From the NCBI GenBank assembly GCA_964019135.1, contig OZ025257.1, positions 40,813,798 through 40,877,797 on the forward strand: a DNA stretch of 64,000 nucleotides. Reading direction: 5' to 3'. Positions 1-64,000 of the stretch are shown in pieces. A program made the position numbers and the translations under genes. Below the pieces are notes generated by a model. That model was not told the DNA's origin. It saw only the letters and a program-made list of their open reading frames with translations, and ran no database searches. The stretch's first letter is position 1. Every line of letters starts with the position of its first letter. The DNA comes from Arenicola marina (Eukaryota > Annelida > Polychaeta > Arenicolidae).

Positions 1-3000
1 ATCATTCACATTTCACGATGCCACTGATATCTTGTACATCATTCACATTTCACGATGCCACTGATATCTTGTACACCATTCACATTTCACGATGCCACTG
101 ATATCTTGTACATCATTCACATTTCACGATGCCACTGATATCTTGTACATCATTCACAGTTCACGATGCCACTGATATCTTGTACATCATTCACATTTCA
201 CGATGCCACTGATATCTTGTACATCATTCACATTTCACGATGCCACTGATATCTTGTACATCATTCACATTTCACGATGCCACTGATATCTTGTACATCA
301 TTCACAGTTCACGATGCCACTGATATCTTGTACATCATTCACATTTCACGATGCCACTGATATCTTGTACATCATTCACATTTCACGATGCCACTGATAT
401 CTTGTACATCATTCACAGTTCACGATGCCACTGATATCTTGTACATCATTCACATTTCACGATGCCACTGATATCTTGTACATCATTCACATTTCACGAT
501 GCCACTGATATATTGTACATCATTCACATTTCACGATGCCACTGATATCTTGTACATCATTCACATTTCACGATGCCACTGATATCTTGTACATCATTCA
601 CATTTCACGATGCCACTGATATCTTGTACACCATTCACATTTCACGATGCCACTGATATCTTATACATCATTCACAGTTCGCGATGCCACTGATATCTTG
701 TACACCATTCACATTTCACGATGCCACTGATATCTTGTACACCATTCACATTTCACGATGCCACTGATATCTTGTACATCATTCACAGTTCACGATGCCA
801 CTGATATCTTGTACATCATTCACAGTTCACGATGCCACTGATATCTTGTACATCATTCACAGTTCACGATGCCACTGATATCTTGTACATCATTCACATT
901 TCACGATGCCACTGATATCTTGTACATCATTCACAGTTCACGATGCCACTGATATCTTGTACATCATTCACAGTTCACGATGCCACTGATATCTTATACA
1001 TCATTCACAGTTCACGATGCCACTGGTATCTTGTACATCATTCACAGTTCACGATGCCACTGATATCTTGTACATCATTCACAGTTCACGATGCCACTGA
1101 TATCTTATACATCATTCACAGTTCGCGATGCCACTGATATCTTGTACACCATTCACATTTCACGATGCCACTGATATCTTGTACACCATTCACAGTTCAC
1201 GATGCCACTGATATCTTATACATCATTCACAGTTCACGATGCCACTGATATCTTGTACACCATTCACATTTCACGATGCCACTGATATCTTGTACATCAT
1301 TCACATTTCACGATGCCACTGATATCTTGTACATCATTCACAGTTCACGATGCCACTGATATCTTGTACATCATTCACAGTTCACGATGCCACTGATATC
1401 TTGTACATCATTCACAGTTCACGATGCCACTGATATCTTATACATCATTCACAGTTCGCGATGCCACTGATATCTTGTACACCATTCACATTTCACGATG
1501 CCACTGATATCTTGTACACCATTCACATTTCACGATGCCACTGATATCTTGTACATCATTCACAGTTCACGATGCCACTGATATCTTGTACATCATTCAC
1601 AGTTCACGATGCCACTGATATCTTGTACATCATTCACAGTTCACGATGCCACTGATATCTTGTACATCATTCACATTTCACGATGCCACTGATATCTTGT
1701 ACATCATTCACAGTTCACGATGCCACTGATATCTTGTACATCATTCACAGTTCACGATGCCACTGATATCTTATACATCATTCACAGTTCACGATGCCAC
1801 TGGTATCTTGTACATCATTCACATTTCACGATGCCACTGATATCTTGTACATCATTCACATTTCACGATGCCACTGAAATCTTGTACATCATTCACATTT
1901 CACGATGTCACTGATATCTTGTACATCATTCACAGTTCACGATGCCACTGATATCTTGTACATCATTCACAGTTCACGATGCCACTGATATCTTGTACAT
2001 CATTCACATTTCACGATGCCACTGATATCTTGTACATCATTCACATTTCACGATGCCACTGATATCTTGTACATCATTCACATTTCACGATGCCACTGAT
2101 ATCTTGTACATCATTCACAGTTCACGATGCCACTGATATCTTGTACATCATTCACAGTTCACGATGCCACTGATATCTTGTACATCATTCACAGTTCACG
2201 ATGCCACTGATATCTTGTACATCATTCACATTTCACGATGCCACTGATATCTTGTACATCATTCACAGTTCACGATGCCACTGATATCTTGTACATCATT
2301 CACAGTTCACGATGCCACTGATATCTTGTACATCATTCACAGTTCACGATGCCACTGATATCTTGTACATCATTCACAGTTCACGACGCCACTGATATCT
2401 TGTACATCATTCACATTTCACGATGCCACTGATATCTTGTACATCATTCACATTTCACGATGCCACTGATATCTTGTACATCATTCACATTTCACGATGC
2501 CACTGATATCTTGTACATCATTCACAGTTCACGATGCCACTGATATCTTGTACATCATTCACAGTTCACGATGCCACTGATATCTTGTACATCATTCACA
2601 TTTCACGATGCCACTGATATCTTGTACATCATTCACAGTTCACGATGCCACTGATATCTTGTACATCATTCACAGTTCACGATGCCACTGAAATCTTGTA
2701 CATCATTCACATTTCACGATGTCACTGATATCTTGTACATCATTCACATTTCACGATGCCACTGATATCTTGTACATCATTCACATTTCACGATGCCACT
2801 GATATCTTGTACATCATTCACAGTTCACGATGCCACTGATATCTTGTACATCATTCACAGTTCACGATGCCACTGATATCTTGTACATCATTCACAGTTC
2901 ACGATGCCACTGATACCTTGTACATCATTCACATTTCACGATGCCACTGATATCTTGTACATCATTCACATTTCACGATGCCACTGATATCTTGTACACC

Positions 3001-4933
3001 ATTCACATTTCACGATGCCACTGATATCTTGTACATCATTCACATTTCACGATGCCACTGATATCTTGTACATCATTCACAGTTCACGATGCCACTGATA
3101 TCTTGTACATCATTCACATTTCACGATGCCACTGATATCTTGTACATCATTCACATTTCACGATGCCACTGATATCTTGTACATCATTCACATTTCACGA
3201 TGCCACTGATATCTTGTACATCATTCACAGTTCACGATGCCACTGATATCTTGTACATCATTCACATTTCACGATGCCACTGATATCTTGTACATCATTC
3301 ACAGTTCACGATGCCACTGGTATCTTGTACATCATTCACATTTCACGATGCCACTGATATCTTGTACATCATTCACATTTCACGATGCCACTGATATCTT
3401 GTACATCATTCACATTTCACGATGCCACTGATATCTTGTACATCATTCACAGTTCACGATGCCACTGATATCTTGTACATCATTCACAGTTCACGATGCC
3501 ACTGATATCTTGTACATCATTCACAGTTCACGATGCCACTGATATCTTGTACATCATTCACATTTCACGATGCCACTGATATCTTGTACATCATTCACAT
3601 TTCACGATGCCACTGATATCTTGTACATCATTCACATTTCACGATGCCACTGATATCTTGTACATCATTCACAGTTCACGATGCCACTGATATCTTGTAC
3701 ATCATTCACAGTTCACGATGCCACTGATATCTTGTACATCATTCACAGTTCACGATGCCACTGATATCTTGTACATCATTCACATTTCACGATGCCACTG
3801 ATATCTTGTACATCATTCACAGTTCACGATGCCACTGATATCTTGTACATCATTCACAGTTCACGATGCCACTGATATCTTGTACATCATTCACAGTTCA
3901 CGATGCCACTGATATCTTGTACATCATTCACATTTCACGATGCCACTGATATCTTGTACATCATTCACAGTTCACGATGCCACTGATATCTTGTACATCA
4001 TTCACATTTCACGATGCCACTGATATCTTGTACATCATTCACAGTTCACGATGCCACTGATATCTTGTACATCATTCACATTTCACGATGCCACTGATAT
4101 CTTGTACATCATTCACAGTTCACGATGCCACTGATATCTTGTACATCATTCACATTTCACGATGCCACTGATATCTTGTACATCATTCACATTTCACGAT
4201 GCCACTGATATCTTGTACATCATTCACATTTCACGATGCCACTGATATCTTGTACATCATTCACAGTTCACGATGCCACTGATATCTTGTACATCATTCA
4301 CAGTTCACGATGCCACTGATATCTTGTACATCATTCACAGTTCACGATGCCACTAATATCTTGTACATCATTCACAGTTCACGATGCCACTGATATCTTG
4401 TACATCATTCACATTTCACCATGCCACTGATATCTTGTACATCATTCACAGTTCACGATGCCACTGATATCTTGTACATCATTCACATTTCACGATGCCA
4501 CTGATATCTTGTACACCATTCACATTTCACGATGCCACTGATATCTTGTACATCATTCACAGTTCACGATGCCACTGATATCTTATACATCATTCACAGT
4601 TCACGATGCCACTAATATCTTGTACATCATTCACAGTTCACGATGCCACTGATATCTTGTACATCATTCACATTTCACGATGCCACTGATATCTTGTACA
4701 TCATTCACAGTTCACGATGCCACTGATATCTTGTACATCATTCACATTTCACGATGCCACTGATATCTTGTACATCATTCACATTTCACGATGCCACTGA
4801 AATCTTGTACATCATTCACATTTCACGATGCCACTGATATCTTGTACATCATTCACATTTCACGATGCCACTGATATCTTGTACATCATTCACATTTCAC
4901 GATGCCACTGATATCTTGTTTCACTACACTCAC
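1..4933. repeat. 37-bp minisatellite, about 133 copies, CTNNBL1 intron 15
   Basis: The tract is a head-to-tail 37-bp unit (plus-strand core CACGATGCCACTGATATC) running off the left edge. Two main variants alternate irregularly, with CATTTCACG or CAGTTCACG, plus rare changes such as ACACC for ACATC and TTATAC for TTGTAC. The right end merges with the donor of CTNNBL1 exon 15. On the minus strand the exon end and donor read GGCATCATGAGAGGTGAGTG, and the repeat reads GGCATCGTGAAATGTGAATG. The unit at the junction is 40 bp rather than 37. The short ORFs inside the tract are by-products of the repeat. Confidence 0.97.
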
Positions 4934-7900
4934 CTCTCATGATGCCCTTGATGGTCAGTTTGGAGCCGCCTCTCATGTTCAATATCTGCATTACTCGCTG
5001 CTTGATCTATAAAGAAATATAAACACTGTGATACACAGAAGTTAACACAAAGAAAGTACGATTGTTCATATGAGTTTTTATCCCAGATTGCACAGGCTTC
5101 AGCATACTGTTTAATACAAGGTGCCAATTACAGCATTGGATTACAGCAGAACGAACGTAAATGTACTGACGTGAGGACAAATATGGAGGCACCCTTGTAT
5201 TATTCATTATAAACGCCCCCCTCCCGCCCCACCCACCATATAGCAGAGATACCTTCCAGGATACCCCATACTTACCCCTGAGGGTCCGGAGTGGCTGATT
5301 TCCAGCATGATGTAGTCTATGAGCTGTAGTGTGAAAAGTCCGGCGTCCAGGCGCTGAATGTAGAACTGGTCCTCCACCGCCTCGTCCACGTCGCTGCCGG
5401 ACATCTTGAGCTCCTGAAACATAACATATATATAACTTTCATATCCTTAAAACCGCCGTTCAGTTGTAAGGCGTAGCGGTTTGTAGGCCCGGGGAAGCCG
5501 GCCATCGGAGTGCCGTAGAACCGCCGCTGTGTGTTCATGCAGTGTACAGTATCAGGCCCCGGCAGGCCGACCATCGGACTACCGTAGAACCGCCGCTGCG
5601 TGTTGATGCAGTGTACAGTTCAGGCCGGCCGCCTGAGTACCGTAGAGCCGCCAGTGCGTACGAAAGCGTTTCTATAAATAGCCAGACAGCAGGAGTCCTG
5701 CAACGGCACGCATGAAAACGCAACCGCGGTTTTACGGTACTCTAGGTCTGGCGGTTAAAGGGCATAGCACGGACGTCTTTGTCTGGAAACATACATCATA
5801 ACTGACAAGTATATCTCGCCAGTACTTAGGTCATATTACATGGTTTCCTTCAGCTCTTCGCTGTTAACACATAAACCCTTAATATATTTAGTTTCTGAAT
5901 AATTACCTACTTGCACTTTATGGCTGATCAATATAAAACGGATTCTTTCAGCTCCTGAAACATATATCATAATTGACAAATCTATAATGAGCCGTACGCT
6001 TACCTGTTTGGCGCGTTGTATTCGCTCATTAGCCACCTGTACTTTAGACAAGTACTTAAAATGCATTTCCATGAGCCGCTCAACCTGAAAATAATTACAC
6101 ATACTTGCAGCTCCACAGGCATACATGAATGTCAAAATTCCCAAATATTTGTCTGTAGTACATTTTCTTTGGAATACAGTTGTAATATATCATTACTACA
6201 TTACGTTTCTTCTAGGAGAGATGCAAAACAGTTCACCATTCCTGGAGCCGGTTATGAAATGAGTAACTGTATTCGTGTAATGATAACAGTTATTGAATCA
6301 ATATATCATTATATTCGACAGCCCCTTAACAATGGTACTTATTATTAAACTCTGCAGTCGCTGATGGCCAGGCAGTGAAACCATGGAAACCAACCTTCTC
6401 GTGGTCGTTCTCCTCAAACTTGTGGAGGAGCCGCTGTCTTTGTGTGCCAGAACAGTTCCGGACCATGGCGGATATCACGGACACGATATGTTCTGGAACA
6501 CAGCCAAACGGACGTGACAGGATACAGCGTAAAACTGAGACGCGGAAGATATATAGATACGTTGCACACAAAATATTCTAAGACAAACTGCACGCAAGAG
6601 ATACTAAGATACGTTGTATGCAAGAGATACTAAAATGCATTGCACGCAAGAGATACTAAAATGCATTGCACGCAAGAGATACTAAGATACATTGTATGCA
6701 AGAGATACTAAAATGCATCGCCCGCAAGAGATACTAAGATACATTGTACGCAAGAGATACTAAGATACATTGTACGCCAGAGATACTAAGATACATTGTA
6801 TGCAAGAGATGCTAAAACACATTGTATGCAAGAGATACTAAAATGCATTGCACGCAAGAGATACTAAGATACATTGTTTGCAAGAGATACTAAGATACAT
6901 TGTACGCAAGAGATGCTAAGATACATTGTACGCAAGAGATGCTAAAACACATTGTATACAAGAGATACTAAAATGCCTTGCACGCAAGAGATACTAAGAT
7001 ACATTGTATGCAAGAGATACTAAGATATATTGTACGCAAGAGATGCTAAAACACATTGTATGCAAGAGATACTAAAATGCATTGCACGCAAGAGATACTA
7101 AGATACATTGTATGCAAGAGATAATAAAATGCATTGCACGCAAGAGATACTAAGATATATTGCACGCAAGAGATACTAAGATACATTGTACGCAAGAGAT
7201 ACTAAGAAACATTGCACGCGAAATATACAAACATACATTGCACGCGAAAGAATTACTAAGATACACTGAACACAAAAGATATTAAGATACCTTGCACACA
7301 AAAATTACGTTTCACTCAAAATACAATACAAAGATAATGATTGCATTTATTTAAAACATCATTTCACCCAGAAGTTACAACCATAATGATAGCATTTACT
7401 AACAAAATAATTTCACCCAGAAAGTATAAAGATAATTTTTTATACGGTTGTGATGTGGTTTTATAAAGTGACAAGATGAATAGAACATACCTATACCAAC
7501 CACACAGATGAGGCTTTAGGTGATTTGACTGCACATGAGCATACCCTTCCAAACCGTCTAGCCATGCCGCACCCTTCACCGCGGGGATGGGGAAATCGCC
7601 GTTCCTATACGCCCACCGCCCCCCCCCCCGCTGCCTGGTCCTATATTGTCTAATGCCTACACCGTGAGGTGGGAGAGGTGGGGTGGGTGCGCTGTCTGCA
7701 CACATCCCCTCCAAACTGCCTAGTCCTATATTGTCTCACCCCTACATCGTCGGACGGGGTGGGGTGGGACAGCCGCTATTTGCACACATACCTTCCAAAC
7801 TCTCTCCCGACGACCCCACTTTCTTGGGTGCCTTTGGCGTCTTCATGAAGCTTGGGAAGACGTTGCGCAGTCCGAGGACCTCGACAAACTTCTGGCAGTT

Positions 7901-10900
7901 GTCTGCGCCCTCCGGACCCATCATGGCATGGTTCAACACCTTCACGGCGCTGAACCGGGACATCTTCTTCTCCCTGCGAATAGCCAGACATTAAACGACG
8001 TTATTAAAGGCACCTCACACAAACCTTGATCCCGATTCTTTATGGATCCTGAATACTGAATCACGTCCAGGACAATATCAAGGTCATTATAAGAAAGGGG
8101 ACCGGGGGGGCTCAAAGATGGCAGAGACTCTGCACGGGTACGATGGTTGCAACATCTCACTTCAGTACTGACCTTAGCATGAGATTCATGAGCTGCACAC
8201 CCTCTCCCTTGAGGAAACGCGCCCGGTTCCCACTCGACATCAATGACGAACACAGGCAATCAAACAGATTCTCCATGAACTCAATTTCTTCGCTGTTGCT
8301 CGGGTCATGTCGCTTGTACGCCTGAGAGATTAAGAGGATAACAATTAGCCCATTATAATATCATGTTTTTTTTTGTTTCGTGTACTTTCATACGGAGAAA
8401 GAACTTAAAACATATATATCCCTAAATCGGCCGTTGCGTTGAAACGCGCGGCTGTTCGCAGCCCCGGTAGGGAGGCCACCGGAGTGCCCTAGAACCGCCG
8501 TTGCGTGTTCATGAGTTGCGCATTCCCAGGCCCCGAGAGGGGGGCCGGCCGCCTGAGTACCCTAGAACCGTCCGTGCGTGCTAAAGCGTTTTTCTAAATA
8601 GCCCAGCGGCCGGTCTCTGGGTCCTGTGCATGCACACCCCATGAACACGCAACGGCGGTTCTACGGTTGTCTAGGTATGAGAGACTGCACACCGCATCAA
8701 CACGCAACGGCGGTTCTACGGTTGTCTAGGTATGAGAGACTGCACACCGCATGAACACGCAACGGCGGTTCTACGGTTGTCTAGGTCTGAGAGACTGCAC
8801 ACCGCATCAACACGCAACGGTGGTCAGACGGTAGTCTAGGTCTGGCGGTTTAATTAATATAACCAAAGTAAAATATAAGTTAGAGTTTGCCCAACGCAAC
8901 CTGCTGCAAGACACTCCGACCCATAAAATAACAGATTACTCACCGCTAGCTGCTGCAGGATCACATCGATCCCGTCCATATCGCCGACTAGCTTGCGATT
9001 TTCTGTAAAGATACGCATGAAACATCTTGGTGTCATTTCACTAAGATCTTGTAACTTTTGGTCGTAAAAAATCAAATTGTATTTCAGCCTCCAAGAGAAG
9101 TGCAAAATGTTGAATTTATCATAAATAAGTGGCACACATATTTTTGAAAACTAAGTGCGGAAAATAAATTGCATGAAGAGGCTAATTTTCGCTGACCGTA
9201 AAATTACGATTTGTCGCTCTAAGATTAGCATGTAACAGATACGGTTACCAGCTCGTAACTCTTAGTGAAATGATCTGCCGCTGATCTTTGAATGTAAGAT
9301 ACTTCGTGGCCAGTATTATTACTATGACTTTTGGAACATTGCACTAATTGACTCGATGAAAGATAGGGGACCCACCAATGCCTGCTTTCTTATTTTGGGA
9401 GACATGAATTTGTCTTCTAGGCAGGTTTTGTGCCCAAACTGGGCATGCCCCATCCTTTAGCTTATGGGGATCACTACAGGGAGGTCCCCATCTTATTTCG
9501 GAATAAAAGAGATATTATTTCACTCAAGGAAGATGGACCACTAAATGGTTGCCCTAGCATTTTGGACTAGAATAGCGATCTTGCCACTGATAGATAAATA
9601 AGCACTAAATGCCCTGGCATTTTTCAAATACAAATGTCATCATTCCACTACATGAATGATAAGAACCAACCAATGCGTGTCCTCATATTGTGGAATGAAA
9701 TAGTCACCATTTCAACCAGGAAGATAAATAACCAATAAAATGCTTACCTTCATGGTTCTGAAGTAGGATTGCCAGAATTTCACTGCAGTACAACTTGTTG
9801 GCGTCAAATGGCATCTTCGCCTATTAATAAGAGAAGGTGACATCAACGGGTTTAATTGATTGGTTGGTTGATTTGCGACTGGGGACAATTTAATCTAAGG
9901 TCATATCCTGTCAATGGAAAGGTTTAAGAATGGAGCCCCCCCCCCCTTCCTTCATCCTCTATTCTTTTTGAAGAAGGACATGGGATCTTTATCCTGCATG
10001 AAAATAGACACTGGCGCTCGACTAAGAGGTCACTCGACCAAACCGGCCGCGCTAACCACCAGACATTGCGGGTGGTCCCCGAACTCCGGGACAACGGCTG
10101 GCCTGGCAGAGCTCACTTGACCAAGCCGAAACACTAACCACTTCTATTCGGATGGACCCTCAACGGGTTTTAATGAACGGGAGCACACAAAATTGGGTGG
10201 TTGCATACACAACGGAAGAAATAAATAATATCTCTGTTGAGAGGAAGTACATCATCATCAAACATACTTACATTAACAGGATTTGACATTAACAACTGTT
10301 AAAGTTATCTATGACAAAAATCATGACAGAAACAGATCAAAAACTAGCGTGTTTCTCCCACACCGCTCGGATACCACCACGATCTATTCAGGGAACATCG
10401 CCATAAACCATTTAAAAAGACAAGTAAACGTGGCCAGCACAAGCTTCAGTTTTAAAAAGGCGCGGCTGGTGGGCTACCTTCATTCGCTTGAAGAGCCAGG
10501 GCATGAACCCCTGCTGTGCAGCCTCCACCCCGACGTCAGGCCGCAGCTCCATCATGTTTTCGACGATGGCTGCAACAGAACAGAAGACGCTTCCATCACG
10601 CTTATGGACGGTCTGTGGCGGATCTCACGAACGTAGTTTAGCCGACCACGGGGCTTAATTAGTCGACTGAATTTACCAGGTAAATGATGGTCGATTTTAG
10701 CTGACGGAGCCCTGCAGCCCGCTAAACTATGTACGTGGAATAGGCGACAGGAGTCTTCGGAGTTACAAACATCACATATCAAAGCATTTATATTCAATAG
10801 TCACCATAGCGATTCGTGATATCTATAGCATAGGATCCCACTTTAGTAACTTAGAGGGAGTCTTAATGCGACTTGTGTGGTAAACTATATACACGTATTT

Positions 10901-13900
10901 GTCTAGGCGCGAGGAAAGGATCATTAGCGGTGTAACTACGATTGCGGGAATAAATACATGATCATTTAACAAGGAGAAGACTTACCCAGCGTCACTTAAC
11001 ACGGATACAGGAGACTCACCCAGCGTCACTTAACACGGATACAGGAGACTCACCCAGTGTCACTCAACACGGATACAGGAGACTCACCCAGCGTCACTTA
11101 ACACGGATACAGGAGACTTACCCAGCGTCACTTAACACGGATACAGGAGACTCACCCAGTGTCACTTAACACGGATACAGGAGACTTACCCAGTGTCACT
11201 CAACACGGACACAGGAGATTTACCCAGCGTCACTTAACACGGATACAGGAGACTTACCCAGCGTCACTTAACACGGATACAGGAGACTTACCCAGCGTCA
11301 CTTAACACGGATACAGGAGACTTACCCAGCGTCACTTAACACGGACACAGGAGACTCACCCAGCGTCACTTAACACGGATACAGGAGACTTACCCAGCGT
11401 CACTTAACACGGATACACGAGACTTACCCAGTGTCACTCAACACGGATACAGGAGACTTACCCAGTGTCACTTAACACGGATACAAGAGACTCACCCGTC
11501 GTCACTTAATACGGACACACGAGACTTACCCAGTGTCACTTAACACGGACACAGGAGATTTACCCAGCGTCACTTAACACGGATACAGGAGACTTACCCA
11601 GCGTCACTTAACACGGATACAAGAGACTCACCCGTCGTCACTTAATACGGACACACGAGACTTACCCAGTGTCACTTAACACGGACACAGGAGACTTACC
11701 CAGCGTCACTTAACACGGATACAAGAGACTCACCCGTCGTCACTTAATACGGACACACGAGACTTACCCAGTGTCACTTAACACGGACACAGGAGATTTA
11801 CCCAGCGTCACTTAACACGGATACAGGAGACTTACCCAGCGTCACTTAACACGGATACAAGAGACTCACCCGTCGTCACTTAATACGGACACACGAGACT
11901 TACCCAGTGTCACTTAACACGGATACAGGAGACTTACCCAGTGTCACTTAACACGGATACAAGAGACTCACCCAGCGTCACTTAACACGGACACAGGAGA
12001 CTTACCCAGTGTCACTTAACACGGATACAGGAGACTCACCCAGTGTCACTTAACACGGACACAGGAGACTCACCCAGTGTCACTTAACACGGACACAGGA
12101 GACTTACCCAGTGTCACTTAACACGGATACAGGAGACTCACCCAGTGTCACTTAACACGGACACAGGAGACTCACCCAGTGTCACTTAACACGGATACAG
12201 GAGACTCACCCAGTGTCACTTAACACGGACACAGGAGACTCACCCAGTGTCACTTAACACGGATACAGGAGACTTACCCAGCGTCACTTAATACGGACAC
12301 ACGAGACTCACCCAGCGTCACTTAACACGGATACAGCAGACTTACCCAGCGTCACTTAACACGGATACAAGAGACTCACCCGTCGTCACTTAATACGGAC
12401 ACACGAGACTCACCCAGCGTCACTTAACACGGATACAGGAGACTTACCCAGCGTCACTTAACACGGACACAGGAGACTCACCCAGCGTCACTTAACACGG
12501 ACACAGGAGACTTACCCAGCGTCACTTAACACGGATACAGGAGACTTACCCAGCGTCACTTAACACGGACACACGAGACTTACCCAGTGTCACTTAACAC
12601 GGATACAGGAGACTTACCCAGCGTCACTTAACACGGATACAGGAGACTTACCCAGTGTCACTTAACACGGATACAGGAGACTCACCCGTCGTCACTTAAC
12701 ACGGACACACGAGACTTACCCAGTGTCACTTAACACGGATACAGGAGACTTACCCAGCGTCACTTAACACGGATACAGGAGACTTACCCAGCGTCACTTA
12801 ACACGGATACAAGAGACTCACCCGTCGTCACTTAATACGGACACACGAGACTTACCCAGTGTCACTTAACACGGATACAGGAGACTTACCCAGCGTCACT
12901 TAACACGGACACAGGAGACTCACCCAGCGTCACTTAACACGGATACAAGAGACTCACCCGTCGTCACTTAATACGGACACACGAGACTTACCCAGTGTCA
13001 CTTAACACGGATACAGGAGACTTACCCAGCGTCACTTAACACGGACACAGGAGACTCACCCAGCGTCACTTAACACGGACACACGAGACTTACCCAGCGT
13101 CACTTAACACGGATACAGGAGACTTACCCAGCGTCACTTAACACGGACACAGGAGACTCACCCAGCGTCACTTAACACGGACACAGGAGACTTACCCAGC
13201 GTCACTTAACACGGATACAGGAGACTTACCCAGCGTCACTTAACACGGACACACGAGACTTACCCAGCGTCACTTAACACGGATACAGGAGACTCACCCG
13301 TCGTCACTTAATACGGACACACGAGACTTACCCAGTGTCACTTAACACGGACACAGGAGACTTACCCAGCGTCACTTAACACGGATACAGGAGACTTACC
13401 CAGCGTCACTTAACACGGATACAGGAGATTTACCCAGCGTCACTTAACACGGATACAGGAGACTCACCCGTCGTCACTTAATACGGACACACGAGACTTA
13501 CCCAGTGTCACTTAACACGGATACAGGAGACTCACCCAGTGTCACTTCACACGGACACAGGAGACTTACCCAGTGTCACTTCACACGGACACAGGAGACT
13601 TACCCAGCGTCACTTAACACGGATACAGGAGACTTACCCAGCGTCACTTAACACGGATACAGGAGACTTACCCAGTGTCACTTAACACGGGCACAGGAGA
13701 CTTACCCAGCGTCACTTAACACGGACACAGGAGACTCACCCAGTGTCACTTAACACGGATACGGGAGACTCACCCAGCGTCACTTAACACGGATACAGGA
13801 GACTTACCCAGTGTCACTTAACACGGATACAGGAGACTTACCCAGCGTCACTTAACACGGACACAGGAGACACCCAGCGTCACTTAACACGGACACAGGA

Positions 13901-16900
13901 GACTTACCCAGCGTCACTTAACACGGATACAGGAGACTTACCCAGCGTCACTTAACACGGATACAGGAGACTTACCCAGCGTCACTTAACACGGATACAG
14001 GAGACTTACCCAGCGTCACTTAACACGGATACAGGAGACTCACCCAGTGTCACTCAACACGGATACAGGAGACTTACTCAGTGTCACTTAACACGGATAC
14101 AGCAGACTTACCCAGTGTCACTCAACACGGATACAGGAGACTCACCCAGTGTCACTTAACACGGACACACGAGACTTACCCAGTGTCACTCAACACGGAT
14201 ACAGGAGACTCACCCAGTGTCACTTAACACGGACACACGAGACTTACCCAGCGTCACTTAACACGGATACAGGAGACTTACCCAGCGTCACTTAACACGG
14301 ATGCAGGAGACTTACCCAGCGTCGCTTAACACGGATACAGGAGACTCACCCAGCGTCACTTAACACGGACACAGGAGACTTACCCAGCGTCACTTAACAC
14401 GGATACAGGAGACTTACCCAGCGTCACTTAACACGGATGCAGGAGACTTACCCAGCGTCGCTTAACACGGATACAGGAGACTTACCCAGCGTCACTTAAC
14501 ACGGATACAGGAGACTTACCCAGCGTCACTTAACACGGATACAGGAGACTTACCCAGCGTCAATTAACACGGATACAGGAGACTTACCCAGCGTCACTTA
14601 ACACGGATACACGAGACTCACCCAGTGTCACTCAACACGGATACAGGAGACTTACCCAGTGTCACTCAACCCGGATACAGGAGACTTACCCAGTGTCACT
14701 TAACACGGACACACGAGACTCACCCAGTGTCACTCAACACGGATACAGCAGACTTACCCAGTGTCACTCAACACGGTTACAAGAGACTTACCCAGCGTCA
14801 CTTAACACGGATACAGGAGACTCACCCAGTGTCACTTAACACGGACACACGAGACTCACCCAGTGTCACTCAACACGGATACAGCAGACTTACCCAGTGT
14901 CACTCAACACGGTTACAAGAGACTTACCCAGCGTCACTTAACACGGATACAGGAGACTCACCCAGTGTCACTTAACACGGACACACGAGACTCACTCAGT
15001 GTCACTCAACACGGATACAGGAGACTCACCCAGCGTCACTTAACACGGATACAGGAGACTTACCCAGTGTCACTCAACACGGATACAGGAGACTCACCCA
15101 GTGTCACTGAACACGGACACACGAGACTTACCCAGTGTCACTTAACACGGACACAGGAGACTCACCCAGCGTCACTTAACACGGACACAGGAGACTTACC
15201 CAGTGTCACTTAACACGGACACAGGAGACTTACCCAGCGTCACTTAACACGGACACAGGAGACTTACCCAGCGTCACTTAACACGGACACAGGAGATTTA
15301 CCCAGCGTCACTTAATACGGACACACGAGACTTACCCAGTGTCACTTAACACGGACACACGAGACTCACCCAGCGTCACTTAATACGGACACACGAGACT
15401 TACCCAGCGTCACTTAACACGGATACAGGAGACTTACCCAGCGTCACTTAACACGGATACAGGAGACTTACCCAGCGTCACTTAACACGGATACAGGAGA
15501 CTTACCCAGCGTCACTTAACACGGATACAGGAGACTTACCCAGCGTCACTTAACACGGATACAGGAGACTTACCCAGCGTCACTTAATACGGACACACGA
15601 GACTTACCCAGCGTCACTTAACACGGATACAGGAGACTTACCCAGCGTCACTTAACACGGATACAGGAGACTTACCCAGCGTCACTTAACACGGACACAG
15701 GAGACTCACCCAGCGTCACGTAACACGGATACAGGAGACTTACCCAGCGTCACTTAACACGGACACACGAGACTTACCCAGTGTCACTTAACACGGATAC
15801 AGGAGACTCACCCAGCGTCACTTAATACGGACACACGAGACTTACCCAGCGTCATTTACACGGACACACGAGACTTACCCAGTGTCACTTAACACGGATA
15901 CAGGAGACTTACCCAGCGTCACTTAACACGGATACAGGAGACTTACCCAGCGTCACTTAACACGGATACAGGAGACTTACCCAGTGTCACTTAACACGGA
16001 TACAGGAGACTTACCCAGCGTCACTTAACACGGATACAGGAGACTTACCCAGCGTCACTTAACACGGACACACGAGACTTACCCAGTGTCACTTAACACG
16101 GATACAGGAGACTTACCCAGCGTCACTTAACACGGATACAGGAGACTTACCCAGCGTCACTTAACACGGACACAGGAGACTCACCCAGCGTCACTTAACA
16201 CGGATACAGGAGACTTACCCAGCGTCACTTAATACGGACACACGAGACTTACCCAGTGTCACTTAACACGGATACAGGAGACTCACCCAGCGTCACTTAA
16301 CACGGACACACGAGATTTACCCAGCGTCACTTAACACGGATACAGGAGACTTACCCAGCGTCACTTAACACGGATACAGGAGACTTACCCAGCGTCACTT
16401 AACACGGATACAGGAGACTTACCCAGCGTCACTTAACACGGACACACGAGACTTACCCAGTGTCACTTAACACGGATACAGGAGACTTACCCAGCGTCAC
16501 TTAACACGGATACAGGAGACTTACCCAGCGTCACTTAACACGGACACAGGAGACTCACCCAGCGTCACTTAACACGGATACAGGAGACTCACCCAGCGTC
16601 ACTTAATACGGACACACGAGACTTACCCAGTGTCACTTAACACGGATACAGGAGACTCACCCAGCGTCACTTAACACGGACACACGAGACTTACCCAGCG
16701 TCACTTAACACGGACACACGAGACTTACCCAGTGTCACTTAACACGGATACAGGAGACTTACCCAGCGTCACTTAACACGGATACAGGAGACTTACCCAG
16801 CGTCACTTAATACGGACACACGAGACTTACCCAGTGTCACTTAACACGGATACAGGAGACTCACCCAGCGTCACTTAACACGGACACAAGAGACTTACCC

Positions 16901-19900
16901 AGCGTCACTTAACACGGATACAGGAGACTTACCCAGCGTCACTTAACACGGATACAGGAGACTTACCCAGCGTCACTTAACACGGATACAGGAGACTCAC
17001 CCAGCGTCACTTAACACGGATACAGGAGACTTACCCAGCGTCACTTAACACGGACACAGGAGACTTACCCAGCGTCACTTAACACGGATACAGGAGACTC
17101 ACCCAGCGTCACTTAACACGGACACACGAGACTTACCCAGCGTCACTTAACACGGACACACGAGACTTACCCAGCGTCATTTACACGGACACACGAGACT
17201 TACCCAGTGTCACTTAACACGGATACAGGAGACTTACCCAGCGTCACTTAACACGGATACAGGAGACTTACCCAGCGTCACTTAACACGGATACAGGAGA
17301 CTTACCCAGCGTCACTTAACACGGATACAGGAGACTCACCCAGTGTCACTTAACACGGATACAGGAGACTTACCCAGCGTCACTTAACACGGACACACGA
17401 GACTTACCCAGTGTCACTTAACACGGATACAGGAGACTTACCCAGCGTCACTTAACACGGATACAGGAGACTTACCCAGCGTCACTTAACACGGACACAG
17501 GAGACTCACCCAGTGTCACTTAACACGGATACAGGAGACTTACCCAGCGTCACTTAACACGGACACAGGAGACTCACCCAGTGTCACTTAATACGGATAC
17601 AGGAGACTTACCCAGTGTCACTCAACACGGATACAGGAGACTCACCCAGTGTCACTTAACACGGACACACGAGACTTACCCAGTGTCACTTAACACGGAC
17701 ACAGGAGACTCACCCAGTGTCACTTAACACGGATACAGGAGACTTACCCAGCGTCACTTAACACGGATACAGGAGACTCACCCAGTGTCACTCAACACGG
17801 ACACAGGAGACTTACCCAGCGTCACTTAAAACACGGACACAGGAGACTTACGCAGTGTCACTTAACACGGATACAGGAGACTTACCCAGCGTCACTTAAC
17901 ACGGATACAGGAGACTTACCCAGCGTCACTTAACACGGATACAGGAGACTTACCCAGCGTCACTTAACACGGACACAGGAGACTCACCCAGTGTCACTTA
18001 ACACGGACACAGGAGACTCACCCAGTGTCACTTAATACGGACACACGAGACTTACCCAGTGTCACTTAACACGGATACAGGAGACTTACCCAGTGTCACT
18101 TAACACGGATACAGGAGACTTACCCGGTGTCACTTAACACGGATACAGGAGACTTACCCAGCGTCATGTGGACTCCGGACGCCTCCTCCTTGACACTCTC
18201 ATCCAGACGTTCTAGGTTCTGGACCAGCTGAGCCATGACCTGACCCTCCATCTGGAGAAGGGATGGTATGAGCACCCAAACCAAGCAAAGTCAAGGCTGC
18301 TAACTTAGGACAGCGTATATAGAAACGTATTCGGCTAATCCTGATATAACATAGAATGTAAGCTTGGGATTCAATAACTTCACCGCAAGGTAAGTTCAAG
18401 ACAAGGACGAGGTATTCAGTAGGCAACTATAAATCCGTGTATACATCACATCCCGCTGTCTAGTAACTCTTATAAAGTCTTATTATCTTGTTAAACATAA
18501 GACATAGGCACGATGTGGCTCAATGACATATTGGTGCTCTAGGCCACTTCTGTGCACATAAAGGCTAAGTTGAGCTAAGAAGTCGCCTGTTTTTAATGAA
18601 ATGGGGTTGGATGAAACTTGCCTAAGATGTGGGTGATAGGGTTCGAACCCACGACCTATTGATCTGCAGCTCAGCCTGCTTACCAACTGAGCTAGGGAGG
18701 CTGCCCCACGCTGGGGTGCGAACCCCTGAACTCATGGTACGATGGCTGGCCTGGCAGAGTTATTGTGACAAAACCGAGGGCGCTACCCACCAGCTCATTA
18801 GGATTGTCTTACCAAAGTGTCAATGAGGACATTTGCACCATCGTCTGTGTCGCTGTCAACATCTGTCATCTCCTGCAGCAAATCCACCACTGCTATGGAA
18901 ATATCTGAAAGCAAAGACAACATTTTGCGAAATACTTCTTCGGCTAGATGCCCATGAACCACCCGACGTCAACATTTTTCACAGCCTGCACACTCCAACA
19001 ACGTTGTTTGATGTCATAAACCACTTTTTTCGTTGACAATTAAATAATCTATGAGAAATACATTCCTGCAGTAATTGCCAAATAGACCAAATACTTGCAG
19101 TGGTGACTTTCCCCACAAGTCATACCTGTGTTGTCGTGGTTAAGGAGCTGAAGCAAGGATTGCACAGCGTTTAACTCTGTCAGGATGTGATATAAATCTG
19201 GAACAGTGGCTACAACATGCATTTCCTGGATGACTTCATTTAGCTCAACTTCAGATTCCATGAATCTGAAATGAAACGAAAAAAAAAGACCTTGTAACCT
19301 TAATCAAACATATTTTGTGGTAGATAAGTTACAGCACTTTCCAGACTGCAAGAAAAGAGCCAGAGCTGCATCAAGGACTTTGAAGCTGATTGTGATTGCA
19401 AATAAACGATGTGAGGTGACGTTATGACAGTCCATTATAGTGTCATTTGAATGTGTTATGATACTTGACGTAAACTGCCAGGGCATCCCATCCTCGGTCT
19501 GGCAGAACAGAAGTCGCACAACGCAAGGACCACAGTACTTACTTTTCTGGCATGTCTGGATATTTAATTCTCATCTCTTGGTTTCTGTATACTTTCTTCT
19601 CAAAGTTCAGTATCATTTTTTTTAGGCCGGTTTCATCTAGCACATCATCCTGTAAGAGAGAGTTCAGTTTAAAGCAACCAGTTTGTGGAAGGCAAAAAAC
19701 TCTTTTCTCTATTTACTTTAACTGATGTAGCTCTTGGGATGAGCTTGTCCAAGATAATTTGCTCAGGAGAACATAAATATTGGAAGGATCCAGTATGCAG
19801 TAAAGAAACTTCAGGAAGCAAGCAGCAGTATTTTTCTAAGAACATGTATGTGGTGGAATATATATGAAAACCTATGAAGCAATAAAACAGACCAATTGGC

Positions 19901-22883
19901 AATGATAGTGAATGCAATATTTCATCTCAAAAGTGTTACCTCTTCATTTTCAACCATTTGTAGGATCTTTTCTTTTTCTTCATCTGTTAATGATTGCTTC
20001 ATTTTCTGTAGTGGTGGCTCATATTCCCTAAATCTTTCATCAGGTCTTCTCTTTTTTGCATCTCTTCCAACTTCAGGCTTGTCAGGCTGGAAAAAAGTTA
20101 TCACATTTAATTAATTAATCAATAAACAATAAGCATCTAGATTCTTTATTGGATAAATAGGATATATGATATATAGTTATTGGAACATCTCTCAATTGAT
20201 TGTAATGGAGATTGTAATGTATGGGTTCAACATCGCATCAATGCAGCATGTCAAGAGTGGTTCAAGATATGGTCCGCAGCAGAGCAGAGATGAGAGGAAA
20301 TGGAGGAGGGCAGATTTGCTGCTTAAACATCAACCTGCTGTTGAAACTATACTGGAAGCTTTAATTTTTTAACCCCTACAACTGATTGCAATCATCTTTT
20401 AACGGATACCCCCTTCATATATACTTTTTCTTCGTATATATATAACAAATCTCTGCAGGAAATATAAAAGCAGATATAGCTGAGTTTATATATGGTGGTT
20501 AAACAGTAATTTTGATTTGTTTTACACCAGAAAAAATCTGACAACAATTCTACTGAATAGAAATAGATTTGATCTGATCTGAACTATTACAAGAAAACAT
20601 TGGGAAACTGTCATGCAAATAGTGTAGCCTTAAATTCTATTAGAGAGATAGTGCTGTACAATGACAATGTGTGGATTTGGGATATATCTCGGCCCGGGCC
20701 TCCGTTAGCCCCTATGTGGACCGAACCTGGTATACAGGGATCACAGGTCACAAACTGACCTGGAAAGTTTTTGGTACCCACCATGATTCAGGCTAGAATA
20801 AGGATATTCTGAGTAACTTGTTAAACATGTTGCGCCAAAGGGATATTCCTGTTGGCTCAGGTTGTTTTTGGTTTATTGAGGGTGGTACCGAGTAGCCCCA
20901 TGTGACGTTGTTGGAAAACAACGCCACATGTCCGGACTATCAAATCCTGTATGGCATTTTACAAACACGCATGGCGAGAAGCGGTACTGATTGCGAGAAC
21001 TTTTTGGGGTATGGCAATAGTTTCTAAAAGTATGTATCTTACAACTTATCTTGTTATTTTGGTTGAAGGCTCTGTGATTATGACGATATCCTCTGTTGAT
21101 TTTTTGAAGCAGCAGACAAATCAGTTCTGTCCGCCACCTTGCCCACCCAGGGGAGAAACTGCGCATGCATGCATGTCATTAAAACCACACCATTCGCTTG
21201 GTGGCGCTTCATACACCCAGTCATTGACACGCAATAAGCAAAATGCCACCTGGTGAAAGCTACTGGTGAAGAATGACCAAATACGAAATGGTGCGATAAA
21301 CAACAAGAAAGTTTCATTTCAACTGACTTGATAGCAATGCGATACTTTGTTAGTTCACATGCATGTGGGTGTTGTAGTAAATATGAAGTTCAGGTATGCG
21401 TACAGCTCGACGGTCTCAGCCCAAATGGCTACCTAGGCATGCCGAAGTCTCGCCCTGAAGGTATGAATTCTCACCCACCGAGAGGAGGGAGAGGGTGGCT
21501 CTTGCCCACCGAGAGGAGGGGGTGGGTAGGGGAGGGGAGGCTCGCGAGAGGTGGGGGGGGGAAGGTGGGTGTGGATCGGCTCTCGCCGAACGATCGATGG
21601 GGGTGGGGTTCGGCATGCGTAGGTAGCCATTTGGGCTGACACTGCCGAACCGTATGCACGGGAAACTTATATGTGGATATATATACACTTTTCGGATATC
21701 AATTTGCTCGGATGTCACTTTTTATATTGCATTGAGGTAAGGGCTTTCATAATATCATTATATTACACATTTGCCCTTAGTGACTATTTATATCCACTTC
21801 AGAGGTTTTCGGCGGTTTTCGGCATTACTTTGGCTTTTTGTACCAGCCTTTTAAATGTCAATTCAATAAAGTTTATATTCTAATAGTTATTTCAGCTTCC
21901 AAGAATAAAAGCGGATGACAGATAGGTTAGCAATAAGTTTATATGCATATATGAGCAGATGAGACCAGGATAAGCATTTAATTGGACATACAGCTCAGCA
22001 CAACCTGACCTGACAGATGACAACAGATGTAAACAGAGCCGCGGCCATGGCATAGCCATAGCCCTGGTACATGCCTCTCTTACCACGCCCGTAAACGGAG
22101 CTAGGGTGAGAGCCATGCCGCTGACCGGTGGCTCAAGTTGAAGTTCATAACAGAATAAATATACAGTGCCTACCCGACAATTAGCCCCGAGGGACCCAGG
22201 AGTCACAGGCTCCTCCCTAGGGTCCCGAAGCAGCACATTGACGCTGCCGCCAAAATCAAACACGCTTGAAAATAACACCAAAAATACCGATTATTTCACA
22301 ATATAAGAAAGGAATGCGCACCGAGGTGTGTATGCGTAATATAGCGCTAACGTTCACCGCCAGATCGCAATTTCTGCTGATTTCTTGTTTTCGGCCATGT
22401 CAGCTGCATGGCTCTCACCCTAGCTCCGTTTACGGGCGTGGTAAGAGAGGCATGTACCAGGGCTAGCATAGCCATATCCGCCGTAGTAAAACTTCGAAAC
22501 TGGTCTGCTTTGCTTCTGTGAAATTAATCATTTTGGCATCTTGTGAATTCTCTTGGCAACAAGACTGTGACTGTGAGTAATCTAAATTCGGTTGGTCCTA
22601 TTTAGAAAAGGAGGCGAATTCCCTTTCCGACTAGGATACGTCATACGGTTCCCCTCAAAAAAAGGCCCCCCAACCGGCCCAAAGAAAAGAAATGCAGCTA
22701 TAAACATTGGGCGATAATAGGCCGATTTCTTAATAGAACCACTTTACACAAAGCGTACAGCTTCAAAATTCATCCTCAGTGACCCAAATTGTTCGATAAA
22801 GAAAGTACTGTGCCAAAATGGTTCGTAACAGACCCGCGGCAATGTTTACTTACTTGAAATGACAGCAATTCTTCAACATCCAT
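4934..22883 (-). CDS. CTNNBL1: Beta-catenin-like protein 1 (CTNNBL1), 15 exons, 3' end off window
   Basis: Exons, 5' to 3': 22883-22854, 20086-19940, 19649-19543, 19265-19126, 18904-18813, 18251-18158, 10569-10478, 9820-9748, 9002-8944, 8321-8173, 7973-7792, 6492-6395, 6084-6004, 5413-5276, 5006-4934. All introns are GT-AG and every phase joins, giving 518 codons plus one base; the human protein is about 563 residues, so roughly the last 30-40 are left of position 1. The start is fixed by MDVEELLSFQ before a GTAAGT donor, like the family's N-terminus. Family hallmarks seen: KKMILNFEK, MHVVATVPDLYH, MPFDANKLYCSE, GIDVILQQL, FLKGEGVQLMNLMLR, HAMMGPEGADNC, RLDAGLF and RVMQILNMRG. The family is an armadillo-type helical protein of the PRP19/CDC5L spliceosome complex that binds nuclear localisation signals, and it acts in the nucleus. 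It is transcribed divergently from MTBP. Introns 6 and 15 are packed with donor-bearing minisatellites. Confidence 0.96.
5447..5758. mobile_element. TTAA-flanked MITE copy in CTNNBL1 intron 13
   Basis: The element starts TTAAAACCGCCG and ends TCTGGCGGTTAA, so the ends are inverted and bounded by TTAA. Its interior repeats GTAGAACCGCCGCTG and TTCATGCAGTGTACAG. A related element lies at 8423-8853 in intron 9. No coding capacity is seen. Confidence 0.6.
6556..7270. repeat. 26-bp minisatellite, about 27 copies, CTNNBL1 intron 11
   Basis: The unit is close to ATACTAAGATACATTGTATG plus CAAGAG. Variants include TGCACG, TGTACG and AAACAC, and the copies become more diverged towards 7270. It lies 64 bp upstream of the exon 12 acceptor. 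The unit does not include splice-site sequence. Confidence 0.93.
8423..8853. mobile_element. Related MITE with internal 55-bp tandem repeat, CTNNBL1 intron 9
   Basis: It shares CTAGAACCGCCGTTGCGTG and the terminal CTAGGTCTGGCGGTTTAA with the element at 5447-5758. The right half carries about four copies of a roughly 55-bp unit containing CACGCAACGGCGGTTCTACG. The intron is otherwise short, and the element makes up most of it. Confidence 0.55.
9848..10135 (-). mobile_element. tRNA-derived SINE, family A, CTNNBL1 intron 7
   Basis: On the minus strand a tRNA-like head (TGGTTAGCG and AGTTCGGGGACC boxes) is followed by a body containing GATCCCATGTCCTTCTTC and CTCCATTCTTAAACC, and a tail of AACCAACCAATCAATT. 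The body matches the copies at 31063-31205 and 39345-39608. Confidence 0.7.
10974..18170. repeat. 34-bp minisatellite, about 210 copies, CTNNBL1 intron 6
   Basis: A 34-bp unit (plus-strand core ACACGGATACAGGAGACTTA) fills nearly the whole 7,588-bp intron 6. On the minus strand each unit carries TGACGCTGG followed by GTAAGT, the same string as the exon 6 end and donor at 18166-18152. Common variants change GTAAGT to GTGAGT (still consensus), the GCTGG side to ACTGG, and ATACAGG to ACACAGG or ACACACG. A minor class reads CCCGTCG in place of CCCAGCG. Blocks of several units recur, a sign of segmental amplification. Long ORFs such as 14625-14975 are repeat artefacts. Confidence 0.97.
18152..18166 (-). 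promoter_or_regulatory. CTNNBL1: 5' splice site of CTNNBL1 exon 6, first member of the 34-bp array
   Basis: On the minus strand the sequence reads TGACGCTGG then GTAAGT, with the exon ending at 18158. The same 15 bases recur through the following intron. Phase fixes this copy as the real donor: exon 6 is 94 nt and ends one base into a codon, which exon 7 (10569-10478) completes as Ala. Reading on into the intron gives an in-frame TAA at the next GGGTAA, 13 codons later. Confidence 0.9.
18490..18800 (-). mobile_element. tRNA-Cys-like SINE (family B) in CTNNBL1 intron 5
   Basis: On the minus strand, 18705-18630 has an A box TAGCTCAGTTGGTAAGC, a tRNA-Cys-like anticodon region GCTGCAGATCA and a B box GGTTCGAACCC. 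The anticodon loop is one base too long and the acceptor stem does not pair, so it is a SINE head and not a tRNA gene. A second tRNA-like module (GGTGGGTAGCGCCC, GGGTTCGCACCCC) abuts it at 18710-18800. Confidence 0.65.
20892..21397. mobile_element. 506-bp interspersed repeat, copy 1, CpG-depleted (CTNNBL1 intron 1)
   Basis: It aligns without a gap to 25485-25990. One end holds a hairpin, CATGTGACGTTGTT against AACAACGCCACATG. Most differences from copy 2 are TG or CA here where copy 2 has CG. Small ORFs on both strands are shared by the two copies, but I see no known domain. Confidence 0.75.
21396..21660. mobile_element. MITE with 31-bp terminal inverted repeats
   Basis: The left arm at 21416 begins TCAGCCCAAATGGCTACC, and the right arm ends GGTAGCCATTTGGGCTGA at 21639. 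The inner 31 bp pair with one mismatch, and weaker pairing extends about 20 bp further out. The interior is G-rich with two CACCGAGAGGAGGG motifs. It abuts the end of the 506-bp repeat, so they may be nested. Confidence 0.75.
22044..22473. mobile_element. Element with about 65-bp inverted arms, CTNNBL1 intron 1
   Basis: The left arm (about 22047-22120) contains CCTGGTACATGCCTCTCTTA, and its reverse complement is at about 22407-22472. The arms are nearly identical and enclose about 290 bp. The element is probably a foldback MITE and could form a long hairpin in the pre-mRNA. Confidence 0.75.
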
Positions 22884-23772
22884 GTTTAATTTCTAAATAG
22901 TGTCACAAGAAATGATTGCATACGGACCAAATATATACTGATTACCGAAAAGGAAGGAGGTCTCTGAACAAATAACTGCATGCCGAAGTACGGAAATTTA
23001 GTTTTCCGCCAGGCGCCAATCCAGGCAGGCAGGAGCGAAAATGCTCTTTTTTCAATTGCAACTGTACTGCTGTACGCCAGCTAAGACATGATTTAAGATT
23101 GTGTACACCCTCCCCCCACTAGCTAGCCCCCCCCCTCCTTTCCATATTTACCGGCCCAATTTAACAGTCTGTGAATTTCTAGATATTCGCGATATCACCT
23201 TTAAGGTCGTGAGCAGTCCTCATCATGGAGATTTGAGATGACTCTATCCAACAAAGTTCAGTCTTAGTGATTAGCGATTCAGAGATGGTACCCCCCCCCC
23301 CCCCCCCCCCACGGTAAACGCTGCTGCATTGCATCTACTCGGAAGGGTTTTTTTTTTTTAGTTGACCCGCTCTATGTCGCAGTGCCTGTGCAGTGGGGGG
23401 GGGGGGGGCAAAAAAATTGTTTTGTCGCCCTCTTTTTGTGGGCCCTTTTTTTGTGTTTACGCTGCTTCCTCTCTGATTAATTCTGAAAGTTAATTCTGAT
23501 TAACTTTCACTGATGGGAGTGAATCGCAGCCAAAGCGGACAAAGTGCCTCGATCCATACAGGGCCCCAGATGGCATTTTTCGACGCGGCGACACGGCGAT
23601 GTTAAAAAATCGACAACGCGACATTGAGGCTGCCTTAAAATCGACATGCGACACAAGACTAAGCGACACGCGACATAGACCACTTCTTAAAAGCGACACG
23701 CGACATGGACCCCCCCCCCCTCCCCCCCGCCCAGGGGCCTTATCCATGTGACGAAGTGTCCGCCTGGGCAGA

Positions 23773-24184
23773 ATTAAAGTTACCTGTCGAGCTCTTTCCC
23801 GCCAAAACTAATGCGGTCCAAATACAAATAAGAATCATTCCTTTGAATCATTCAAGATTTCTTTTGTCCATACTCAACTCATGCCAGACTGCCAAATATA
23901 GTGTCTCTTAGCCTTGCCGGTGGTATCAATTTACCACAAGTTTTCATATTAGTGGTAAACGTCATGAGTTTGTGTGCTTCGCGATGCTTTGGTATAAGTA
24001 CCAGTGCCGCGACACAGTTCTGTGGTGTCTGGGGATAGACACGTTTGCCACACCACAGCCGAAACGGCGATGTTTATCAGGTTTCAGAATTTATAGAATG
24101 AAACATTCGAGTTTTCTGAAAACTTTGATATAAATTTCGCCTGGGCTTAGTTTTGGCGGGAAAGAACTCGACATGCAACTTTAA
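23773..24184. mobile_element. Foldback element in the CTNNBL1-MTBP intergenic region
   Basis: The left arm holds GTCGAGCTCTTTCCCGCC, and the right arm holds its inverse GGCGGGAAAGAACTCGAC. About 38 bp pair with few mismatches across a 335-bp interior. No ORF of note is seen. Confidence 0.6.
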
Positions 24185-24466
24185 GTGTCTGTGGCCCGAA
24201 GCGTCCGTGGACCGCCCTCTTTCATTGGAAAATTATGCAACTACCCACCCCGGGGGGTCGGTGGAGGATAGTTAATATGTTGGTTTTGGGAGGGCTCCGC
24301 GGCAAAACAAAGCACCCCATTTTTCACCTCCAAAAGCAGCTCACAAGGGATAGTTCACCTCTTAAATCCGCTAGGAAGGGACATCTTCCTTTCCATTGAT
24401 TTGCGTCATATGTCGCCCCTCCATGCAGCCCCGCTCGGTTTGATTTCCCTGCAAACCTGCTCTAGC

Positions 24467-25034
24467 TGTGGACGCAAGTCACGGGCGGATCTAGGAATTT
24501 GAAGAGGGTGGGGTTTAGCAGTCCTTAACATCCCCTTGGTTGAAGAGGGGGTGCCCTCCTTGGATCCGCTACTGATTGCAAGTCAGAGTCTCGCGCCTTC
24601 CACCCCTTTGCCCCGGTTGCAACTTTTAAAATATCAGTTGAACAATGTCGCTCTATAGCCTATAATATTGCGGTATCTTTTTCATCACAACTATCCACTC
24701 CCTCATTCACCGAGGGGCACTCAGGGAACCCCGCCAGATTTGTATGACATTTGTGGACGCAAGTCACGGGCGGATCTAGGAATTTGAAGAGGGTGGGGTT
24801 TAGCAGTCCTTAACATCCCCTTGGTTGAAGAGGGGGTGCCCTCCTTGGATCCGCTACTGATTGCAAGTCAGAGTCTCGCGCCTTCCACCCCTTTGCCCCG
24901 GTTGCAACTTTTAAAATATCAGTTGAACAATGTCGCTCTATAGCCTATAATATTGCGGTATCTTTTTCATCACAACTATCTACTCCCTCATTCACCGAGG
25001 GGCACTCAGGGAACCCCGCCAGATTTGTATGACA
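24467..25034. repeat. Tandem duplication of 285 bp upstream of MTBP, carrying a short hAT-like MITE
   Basis: Positions 24467-24750 recur at 24752-25034 with about one difference (CCACTCC against CTACTCC). Each copy holds a GGGCGGATCTAGG...GGATCCGCT element (24482-24577 in copy 1) flanked by the 8-bp direct repeat GCAAGTCA (24474-24481 and 24578-24585), the target-site size of hAT transposons. Confidence 0.85.
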
Positions 25035-25306
25035 GTGCAACCCTCCCTCCACCCCCCCCCCCCCACCCCACTCCCCCTTCCATTCCTTCTCCACCGCCCC
25101 TTGGTTCAACCAGAGATCGTTCAACCCCGGTTTTCTGCTCTAAGATAGGAAAGATGTTAGCGCCATCTACTGGGAGATCGCGACGATGCGAGGTACCCAT
25201 TTCTGATACACAAGGTAAATAATCGCAGATTGCTGGCGGGAGAAGCAAAACAGCAAAAGGCGAGGGCAATCCACTGATCAACAATACTTGTGGAAGTTTC
25301 ATCAAC

Positions 25307-28300
25307 ATGGACCGATATTTTATCTGTATATCCCCACGTGCGTCTCGTGGTAAGTTTCCAACAAAAGGTGCAAAACTCCAAAGCTAGGAACTGGGAAAGT
25401 GCATGCCAGTCAACCAAAAAGTGTCACGACAGAACTTGTCAGAAGGATCTGAACCTGTGAACGGCCGTATGGGTTAGGGTGGGTGTAGCCCCATGTGACG
25501 TTGTTGGGAAACAACGCCACATGTCCAGTCTATCAAATCCTGTACGGCATTTTACAAACACGCGTGGCGAGAAGCGGTGCTGATGGCGAGAACTTTTTGG
25601 GGTATGGCAATAGTTTCTAAAAGTATGCATCTTACAACTTATCTTGTTATTTTGGTTGAAGTCTCCGTGATTACGACGACCTCGTCTGTTGATTTTTCGA
25701 AGCAGCGGACAACTCAGTTCTGTCCGCCGCCTTGCCCACCCAGTGCAGAAACTGCGCATGCGTGCATGTCGTTAAAACCGCACCATTCGCTTGGTAGCGC
25801 TTCATACACGCAGCCATTGACACGCAATAAGCGAAACGCCACCTGGCGAAAGCCGCTGGTGAAGAATGACCAAACACGAAATGCCGCAGTAAACAACAAG
25901 AAAGTCTCATTTCAACCGACTTGATAGTAATGCGATACTTTGTGAGTTCATATGCATGTGGGTTTTGTGGTAAATATGAAGTTTAGGTATCAGAGTACAA
26001 AATTACTAGGGTTTGATGGATCGTGCGGTTAACAACACTTAGTCGCCCACAAAAGCTAATCTTACACCCTCATTTTGTATATGAGGACATGAGACTGTTG
26101 TGTGTAGCAACAACTGTCTCATATGGGACTAGGGTGGGTGGGGTTTCCGTCTATAGGGGTGGGCGGGGGGACAGGGTGGCGATGAGGGGAGGGGTGTGTG
26201 AAACCCACAGCCAGGTCGATTGACTGGTCACGAGCTGGGGGTGGAGGCAGGGGTTTAGATTAGCCGGCTGTGTGCAATGATGTCTTAAGGCATTTTTGAT
26301 AACAACTTGACCAGAAAAAGGCATTACCATCATTCATCATGTTTCAATACTTTACAAGAATAAGTTATGGGGATCGTTATCTGTACAACTTCTTGTTCAA
26401 TTCAATTTGATTTTCTACTGACAATTCCAAGCCCTACCTATATCATATATGATCAGTTTTCAACTATTTATAAATAACTCAGATAACTTTTCTCTGTGAT
26501 ATGTTATAGATATTTACAAGTCATACAGCATGACTAGGGAGTGGCGAAATTTGGTATCATTAAAATTGCACAGTGTTGCTTTCTCACATCAGTGATTTTT
26601 AGAGTGATCGCGACAAATTCGTGGAAAATATGCGCCGAAACGTGAATCCACAGCATTTATGACTGACATTAGGGGGTGGCGAGGCCATACAGTCATTATG
26701 GTAATACAGCCATTCTGTCTATATATAGAAGCGGGCTTGCCTGGAGATACTTGCGCCGAACACTACAGATACTATACCGTACAACCGTCTCATATCCGCA
26801 GTCAGTCAGTTGGTGTAGGATTTGTTTGCATGGGTGACAAGGTGTTAACGGTATAACCCATCAAACTAAAAACCATCACCATCTTCTCCCAAATGCCATG
26901 TGCTGTTGGGAACGTACAATCTTCATGGAAAATGGATGTGCAAGCACCCAATCCAGTAAAAGAATTATCTGGTGGTATACTTATATGATATATGTGTATA
27001 CGGTTTACATACATTAGGGCTGGGCTCGCGTTAGCATTCGCCAATAGCCGTTTGGCAAGAAAATTCAGGATTTGGCGATAAGAACTTCCAGGACACTCGC
27101 CAAAATGGCGAATATAAAATTTCAACTACAAACACATTTTTATTCATGTATTTTTCCACGGAATTAGCCGAATTGGCTAATGAAAAAAATATCCTAGCGC
27201 GAGCCCAGCTTAGGGATATACCCAAGTTACTAAATAAATGCTTCCATTGTCACTGTCACTGAGTCAGGTATCACACGCAGACAGTACAGTCTGTGTGACT
27301 ACCATCTGGATGTATCAGTACCTGACTTTAGTGTAGTCTTTGGTGTGAAATGTAGTGCAGTTATATCCCGGTTGGGGAGGCCTAGTTTTATAGATATAGC
27401 CATGCTACCATGGCTGCATGGTTATTAGTTCTATAGATGTATTGCTATCTGCTTTGATATGGATCCAGTCACAGAATGAGCTGTTGGCAGTATCTACTAA
27501 AACTGCAAGCAACCTGTTGTGTAATATTGTTCAGCAACTGGACTCATATGTTACATCTATGTAACTACTGGCAGTATAGCTACAGCAGCTTGATTGCAGA
27601 AGTGTCCAGCATAAGGGTGTGGTTTGTAAGTACAGTAGGTAAGTGTTTAGCTTCAGGGAAGGGTGTGAGGGTTGTGGTGGGCAGGTAGATGGTGGACAGA
27701 GTCAGGCCTGCAAGGTGTGAATTACTTATGGGTAAGACTATCTAGGCTTCTGTGTCTGGCTTTAGCAGAGTCAATTGTGATTACCAGGTAGTTATTATGG
27801 TTATTGTCAGGTATAGCAGGACTCACCAGACTTCTATCCCATGCACCCCAGACAGGCCTGGTGAGGCAGCATAATGGGAAGTTGAGGATGTATATAATGA
27901 AGCATTTGTATTAGGTTTTTTCTAGGATTCTAAGACTTCAGGCATTGCACTCTTGACCAATCAAGTCTTATGTTAACTTCACCACTGACCATTTAATGGA
28001 GAGTGCATCCTTAGATATTACCCATTATTTAACCTCCTCCCCCACAGCCTCATCGTATCAAAGTTTCTTATTAAGGGAAGATCTTAAGTACATATATTTT
28101 GTATACTTTAAACTTTTGGTTCTTTTGTACCAGTAATTAAAAATTATTACTTATCAGGTGAGTGAACATATGATCTGCTTGATACCCCAACCATCTATTT
28201 TATTGAACCAGGTCAAATGGCTGTGCAGGACTTCAACTGCAAAGGCTACCCACAATATGAGGGATGTCAACCTGTTCAGCTTACCACAGTTCAGAAAACG

Positions 28301-31300
28301 CATGCAGCTCTATTGTGTATTGGTGGAGAAGACTTGGCAATTACGGTATTTCTATTTTGATCTTAACCTGTAGACTTAAAGTTAATTAATCTTATGATAT
28401 CCCGTTCAATGTTGAGCATTAATAGCATTGTTATGGAAGCAATTTTTATAAATGTATATCTGAAGTGTTATTTAAGTCTAGATTTCATAAATAATTAAAA
28501 AAGAAAACTTACCTGACTTAAAATTTATTGTAATTTATTGATGATTTATGGAGTATATGAAATACTTGCTATTATCAGGCTGATGAATCCAATTCAATAT
28601 CATGGACTGATATTTCTGAGGGCAATGAAGCAGAGATATGCAATGCAGTGTACTGCGGGATAAGCAGGTGTGGAGATTTTGACAACATTAATATTATGTT
28701 TGCAATTGTGTGTACTTGGCATAGATCTATGTCAATTACATGATTACATTAAATGCTTTCAACAGCATACCAGATTGATTTAACAATACATGCATACTTG
28801 TTTGCTTTGATATCATGCCACCAGCAATGCCAGTAGAATGCAATAGCTACACTGGAGCCCTGAACAAGACTCGATCATTTTTATCAGGAAAACTATGTAA
28901 CTTCCATAATGTATATATACATGTACAAACACATACTACCCCTAATTATGCAACTCCTGAAGACTCTGGTTACCTTTACATGCATTTATTTATATTTCAG
29001 TGACCATACTGTCTCCATGGCCTCCTGCCTTCATGAACTGGCAGACAGCTTACCTTTTATTGGTATGTTCATAGAATTTTTTTACATGAGATTGAGTGAA
29101 TGAATGTCATCAATTGTGTCACCACAATAACCACTTTTTGTGATAGTCAGTGTATTGTTTTACCCTAGACTAGCCCTACCCAGCTTTTTCTGTTGTTTAG
29201 CCTATAGCATTATGTCTGTGCAACTTTTTTTACTGCATGAATTGACAGGTGCGACAGTTGATGTCTTGTGGATTGCTGAAGAGAACACGTTGCAAGAAAT
29301 TGGGTTAGTGCAACAAAAATAATTTGATTGATGAATAAAGGGAAAAAAGATTCAATAACATAATTCTTGGAGCTGTATAATAGATCTAGAGTCTATACGC
29401 ATAAATTGAGAAGTTAATATGTCAATACAATGCAGTACAAGATACAGTATGTGTACTATGGTAACTATACTATGGTATACTATGGTAAATGTACCATGGT
29501 ATACTATGGTAAATGTACCATAGTATATTATGGTAAATGTACCATGGTATACTATGCTAAATGTACCATGGTATATTATGATAAATGTACCATGATACAA
29601 TAAGCACACTATTTGAAATGGTATACCATAGTACCTTTACCATGGTACATTTACCCTAGTAAACTTTCATATGGGGAAATCTGTGTTTTGCTTTTTCAAG
29701 CGACAACTTGGAGCTGTTCGGGGCACTGAAGAGGTTGGTAGAGTGGAATGCGGCCGCCATCACTTACCACGTGACCAGTGGCGAGCAGGCGCAGAGCCGT
29801 ACTCTCCAGTCATGGGTCGACGTCCTGCGAGCACGTGTTGTCGCTGCCACGTGGTCCGCTAAGCAGCCCTCTGATTGGCCACCGCTGTGGAGAGGACACG
29901 TGGCGATGGCAGGAAATGAGGTACCGTACGGGTTAACACGTGAAAATCATTCCAACATGTCCACTCTTCTTGGAGGAAATTTGTACTTATCTTGATAGGA
30001 TTCTAGAAGGATAACAATCCTAATACCGGGCGATGCACGCTGTCGCCCTCGGTGCTATACTCATTTAACGCGTCGTGACCCTCTGCAATCTCCCGCCATG
30101 ATGTTGATTATCGTGGTAAATGTTAGACGTGAGCAATATGTGAGCTATGCTCAAGCAGTATTCATGAGCATACTAAATGTTGGACTTGGGCAATGTGTGA
30201 GATATATTCAAGCAATGTTCATGAGCACGGCGAAGAACGGCCCTAGTGGGCGATTTGTGTTCTATTTTATACATTTTATACACAGTCGGGACTTCGTGTC
30301 TCAATTCTTTGAGTCTTATATATAGTCTCTCGCAATCGTGAACAGATCAGTTATTTGTCCAGGTCCATTGAAAGCCGCGATGCACGTAGCCTATCGGACA
30401 GATGCTTTGACGCAGGTTCCATGCAAAGAGACGAACATGTGCATTAAGGTATCTGAGTCGGCGTGTATTTATTATCACGTCATCTTCTGGAGTCCTTGTC
30501 TATGATGGCCTTATGTCCTTATCTATGATGACATTGGTGTGGGACCGCTGCTGACGGTGAAGGTATATTGCTGACAGAATATGAAGGCCACACGTCTCTG
30601 CGGGTTCGAGTTGCACGGCGTCGCCGCCAGGGAGGACGCTATTGGCGTCCACGTGGGCCCCGTGGTTCAAGACGGAAGAGAATGGAAACCGATGCCTCCA
30701 CCCGCCGACCCGGACGTCTACAGTCACGTGAGTTCGTGTCATCAATGTCCTAATTTTTATGGTCCCGGATTGGTTCATGTCGCCTCCGTAGCTCCGTTTA
30801 TAAAGCGCTTGAGCTTCAGACGAACCGATCCTGGTTTGATTCTGCATCTGGCGGTGGGGCCACTATCACTGATCTCATTGTGGGGGTGGGGCCACTATCA
30901 CTGATCTCATTGCGGGGGTGGGGCCACTATCACTGATCTCATTGTGGGGGTGGGGCCACTATCACTGATCTCATTGTGGGGGTGGGGCCGTCTTCATCCA
31001 ATGTCCAGAAGAGTCCATGGCTTTCTCTGTTGAATCATCAAATTTGAACATTTATTGCACCGCTCTGCCAGATGGTTGGTTGGTTACTCAGGACGCTTCA
31101 ACCACTTTTGGTCATATCGCGTCAATGGGACAAGGAAGGGAGAGTGGAGCCATGTCCCCGGGGGTAACCCCCTACTCTTTACGAAGAAAGACATGGGATC
31201 TGTATTCTTCTTATATTGGCTTCTTATATTGTAGTCTTTTTGTTTGTTCCAGCTTTCCAACAGAGTTCTGTCGAGACACCTCGAGCTGCTAGCGGAGTTG

Positions 31301-34300
31301 GACATCCGTGATATCCCTGCATTCTACATCAAGAACTGTCGCTCAAAACTGTATCCTTATGCGTATCATCATCTAACTATCCAGGCACCATGTATACCAA
31401 TCAATTTACTCCTTAATTTAATTTAATTCTTTTTATTTATTACCGGCGAATGGAGCATGACATTTAAATACTACGGTAGAAAAATCATATCGTATGGACC
31501 ATGGTTCCAGCTGATAAAGTGGAAATGTCTCACTTCGCCGTTGGCTGCACCGCTCTGACATGTGCCATAGAATGATCGGACATGTCCTAGAACGATCTGA
31601 CATTTGTCAGAACGCTCTGACATTTGTCATAGAACGAGCTGACATTTGTCATAGAACGCTCTGACATGTGTCCTACAACGCTCTGATGGGTTATAGAACG
31701 CTCTGACAGATCATAGAACGCTCTGATGGGTCATAGAACGCTCTGACAGGTCATAGAATGCTCTGACAGGTCATAGAACGCTCTGACAGGTCATAGAACG
31801 CTCTGACAGGTCATAGAACGCATGTGTCAGAATACTGTAAAATGCCGCAAAACGCTCTGACAAGTGTCATTGAACGCTCTGTAGAATGCCACAGAGAGGT
31901 GTCACAGAAAAACAACGTGGACTCCTTGACACCAGCCAGCGTCATCCCGACGGAGAGTAGACTGGTGAAGCGGTCCAGAGCCTTCCTGACACACCTAGAG
32001 GACCACCCCTGGGTCAGTGGCACGGGCCAAGCCTAGCGCCACGGCCGCTGTTGTCGTGTTGCTGTTATTGTGGTTCTGTTCTAACTATAGACGGTGATAA
32101 AATGCTTCATTTTGTTCAATGGTTTATGATGGCAAGCCGGTTAGAAAACAAGAATATCTGAATATCTTAAGGAAAATTGCTAATCAATGCCTAGTACAAG
32201 ACAAGCTATAGGATTGTAATATGAGTATTGCCCTTATAATATGGTTATTACTGTTGTAATATGATCATTACTGTTGTAATATGATCATTAATGTTGTAAT
32301 ATGATCATTACTGTTGTAATATGATCATTACTGTTGTAAGGTAGTTGTTACCTTATAACTTGGTTCTTACTGCTATAAGTTTGTGGTTACTGTAGTTATG
32401 TTGAACATACTTGTGACTCTCATTGCCTCTCCCTTGCACGTCACAGTTGGGGTACCTGGTGCGACTCGACTACGGCAGTGCCTGGTCTCTGGTCGAAAAC
32501 GAGGCTCTGGTGAAGGACAAGGAGAGTCAGGAGCTGAAGGGATGGGACGACCTGGTCAGCCAAGATGTCTCCAACATACTGAGTACGTCTATCTAATGGG
32601 CATTACACTGGTCGCCAACATACCGAGTACGTCTATCTAATGGGTTCTACACTGGTCGCCAACATACTGAGTACGTCTATCTAATGGGTTCTACACTGGT
32701 CGCCAACATACTGAGTACGTCTATCTAATGGGTTCTACACTGGTCGCCAACATACTGAGTACGTCTATCTAATGGGTTCTACACTGGTCGCCAACATACT
32801 GAGTACGTCTATCTAATGGGTTCTACACTGGTCGCCAACATACTGAGTACGTCTATCTAATGGGTTCTACACTGGTCGCCAACATACTGAGTGCGTCTAT
32901 CTAATGGGTTCTACACTGGTCGCCAACATACTGAGTACGTCTATCTAATTGGTTCTACGCTGGTCTCCAACATACTGAGTACGTCTATCTAATGGGTTCT
33001 ACACTGGTCGCCAACATACTGAGTACGTCTATCTAATGGGTTCTACACTGGTCGCCAACATACTGATTACGTCTATCTAATGGGTTCTACACTGGTCGCC
33101 AACATACTGAGTACGTCTATCTAATGGGTTCTACACTGGTCGCCAACATACTGAGTACGTCTATCTAATGGGTTCTACACTATGGTCTCCAACATACTGA
33201 GTACGTCTATCTAATGGGTTCTACACTGGTCGCCAACATACTGAGTACGTCTATCTAATGGGTTCTACACTGGTCGCCAACATACTGAGTACGTCTATCT
33301 AATGGGTTCTACGCTGGTCTCCAACATACTGAGTACGTCTATCTAATGGGTTCTACACTGGTCGCCAACATACTGAGTACGTCTATCTAATGGGTTCTAC
33401 ACTGGTCGCCAACATACTGAGTACGTCTGTCTAATGGGTTCTACACTGGTCGCCAACATACTGAGTACGTCTATCTAATGGGTTCTACACTATGCTCTCC
33501 AACATACTGAGTACGTCTATCTAATGGGTTCTACACTGATCGCCAACATACTGAGTACGTCTATCTAATGGGTTCTACACTGTGGTCGCCAACATACTGA
33601 GTACGTCTATCCAATGGGTTCTACACTGGTCGCCAACATACTTAGTGCGTCTATCTAATGGGTTCTACACTGGTCGCCAACATACCGAGTACGTCTATCT
33701 AATGGGTTCTACACTGGTCGCCAACATACTGAGTACGTCTATCTAATGGGTTCTACACTGTGGTCTCCAGCATACCGAGTAGGTCTATCTAATGGGTTCT
33801 ACTCTGTGGTCGTCAACATATTGAGTACCCCATGAACCACTCCCGTATAAAATATGTTCCAATGAATAGATTTTGATGGATTATGGATTTGATATTCACA
33901 TATGCCTAAGGAATGAGGAAAAACAAGTAATATTACTATTGCAATTTGTTTCGAGTTCATTCCTGATTTAGCACTGGCTGCCCGGACTATTATATACCGC
34001 CAGGTATGTCTCCTTCCAGACTGTCCCTTTGAAGGCGAGATGAAGGGGGACTTGGGTCAGTATCTCTTCCTGCTCTGTTCGCCCTCCTGTCCCATGGCGG
34101 CCGGTCTGTCCGGGGACGCCGGCGGCCCCGACCCCCTCACCTACTGCTGGGCCTTCGCCGTACGCCAGCCACATGAGATCAGTGGCGCCCCCTTGCTGGA
34201 GACACTGGGCGCGGCGCATGCGCCGTCGACAGCCCATGAGGGGGACAGTGAGGAGCCCGTCGTAGACGATCTGCCGGAGCTGTTGCCCGCGGAGCTGTCC

Positions 34301-37300
34301 GCTCTGATCAGGAGCGTTGAGGACGCGCAGCTGGGAGCGTTACGCGATTGGATCGGTGAGGATTTTGTAAATGTAACTGTAACAGTGTAATTGTAATTGT
34401 GTTTTTTTTTATCGTAACTTGTACTTGTAATTGTGTTTATTTTAATCGTAACTTGTACTTGTAATTGTGTTTATTTTAATCGTAACTTGTACTTGTAATT
34501 GAGTTTATTTTAATCGTAACTTGTACTTGTAATTGTGTTTATTTTAATCGTAACTTGTACTTGTAATTGTGTTTATTTAATCGTAACTTGTACTTGTAAT
34601 TGTGTTTATTTTAATCATAACTTGTACTTGTAATTGAGTTTATTTTAATCGTAACTTGTACTTGAGTTTATTTGAATCGTAGCTTGTAATAGCCGTGTAG
34701 GACTTGGAGTGGTGTTGAGTTAAAGAACCCATGAGAGCGTTGATACTACGTGACGGGTCTGGAAAGATCTGCATTCAGACATACGGGAAGACCAGACCGT
34801 TTATTTTTCTTATTTTGACAATAACTAGAGTTGGTTTAAGGATGTCCCACCTATCAAATTTGTTGGTGAATTGAATTCGTAATAATATGTCTTTATTTTA
34901 AGTGTTACAATCTATTACATGAGAAGAAATTTGACCAGAGAAGCCTTATATCCCACTGGAATTGAATGTGTCACGAACACCTTTAACACTTACATAACAC
35001 GAATCACATTTAATATCACAGAATTGTTAATGTGGGTTGTACTTGTGTTTGCTGCACCATCGTTACAGTAAGCTTATGAAATGATCTGTCCATTATTGTG
35101 AGTGTAACATACACGTGTAGCGTCGTATCCCCCACAGCGGGCAGAGAGGCCGGCGAGCAGCCAGCCCAGATCACTGCCGAGGAGCTATCGTCTCTACTGC
35201 AGCGCGCCAGGCGGCAGTGTCTGGAAACAATACAGCTGCATTCCACCACGTCCCGACCACGTGGCACGTGTACTGGGACCGCTGGAAAACAACAAATACA
35301 GGGTAAAATCCCAACACGTGTTAGACGGAAAATAAAATCAAAGTCGTCGTACCCACGACCTGTTGATCTGCGGCTCAGCCTGCTTACCAACTGAGCTAGG
35401 GTGGTCTTTTTTCCGTATTATCCACGATACTTGTCTATTTTGTTTCAAATTAATAATTTCCGATGTTTGTTTTATTTTAGTGTATGGCTTGTTGAAGTTT
35501 AGTTTTTTTCATTTACGTGTAAATAATAGGTTACCTCGCGATTATAAATCATAAAATTGTGACATGCTTTACATTAAGGAGAATGCCAAGTTTCACAATT
35601 TGCCCTGTTTTACAGCACTGTTGATAAATTATGCAATAATTTACATGAACGGTGATCATAGTTATAATGTCCTGATTCACTTTAACTAATATCGAGATGC
35701 CCTGCTTTTCCTTGTGACTTACCAGACCTGGATCCCCTCACCCTCCCCGAGAGACTCGCCCTGATACACCGCTGTAACAGAAACGGCGCCAAACTGACGC
35801 GCTACAAGTCCAGCGATAATCTCGCCGGCCTCTCGCCTCCTGCACGGGGCTTTGGTGCGTAGCTTGACATTCCGAGACTGACTAAATATATGGCTGCCAC
35901 AGAACATCGACAGACGATCATACAGAAGATACAGCTCTCGAATTACCTGATTTTTGTTTATTTAATACGTGTCATACTTAAAAAATTGCTCAAAAGCTCA
36001 ACAAACCTGCCATGTGATATGTTAGGATTGCTCTATGACCAAAGAGAAATCTTCGGCTGAAATAAAAGAACACGGTTTATCTTTCACGTATGATGAGACG
36101 GGCCATTTTACTTGAGTTACTTACCTCACGACCTCCAGGACAGTATGTGCCCTCCTGGAGCCAATGTGCCAAGTCTAGTCCTTCGTAAACCCTAGATATA
36201 CTGCTATTTAATAGCTGCTCGTATGCTCGGTGATCACCTAGTTTGTATTTGTATTTATCATCATTAATATTTTTGTTATTTTTACATTTATATTATATAT
36301 CAATTTTAATTTTGTTAATAATTGTGTTTTTTATTAATTAATATAATTTATCAATATTTATATTTTACTCCAAATATTTATATTTGATTATTAAATATAT
36401 GTTATTATTATTATTATTATTTATATGGTATTATGTAGGTGATTTAAATCCAAAACAAATGACACATTCCAACGTCGCTGATAGCAAAGACCCAACATGT
36501 GTATTGTGAATGTCATCTCTGAAGGCTGGGTATGTTTCCAGTGTTAACGTTAGACGCCGTCCAGTTCTTGAAATACTTTAACCGGGACGGGACGCCGCGA
36601 ACCTCAACCGTCGTGCCTATTAAGGTCAGTAAGTGAACTAAAGGAATATTGCCAACAAATCTCAATCTATACCCGATAAGTAGTCCAATCCAGCTTAATT
36701 CCAGTTTCTCATACAGCAATTTATCTCATTTGTAAATGTGTTAAAATGGAAAAACACTGTGAAAAGGAATTAAAGCGTACCGGGTATACAACCAGCTACA
36801 ATCATCTCCCGGATGCGGACTAACCAACCGAAATCACATGAAATGTTAGGTGTGTTAGCCGCTTTTGTGCGCATGAAGGCTAGACTGCGCTAAGAGACCT
36901 GGAATTAGACCAAGCGATCGTGTGTTCAAACTCCATCTGTATATGGGCCCGTTTCGTCGCGTCTTGGCAATTCAGTGACCGGGTTTAGCCCATGTGTACA
37001 TACTAGTGACCTAAACCTTTTTTTCCGAAAATTAAGCATTAGAATACCGGTATGTACCCTGGTTTACCCTTTTCCATGCAAATGTTTTCCTATATGTTTT
37101 GTTGACATCAGGGCGCAAGCAAGAACAAGTTGGCTAAGGTCAACAGCGGGGAGTTCAAGGCCACACCCTGGCCGGACTGTACCAACTACAACTACCATGA
37201 TGTCTAGTAAGTACACATCCTTAACGCCAGGCGGCGACACTGTATAGATGGACCATTGTTGTTACCAGCTCCACTGAATGAAACGAAACGATTCATTTTG

Positions 37301-40300
37301 AAACCTTTTTGACAGTTTTTTGGGAATGAAAGGGCCACTTAAAATACTCTACTCGTGTCCACTTCGAAATGGCGAAATTGTGGATATATAATGTAAGCCG
37401 GGGCCAAGGATGAATAGTATTGTAGAACCTTCGTAACCCGACAGAGCTATTCAACACGTGCCCATGGCAATATGTCGGTGAAGTGTAATAGTTTATATAT
37501 TACATACTTATCGCTCCCTTTCGTTAATCTTACTCATAGACGATGTCGCAAATCAGTTAAGATTATTCCACTGTGAGGCGCCACTGCATGTACAATGCAT
37601 TCTGGGTATTCTTTTGGTCTGTGCGAAATATCAAGATGGCGTCCTTGAATGAAGACATATTTTGCAGACAATTAAACATACAATTTGTCATCTCTGTAAA
37701 GGAATTTGAACAAGCTCAATTATGTTGAACATGACATGCCATTAACCTAGAAATATGGTATTTAACTCCGTAGAAAAAAACAGGATATCACCAAACCGCT
37801 TCCCAAAATCTTTTGCGCCACGCGTGCTTTTCCCAAATGGCGGATAAGTCATGTAGGATCAATAGCGAATTCACATGCAAATGACCCCCTGACAATTCTG
37901 TGCCATATAGTGATGAATACAGGAGTGATACCTAGATATAACTTCGCCCTCTAGTTACAACCAGAGTCAGTCGGAGGACTCGGAACGCCGGGCGGATAGA
38001 CTCAAATCGAGGCTCCAGGCCTGGGAGACCGAGTCGACGTGCTCGTACCGGAAGCCCCAGAGTCTGGCCGCCATCTTGGTCGACCCAGGCAAACCAGCGG
38101 CCGTCCAGTCCGAGGCTGCGACGGTGCCGCCCCCTAGCGACCGGGCTGGAGGTGAAGACGCCGCCTCGGCCCTGGCGGCGATTAACAACGGACGGGATGG
38201 GCGTGGCGGCATCAAACGGGCCAAAAGGTACGTGCGTGTGCTGCCTCATGCGGCGGATTGAGGTACTACACATAAGGTGACTCAGCCGGTTGCATGGAGA
38301 CCGTAATCCGTGTAGTCGCTAAATTCTAGAATTGAATTAATAGTTATTTCTGAAGTTGGATTGCGTTCTAGCGGCACCGTCATCGTGTGAGGCAATGCCA
38401 TTACAGCGTCAAGATGCTTGACTGTGAAATGATAGTTATGCATCGACTATACATATATAATTTCTTAAAAATTAAACTAAAATCTTTTTCCAAGGTTCTA
38501 CCATCCGATCGTATATAAAGGTGAATGGCTTCCTTAAAGGTGATAACTGCATATTTTGAAGTAAAACACACAAAATCCTGCACCGAAACACACAAACCAC
38601 ACACAACACGTTGACGCCGGTAGTAAATATGCAAATGACGACTTTTGTCTGTGGTGCAGGTTAAGCGCGATGAGAAAGGCTGAGACTGGCGGACAGAATG
38701 AAGCCCCACGTGGCAAACCGCCAGCAAGTGGCAAGCTGCCAGCAAGTGCCCAGGCGAAATCTGACGCGGAATCCAGGTCGCAGAGACATAAAAGGGTACG
38801 TGTCAGTGAGAGTCAGTGATTGGCTGCAGGAATCACGTGTGTCGCCCGTCAGGCCAGAGTCACGTGATCGATCCAAGGTCGAAGCGTTTGTGTTCTATTT
38901 TATTGGCGTTTATTCTTTTCCGCGATAATATGCAATCCTTCGTTTGATATATCTAATACATATATATAAGGCTGGTAGAATTATTCATGTTTTCATTCTC
39001 AAATTTCAGCATTTGCTTTTACATGTAGTTCATGTAAACAAAAATTTATTAAACATTGTGGTATGATACTTATTCATAGACAGTAAGTGCCTTTGAATCC
39101 AGATTAATATGAATGTTAGAACCCGGGGCTCGAACCACGCACCGGCCGCTTGGGCTGACCGAGCAGAGCCAGACAATAGCGAACCACGTTATCTACATGA
39201 CTGACCCCCCCCCCCCCTTATGTAATACTACTGGATATACTGCCTAGCAGAGCGTGCCAGGCAATAGCGGACCACGCTTGGGTGATCCCCTAATATAATA
39301 TTGCTCTCCATTACTGGATATACTGCCTTCGTCATGGACACCTTGGACCGGCCCGATAGCTCAGTGGGTTAGAGCGCTCGCCTTGAGTGTTCTGACCACC
39401 TGAGAGCCTAACGACACGCGGATCGTTTTTTCGCGCCCCGCTGTGGCCATGTCTGTGTGGTCGCAGGATCAAGATCCCCAGTCCTTCTTCGCAAAGAGTA
39501 GGGGGTTACCCCCGGGGGCATGGCTCCACTCTCCCTTCCTTCTGCCGTTGACGCGGTATGACGAAACGTTGTAAAAGCGTTCTGGATACACAACCAATCA
39601 ATCATGGATACCTGTTTGGCCTTGCAGAAGCTGGAGTTGATTGTGAGGGAGACCCTGCTGGAGGAGGGGGTTCAGAAGGGGGAACCCATGTTCAAGTCTT
39701 GCGCTCTCAAGCTCTATACCATCACCAAGTGTTTTGTCAAGGTAACGCGCGCCGCCGTCATCAAATACACTGCTCAAAAACAGAATCTGCTATTCACTGC
39801 AATCATGGCCTTAATTTTTTTTTATTGTTTGGTAACATTTAACATGTATCATATTATTGTCATTTTTGGTCAGTTTTTACTTTAGACCCCTTTTCTTTTT
39901 TTACTTTGGCGCACTACTGTGTTGTAGGGCTCATACATCATCAGTTACATGATATGTTTCTCAAATTCTGACAATTCTTGGTTACTTGGTTTGCCATTAC
40001 AATGCTTAAGGCCATCAAGCTATTTTGTTTTTGCAGTTTACGTTACGTCACGTCTAAGCTTTGTTGCTGACTGCAGTTAGCAAGTCCGATGAAATCAATG
40101 TTCTTGCAGCTGTTGGCATAAGATGTAATGACTTAAGAGTGTTGACAACATTTTTTTTAAATTCTGGACACGTATGATCTGGCTTATTATTGGATGCCAT
40201 GTCATAGATATTTGGTTATATATGTATTTTATGTATTTTTCTGACTTACGCAAGACAGCTATTGTCTCACACGAGATTAATGTCTGTTGTGGCTAAAAAT

Positions 40301-40784
40301 TACCAATTACTTGATTCCCCATAATTCTAACTCGATGGTTGCTTCAGGATTTGACTTCCTCTAGAAATCTGCGACAGGAAATGGAGAAGTTGGCAAGAAG
40401 CAACGTGAAACAGGTATACAATCTGCCCCCCCCCCCCACCCCGTCACCCCCCCCCCCACCCCGTTACCCACCCCCCATCCCGTCACCCCCCCCCACCCCG
40501 TCACCCCCATCAGCTTTATCAGGTGTCCCCATCCGTTATCCAGCTTAACTTGTTATGTATCACAGTTATGCGCTACCTTGTTTACTCGAAGAACATTACA
40601 ACAGCATTAACGGCGCCCTAGGCGTATTTATTCTTACTTTATCTGCCGACAGAGTTAATACAGTTGTTGGCAATGTCTACTTTCCCCCAGTATATCTTGT
40701 TCTCTGTTGCTTAATGTGTTTTCATATTTTGCGCTTCAGATAATCGACTTCGAACGGGATCGCATGAAACATTCCGGCCAGTGA
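25307..40784 (+). CDS. MTBP: Mdm2-binding protein / Treslin partner (MTBP), 20 exons
   Basis: Exons: 25307-25349, 28212-28345, 28579-28667, 29001-29062, 29249-29303, 29701-29920, 30578-30727, 31253-31350, 31895-32012, 32447-32582, 34020-34355, 35138-35302, 35726-35854, 36542-36624, 37112-37206, 37955-38227, 38660-38795, 39628-39741, 40348-40413, 40740-40784 (stop TGA). Phases join to exactly 849 codons; human MTBP is about 904 residues. Family matches: N-terminal MDRYF, GALKRLVEWNAAAI, PLWRG, TAEELSSLL, LTLPERLALI, LDAVQFLKYF..DGTP, RLKSRLQAWETESTC, and a basic C-terminal block ending DLTSSRNLRQEMEKLARS. MTBP binds Treslin/TICRR and is needed for replication-origin firing; it also binds MDM2. 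Exon 1 to exon 2 is phase-compatible, but a small extra exon in 25350-28211 is possible because the human protein has about 40 more residues there. The weakest exons are 31895-32012 and 32447-32582. Confidence 0.92.
25485..25990. mobile_element. 506-bp interspersed repeat, copy 2, CpG-rich (MTBP intron 1)
   Basis: This copy lies 136 bp after the donor of MTBP exon 1. It has exactly the same length as copy 1 and retains CpGs that copy 1 has lost. The hairpin end lies at its left edge. Confidence 0.75.
27019..27209. mobile_element. 191-bp MITE with 16-bp TIRs and TTAGG target duplication
   Basis: The ends are GCTGGGCTCGCGTTAG and CTAGCGCGAGCCCAGC, inverted with one mismatch. TTAGG flanks both sides. 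The element lies in MTBP intron 1. Confidence 0.7.
29452..29660. repeat. 24-bp dyad-symmetric tandem repeat, MTBP intron 5
   Basis: About eight units of TACCATGGTATACTATGGTA plus AATG. Each unit is nearly self-complementary (ACCATGGT, GTATAC), so the tract could extrude cruciforms. The minus-strand ORF over it is a repeat artefact. Confidence 0.9.
30850..30990. repeat. 32-bp tandem repeat, 4 copies, MTBP intron 7
   Basis: The unit is GTGGGGCCACTATCACTGAT plus CTCATTGTGGGG, with near-identical copies. It begins about 120 bp downstream of the exon 7 donor and does not contain it. Confidence 0.92.
31063..31205 (-). mobile_element. SINE family A, head-truncated, MTBP intron 7
   Basis: On the minus strand it has the body AGAGTAGGGGGTTACCCCC, then CATGGCTCCACTCTCCCTTC, and a tail of AACCAACCAACC. 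The tRNA-like head is missing. Confidence 0.75.
31555..31890. repeat. 20-bp minisatellite, about 15 copies, ending at the MTBP exon 9-side acceptor (31894)
   Basis: The unit is CTCTGACAGGTCATAGAACG, with older variants such as GACATTTGTCATAGAACG. The last degenerate units run into the acceptor at 31893-31894, and the first bases of that exon (AGAGGTGTCACAG..CAACG) still resemble a unit. Each unit contains AG and GT dinucleotides near the CAGGT core. Confidence 0.9.
32208..32350. repeat. 20-bp tandem repeat, about 6 copies
   Basis: The unit is close to TGTTGTAATATGATCATTAC, decaying at both ends into CTTATAATATGGTTATTAC and TAAGGTAGTTGTTACC. It lies in an MTBP intron. Confidence 0.9.
32565..33830. 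repeat. 44-bp minisatellite, about 28 copies, at the MTBP exon 9/intron boundary
   Basis: The unit core is CCAACATACTGAGTACGTCT, followed by ATCTAATGGGTTCTACACTGG. The exon ends at 32582 (CTCCAACATACTGA) with donor GTACGT, and those 20 bases recur every 44 bp. Some units near 32966, 33187 and 33319 keep TCTCCAACATACTGA, an exact match to the exon end. Others read CGCCAACATACTGA. The copies are very similar to each other, which suggests recent homogenisation. Confidence 0.96.
32569..32588 (+). promoter_or_regulatory. MTBP: 5' splice site of MTBP exon 9, first member of the 44-bp array
   Basis: The exon end TCCAACATACTGA is followed by GTACGT. The phase (one base, A) fits the acceptor at 34019, whose exon begins AC and completes AAC. 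Reading on past the donor meets TAA after four codons, so failure to splice here would truncate the protein. Confidence 0.8.
34400..34690. repeat. 34-bp tandem repeat, about 8 copies, just after an MTBP donor
   Basis: The unit is GTAACTTGTACTTGTAATTG plus TGTTTATTTTAATC. It begins about 45 bp after the donor at 34356. AATCGTAACTTG in the unit weakly resembles the exon end GATCG plus GTGAGG, but identity is too low to call it donor-derived. Confidence 0.9.
35340..35405 (-). mobile_element. tRNA-Cys-like SINE head fragment, MTBP intron
   Basis: The sequence GACCTGTTGATCTGCGGCTC, then AGCCTGCTTACCAACTGAGC, matches the family B head at 18648-18698. The B box is damaged. This is a short relic. 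Confidence 0.6.
39345..39608 (+). mobile_element. SINE family A, full length, ending 20 bp before an MTBP exon
   Basis: The tRNA-like head starts GGCCCGATAGCTCAGTGGGT with AGAGCGCTCGCC. The body holds AAGAGTAGGGGGTTACCCCC and CATGGCTCCACTCTCCCTTC, and the tail is CACAACCAATCAATCA. The acceptor AG of exon 39628-39741 lies about 20 bp beyond the tail. Confidence 0.8.
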
Positions 40785-40885
40785 CAAGGTGATAAAGAAT
40801 GATTGTTCAGTACTCATAACTAACGTGACTTAACACTGATTATGCCTCGCTGCCATCATTCCTTTTATGGTAGGCGCTGACAAGG

Positions 40886-41275
40886 ATGGGCGTCTTTCAA
40901 AATGTGCTGAATGAATTGGGAGACAAAGCACATGATGTGACTGATCTTGCCTTACTGGGCGAGCGATTAGCCCTTGATGACGAGTTGTTGGCCCCCGAGG
41001 ACGACTTTTTCGCCTTTGAGAACCAGTTGTTCGCCCTTGAGGACTTCCTCGCACTTGAGGACCAGTTGTTAACCCTTGCCGACCAGTTGTTCGCCCTTGA
41101 GGACTTCTTCGCCCTTGAGGATCAGTTGTTCACCATTGGCGAAGTGTTGTTCGCCCTTAAGTACAAGTTGTTGGCCCCCGAGGATGACTTTTTCGCCCTT
41201 GAGAACCAGTTGTTACCCTTGCCGACCAGTTGTTCGCCCTTGAGGACTTCCTCGCACTTGAGGACCAGTTGTTAA
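40886..41275 (+). CDS. Leucine/acidic tandem-repeat ORF or MTBP 3'-UTR repeat
   Basis: I do not recognise a family. The 129-codon ORF starts 101 bp after the MTBP stop. After about 28 unrelated residues it becomes alternating 7- and 6-residue repeats of the type QLFALED and FLALED, encoded by 21- and 18-bp units. Both unit sizes are multiples of three. One unit near 41210 is 20 bp (TTGTTACCC for TTGTTAACCC), which shifts the frame; the repeats then continue in the original frame to a TAG at 41337-41339. Two AATAAA signals follow. It could be a small separate gene, or a repeat inside the MTBP 3' UTR. No start context or splice site separates these choices. Confidence 0.35.
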   Translation: MGVFQNVLNELGDKAHDVTDLALLGERLALDDELLAPEDDFFAFENQLFALEDFLALEDQLLTLADQLFALEDFFALEDQLFTIGEVLFALKYKLLAPEDDFFALENQLLPLPTSCSPLRTSSHLRTSC

Positions 41276-41403
41276 CCCTTGACGACCAGTTGTTCGTCCT
41301 TGGGGACTTCTTTGCCCTTGAGGGCGCCTTCTTCCCCTAGAAGACTTGTTCGCCCTACTGGTCTCACGAACCCTGCTTGTTGTAGAAGTGTATCATACCT
41401 AGG

Positions 41404-41444
41404 AATAAAAGTGTGCGCGGCCGTGAATGATTTGTCGAAATAAA
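41404..41444 (+). terminator. Two poly(A) signals
   Basis: AATAAA occurs at 41404-41409 and at 41439-41444, about 640 bp after the MTBP stop and 65 bp after the end of the repeat ORF. They are plausible 3' ends for MTBP or for the repeat transcript. Confidence 0.55.
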
Positions 41445-41469
41445 GAACATAAACAATTTACGTTGTTTT

Positions 41470-44400
41470 TAATGAAGAAGAACCTGATGCTGTAAATCCG
41501 ACAATGTCAGCGCTGTACCTCCGATTATCCAATTGCACTGTGTATGTACTTTTTAAAATATGAGAGAGAGATATTTCGAGATTATATTAATATAAACAGC
41601 GAGAAGTAACATCACCGAATTCACCACCGCAGTTACCGCGATTACCGCAACTTAAATTATGTTTATCAGGCTGCGCATTGATATTGCTCAACGATGTCTG
41701 GTTCCATTTCGGACTGAGCCGGATAAAAAATCTTAATTTTGACATTTTCAGGCTGCTTGTATAGGCATGTTCGTAAACGCCGCTGAGACGCTTGTGCAAA
41801 CGTTACACGAACCAACCTATCCGCAGAGTAAAGGATAACCTATATCCACCACTTGCCCCCAAAGACTAATAGGAAGTATGTAAAATACGGTACAGGTGTA
41901 TGTAAACAAGGACAGATTAATCTGAATTTTTTTGGACGTTTCAATGTCAAATTAAGACATAAATAAATTACAAAATCTAAAGGCAAATTCAATTTTATAT
42001 TCCATTTAGGCTTCTTGGCATCGCGCTGCATTGAATACCTGATGAATACTCCTTTTCAACAAAATACTATTTCTTATTTTCAGCAAAATGAGAAGTTACG
42101 TATCCATACCTTGAACTGTATTCATTATTTTAAGCCAGTCACCATATAGCCATTGTAGTTTACCACGCGATGTTGCCAATGTCTCAACTCTTCCGATGTT
42201 CGCAACAAATGTAAAAGTGTTGTTGGGGGCCTTTGACCCGCATCTAACGCTTGCGTGTGTTATCGTGAAACATCACGATCTTCCCTCGTGGTTGAAGTAT
42301 CCCTTGGTGGCGGGGTTAGGGTTTGTGAGTTATTATGTAGCAACTCTTAAAGCAATATATTCCGTAATCTTTTGTATTGCCAACATCTTCTCCGTGTCAA
42401 ATAAGTATATCCTGTCTTGAATTTAAAGCCTGTCGGTTATCTTGAGAGAAGCAATTTGTTCACCGGGGCAGACGTTGGTGGTCGGCTTTATATCCCTGCG
42501 CGCCTGTTCGCTGTTACGGTAGTCTGTGTATTGTCGACCGCGGCTCGCTATCCCGTCTGCGCGATATAAATAAACCGCGCAGTTTTATGTCGAAACTGTT
42601 GTTTTACAGACTCAAAGAGATATAAAACATATGCAACATAATTTTAAGATAATTTTAGTCTTGATTCTAAAATGTGAAAATCTAAGATGGCGCATGTAAG
42701 TATATTGCTTTAAGGAAGCATGGACTTAATCGCACGCCATGGCGCAGCTACCATTGACGCAGGATAGGCAGTGCATCATCTTTTTCAAGTGCAAGTTTCG
42801 ATGTAACCCCCCCCCCGCCCATATCCTCTCGCGTATGTTATGGTCAGCATTAACTAATTTTAGGCTGGATCTGCTACGTACTGACATGCCACGGGGAAGT
42901 TATCGATAATACGAAAGATGCTCTTAATACGAATTAAATACATGTACTTAGCGAAGAAACTAGAATGCTAGAATCGCTCGAATGTCGGCGTAAGCCGCAG
43001 TGATGTCATGTCCAGCTGCAATAGGTCCTTTCGGGGATTTATTCCTCAGGCTTCATATAAAATCATTTATCGCTGTTCTGAGCTTTCTCGTTATATCAAT
43101 TACAAATTGTATTACAGCAGATCCATGGGTCATAAATTTATTCCACATATAATTACATTAACCGAGACCTTTACCTACTTGTGTGGTATTATAATAATTA
43201 TTAATAGTATATATTATATAGTATATATATATAGTATATAGTAGTATAATAATTATTAGTAGTATAATAATACCATTATATTAACTAGTGTATAATCAAT
43301 ATGTTATGAAACTTGCGGTTGGCTGCCAGTGTATTTATGGGGCCCCGCAGTAAATAAATAGTCTCCGGTCTACACCGGCGAATTATTTCCTGTTGTAACG
43401 ACCGCATCATAAACGCAGTTTCGCCGGCTGCGGGGCTTAGTCAGCTAAAGTTACCATGTACAGGATGGGCGATTTAATGCACGTGACACAGGCCACGTAC
43501 AGGAGGGTCCGCTCCCAAACGGTAACTTATCTTCGATGTCAGCGTCAGTACGGGCTCTCAGCTTCCTTTGAAACTAAGTCAAAAAATCAATTTACACTGA
43601 TTGAATTAGTTTGAAGAATATTTGAGAAACTGCATCTCACAGGCGGAAAAGTTGGGAACTGCAAGCTACGAGGTAACCTTACTGTCTTTTGCCAATTCAA
43701 TTCACTTTCATTTTTGATGTCATACTATATAGATCTACTTGCTGCACCTTTGAAACTTCTGTCGTTTTAATATTTTTCATGGTTTCCTTTTGTTACTTGT
43801 GTTGCTTGTTTGTATAGTTATTTAGCGCACACTCACTTCACCCCCCCCCTTGCCAAGATCAGGCCCGTCCGAAGCACATATAAACTGTGGGGGCGGGGGG
43901 GGGGGGGTCAGCTGAAACATACCCTTATATTGCGCTTAATTTAGTCCACAAACTCCTAGGTGTAATGGCGCAATCGTTCTATCGACATATGCCACGATAT
44001 GTAATAATAATCAGTTTATTGTCACACAAATAAAACACAAATCACATTCATTTAGTACATTTTTCTCTTGACAAGAGCAGGAGCGTATTCCTTGGTTAGG
44101 AAGCAAGCTAACAAGTAGAAGTATGGGAGCCATTGTAGGTTACGTAACGTCTATCACAGCGAGCCACAGTAAAGGATAACACATCTAGAGGTAACACAGT
44201 CTATTCATCGGAAATCCATTTTAATATAATACCTTCACCAATGCTACCAACATCGATCAATAGTGGGCCGGAATTGTAATGGCCATTATATATATGGTCA
44301 TTTATAAGCGGTAGGCCTGTATGTGTGGAACGTGCATTGACTGTCAACTGGCTCCGGATCAACACATTAAATAAATAGTTTCTCTTTCCCAATGTTACTA

Positions 44401-47400
44401 CGTTTGGGGGCGGGGGGGGCAAGGGGTATTTGCGTTCCTCGGGATTGGGCTTTTCATTTCACCGTGAACTGGGAATGAGGAAAATAATGCTTCGTGAACT
44501 GGGATAACGACCCTTCCTTGCCCCCCCCCCCCCCCCCCTCCGTTTGTATATGTTGGTTCCCGACATTACCCGTTCACTTCAGTTGTATAAATATGGTCAA
44601 TACTGAAACAACTGTCAACCATTATCTATATTTAGCATTTTGTCGACAATAGCTGTATATGTCACATAGTGAAGCGCGACTGGCCCGGGCTTTATAACAT
44701 CCTGGTTGAGTTGGGTCGGTAGAAGGAGGTCAGAACTCTGGCCGTCTGAGCTTAAATTACTCATCCCCAACGATAGCAACGCGGGCGATGTGACTCCTTC
44801 CACTCCATTCATATATAAAACAACTAGCCACAAAAAAGTGGTTATGGATAGGCTGTTCGCCTTTTCTTATTCAATTACAATGATACATAACATGACCGAC
44901 ACAAATCAGTTGACATGATATGTAAACATGACATTTGTTTTTTTGAATATTCATCAATAAAGGGGGAGGGGGGGGGGACAAGGGGGGGGGGGGTCGGGTT
45001 CCCTGGTCACGAAGAATAAATTTCTTTATTCCAAGGTCACGATGAATTAAAAAGGATAACACCCAGCATACATAGGAAGGGCGGATACATGATATAAATC
45101 AGCGATTTTCCGATTCACGGTTATTTCATATTAAAATTCCCAGTTCACGATTATAATGACAATCCTTGATCACGACGGTCGGCTAATATTCTATTCCCAG
45201 TTCACGTAAAATTATTTATCTCGGAACGGAAACACCCCTTGCACTCCCCCCTCCCCCCCCCCCCCCCCACACACACACCAATAAAACGTGTAACGTATTG
45301 GTCATCATGCAATATCCACGCTGTCACAATATTTATTCTTTGTTTTCTTTACTTGTAACATTTACCTCGCAATGCACTAGCTTTAACAACAAAAGATACG
45401 GTAATCTCCACAACGAAATTAGATCATCATAGGACAAAATGAAAGCAACTTACTGTCATCACGGTCAATTGTACGAGGCCTATCACGCTTCAATGAAGGA
45501 GAACCAGCTGTAAGCTTCACTACACCAGCGCGGCTTCTTCGAGTATCACCTTCGAGATAACTTTATAGGGACAATATGTTGGTAGATGATACTTTGAACT
45601 TTTTTTTCCTAATACAATTTGAACTTTTTTTTCACTAATACTAGCTACAGGGGCGGATCCATGGGGGAACCCACCCGGCCTCGGCCCTCCCTGTTAGGGC
45701 CGAAATTTATGCGGCACTGCAGAGTACCATTTAACACATGAAAACCAAAGCCAGGTTATCTCTCGAAACCGCCCCCACCCCACCTATTCAGCGTATTTGG
45801 ATCCGCCCCTGAGCAATGCCCAGTAGGCGTGATGGGTGACCCCAATAGACGACTTCGCAAATCATAGTTCAGATTATCCCACACTGAGGCGCCACTGCAT
45901 GTGCAATGCATTCTGGGTATTATTTGGATCTTTGCCAGACGGCGTCATCGCATGACAACGTATTCTGTAGAAAATATAACATACGATACGTGTATTGTCA
46001 TTTCTAAATGGCTTCAGTCCTTGTACATTCATTTATTTCTATGAATAATGTATCCGAGATTAAATGTAGATACAGATTATTTAGCGCCAAATATTGCTAG
46101 GTAAAAAGGACATGATTAAGGATGCGATAGCGCAATAATTAAGTTAATTCTTATTACTTTACTTAGCCTTATTTAAGATAAGGTTATCATTTTTTATATA
46201 TTTTTTTATAATTTTATACAATTATTCAGCTCATGTGGTTAAATCCTATAGCTGCTTATTATATCATCATATGCAAAAGTATTATGATGCTAACAAATAT
46301 TGGATTGGCCTAGGTCTTCATTAATTACCTTATAATAAATAATGGGCATTCAGCCGACTGCAGTGCACAACTGAACTCAGTCGTTGATACGGATCATTAC
46401 AAGTTCAAAATGTGTTCTGCCAATATATTGTCACTAGAATGTTCACGCGCCTTAGCGGGCCTCAATTGTGTTTCTATATCCAGAGCGTAATATTTTGTGC
46501 TGTCACTGTGACTGGCAGTTTTCTGATATTCTTGCGCATTACGTTAACTCATGTGACAAATAAATGGCTGCCAGGGAAATGTTTTGGTCTGAGGTGGTCA
46601 ATTTATTCTCATAATGTTTACACAACATGAGTGACTTAAATCTCACGTCCCTAATATTAGGCCGCAGATCAAACCAACCAGCACCTTTCCATGAAGATTC
46701 CTTACTATTCACTGGTATCTGCTGTAAAGCATGGCATATCCTCTCATATGAGCCTTCGCTACCGTTCTACTAAATTACTGAAATATTATATGCTTGACTA
46801 ACCACTTTGGTTAGTTGTAGCTAATTTGATCGTAAATGTGTATTTGTTGTTGTTTTGTGTGTTTGTGTGTGTGGTTTTTTTCGTGTGTTTTTTTATATTA
46901 TTTATTTATTTATTATTATGTTATTATGCTTTTTGAACTCTCCATAAAATGGGGGAAATAAAGTACATACATATTGGTCCACGTCCAAGTCAATTTTTCT
47001 GGTTCCACGTCCTAAATTGTGACTTGATGATAGCGTGTACTTGAGTCAATAATCTTAAAGGCTTGGTGCATACGACAAAACGAAATAACGAAACGAAATT
47101 GCCACACGACAAAATGAAATGAAATAGAAAGATGAAAATGCTTAATATCGAGATCTACACTTGAACTGTCCTTTCGTCGTTTACACTAAGCCTTAAAGCC
47201 AAGACGTAAGCCAAATAAGGTTTTTGTTCTTTTTGTCAAAGTAAGCATATTAGCTTTTTGTTATTATTGTTCTTTTATGGTAATATGGATTTTATGGCCT
47301 CGTGGACCATTAAGATATTTGACCGTGTGTCCTATTGAACTGTGTTCGCTGAATATATTTCTCCTATATGCCTATAATTAGCGGCTGCTTAGCTACCCAC

Positions 47401-47480
47401 TAATGCCCGACTGGTGACACGTTTTCAGTTCTATATGCCTGGAGCACATGTGACAGCCACAGTGTAATCAAGGCGAAAGA
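41470..47480. other. Gene-free stretch with decayed repeats
   Basis: I find no convincing exon. It holds an AT microsatellite-like tract at 43190-43280, poly-C/poly-G runs (42806, 43840, 43905, 44521, 44963, 45247), a degenerate TTCCCAGTTCACG motif scattered over 44450-45210, and a hAT-like MITE at 45648-45811. Small ORFs here show no family signal. Confidence 0.6.
45648..45811. mobile_element. 164-bp hAT-like MITE
   Basis: The ends CAGGGGCGGATCCA and TGGATCCGCCCCTG are perfect inverted repeats. The flanks do not show a clear 8-bp duplication. It belongs to the same terminal type as 24482-24577 and 54847-55136. Confidence 0.7.
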
Positions 47481-47484
47481 ACAC

Positions 47485-49725
47485 ATGCCAAGCTATCACA
47501 GGACAATGCTCCTCTGTGTGCTTCTGGTGCTGATAAACCACACGCCGTCACTGCCGGCCGTGGACACATCCGGCCGTGTCGCTGTCTCGAGTGATGGAGG
47601 CGTCCCTGACGCCATGTGTCCGGCGTCCTGTAGCTGTATTCTATCCGGGTCCTTCCGGCTCAGCATCAGCTGTACCCGTGAAGCGATGGATGTGGGGAAA
47701 GCGCTAGCTTTGCTGTTCGACCAAACCCCAAACATATCGACGCTTATCATCCACGGCTCCGACATAACCATTCTGGATCCTCTTCAGCTGTGCAAACTGC
47801 ACGAGTTGGAGACTCTGAACCTCGCCAGCAACTCGTTGACGAACCTCGGCGACGGTCTGCTCCAGTGTCTACACGCTCTCCGCCACTTGAATGCAGATCA
47901 CAACCGCCTCAAGGTCATCACAAAAAACACCTTTCGTGGTCTCGACACATTATCGGACCTGAATTTACAAAGGAACAACATCGAATACATGAGCCCCTCC
48001 GCTTTCATTGCTTTTAAAGTCATCCAAACCATCGATCTGTCTTACAACCGGCTTAAAACCCTCGACGTTTGGCCTCTTTACCTAATTATGCACAGCCCTA
48101 CAGAACTGTATTTCAATGTGTCGTCAAATGAGATCTCCTCATTCGCTAACAACTTAAACTTTCGATATAGGCCTCAGCCAAACGTGACCCGCTTTGTTGT
48201 TGATTTGAGTAATAATAAGATTAGCCACATCAGTGATATCAGAATTGGTTGGGGTGTGTCGACAGACCTAGCCATGTTATTGATGTTCGTCACGGGAGAT
48301 GACGTCTTTGACCTACGGCATAATCCTTTGGTTTGCGACTGCGTTGACTTCAACGTTTATAAGTACACTAAACTTATATATCATTCTGACTGGCTTACCA
48401 GAGTTACGTGCGCAAATACGTCTACCATAGAAACCAGACCCATGCGCATTCCTTTAGAAGACATGGTGTGTCATGTTACCGAAAATTGTACTTCCGGTTG
48501 TGACTGCATCGAGCGGCCCGCAGATTCCACTATCAATATTAACTGTAATAATTTACAACTTAAAGAGTTACCGCCTGCAATTCCAACTCAGAGAGTTGGT
48601 CATTATGACTATGACTTCAAGTATATAATGCGTGTTAACAACAATGCCATCAAACACATTTCTCAACGATCATACTTTCATCTTCTTGATGTTGGAGATT
48701 TTAGCCATAACGAAATATCATTCCTGAACAACGAGATCCTGCAACAATTCACTACAATGTCCCATATTTACCTTAACGACAACAAACTAACCATGCTGCC
48801 CCAGGACATCATATCGATGGAGTTCAGAAATCTGCGAAACCTGACGCTCCACCAGAACCCTTGGACCTGCGACTGTAAGCATGTCTGGTATAAGTCGTGG
48901 ATTCTGAACATGACCACCAAGATTAGTAGCGTAAACGCCATACTTTGCGGCAGTCCACCAAGACTTCACGGACGAAGCCTAACAACAGTTCCCGACGAGG
49001 AGTTTTGCACCGACCCGGTGATGCGGGTGATTACGATAACTGTGAGCACCCTCGGGAGTTTGGTGGTTGTCATGGCAGCATCTCTTTCCGCCGCCTACTA
49101 CATGAGAGTACGCTTGTTCGCCAAACTGAAATGGCACCCTTTCAATAAAGATGAATGTGAGACGGAAAACAAGGAGTACGATGTCTTCGTCTCATACGCC
49201 AACGAGGATGATGACTGGGCGCGGAATCTGATTCGGGATTTGGAAGAAGCGGGCTATCGGACGCTCTTCCACAAGAGAGACTTTATGGGCGGTCAACCTA
49301 TAACAGTCAACGTGGGCTGGGCTGTGGACAGTAGCAAACGAACGCTGTGCGTGCTATCACGTCATTTCGCCGCTAGCGACACGTGCGTGTGGGAGTTCAC
49401 GACGGCTCTGAACATCGACCTCCTGGAGAGAAAGCATCGGCTGATCACGATCCTGAAAGAGCCGATTCCAGTCGAGGAGCAGGATCCTTCACTCAAGGAT
49501 TACCTCAGGCGGTTCACGTATATCGAGGCCGACTCCAGACACTTCTGGGACAATCTTTGCTACTCTCTTTCTGTTAAGAAGATCGGACCAACCACAACTG
49601 AACCCAATGAACAACTGAACCAAATGGTGAACGTCAACCGCTCAACAGAGAGCTTAGTTGAGGAAGAGGCAATGCAAGGTCCCCTTGATTATCAAATGCC
49701 GTTGCTAAACATGGTTGCCACATAA
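47485..49725 (+). CDS. Toll-like receptor, single exon, two LRR/cysteine-cluster blocks plus TIR
   Basis: This is an uninterrupted 746-codon ORF. Residues 8-25 form a hydrophobic signal peptide; Met8 is an alternative start. A first LRRNT-type cluster (C45..C49, C51) precedes LRRs at about 85-275 and an LRRCT (NPLVCDC at 280-286, C309, C329). A second LRRNT (CTSGCDC at 335-341) leads to LRRs at about 355-455 and a second LRRCT (NPWTCDC at 458-464, C488). A membrane helix spans about 514-539, and the cytoplasmic TIR domain is 565-695 with box 1 YDVFVSYA, box 2/BB loop RDFMGG (598-603) and box 3 FW (687-688). This multiple-cysteine-cluster layout is the protostome-type/Toll-like class, which is also expanded in amphioxus. 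It senses ligands outside the cell and signals through TIR adaptors; the ligand is unknown. The canonical BB-loop proline is Gly602. No introns or frameshifts are seen. Confidence 0.96.
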   Translation: MPSYHRTMLLCVLLVLINHTPSLPAVDTSGRVAVSSDGGVPDAMCPASCSCILSGSFRLSISCTREAMDVGKALALLFDQTPNISTLIIHGSDITILDPLQLCKLHELETLNLASNSLTNLGDGLLQCLHALRHLNADHNRLKVITKNTFRGLDTLSDLNLQRNNIEYMSPSAFIAFKVIQTIDLSYNRLKTLDVWPLYLIMHSPTELYFNVSSNEISSFANNLNFRYRPQPNVTRFVVDLSNNKISHISDIRIGWGVSTDLAMLLMFVTGDDVFDLRHNPLVCDCVDFNVYKYTKLIYHSDWLTRVTCANTSTIETRPMRIPLEDMVCHVTENCTSGCDCIERPADSTININCNNLQLKELPPAIPTQRVGHYDYDFKYIMRVNNNAIKHISQRSYFHLLDVGDFSHNEISFLNNEILQQFTTMSHIYLNDNKLTMLPQDIISMEFRNLRNLTLHQNPWTCDCKHVWYKSWILNMTTKISSVNAILCGSPPRLHGRSLTTVPDEEFCTDPVMRVITITVSTLGSLVVVMAASLSAAYYMRVRLFAKLKWHPFNKDECETENKEYDVFVSYANEDDDWARNLIRDLEEAGYRTLFHKRDFMGGQPITVNVGWAVDSSKRTLCVLSRHFAASDTCVWEFTTALNIDLLERKHRLITILKEPIPVEEQDPSLKDYLRRFTYIEADSRHFWDNLCYSLSVKKIGPTTTEPNEQLNQMVNVNRSTESLVEEEAMQGPLDYQMPLLNMVAT

Positions 49726-50078
49726 AGGTGTCTGGAAGGGGAGGTCCGGTGTCCACGGTAATTTTTTTCTAAAATGCCACTATCTGTGTCGATGATGCTT
49801 TTCATAATCTCAGTGTCGGAATTTAGCGGCCCATGTCGAATGTCGATTTTTCAAATGTACCTGTGTCGCGCGTCGTCAGTTAGCCCGAGAATTGTGAGAA
49901 CACTTCATTTGAAAATGCAATAACTATCGCAACTAAAAGTCACCAGAAGGTTAAAGATGGACAATAGTGTCCGTTGAAGAGTGTTCTTAAAGTCAGGGTC
50001 GTTACATCATTATGACACATTAGGGTCCGAAAGAGATCAAATGTTGGAGGGTTCCAAAATATAGAATCAATATATATT

Positions 50079-51390
50079 TTACGAATATCCGCGAAACTTG
50101 GTACAACACAACAAAACATGAAATTCATCCTCGATAACGGTAACACCGATTCCCAGGCAGTAGGTACAAAGCCTGTCTGCTAGTAGAGTGCCATCGCGAC
50201 GCCCCAACTCGACAGAAAGCTTATGTGCAGAACAGCGGAATCGACAAAGCGCCTTTCGTAGCTTAACAATGTTAACTTTACACAAATATGATTCCAGTTG
50301 AAGGCTATCTTTAAAGGTACAGTACACGCTTAAGCGACTCTGGTTTCGTGCCTGCATAGACGATTCGGCCTTCATGTCCTGGTCTAGTTTTGCAGCGAAA
50401 TCGGTCAAGAAACTACCTTCAATGACTGTTGTTTGATTTTGCCATGTGTCATTAAAATTGTATTTGTTTAACAATTCTCTTATTGAGGTAACCCAAGTTA
50501 TTCTGTTATTTTCATCTAGTAGCGTTAACATGACATAACAACAATTGGCATATCTGTCGTCACTCATTCTTAATAACTTTAACGAGTATTTAATGCATCT
50601 TACATGATAAATCTTTGCTAGCGGGTACCTGCCGCATTCACCTAAGGCAGCTGCATCAGCCGTGTGACCAGGAAGCCCCAAGAGTCGTTTTCAAAATCTA
50701 ACTTGAACTTTTTCGATTACCTTATACTCTTTAAACCCCCATATTTCAGAGCCGTATGTTAATATTGGAGTGATTATTCTGTCGATTAAAGTAAAGGCTA
50801 TATCTACAGGGAGACCGTGTGTTTTCTTGGCTAACTGGTAGATGCTAGACAGCGCTCTGTTGGCTTGTGTAGCTAACGTTGCTACAGCTTTGGACCAGCT
50901 AAGTGTACTTGTAAAGACAATACCTAAATATTTATAGGATGAAACAACAGCTTTCTTCTTACCTTTAAAGAACCACTTTTCGTTGGCCATAACAATACCA
51001 CCGCTTCTGAATACTAGTACTCTGGTTATATCCATGTTCACCTTTACACCCCACTTGTCACAGAACGTTTCTAAGATATCTAGGTTCTTCTGAAGCCTAC
51101 CGACAGTATCAGCGCAGTTAGCCAAATCATCTGCAAACAATAACGTAATAATATTGGGTGCACCATCATTGATGAAAATTCCAGGACAATGTGCAGATTT
51201 GAGCATCGTCACATATTCCTCAATATACAACGCAAATAAAACGGGGCTTAGCATACATCCCCGACGGGTTCCATTCGTGCATCCAAAATAAGTTGTTAAT
51301 CCGTGTCGCGTTTTAACGCATGCTTTCAAATTGCCATACATGGACCGAATTACATTTATTACATGTGTGAAGCTTTCATAAGCTTATTAA
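50079..51390 (-). mobile_element. 5'-truncated LINE: reverse transcriptase C-terminal part and tail, one in-frame TGA
   Basis: On the minus strand, 51341-50691 carries RT motifs TRRGCMLSPVLF and LLFADDLANCAD (the catalytic FADD box). The next 200 codons, 50690-50079, continue in the same frame after a single TGA at 50693-50691 and end with a Cys-rich segment (LCTYCLG...EDEFHVLLCC). Open sequence extends upstream to about 51390, where the first stop is met. No endonuclease is present, so the copy is 5'-truncated. A decayed relative lies at 53290-54150. Confidence 0.85.
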
Positions 51391-51826
51391 CAATTAAGAA
51401 AACATTATTATTGCACCAGTCGAGCCACACAAGTTTATAAAACCTCAATATTGATATGATTTGAGCAAAAATGGTGTATCAATAGAGTGAAGTTCTAGTT
51501 CCCGTTAAATCTCTGTCACTAGTCAATAATGTGGTTGTATATTCTGATTTAAGTGTTTATTTAAGTATTAAATTAATTTCTCGTTTTTTTTCTGCAGACA
51601 CTTATGTGCCGTGAGGCTGCTGAGGGGGGGGGGGGGTGTTATTCGTTATTGCTTCTACGCTAAAAACGTTTTCCGTTACCAGAGCTATATATTTTAGACT
51701 CTATCAGCCTAAGTTTGATGTCTAGTATGATATGTACCACAATTAAATACGCAAGATACTCAGATGTAATATTTTCTCGCAAAAGAGGTAATAAAAGTTT
51801 TGACCATTTAATACTATTCAGATGTA

Positions 51827-53220
51827 ATACGCACGGTACTCAGATGTAATACGCACGGTATTCAGATGTTATACGCACGATATTCAGATGTTATACGCAC
51901 GATATTCAGATGCTATACGCACGATATTCAGATGTTATACGCACGATATTCAGATGTAATACGCACGGTATTCAGATGTAATACGCACGGTATCCAGATG
52001 TAATACGCACGATATTCAGATGTTATACGCACGATATTCAGATGTAATACGTACGATATTCAGATATAATACGCAGGATATTCAGATGTTATACGCACGA
52101 TATTCAATGTTATACGCACGATATTCAGATGTTATACGCACGATATTCAGATGTAATACGCACGGTATTCAGATGTAATACGCACGGTATTCAGATGTAA
52201 TACGTACGATATTCAGATATAATACGCAGGATATTCAGATGTTATACGCACGATATTCAATGTTATACGCACGATATTCAGATGTTATACGCACGATATT
52301 CAGATGTAATACGCACGGTATTCAGATGTAATACGCACGGTATTCAGATGTGATACGCACGGTATTCAGATGTAATACGCACGGTATTCAGATATAATAC
52401 GCAGGATATTCAGATGTTATACGCACGATATTCAGATGTTATACGCACGGTATTCAGATGTAATACGCACGGTATCCAGATGTAATACGCACGGTATTCA
52501 GATATAATACGCACGGTATTCAGATATAATACGCAGGATATTCAGATGTAATACGCACGGTATTCAGATATAATACGCACGGTATTCAGATATAATACGC
52601 AGGATATTCAGATGTTATACGCACGATATTCAGATATAATACGCAGGATATTCAGATGTAATACGCACGGTATTCAGATATAATACGCACGGTATTCAGA
52701 TATAATACGCAGGATATTCAGATGTTATACGCACGATATTCAGATGTTATACGCACGGTATTCAGATGTAATACGCACGGTATCCAGATGTAATACGCAC
52801 GGTATTCAGATGTAATACGCACGGTATTCAGATATGATACGCACGGTATCCAGATGTAATACGCAAGATATTCAGATGTAATACGCACGGTATTCAGATG
52901 TATGACGCAAGATATTCAGATGTAATACGCACGATATTCAGATGTAATACGCACGGTATTCAGATATAATACGCAGGATATTCAGATGTTATACGCACGG
53001 TATTCAGATGTAATACGCACGGTATTCAGATATGATACGCACGGTATCCAGATGTAATACGCACGGTATTCAGATGTATGACGCAAGATATTCAGATGTA
53101 ATACGCAGGATATTCAGATGTTATACGCACGATATTCAATGTTATACGCACGGTATTCAGATGTTATACGCACGGTATTCAGATGTAATACGCACGGTAT
53201 TCAGATGTAATACGTACGCT
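51827..53220. repeat. 22-bp minisatellite, about 63 copies
   Basis: The unit is ATTCAGATGTAATACGCACG plus GT, with variants TTATACGCACGAT, ATAATACGCAGGAT and GATACGCACGGT. Blocks of three to six units recur in the same order, showing higher-order duplication. A common sequence with AATAAAAGT and CCATTTAATACT flanks both sides. Confidence 0.95.
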
Positions 53221-53289
53221 TTCGCAAAGAATAAAAGTGGACACTTCTGACAGTTTTCACCATTTAATACTGATGTAGCGTACATGTTA

Positions 53290-54150
53290 TTTATATTAAC
53301 TCTTTATTGTACCCTGTGGCCTCAGGCCCATGGTACATAGATAATACAAACAACTTCAACGAGACTATTTCAACACACATTTCTCATATACAAGGCGTTA
53401 TGAATAAAGCGACCTATTTTGTTAAGCAAAGCGGCATCACTCGTTCTTTAAATAAAAAAAAAATATGAACGAATAACGGTTTCTGGTATGAGTCTCTGGC
53501 GCAGATCCTTGTAATACTCACATGTACATAGAAAGTGATACTCAGTTTCGAAGTTGATCTATTGCTGCTGATACAGTACATACATACTCTTATCTTAGAA
53601 TATTATTCCTTCTCCCCGTTTCTATGATTGAGTTATGATTTGAACATCTCAGTTCTACACGATTTTTTCCAATGTTTACGAGGGAAAGCTCTTTTTTTCG
53701 GCTCCAGTAAGCTCTTAAACGAACAGTAAGTTTGAAGTTTACTTGTGTAATTTACTGCACTAGCTGTGCCATTCCGCACAAGCTTCAATCGCGGGGGAAA
53801 CACACGAAGAAATATATTTACATCCCCAACTTCTTGTAAAATAAATACTGTTCCAAGTTCATCCAAACGACAGACTTGTGGCGTTTTACTTTTGATACTC
53901 AATTATCGTGACGTGCTTGTTTTCGGCATACAATTTTGTACGCGGCTTTTGGGAGACTCTCATCTTCCATCTGAAACAACTTAATCCAGTACTAGACTCA
54001 TGTACAAGGGCTTCCTTCCACATTCACCTAGAACTGCTACATTGCTGGTTGTCGAAGACGCTCTAAGTAGATATTTACAAAATCTATAGTGTACCTTTTC
54101 GATGAAATCACATACCTCATACGCCCATATCTCTGATGTATGTACACGTC
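53290..54150 (-). mobile_element. Decayed LINE fragment related to the 50079-51390 copy
   Basis: On the minus strand, 54140-54010 reads SEIWAYE..FIEKVHYRFCKYLL, then NVAVLGECGR, parallel to YGSEIWGFK..VIEKVQVRF and AAALGECGR in the other copy. A later 89-codon piece (53902-53633) has YCSFKSLL, like YCTFKDSL there. Several frameshifts and stops are present. Confidence 0.6.
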
Positions 54151-54200
54151 AATATGGGAAAAACTTACCGGAATACTGTGTTGAGTGGCATATCGTCGGA

Positions 54201-54536
54201 TTAAAGGAAACCGCCAGCTTGGCCTCTAACGCTGTTTTACCGATTCATATAATACCCAAATGACTATCCCCCAAATTACACAATTATCCGTCCTGTCTGT
54301 AGCTCACAATCGAATTTGAAACGGACAGCCAGCTACGATTTCGCCGCTTAACCAGACGGCAGCCCTTTTTGGAGGTGTGTCCGCGATTGAACAACCAGGA
54401 GGCGATACTCTAATTATATTCAAACCGGAAATGACGCCTACTGTGTGAGCAAAAACAAGAGCGCGTGATCATGCAAAGATAAATATCTGCAGATCGCGAT
54501 TAGATTAGGTTGGACACCCGCTTTAACGTATCGCTC
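54201..54536 (-). mobile_element. TTAA-flanked (piggyBac-type) MITE, short copy
   Basis: It is bounded by TTAA on both sides and is inverted relative to 62731-63400. Shared segments include GAAACCGCCAGC..GGCCTCTAACGCTG, GGAGGCGATACTCTAATT and TAATCGCGATCTGCA (minus strand). It lacks an internal block of about 260 bp found in the other copy. Confidence 0.7.
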
Positions 54537-54846
54537 GTTTGATAGCCAGCAAAGCCTTCTGTGCTTGTGTAACGTACCCCCTTTTTATATATAGGGGGTA
54601 GTGTTTAGCCGGTGCGATGGATGTAAATCCCTATCCACCGTACCTTCGTCTTTCCTTCCGTCTCGACTTCTCGTTGTGTACTTCTAAAACTCTGAACTCA
54701 AACCTATCAGGAGACAACCTCTGGTTCGTTTCTTAAACTGACCTGGGCTTACTGTTAACTAATCTTACTGAAAATATGCATACCTAAATGTCCGTAACTA
54801 AGGCTCCCAACTTCGGAACTCAACCCGCGTAAAACAGTTACACTGC

Positions 54847-55136
54847 CAGGGGCGGATCTAGGAATTTGCCAAGGGGGGCGGTTGCTCTCTGAAAACTTGC
54901 GACCGGGGGGGGGGGGGTGCTCGCAGAAGCCGACTTTGACAGTGTAAGTTCAGGTTCCCAAGGGGGTGGTTGCTCTTTGAAAACTTGCGCCCGGTGGGGG
55001 GCTGCTCTCTGAAAAACTTGCGACGGGGGAGCGGGGGTGCTCGGAGAAGCCGACTTCAATAGTGTATGTTCAGGTTCCCAAGGGGGAGGGGGGTTGCAGC
55101 CCCCGTAACGCCCCCCCCCCCCTAGATCCGCCCCCG
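54847..55136. mobile_element. 290-bp hAT-like MITE with ACTGC flanking repeat
   Basis: The ends are CAGGGGCGGATCTAGG and CCTAGATCCGCCCCCG. ACTGC lies directly outside both ends (54842-54846 and 55137-55141). The interior is an imperfect duplication of a GGTTGCTCTCTGAAAACTTG segment. Confidence 0.75.
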
Positions 55137-55144
55137 ACTGCTAT

Positions 55145-56210
55145 ACGACAAGGAAACAACATACGAGACAGAACCAACACTGAACGTGGTCAGTCAATTC
55201 ATTACTTTATTCTATGCTACGAAACTCGATACAAGCCCGACGAAGGCATGAGCCTAGACATAACCACGAGGCACCCAAAACCTAACCGGTTCCAACCGCT
55301 TGACCACGCCTGAACTTACGCCTGAACTTAGGCAAACAACAAACTCACCAGCTCTATGCAGCACCAACCCTGACATGAACAATACAAACCGGAAACTCTT
55401 ATGCAAACATACAACGTCCGCTCAACCAATCCTACCTAACGTAACTTGCGACGCACTGCCGCCTCAAACCCGTGTAATGGGTATCACTCGGGGGCTCCCT
55501 CCCCATGACCGATCCAGCTAAGGTCTATCAGTATCACCCGTCTCAAACGCGACGTGGTCCAGGGCTCTGGGTTTACAGCCTGGGGGGGGGGGGGGGGTTA
55601 AGCTGAGATGGTGGGATGATTGAGTTGTTTGCTATGAAACTAATATGCATGGTAGGGATGTAGAAACTAGAAATGTAGACCAAAACTGAATAAACGGGCA
55701 GTTTGGTTTCAGATGTCCACCGAGTGAGATCGTTGAACCTAGGGGCGAAACTGAAGAGTGGCTTTTATATTGGGATGGGGCTAACAATTGAGAGGATGCT
55801 CACTATAACGACAGTTATTGAGCTGCCGGATCTGAGGGGTCAATATTGATCTGAGGTATCAAATCTGGAGCTAAGGGGCTAAATACGAATTTGAATGGTC
55901 AAATCTGGATCTCAGGGTGTGTTTGTGCACTCTGTGTGGGCCACAAAACGCAACATTTCGTCGTATAAATTTACTCATCGACATCCGAGCAAGTTCATTA
56001 ACGGGGTCTGTAGGTCACAGGTCAAAGTCACAGTCAAGTCAACTGTTAAGATCAAGGTCATTGTAGTGGACCGAAGACATAATCTGAATTTTACCTTTTA
56101 CGTCATCTCCGCTTCATAGCAACCTACTCAATCATCCCACCATCCAAGCTTGAACCCCCCCTCCCCCCCCCCCCCCCCCCCCATTTGCACTGGCACTGCG
56201 AGAGTCATGA
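55145..56210. other. No gene seen
   Basis: The stretch holds scattered short ORFs without family signal, one long poly-G run near 55580, and a poly-C run of over 20 at about 56158-56182. Confidence 0.5.
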
Positions 56211-56214
56211 CAAT

Positions 56215-57510
56215 CCAGAGCCTCGCTGTAATGTTTATTTGATCGGTAATCTCGTGCTAAGACTAAGGGGACATCTGGTCATAGCTATATTCATGCCATG
56301 ACAACATGTCCCCCCCCCCCTCCCCATTTTCCTTAACCCACCTGGAGCAGTGATCCAATGCTAAGCTAAGGGGACACTTGGTCATGGCTGTCTTTTAACC
56401 CGTGACAGCATGCCCCCCCCCCTCCCCATGTTCCTTAACCCACATAGATCGGTAATCTCGTACTAGACTAAAGGAGTACCTGGTCATAGCTATATTGTGA
56501 CAGCTATATATGACAACATGTCCACCACCCTCCCCATGTCCCTTAACCCCCCTGGTTCTGTAATCCAATGCTAAACTAAGGGGACACCTGGTCATGGCTG
56601 CATTTAACCCGTGACAGCATGCCGCCTCCCCCACCCCCCCACCCTGCCCATGTCGCTTAACCCACATAGATCCGTACTTCCGTGCTAGACTAAGGGGTCA
56701 TCTGGTCATAGCTATATTCATCCCATGACAACATGCCCCCCCCCCCTCCCCATTTTTCTTACCCCACCTGGATCAGTGGTCCAATGCTAAACTAAGGGGA
56801 CACTTGGTCATGGCTGTATTTTAACCCGTGGCAGCATAGCCCCCCCCCCCCACCCCCTGCCCATGTCGCCTAACCCACATGAATCGGTACTTCCGTGCTA
56901 AGCTAAGGGGACATCTGATCATGGCTGTATTTAACCCGTGACAGCACGTACCCACACTCCCTCCCCGGGACCCTTAACCCACATAGATCGGTAATCTCGT
57001 GCTAGACTAAGGGGACATCTGGTCATGGTTGTATTTAACCCGTGACAGCATGTGCCCCCCCCCCCTCTCCATGTCCCTTAGCCCACATAGATCGATAATC
57101 TCGTGCTATAGACCAAGGGGCCACCTGGTCATAGCTATATTTATCCCATTACAACATGCCCCCCCCCCCCATCCCCATGTCCCTTAAGCCACCCGGATGT
57201 GCAATCCAATGCTAAACTAAGGGGACACTTGGTCGTGGCTGTATTTAACCCGTGACAGCACGTCCCCCCCTCCCTTCCCATGTCCCTTAACCCACATAGA
57301 TCGGTAATCTCGTGCTATAGACCAAGGGGACACCTGGTCATAGCTATATTCATCACATGAAAACATGTCTCCCCCCCCCCCCCCCTCACCATGTCCCTTC
57401 ACCCACCTGGATCAGTAATCCAATGCTAAACTAATTGGACACATGGTCTTGGCTGTATTTTAACCCGTGACAGCTCCCCCCCCGCACCCTCCCCATGTCC
57501 CTTGAGTGTG
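56215..57510. repeat. About 107-bp tandem repeat, 12 copies, two alternating subtypes, with poly-C in every unit
   Basis: Subtype A has GATCGGTAATCTCGTGCTAG and CATAGCTATATTCATCCCAT. Subtype B has ATCCAATGCTAAACTAAGGG and CATGGCTGTATTTAACCCGT. The spacing of the AAGGGGACA motif ranges from 92 to 113 bp, mainly because the C tract varies in length. Confidence 0.92.
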
Positions 57511-58629
57511 CAAGATTTAACTTCCTAAATACAGTTACCGGTATGCCCCAAAACTAAATTAGATGAAATAATTTTATAAATATATCAACTGAACCACAAT
57601 GTTTATATACAGGCCTAAATATCTATACGTAATAATACAAAGATCCTTTCTAAAGGTTCTATTTTCAAGAATGAAAGAACCAAAAGCTGCATACACTTCT
57701 ACATGCGGATGTATACAAACTGACCGCCCACAAATTTCCGTATTATGTTAATGTCCATATTATCGCTCACGTGGGGGCATTTTGCTTAATTTTAAACAAA
57801 ATAGACCCTAATAGTTAACGATTGGATTACATGTAACTGCATAAATGGTCCCGTTATCAAATTATTACCGGTAATACTTAGGCTTTATACGGCACTTCAG
57901 GTTTATTTACACTGTGGTGGAAGTAACGGAAGTCACTCTGGTGGTAGTACGCTCGTGGAACTGCGCGGCTGCAGCCAACCCCTTTTCTGGGGGGACGGCT
58001 GCTCATGTTATACCGGCAGATAGCATACAGAAAAAGCACCAGGCTTAGTAAAGGCAAAATTTGACTGCCAGTCTTCAACTTTAAGTTGAAATATTGGCTC
58101 CGAAATATTATATAGGCCTAAGCCTAGGCTAGGATCGAACTAGTTAAACAAATTATACGCGGTCCGCTCCCAAGTTGGATATGTCGGCTACACGGAGTCT
58201 GGTGTGGCTGGACCAAGTGTGTATCTCTCGCGCCGGAGTCTGCCAGTTGTGATCTTCCAGTTACAATATCTGCCACTTACTGAAAACGGTTTCAGCAAGT
58301 GCTTCCGGGAGTGATACTCTCCTTCTCACTGTCAGCACAGAGTTACGTGGTGGACATGGTGGGACATCTTAAGTGAGTATTCATTTAAATATGTAGAGAA
58401 TTTGCATTAGTTAATTTTGTTAAAAGAAAAACGCAATGGTCACGTCTGGACTGGTCATAGACACACACGGGTACCGTAACCCTATTTCGCTCAACGCCGC
58501 GAGGGTTTACTATAGTTAATTTTTTGATGGGCGATAATAGGGATGTGCATAGGGTGGAAATCAGAGACTCGAAATCAACACAACCTGTTTACCAACAGTC
58601 TATGAACAGGATCGACGACTGTAATACCA

Positions 58630-60955
58630 GAACCGCCGTATGGTAGGAAACCATCTCCCTGGTCACCAGATACACTTTTCCTCTTAATACGGGGCCTTTC
58701 TATGCCATTTCATAGGCAACCCTATTCCCAAGCACTGGCCGACTCCCAATCTGCCACTTACGCAAATTGGACTCTTTGGGGCCCAGGTGGAAATAAGGCA
58801 ATTTTTATGATGGAAAACCATTTCCCTAGTCACCGGAGATGCATTTCCTCTCAATATGGGGCCTTTCTATCCCATTCCATTAGCAAACCTATTCCCCAGC
58901 ACTGGCCGACTCCCAATCTGCCACTTACGCAAATTGGACTCTTTGGGGCCCAGGTGGAAATAAGGCAATTTTTATGATGGTAAACCATCTCACTAGTCAC
59001 CGGAGATGCATTGTCTCTCAATGTGGGGCCTTTCTATCCCATTCCATTAGCAAACCCATTCCTCAGCACTGGCCGACTCCCAATCTGCCACTTACGCAAA
59101 TTGGACTCTTTGGGGCCCAGGTGGAAATAAGGCAATATATCGGATAGGAAACCATCTCCCTAGTCACCGGAGATGTTTTTCCGCTCAATGTGGAGCCTTT
59201 CTATCCCATTCCATAAGCAACCCTATTCCCCAGCACTGGCCGACTCTCAATCTGCCACTTACGCAAATTGGACTCTTTGGGGCCCAGGTGGAAATAAGGC
59301 AATTTTTATGATGGGAAACCATCTCCCTAGTCACCGAAGATTCATTTCCTCTCAATGTGGTGCCTTTCTATCCCATTCCATTAGCAAACCTATTCCTCAG
59401 CAATGGCCGACTCCCAATCTGCCACTTACGCAAATTGGACTCTTTGGGGCCCAGGTGGAAATAAGGCAATTTTTATGATGGTAAACCATCTCACTAGTCA
59501 CCGGAGATGCATTTTCTCTCAATGTGGGGCCTTTCTATCCCATTCCATTAGCAAACCCATTCCTCAGCACTGGCCGACTCCCAATCTGCCACTTACGCAA
59601 ATTGGACTCTTTGGGGCCCAGGTGGAAATAAGGCAATATATATGATAGGAAACCATCTCCCTAGTCACCGGAGATGTTTTTCCGCTCAATGTGGAGCCTT
59701 TCTATCCCATTCCATAAGCAACCCTATTCCCCAGCACTGGCCGACTCTCAATCTGCCACTTACGCAAATTGGACTCTTTGGGGCCCAGGTGGAAATAAGG
59801 CAATTTTTATGATGGGAAACCATCTCCCTAGTCACCGAAGATTCATTTCCTCTCAATGTGGTGCCTTTCTATCCCATTCCATTAGCAAACCTATTCCTCA
59901 GCAATGGCCGACTCCCAATCTGCCACTTACGCAAATTGGACCCTTTTGGGCCGAGGGGGAAATTAGGCAGTGTATATTTTCGGAAACCATCTCCCTGGTT
60001 ACCAGATACACATTTCCTCTTAATATGGGGCCTTTCTATCCCATTCCATAGGCAACCCTATTCCCCAGCACTGGCCGACTCGCAATCTGCCACTTACGCA
60101 AATTGGACTCTTTAGGGCCCAGGTGGGAATAAGGCAATTTTCATGATGGAAAACCATCTCCCTAGTGACCGGAGATTCATTTCCTCTCAATGTGGGGCCT
60201 TTCTATCCCATTCCATCAGCAAACCTATTCCCCAGCACTGGCCGACTCCCAATCTGCCACTTACGCAAATTGGCCTCTTCGGGGCCCAGGTGGAAATTAG
60301 GCAATGTACATGATGGGAAACCATCTCCCTAGTCACCGGAGATGCATTTCCTCTCAATGTAGAGACTTTCTATCCCATTCCATATGCAACCCTATTCCCC
60401 AGCACTGGCCGACTCCCAATCTGCCACTTACGCAAATTGGACTCTTTGGGGCCCAGGTGGAAATTAGGCAATGTACATGATGGGAAACCATCTCCCTAGT
60501 CACCGGAGATGCATTTCCTCTCAATGTGGGGCATTTCTATCCCATTCCATAAACAACCCTATTCCCCAGCACTGGCCGACTCCCAATCTGCCACTTACGC
60601 AAATTGGACTCTTTGGGGCCCAGGTGGAAATTAGGCAATGTACATGATGGGAAACCATCTCCCTAGTCACCGGAGATGCATTTCCTCTCAATGTGGGGCA
60701 TTTCTATCCCATTCCATAAACAACCCTATTCCCCAGCACTGGCCGAGTCCCAATCTGCCACTTACGCAAATTGGACTTATTGGGGCCCAGGTGGAAATTA
60801 GGCCATGTATATATATGATAGGAAACCATCTCCCTAGTCACCGGAGATGTTTTTCCGCTCAATGTAGAGCCTTTCTATCCCATTCCATAAACCACCCTAT
60901 TCCCCAGCACTGGCCGACTCCCAATCTGGTACTTACGAACATTGAACTATATATG
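58630..60955. repeat. 167-bp satellite, 14 copies
   Basis: The GCAAATTGG motif recurs at 58762, 58929, 59096, 59263, 59430, 59597, 59764, 59931, 60098, 60265, 60432, 60599 and 60766, every step exactly 167 bp. The last copy is 171 bp on and decayed. Units share CACTGGCCGACTCCCAATCT. A block of three units starting near 59170 is repeated 501 bp later at 59671. ORFs across it are artefacts. A diverged single unit lies at 61155-61250. Confidence 0.96.
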
Positions 60956-61427
60956 CGTTGGTATTCTCCTTTGATGTGACTTCCCTCGGAAAACAAAAAT
61001 GCAAAGCCAAATAGAAACTTCTTTTTTAATTTGTAATTTAATATAATAATTCATATATGTAGACAACGTCTTCTTAATGACCAAAATCTTATATTTTCGT
61101 CGCTAATGCTAATCTAATGCGTAGAAAAACACTTCTCTAGACATGTAGACCCTTGCCATGCCAAAATAATCCAACTTTCATAGCAATCGCTGATTCCCCA
61201 TCTGCCACTTACGAAAATCTGATTCTTTGGGGGCCAAGGGTGTAACAAACCAAGATAATTAGTGGGAAATGTTTGGGTTTTTTTCAACTGTAATTAATTG
61301 TTATGTATTCATTTCCAGATGATGGCGAAACGCCAATCGCATTTTGAAAGAAATGGCCGCGGAGCCTGGCTGGACCAGGTGGTTCTGGCGAGCGAACGTT
61401 TCGAATGTAATCTGTGTGATTCCCGTA

Positions 61428-61627
61428 NNNNNNNNNNNNNNNNNNNNNNNNNNNNNNNNNNNNNNNNNNNNNNNNNNNNNNNNNNNNNNNNNNNNNNNNN
61501 NNNNNNNNNNNNNNNNNNNNNNNNNNNNNNNNNNNNNNNNNNNNNNNNNNNNNNNNNNNNNNNNNNNNNNNNNNNNNNNNNNNNNNNNNNNNNNNNNNNN
61601 NNNNNNNNNNNNNNNNNNNNNNNNNNN
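61428..61627. other. Assembly gap (200 N)
   Basis: A run of exactly 200 unknown bases. The round length suggests a placeholder. Reading frames crossing it have no support. Confidence 0.99.
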
Positions 61628-62340
61628 AAGATTTTTATTGAAAGGGAGCTATGTCCCGTCATTGCCAGGTTCCTTACAGTGCTGTACACTAATCAGAGTG
61701 TGCGAGTACAATGGGCTAATTTCGTTAGTCCTGCGTTCACTGTGAGCAACGGCGTTAAACAAGGTGGTGTAATGTCTCCTATTCTGTACTGTGTCTATTG
61801 TGACAAACTGATAGAACGACTAAAAAACTCGGGCCTTGGGTGCTACATAGGCCATATCTTTGTCGGTGCCTTGGCTTATGCAGATGACTTAGTGGTACTC
61901 GCTCCAAGCGGACATGCCCTTGAAGCCATGTTACACATAGCAAGTGACTCTGCAAAAGACTACGATATTAAATTTAATCCCAAGAAGTATACTCAAATAG
62001 CTTTTGAGGGCATGCTGTTAATATCCCCAAAAACGGCTGTACATTTGGGTAATTTCGTCAACTCTACTAAAGACGATGGAGGTGTCCATAATACTCTCAA
62101 CGCATTCTATCGCAAAGTCTTTATAGCTCAGTTTAGTTTCAGGAGCCAATTATGAGATTTCTCGTCCACTGCATGTCAATCATGTTATGTAGCCTGGCGG
62201 AAGGTGATACGCAGACTATTTGATTTACCTTATCGAACTCACTCTAGATTTCTTCCAATTATGTGTAATGACCTGGCTGTTGAAGTGCAACTTCACAACA
62301 TATTTATTGTTTTCGTAACAAGTAAGCTGCTAAGTAAGAA
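61628..62340 (+). mobile_element. LINE reverse transcriptase fragment, second family, pseudogenised
   Basis: It begins at the N gap. It carries SNGVKQGGVMSPILYCVY and LAYADDLVVLAPS (catalytic YADD at 61877-61888). The frame closes at 62155. In another frame, 62160-62270 encodes CQSCYVAWRKVIRRLFDLPY and RTHSRFLP, the usual sequel of such RTs, so a frameshift lies near 62150. It is a different clade from the FADD-type LINE at 50079. Confidence 0.85.
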
Positions 62341-62730
62341 CCCTTGCACGAGTTTCTGAGCACGCCATAAAATAATTGTTGCAACTAAGGGCACAAAATA
62401 CCGGTTCTAACGACCATGATAGCATAACGGATATCATCGAGTATTTAAGCATTGAGTAGCACAGCCCTAGACCGATTTTTTTTCCATTATGTTGGTGTGT
62501 TGCGGTTTCTGTTGTTACCGTTGTTACGTACCCCCCCCCCCCCCCCCAACCCGCCTCCCCTTCTCTCCTCTACCCCCGCGTCTTCTTCTTGCTTCATATC
62601 CCTCTGTAAATCAGCGGCAGTATATTGCTGTAGACCCCACATAAGACTGGATTTCACACCGCGGGGACCCCTGACACTGAGATTTACAATCCCATCCTAA
62701 ATCTATAGATTAATGTTTATGACGGTGCGC

Positions 62731-63400
62731 TTAAAGCGGGTGGCCAACATAATTTAATCGCGATCTGCACCGAAAGTTTACATCTTAAAATTAAATTGGC
62801 GAGTGTTGACGCTTCGTTTCGGCCGACTGGTAAGGAGAAAAAATTAAGGCAACCCGCCCCCATCAATGTCGAGCAGCGCGCCATTTTGCCGGAGCAAGTG
62901 ACGCATATTGTGACTATTCATATGGCGCCGCCTTACGTTACAGCTCGCGGAGAGAAAGATCAGGGCCGTGATTTATAGATGAACAGCGGCAGTTCCAAGC
63001 CGTGCAGTAGCGCAAGATCTTGGCCTTTCACGGAAAAGTACCGTTCACACAAATTGATATACGTCTTGCGACGATTGAATCCGCAACATTGCCATGATTG
63101 GAGTTAGAATCGCAGCTATTTATACTAGCGATTATCATGCGCTCTTGTTTTGCTCACACAACAGGCGCAATTTCCGGTTTGAATAAATTAGAGTATCGCC
63201 TCCTGATTGGTCAATCGCGGACACGCCTCCAAAAAGGGCTGCCGCCTGGGTAGGCGACGAAATCATGCCTGGCGGTCATTTCTAAATGCTATGGTGAGCT
63301 ACAGATAGAACGAAAAATTCTGTAATTTGGAGGATAGGCAATTGAGTATTATATGAATCGGTAAGGCAGCGTTAGAGGCCAGGCTGGCGGTTCCCTTTAA
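62731..63400 (+). mobile_element. TTAA-flanked (piggyBac-type) MITE, long copy
   Basis: It starts TTAAAGCGGGTGGCC and ends GGCGGTTCCCTTTAA, with terminal TTAA as expected for piggyBac target sites. The terminal blocks match the inverted copy at 54201-54536. The internal 62800-63060 segment is unique to this copy and carries a short ORF without recognisable domain. Confidence 0.7.
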
Positions 63401-63814
63401 CACTAGACTCTAAGAGTTCTCAGTGTTTTGCCTCTCCGATTGATCGATTCTACAAGTTACTATTCCTCTCGGTTCAAAGTGTAAAACAATCTCGAACTCG
63501 ATATAAGTATAATAACAAGAGTATTAAAGAAAATTAGATATATAGTGACGTCGTTTGTTTTCAGATAACATTCCTCAATGTAAATTTTTTTTTATTAAAT
63601 TTATCTCGATTTTACAGGATAGTGTTCCTTAATATTAAGGAAACATATTTAAGAAATGACGAAGTCGACCTTTCGGGTGAGTAGAAAAACTATGAAATCT
63701 CACCGTGACAAATACCTCGCGCGTGCTGGTCAGGATATATGACGTCACTGGGCCCATTACCGCCTTACATTGTATCGACGAGAGTAATTACAAGGTGTCC
63801 ATTGAGTAATGACC

Positions 63815-63910
63815 AAGATGAAATGACGGGTCATCGATGCGGTAAGATCTGTCGGTCTCAGATAGGCTTACTTAGTCATAAGCGTACTTGCCACCAATCG
63901 TATTACTTCA
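63815..63910 (+). pseudogene. Possible C-terminal zinc-knuckle relic of a LINE
   Basis: The reading frame GHRCGKICRSQIGLLSHKRT followed by C resembles the Cys/His motif found at the C-terminus of many invertebrate RT polyproteins. Only this short piece is recognisable, so the call is weak. Confidence 0.3.
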
Positions 63911-64000
63911 ACCACAACAAAAGCTTCAAATCCATCGTCTAACACACACGGACGGGTGCCAATCAGGTAACGAGTACGTAAACAAACAGGTCTTCCTTTT

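Follow-up and report, generated by a model that had tools for sequence, protein, structure and literature searches.

The window, the whole 64,000-nt stretch of Arenicola marina DNA that we analysed, contains exons 1–15 of CTNNBL1 on the minus strand (Pfam CTNNBL, E = 5e-176; alignment of human CTNNBL1 to the window gene, E about 4e-202) and MTBP on the plus strand (19 exons; Pfam MTBP_N, mid and C matched). The two genes provide 33 donors and 32 acceptors, and the one assembly searched yielded the CTNNBL1 locus a single time. Tandem arrays were called with TRF. The initial annotation had stated that three of the largest arrays begin at donors, and this is confirmed: the arrays that reach 1 kb or more, A and B in CTNNBL1 and C in MTBP, all do so, and their units are in register with the exon tail and donor (Table 1). 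By their TRF edges, B begins 9 nt and C 16 nt within the exon, and A begins 14 nt into the intron. Array A runs 1430 bp past the window (positions 8571–10000 of L009), giving about 172 copies over 6349 bp. Counting the exon copy, B has 211 full copies, all of which keep the GT, and C has 28.

Table 1. Arrays, boundary copies and flanking exons, in window coordinates.
Feature	Position	Strand	Basis and description
Array A	1..4919	-	TRF; 37-bp unit, derived from exon-15 tail and donor
CTNNBL1 exon 15, donor 4933/4934	4934..5006	-	Gene model; Pfam and PDB match
Copy of exon-14 acceptor junction, 17/18 nt, upstream in exon 14's intron	5947..5964	-	
26-bp array in the intron of the exon-11 duplication	6547..7301	-	TRF
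Exon-11 donor region, third copy, partial, GT kept	7530..7554	-	
Exon-11 donor region, second copy, GT lost	7647..7717	-	
CTNNBL1 exon 11 with fourth, short donor-spanning duplication	7792..7973	-	Junction and two decayed copies
CTNNBL1 exon 7, first exon past array B	10478..10569	-	Gene model
Array B	10978..18166	-	TRF; 34-bp unit made up of the final 9 nt of exon 6, the donor GTAAGT and the start of the intron
CTNNBL1 exon 6, donor 18157/18158	18158..18251	-	Gene model
MTBP exon 9, donor 32582/32583	32447..32582	+	Gene model; Pfam
Array C	32567..33828	+	TRF; 44-bp unit made up of the final ~16 nt of exon 9, the donor GTACGT and the start of the intron
MTBP exon 10, first exon past array C	34020..34355	+	Gene model

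Aligned with its own junction in the donor register, each unit matched at 20 (A), 18 (B) or 24 (C) of 28 positions, compared with at most 12, 13 and 13 of 28 in any other register. The far end of A, which lies outside the window, is degenerate, and 13 nt there (GGCATCATGAGAG) are an exact exon-15 tail. The in-register homology of all three units with their own junctions, together with this exon tail, shows that the arrays are tandem duplications of an exon–intron boundary segment, with homogenisation internal to the array. Copies within each array are nearly identical to one another, and the exon copy departs from the consensus of its array at 8 of 37 (A), 4 of 34 (B) and 8 of 44 (C) sites. 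The units of A, B and C are unlike each other, as first described, with 635, 967 and 264 of 1000 shuffles scoring equally well.

Two other candidate classes were considered and rejected. A dispersed element of the introner type would place the same unit at many intron loci; a search for exact matches to the 34-bp unit of B, the unit used for this search, gave 63, every one listed lying within array B, and viral contigs contained none. Recursive splice sites have the form AG/GT, while the consensus copies in the window read TGG/GT (B), TGA/GT (C) and T/GT (A). Microhomology at the far junctions was equalled by 138 of 3000 shuffles for B (beyond its TRF end) and by 1112 of 3000 for C.

Smaller boundary-spanning copies also occur in the window. 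Two decayed copies of the exon-11 donor region trail their junction with spacings of about 84 and 162 bp, a duplication absent from the list of the initial annotation. The 26-bp array in that intron is a counter-example, as no match to its own intron's junctions was found. The copy of the exon-14 junction is the sole acceptor-type case within the window.

Chance would rarely place every array that reaches 1 kb, three in all, at a donor (P = 1.5e-4), in agreement with the earlier claim. The corresponding probability was 0.0013 for at least three of the six arrays of at least 250 bp and 0.04 for at least three of all 17 window arrays. Eight of 16 window arrays were nearer a donor than an acceptor, and with A left out, two straddled donors versus 0.91 expected (P = 0.23).

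Beyond the window, we sampled 31 further loci of the same 867-Mb genome, with 116 exon matches and 119 arrays. Families PF00063 and PF00118 were picked before any array of the loci had been seen. The array list of 20 loci (L012–L031) was already known when PF01602 was picked and when the edge permutation was set up; the other 11 (L032–L042) were unseen. Among 182 listed exon matches (77 + 61 + 44), 118 fell in sampled stretches and 116 were used, with two Adaptin_N matches excluded (5 and 12 internal stops); none of the 133 kinesin matches (PF00225) entered the counts. There were 123 arrays with a period of at least 10 and a length of at least 60, of which 119 were assignable to a gap, and two arrays split across neighbouring loci (L022/L023 and probably L027/L028) were counted twice. 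The test on exact introns used the 41 of 86 gaps for which a GT-AG model was obtained and set aside the other 45; its window part comprised 14 arrays, omitting two short ones and A, whose intron leaves the window.

Arrays straddled exon 3′ sides 14 times across the 31 loci versus 6.0 expected (119 arrays, P = 0.0004–0.0006), while exon 5′ sides showed no excess (6 versus 6.6 expected). Exact introns together with the window gave 8 versus 2.8 expected at donors and 2 versus 2.8 at acceptors. It is the 20 myosin loci that carry the donor excess (L012–L031; donor 10 versus 3.6, P = 0.001; acceptor 3 versus 4.8). The 11 unseen loci, with 14 arrays, showed no significant excess and no contrast (donor 4 versus 2.4, P = 0.15; acceptor 3 versus 1.8, P = 0.23). 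The direct donor–acceptor contrast was modest over the 31 loci (14 versus 6, p = 0.115); including the window it became 17 versus 6 (p = 0.035), a figure that includes the very arrays from which the question arose, with A entered on the basis of homology.

Strong donor motifs in the units were sense in 20 cases and antisense in 4, with a reversed control of 6:6, and at the stricter cut of 5 the ratio was 15:0. In the unseen loci it was 4:0 (p = 0.125), the same direction as in the full set. Three tandem AGGTAAGT occurred 3844 times genome-wide versus 2525 in the reversed control, which counts copies rather than arrays. The initial annotation had proposed a recurrent process at donors and a comparison of array ends with donors and acceptors; over the 31 sampled loci recurrence and a donor bias are supported, with excess at donors only and enriched sense donors, but the 11 unseen loci alone do not bear it out significantly.

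The donor excess varied with array size. Observed versus expected numbers were 7 versus 1.71 at 500 bp or more, 6 versus 3.01 at 200–499 bp and 1 versus 1.27 below 200 bp, and donor arrays had a median length of 362 bp versus 173 bp for interior arrays (p = 0.007). In the family loci alone, the difference between large and small arrays at donors was not significant (7 of 35 versus 7 of 84, p = 0.11). Donor-targeted duplication had been named among the possible causes; an excess that is absent below 200 bp and fourfold at 500 bp or more points instead to growth or retention, since donor arrays are over-represented only among the larger arrays.

The reported difference between arrays whose decoy donors are intact and those whose decoys have decayed proved to be real. 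Array B holds about 210 repeats of its donor, and its median decoy equals the authentic donor in U1 complementarity, whereas the decoys of A are decayed (T/GTGAAT; -1.7 versus -12.7 kcal/mol for the authentic donor). This decayed donor is common to all 132 downstream A copies examined in the window, and the A copies therefore spread after donor decay. With three decoys tried per array, a stop followed soon after every one of those in B and C and after two of the three in A. Since, in addition, just 3 of 17 donor units had a length divisible by 3, the copies are probably not exonic. Arrays B and C had a donor core no less variable than the remainder of the unit, and the decayed core of A was invariant (0 versus 3.2 minor copies per site). 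In six of six family-locus arrays the core was less variable than the rest. Pooling eight arrays, including B and C, gave P = 0.20 (0.08 without position +3), and clear selection on decoy donors is not supported.

The explanation we favour, to which we give roughly an even chance, is that donors tolerate boundary-spanning duplications, which preferentially expand or are retained at these sites, with donor-targeted seeding not the main cause. After a first duplication, the exon-proximal donor would still define the exon, and the downstream copies would become intron and be spliced away. A duplication at a donor would thus be close to neutral, while one at an acceptor would place a competing AG upstream. 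The array could then expand through the unequal exchange or slippage usual for minisatellites, leaving coding sequence untouched, and arrays at the donor edge would be sheltered, with preferential growth or retention. The retention step may reflect tolerance, shelter from deletion at the exon edge, or U1 binding by the copies. Besides the result in the unseen loci, the modest donor–acceptor contrast and the non-significant difference between large and small arrays, two observations count against this explanation: a pure tolerance sieve predicts an acceptor deficit, and none was seen (6 versus 6.6), and the strong donors of array B are hard to call harmless.

Mutation directed to donors, in which transcription-coupled breaks, R-loops or U1-bound nascent RNA trigger duplication and drive expansion, seems unlikely to us. 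It would fit the excess at donors without an acceptor excess over 31 loci, the sense bias and the positive transcript G skew of A (+0.388) and B (+0.215). However, skew was negative in C, positive in 11 of 19 donor-side arrays, and alike in donor and interior arrays (p = 0.73), and an R-loop-like signature is not supported. The growth outward from the donor proposed earlier is not supported either, as copy divergence showed no gradient along A, B or C; rare variants alone gave rho 0.16 in array B (p = 0.02). The lack of excess in arrays below 200 bp, where seeding should show, and the spread of the A copies after donor decay also argue against directed mutation. Very unlikely, in our judgement, is chance combined with selection of a striking window, in which arrays are common enough that some fall on donors. 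Array density is indeed very high (in the family loci, arrays fill 80,550 of 255,000 bp), and the weak all-array tests and even donor–acceptor split in the window, like the unseen loci, are in line with chance, but it accounts poorly for the excess over 31 loci and for a sense bias whose reversed control is clean.

Retention could also depend on U1 itself. Sense-donor copies may bind U1 snRNP and suppress premature cleavage and polyadenylation (telescripting), such that stretched introns survive where donor-free arrays are purged, a scenario we regard as quite unlikely. The size dependence of the donor excess, the restriction of the strongest donors to the sense strand (15:0), the authentic strength of B's median decoy and the less variable cores of the six family-locus arrays are consistent with it. 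The non-significant pooled test of core conservation counts against it, as does A, which reaches 6.3 kb with weak decoys; poly(A) hexamers were too few for comparison. A decidedly doubtful extension is that 5′ splice sites throughout this lophotrochozoan genome are nurseries of intron growth, where copied donor junctions would build kilobase arrays of sense, U1-competent decoys that let introns lengthen as self-telescripting introns.

Arrays of this class are known, and the initial annotation was right to point to amphioxus. Two reports describe "mirages" in Adh3, the globins BflGb6 and BflGb9, and PGBD5, with TnC also cited and further genes covered by their references: minisatellite-like tandem repeats whose unit spans an exon–intron boundary, with many copies keeping splice signals and the boundary copy escaping homogenisation (PMC3087553, PMC3902484). 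The copy numbers given there are low, 3 and 6 units in BflGb6 and 2–7 in PGBD5, at 5′ and 3′ boundaries (PMC3087553, PMC3902484). Mirages are further characterised by splicing that stays normal despite the copies and by length and somatic instability. Like mirages, A, B and C have units that span the boundary and boundary copies outside homogenisation, and both boundaries are involved, the acceptor side through exon 14 and six straddling family-locus arrays, without excess. Unlike the mirages with stated copy numbers, the arrays here reach hundreds of copies over kilobases, and they show a statistical donor excess that grows with array size. Mirages are reported from cephalochordates, which are chordates, whereas the genome bearing these arrays is probably neither amphioxus nor another chordate; among solved structures, its muscle myosin is closest to that of squid, followed by those of scallop and human.

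Intron gain by tandem genomic duplication is reportedly known from potato RdRp and other cases. In the Rogers model, as recounted in one source, a new intron arises from a duplicated piece of exon (PMC3087553). As in that model, tandem duplication of splice-signal sequence alters gene architecture here, but it probably lengthened an intron whose flanking exons match human CTNNBL1 with no residues inserted where they meet, as seen at the exon 6–7 junction. Ordinary intronic minisatellites and VNTRs are likewise tandem and homogenised with diverged ends; unlike them, the units here copy the adjoining exon end and donor, in sense orientation. What was a curiosity of a few amphioxus genes becomes a measurable process, apparently donor-biased and size-dependent, probably in a different phylum. 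Donor arrays offer a concrete route to long introns, and array B is a natural experiment on splice-site choice, its exon having about 210 donors downstream, the majority as good as the exon's own.

The gene models of CTNNBL1 and MTBP were assembled from splice-site strings and confirmed with Pfam, and the CTNNBL1 model is further confirmed by its match to human CTNNBL1 at near full length. TRF gave 44 rows for the window. Within the two genes, the only TRF arrays of at least 1 kb are array A (exon-15 donor of CTNNBL1), array B (exon-6 donor of CTNNBL1) and array C (exon-9 donor of MTBP). Three arrays of more than 1 kb lie outside both genes, so large arrays are not restricted to donors. These and neighboring features are tabulated.

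Genes, tandem arrays and neighboring features, in window positions unless marked L009 (the adjoining stretch)
Feature	Position	Strand	Unit	Remarks
CTNNBL1	within first 41 kb	-		exons 1-15 in window
CTNNBL1 exon 16	in L009			identified by eye
MTBP	within first 41 kb	+		19 exons
Array A	1-4919		37 bp	TRF
Array B	10978-18166		34 bp	TRF
Array C	32567-33828		44 bp	TRF
CTNNBL1 intron 11	6547-7791			chain of three unlike repeats: decayed copies of the donor, 49-bp unit x2, then 26-bp unit x29
Array outside both genes	51815-53218		22 bp	
Array outside both genes	56241-57503		about 104/210 bp	
Array outside both genes	58639-60948		167 bp	
Large array downstream of CTNNBL1	L009 3657-6170		36 bp	about 70 copies
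Reverse transcriptase fragment	50691-51383	-		RVT_1 (Pfam)
Reverse transcriptase fragment	61298-62152	+		RVT_1 (Pfam)
200-N run	61428-61627			inside + strand RVT_1 fragment
Toll-like receptor	47404-49725			LRR and TIR domains, single open frame

The array units derive from exon-intron junctions. By their TRF edges, arrays B and C begin within the exon, by 9 and 16 nt, and array A begins in the intron, 14 nt past the donor. When the junction (20 exon nt plus 8 intron nt) was slid along each repeat unit, the donor register matched at 20/28 (A), 18/28 (B) and 24/28 (C) positions, against at most 12, 13 and 13 in other registers, which settles the junction origin of all three units and bears out the initial annotation, which had the arrays start at donors. 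Local alignment against shuffles was decisive for B and C (0/5000 as good for each) and weaker for A (119/5000); with the exon part only, 107, 38 and 0 of 5000 shuffles did as well for A, B and C. Array A extends 1430 bp past the window (next 10 kb read), and its degenerate last copy matches the exon-15 tail exactly, with GGCATCATGAGAG in place of the consensus GGCATCGTGAAAT; this far end also settles the junction origin of A. Mutual comparison of the three units found no likeness among them, as had been claimed.

Scanning junctions against their own introns (33 donors and 32 acceptors) revealed a fourth donor case at exon 11, whose junction is followed downstream by two decayed copies, at distances of about 84 and 246 bp. 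The single acceptor case is exon 14 (match 17/18 nt). Two further hits, each with 0/200 shuffles as good, could not be confirmed as junction copies: the target of the exon-9 donor hit starts deeper in the intron, and matches at the acceptor of MTBP exon M5 are confined to intron sequence.

Donor copies inside the arrays (decoys) differ in preservation, the contrast between intact and decayed decoys that the initial annotation described. In array B, GT is kept in 210/210 downstream copies, the median U1 duplex of -10.3 kcal/mol equals the authentic donor's value, and 95% of decoys are at or above the strength of the median real donor (33 donors). Array C decoys equal their weak authentic donor (median -3.9; GT kept in 26/27), whereas those of array A have decayed (-1.7 vs -12.7 for the authentic donor). 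Conservation of the donor core in array copies was not significant. With three decoys tried per array, a stop followed soon after in 3/3 for B, 3/3 for C and 2/3 for A, the last within the 15 modelled exons.

Placement beyond chance in the window, also claimed earlier, holds for large arrays. In random placements of the arrays, each shrunk to a single unit, P was 1.5e-4 for all three arrays of at least 1 kb lying at donors and 0.0013 for at least three of the six arrays of at least 250 bp, but a weak 0.04 for at least three of all 17 arrays, which confines the donor signal to large arrays. Eight of 16 window arrays lie nearer a donor than an acceptor.

Across the genome (867 Mb, 762 contigs), the exact B unit had 63 matches, all inside array B among the matches listed, and the 13 CTNNBL1 matches were all at a single locus. 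Exon hits to Myosin_head (77), Cpn60_TCP1 (61) and Adaptin_N (44) formed the frame for a sample of 31 stretches (255 kb) from these three conserved families, with 116 exon hits entered and 123 arrays over 80,550 bp. With Pfam hit edges as exon ends, 14 arrays crossed exon 3' sides against 6.0 expected (P=0.0006; rerun P=0.0004), spread over 13/31 loci, and six crossed 5' sides against 6.6 expected (P=0.70). Exact GT-AG introns (41 plus 32 from the window) gave 8 donors vs 2.8 expected (P=0.005) and 2 acceptors vs 2.8. By size, donor-side counts were 7 vs 1.71 expected for arrays of at least 500 bp (P=0.00015), 6 vs 3.01 for 200-499 bp (P=0.03) and 1 vs 1.27 below 200 bp; no size class showed an acceptor-side excess in the 31 loci. 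After splice sites were refined, exon nucleotides lay inside 12/14 donor-side arrays, with those of loci L028 and L042 beginning 4 and 8 nt past the donor. Many repeat the donor in later copies, such as CAG/GTAAGA (L027), AAG/GTAAGA (L041) and CAG/GTCAGT (L014).

We note that this edge test was defined after the array list for L012-L031 was known, and that L032-L042 (11 loci, 14 arrays) had not been seen before. The former gave 10 donors vs 3.6 expected (P=0.001) and 3 acceptors vs 4.8; the latter gave 4 donors vs 2.4 (P=0.15) and 3 acceptors vs 1.8 (P=0.23). The donor-side excess is carried by the loci already seen when the test was written, and the proposed excess beyond the window is significant over all 31 loci but not in L032-L042, so the donor bias is provisional. 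The sample also holds a clear acceptor-type case, an 81-bp array at an acceptor side (L018 1-1806), whose unit we read as containing exon-like coding sequence.

A strand test, independent of exon edges, covered 133 gene-region units (119 plus 14 from the window). Twenty units carried strong donors on the sense strand alone, against 4 with antisense donors alone (p=0.0015); the counts were 15 and 0 at a stricter cut and 15 and 3 per locus (p=0.0075). The corresponding sense-only and antisense-only counts were 8 and 3 in interior arrays (p=0.23; Wilcoxon p=0.005), 10 and 3 in arrays of at least 500 bp (p=0.09), 1 and 0 in window units, 15 and 4 in L012-L031, and 4 and 0 in L032-L042 (p=0.125). 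Reversed units, as a control, gave 6 and 6, non-array sequence at the sampled loci 145 and 93 (real donors counted in), and acceptor motifs in units 4 and 2. Missed exons appear to lie behind some sense-donor arrays classed as interior, such as L040 2416-4589, whose unit we read as an AP-2 alpha exon end.

The exon copy is an outlier relative to array copies, and homogenisation runs within the array only. Donor arrays exceed interior arrays in length (p=0.007). Duplication at a donor may be tolerated because the exon would still be defined by the first donor, and arrays there may grow or persist better. Seeding of arrays targeted to donors is not the simplest reading, since the donor excess arises only as array size rises, and a possible shelter of donor-bearing arrays through U1 fits poorly with array A, in which the copies multiplied once the donor had already decayed. 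Nor did the data support two parts of the process first proposed, growth of introns outward from the 5' splice site and, as one possible mechanism, R-loops: copy divergence showed no gradient along A, B or C, and transcript G skew did not differ between donor and interior arrays (p=0.73).

The class itself is known from amphioxus, as the initial annotation suggested. Available text of PMC3087553 describes tandem repeats across exon-intron boundaries as "mirages", named for Adh3 and found in globins too, affecting both 5' and 3' boundaries; that of PMC3902484 adds PGBD5. The founding paper is Canestro 2002. Among the 20 of 71 matches listed for literature on minisatellites and molluscs, no title indicated a mollusc with boundary-spanning arrays. 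Earthworm metallothionein introns contain minisatellites, with boundary-spanning not mentioned in the accessible portion of PMC12783039, and the accessible portions of two amphioxus texts (PMC2632668, PMC2206037) describe tandem repeats but no boundary-spanning arrays.

Several of the Pfam exon hits (Myosin_head, Cpn60_TCP1, Adaptin_N), roughly 40-80 aa, belong to far longer open frames (600-1760 codons), which adjoining stop-free tandem units might explain. Muscle myosin exons scored 395 bits with 3i5f, 364 with 1dfk and kin, and 340 with Myosin-7; we take 3i5f to be a squid and 1dfk and kin to be scallop myosin structures. The muscle myosin gene (L016 1269-4807, L017 3732-6634) carries two sets of four similar exons each, one that we place in the loop 1-switch 1 region and one at the SH-helix/converter start; on our reading, the exons of each set are mutually exclusive. 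The myosin evidence makes a lophotrochozoan, mollusc-like animal the likeliest host, and an amphioxus improbable. Contigs C390, C504 and C536, all high-numbered, carry kinesin matches with internal TAA and TAG but no TGA; they may be foreign, derived for example from a ciliate or another organism in which TAA and TAG are sense codons.
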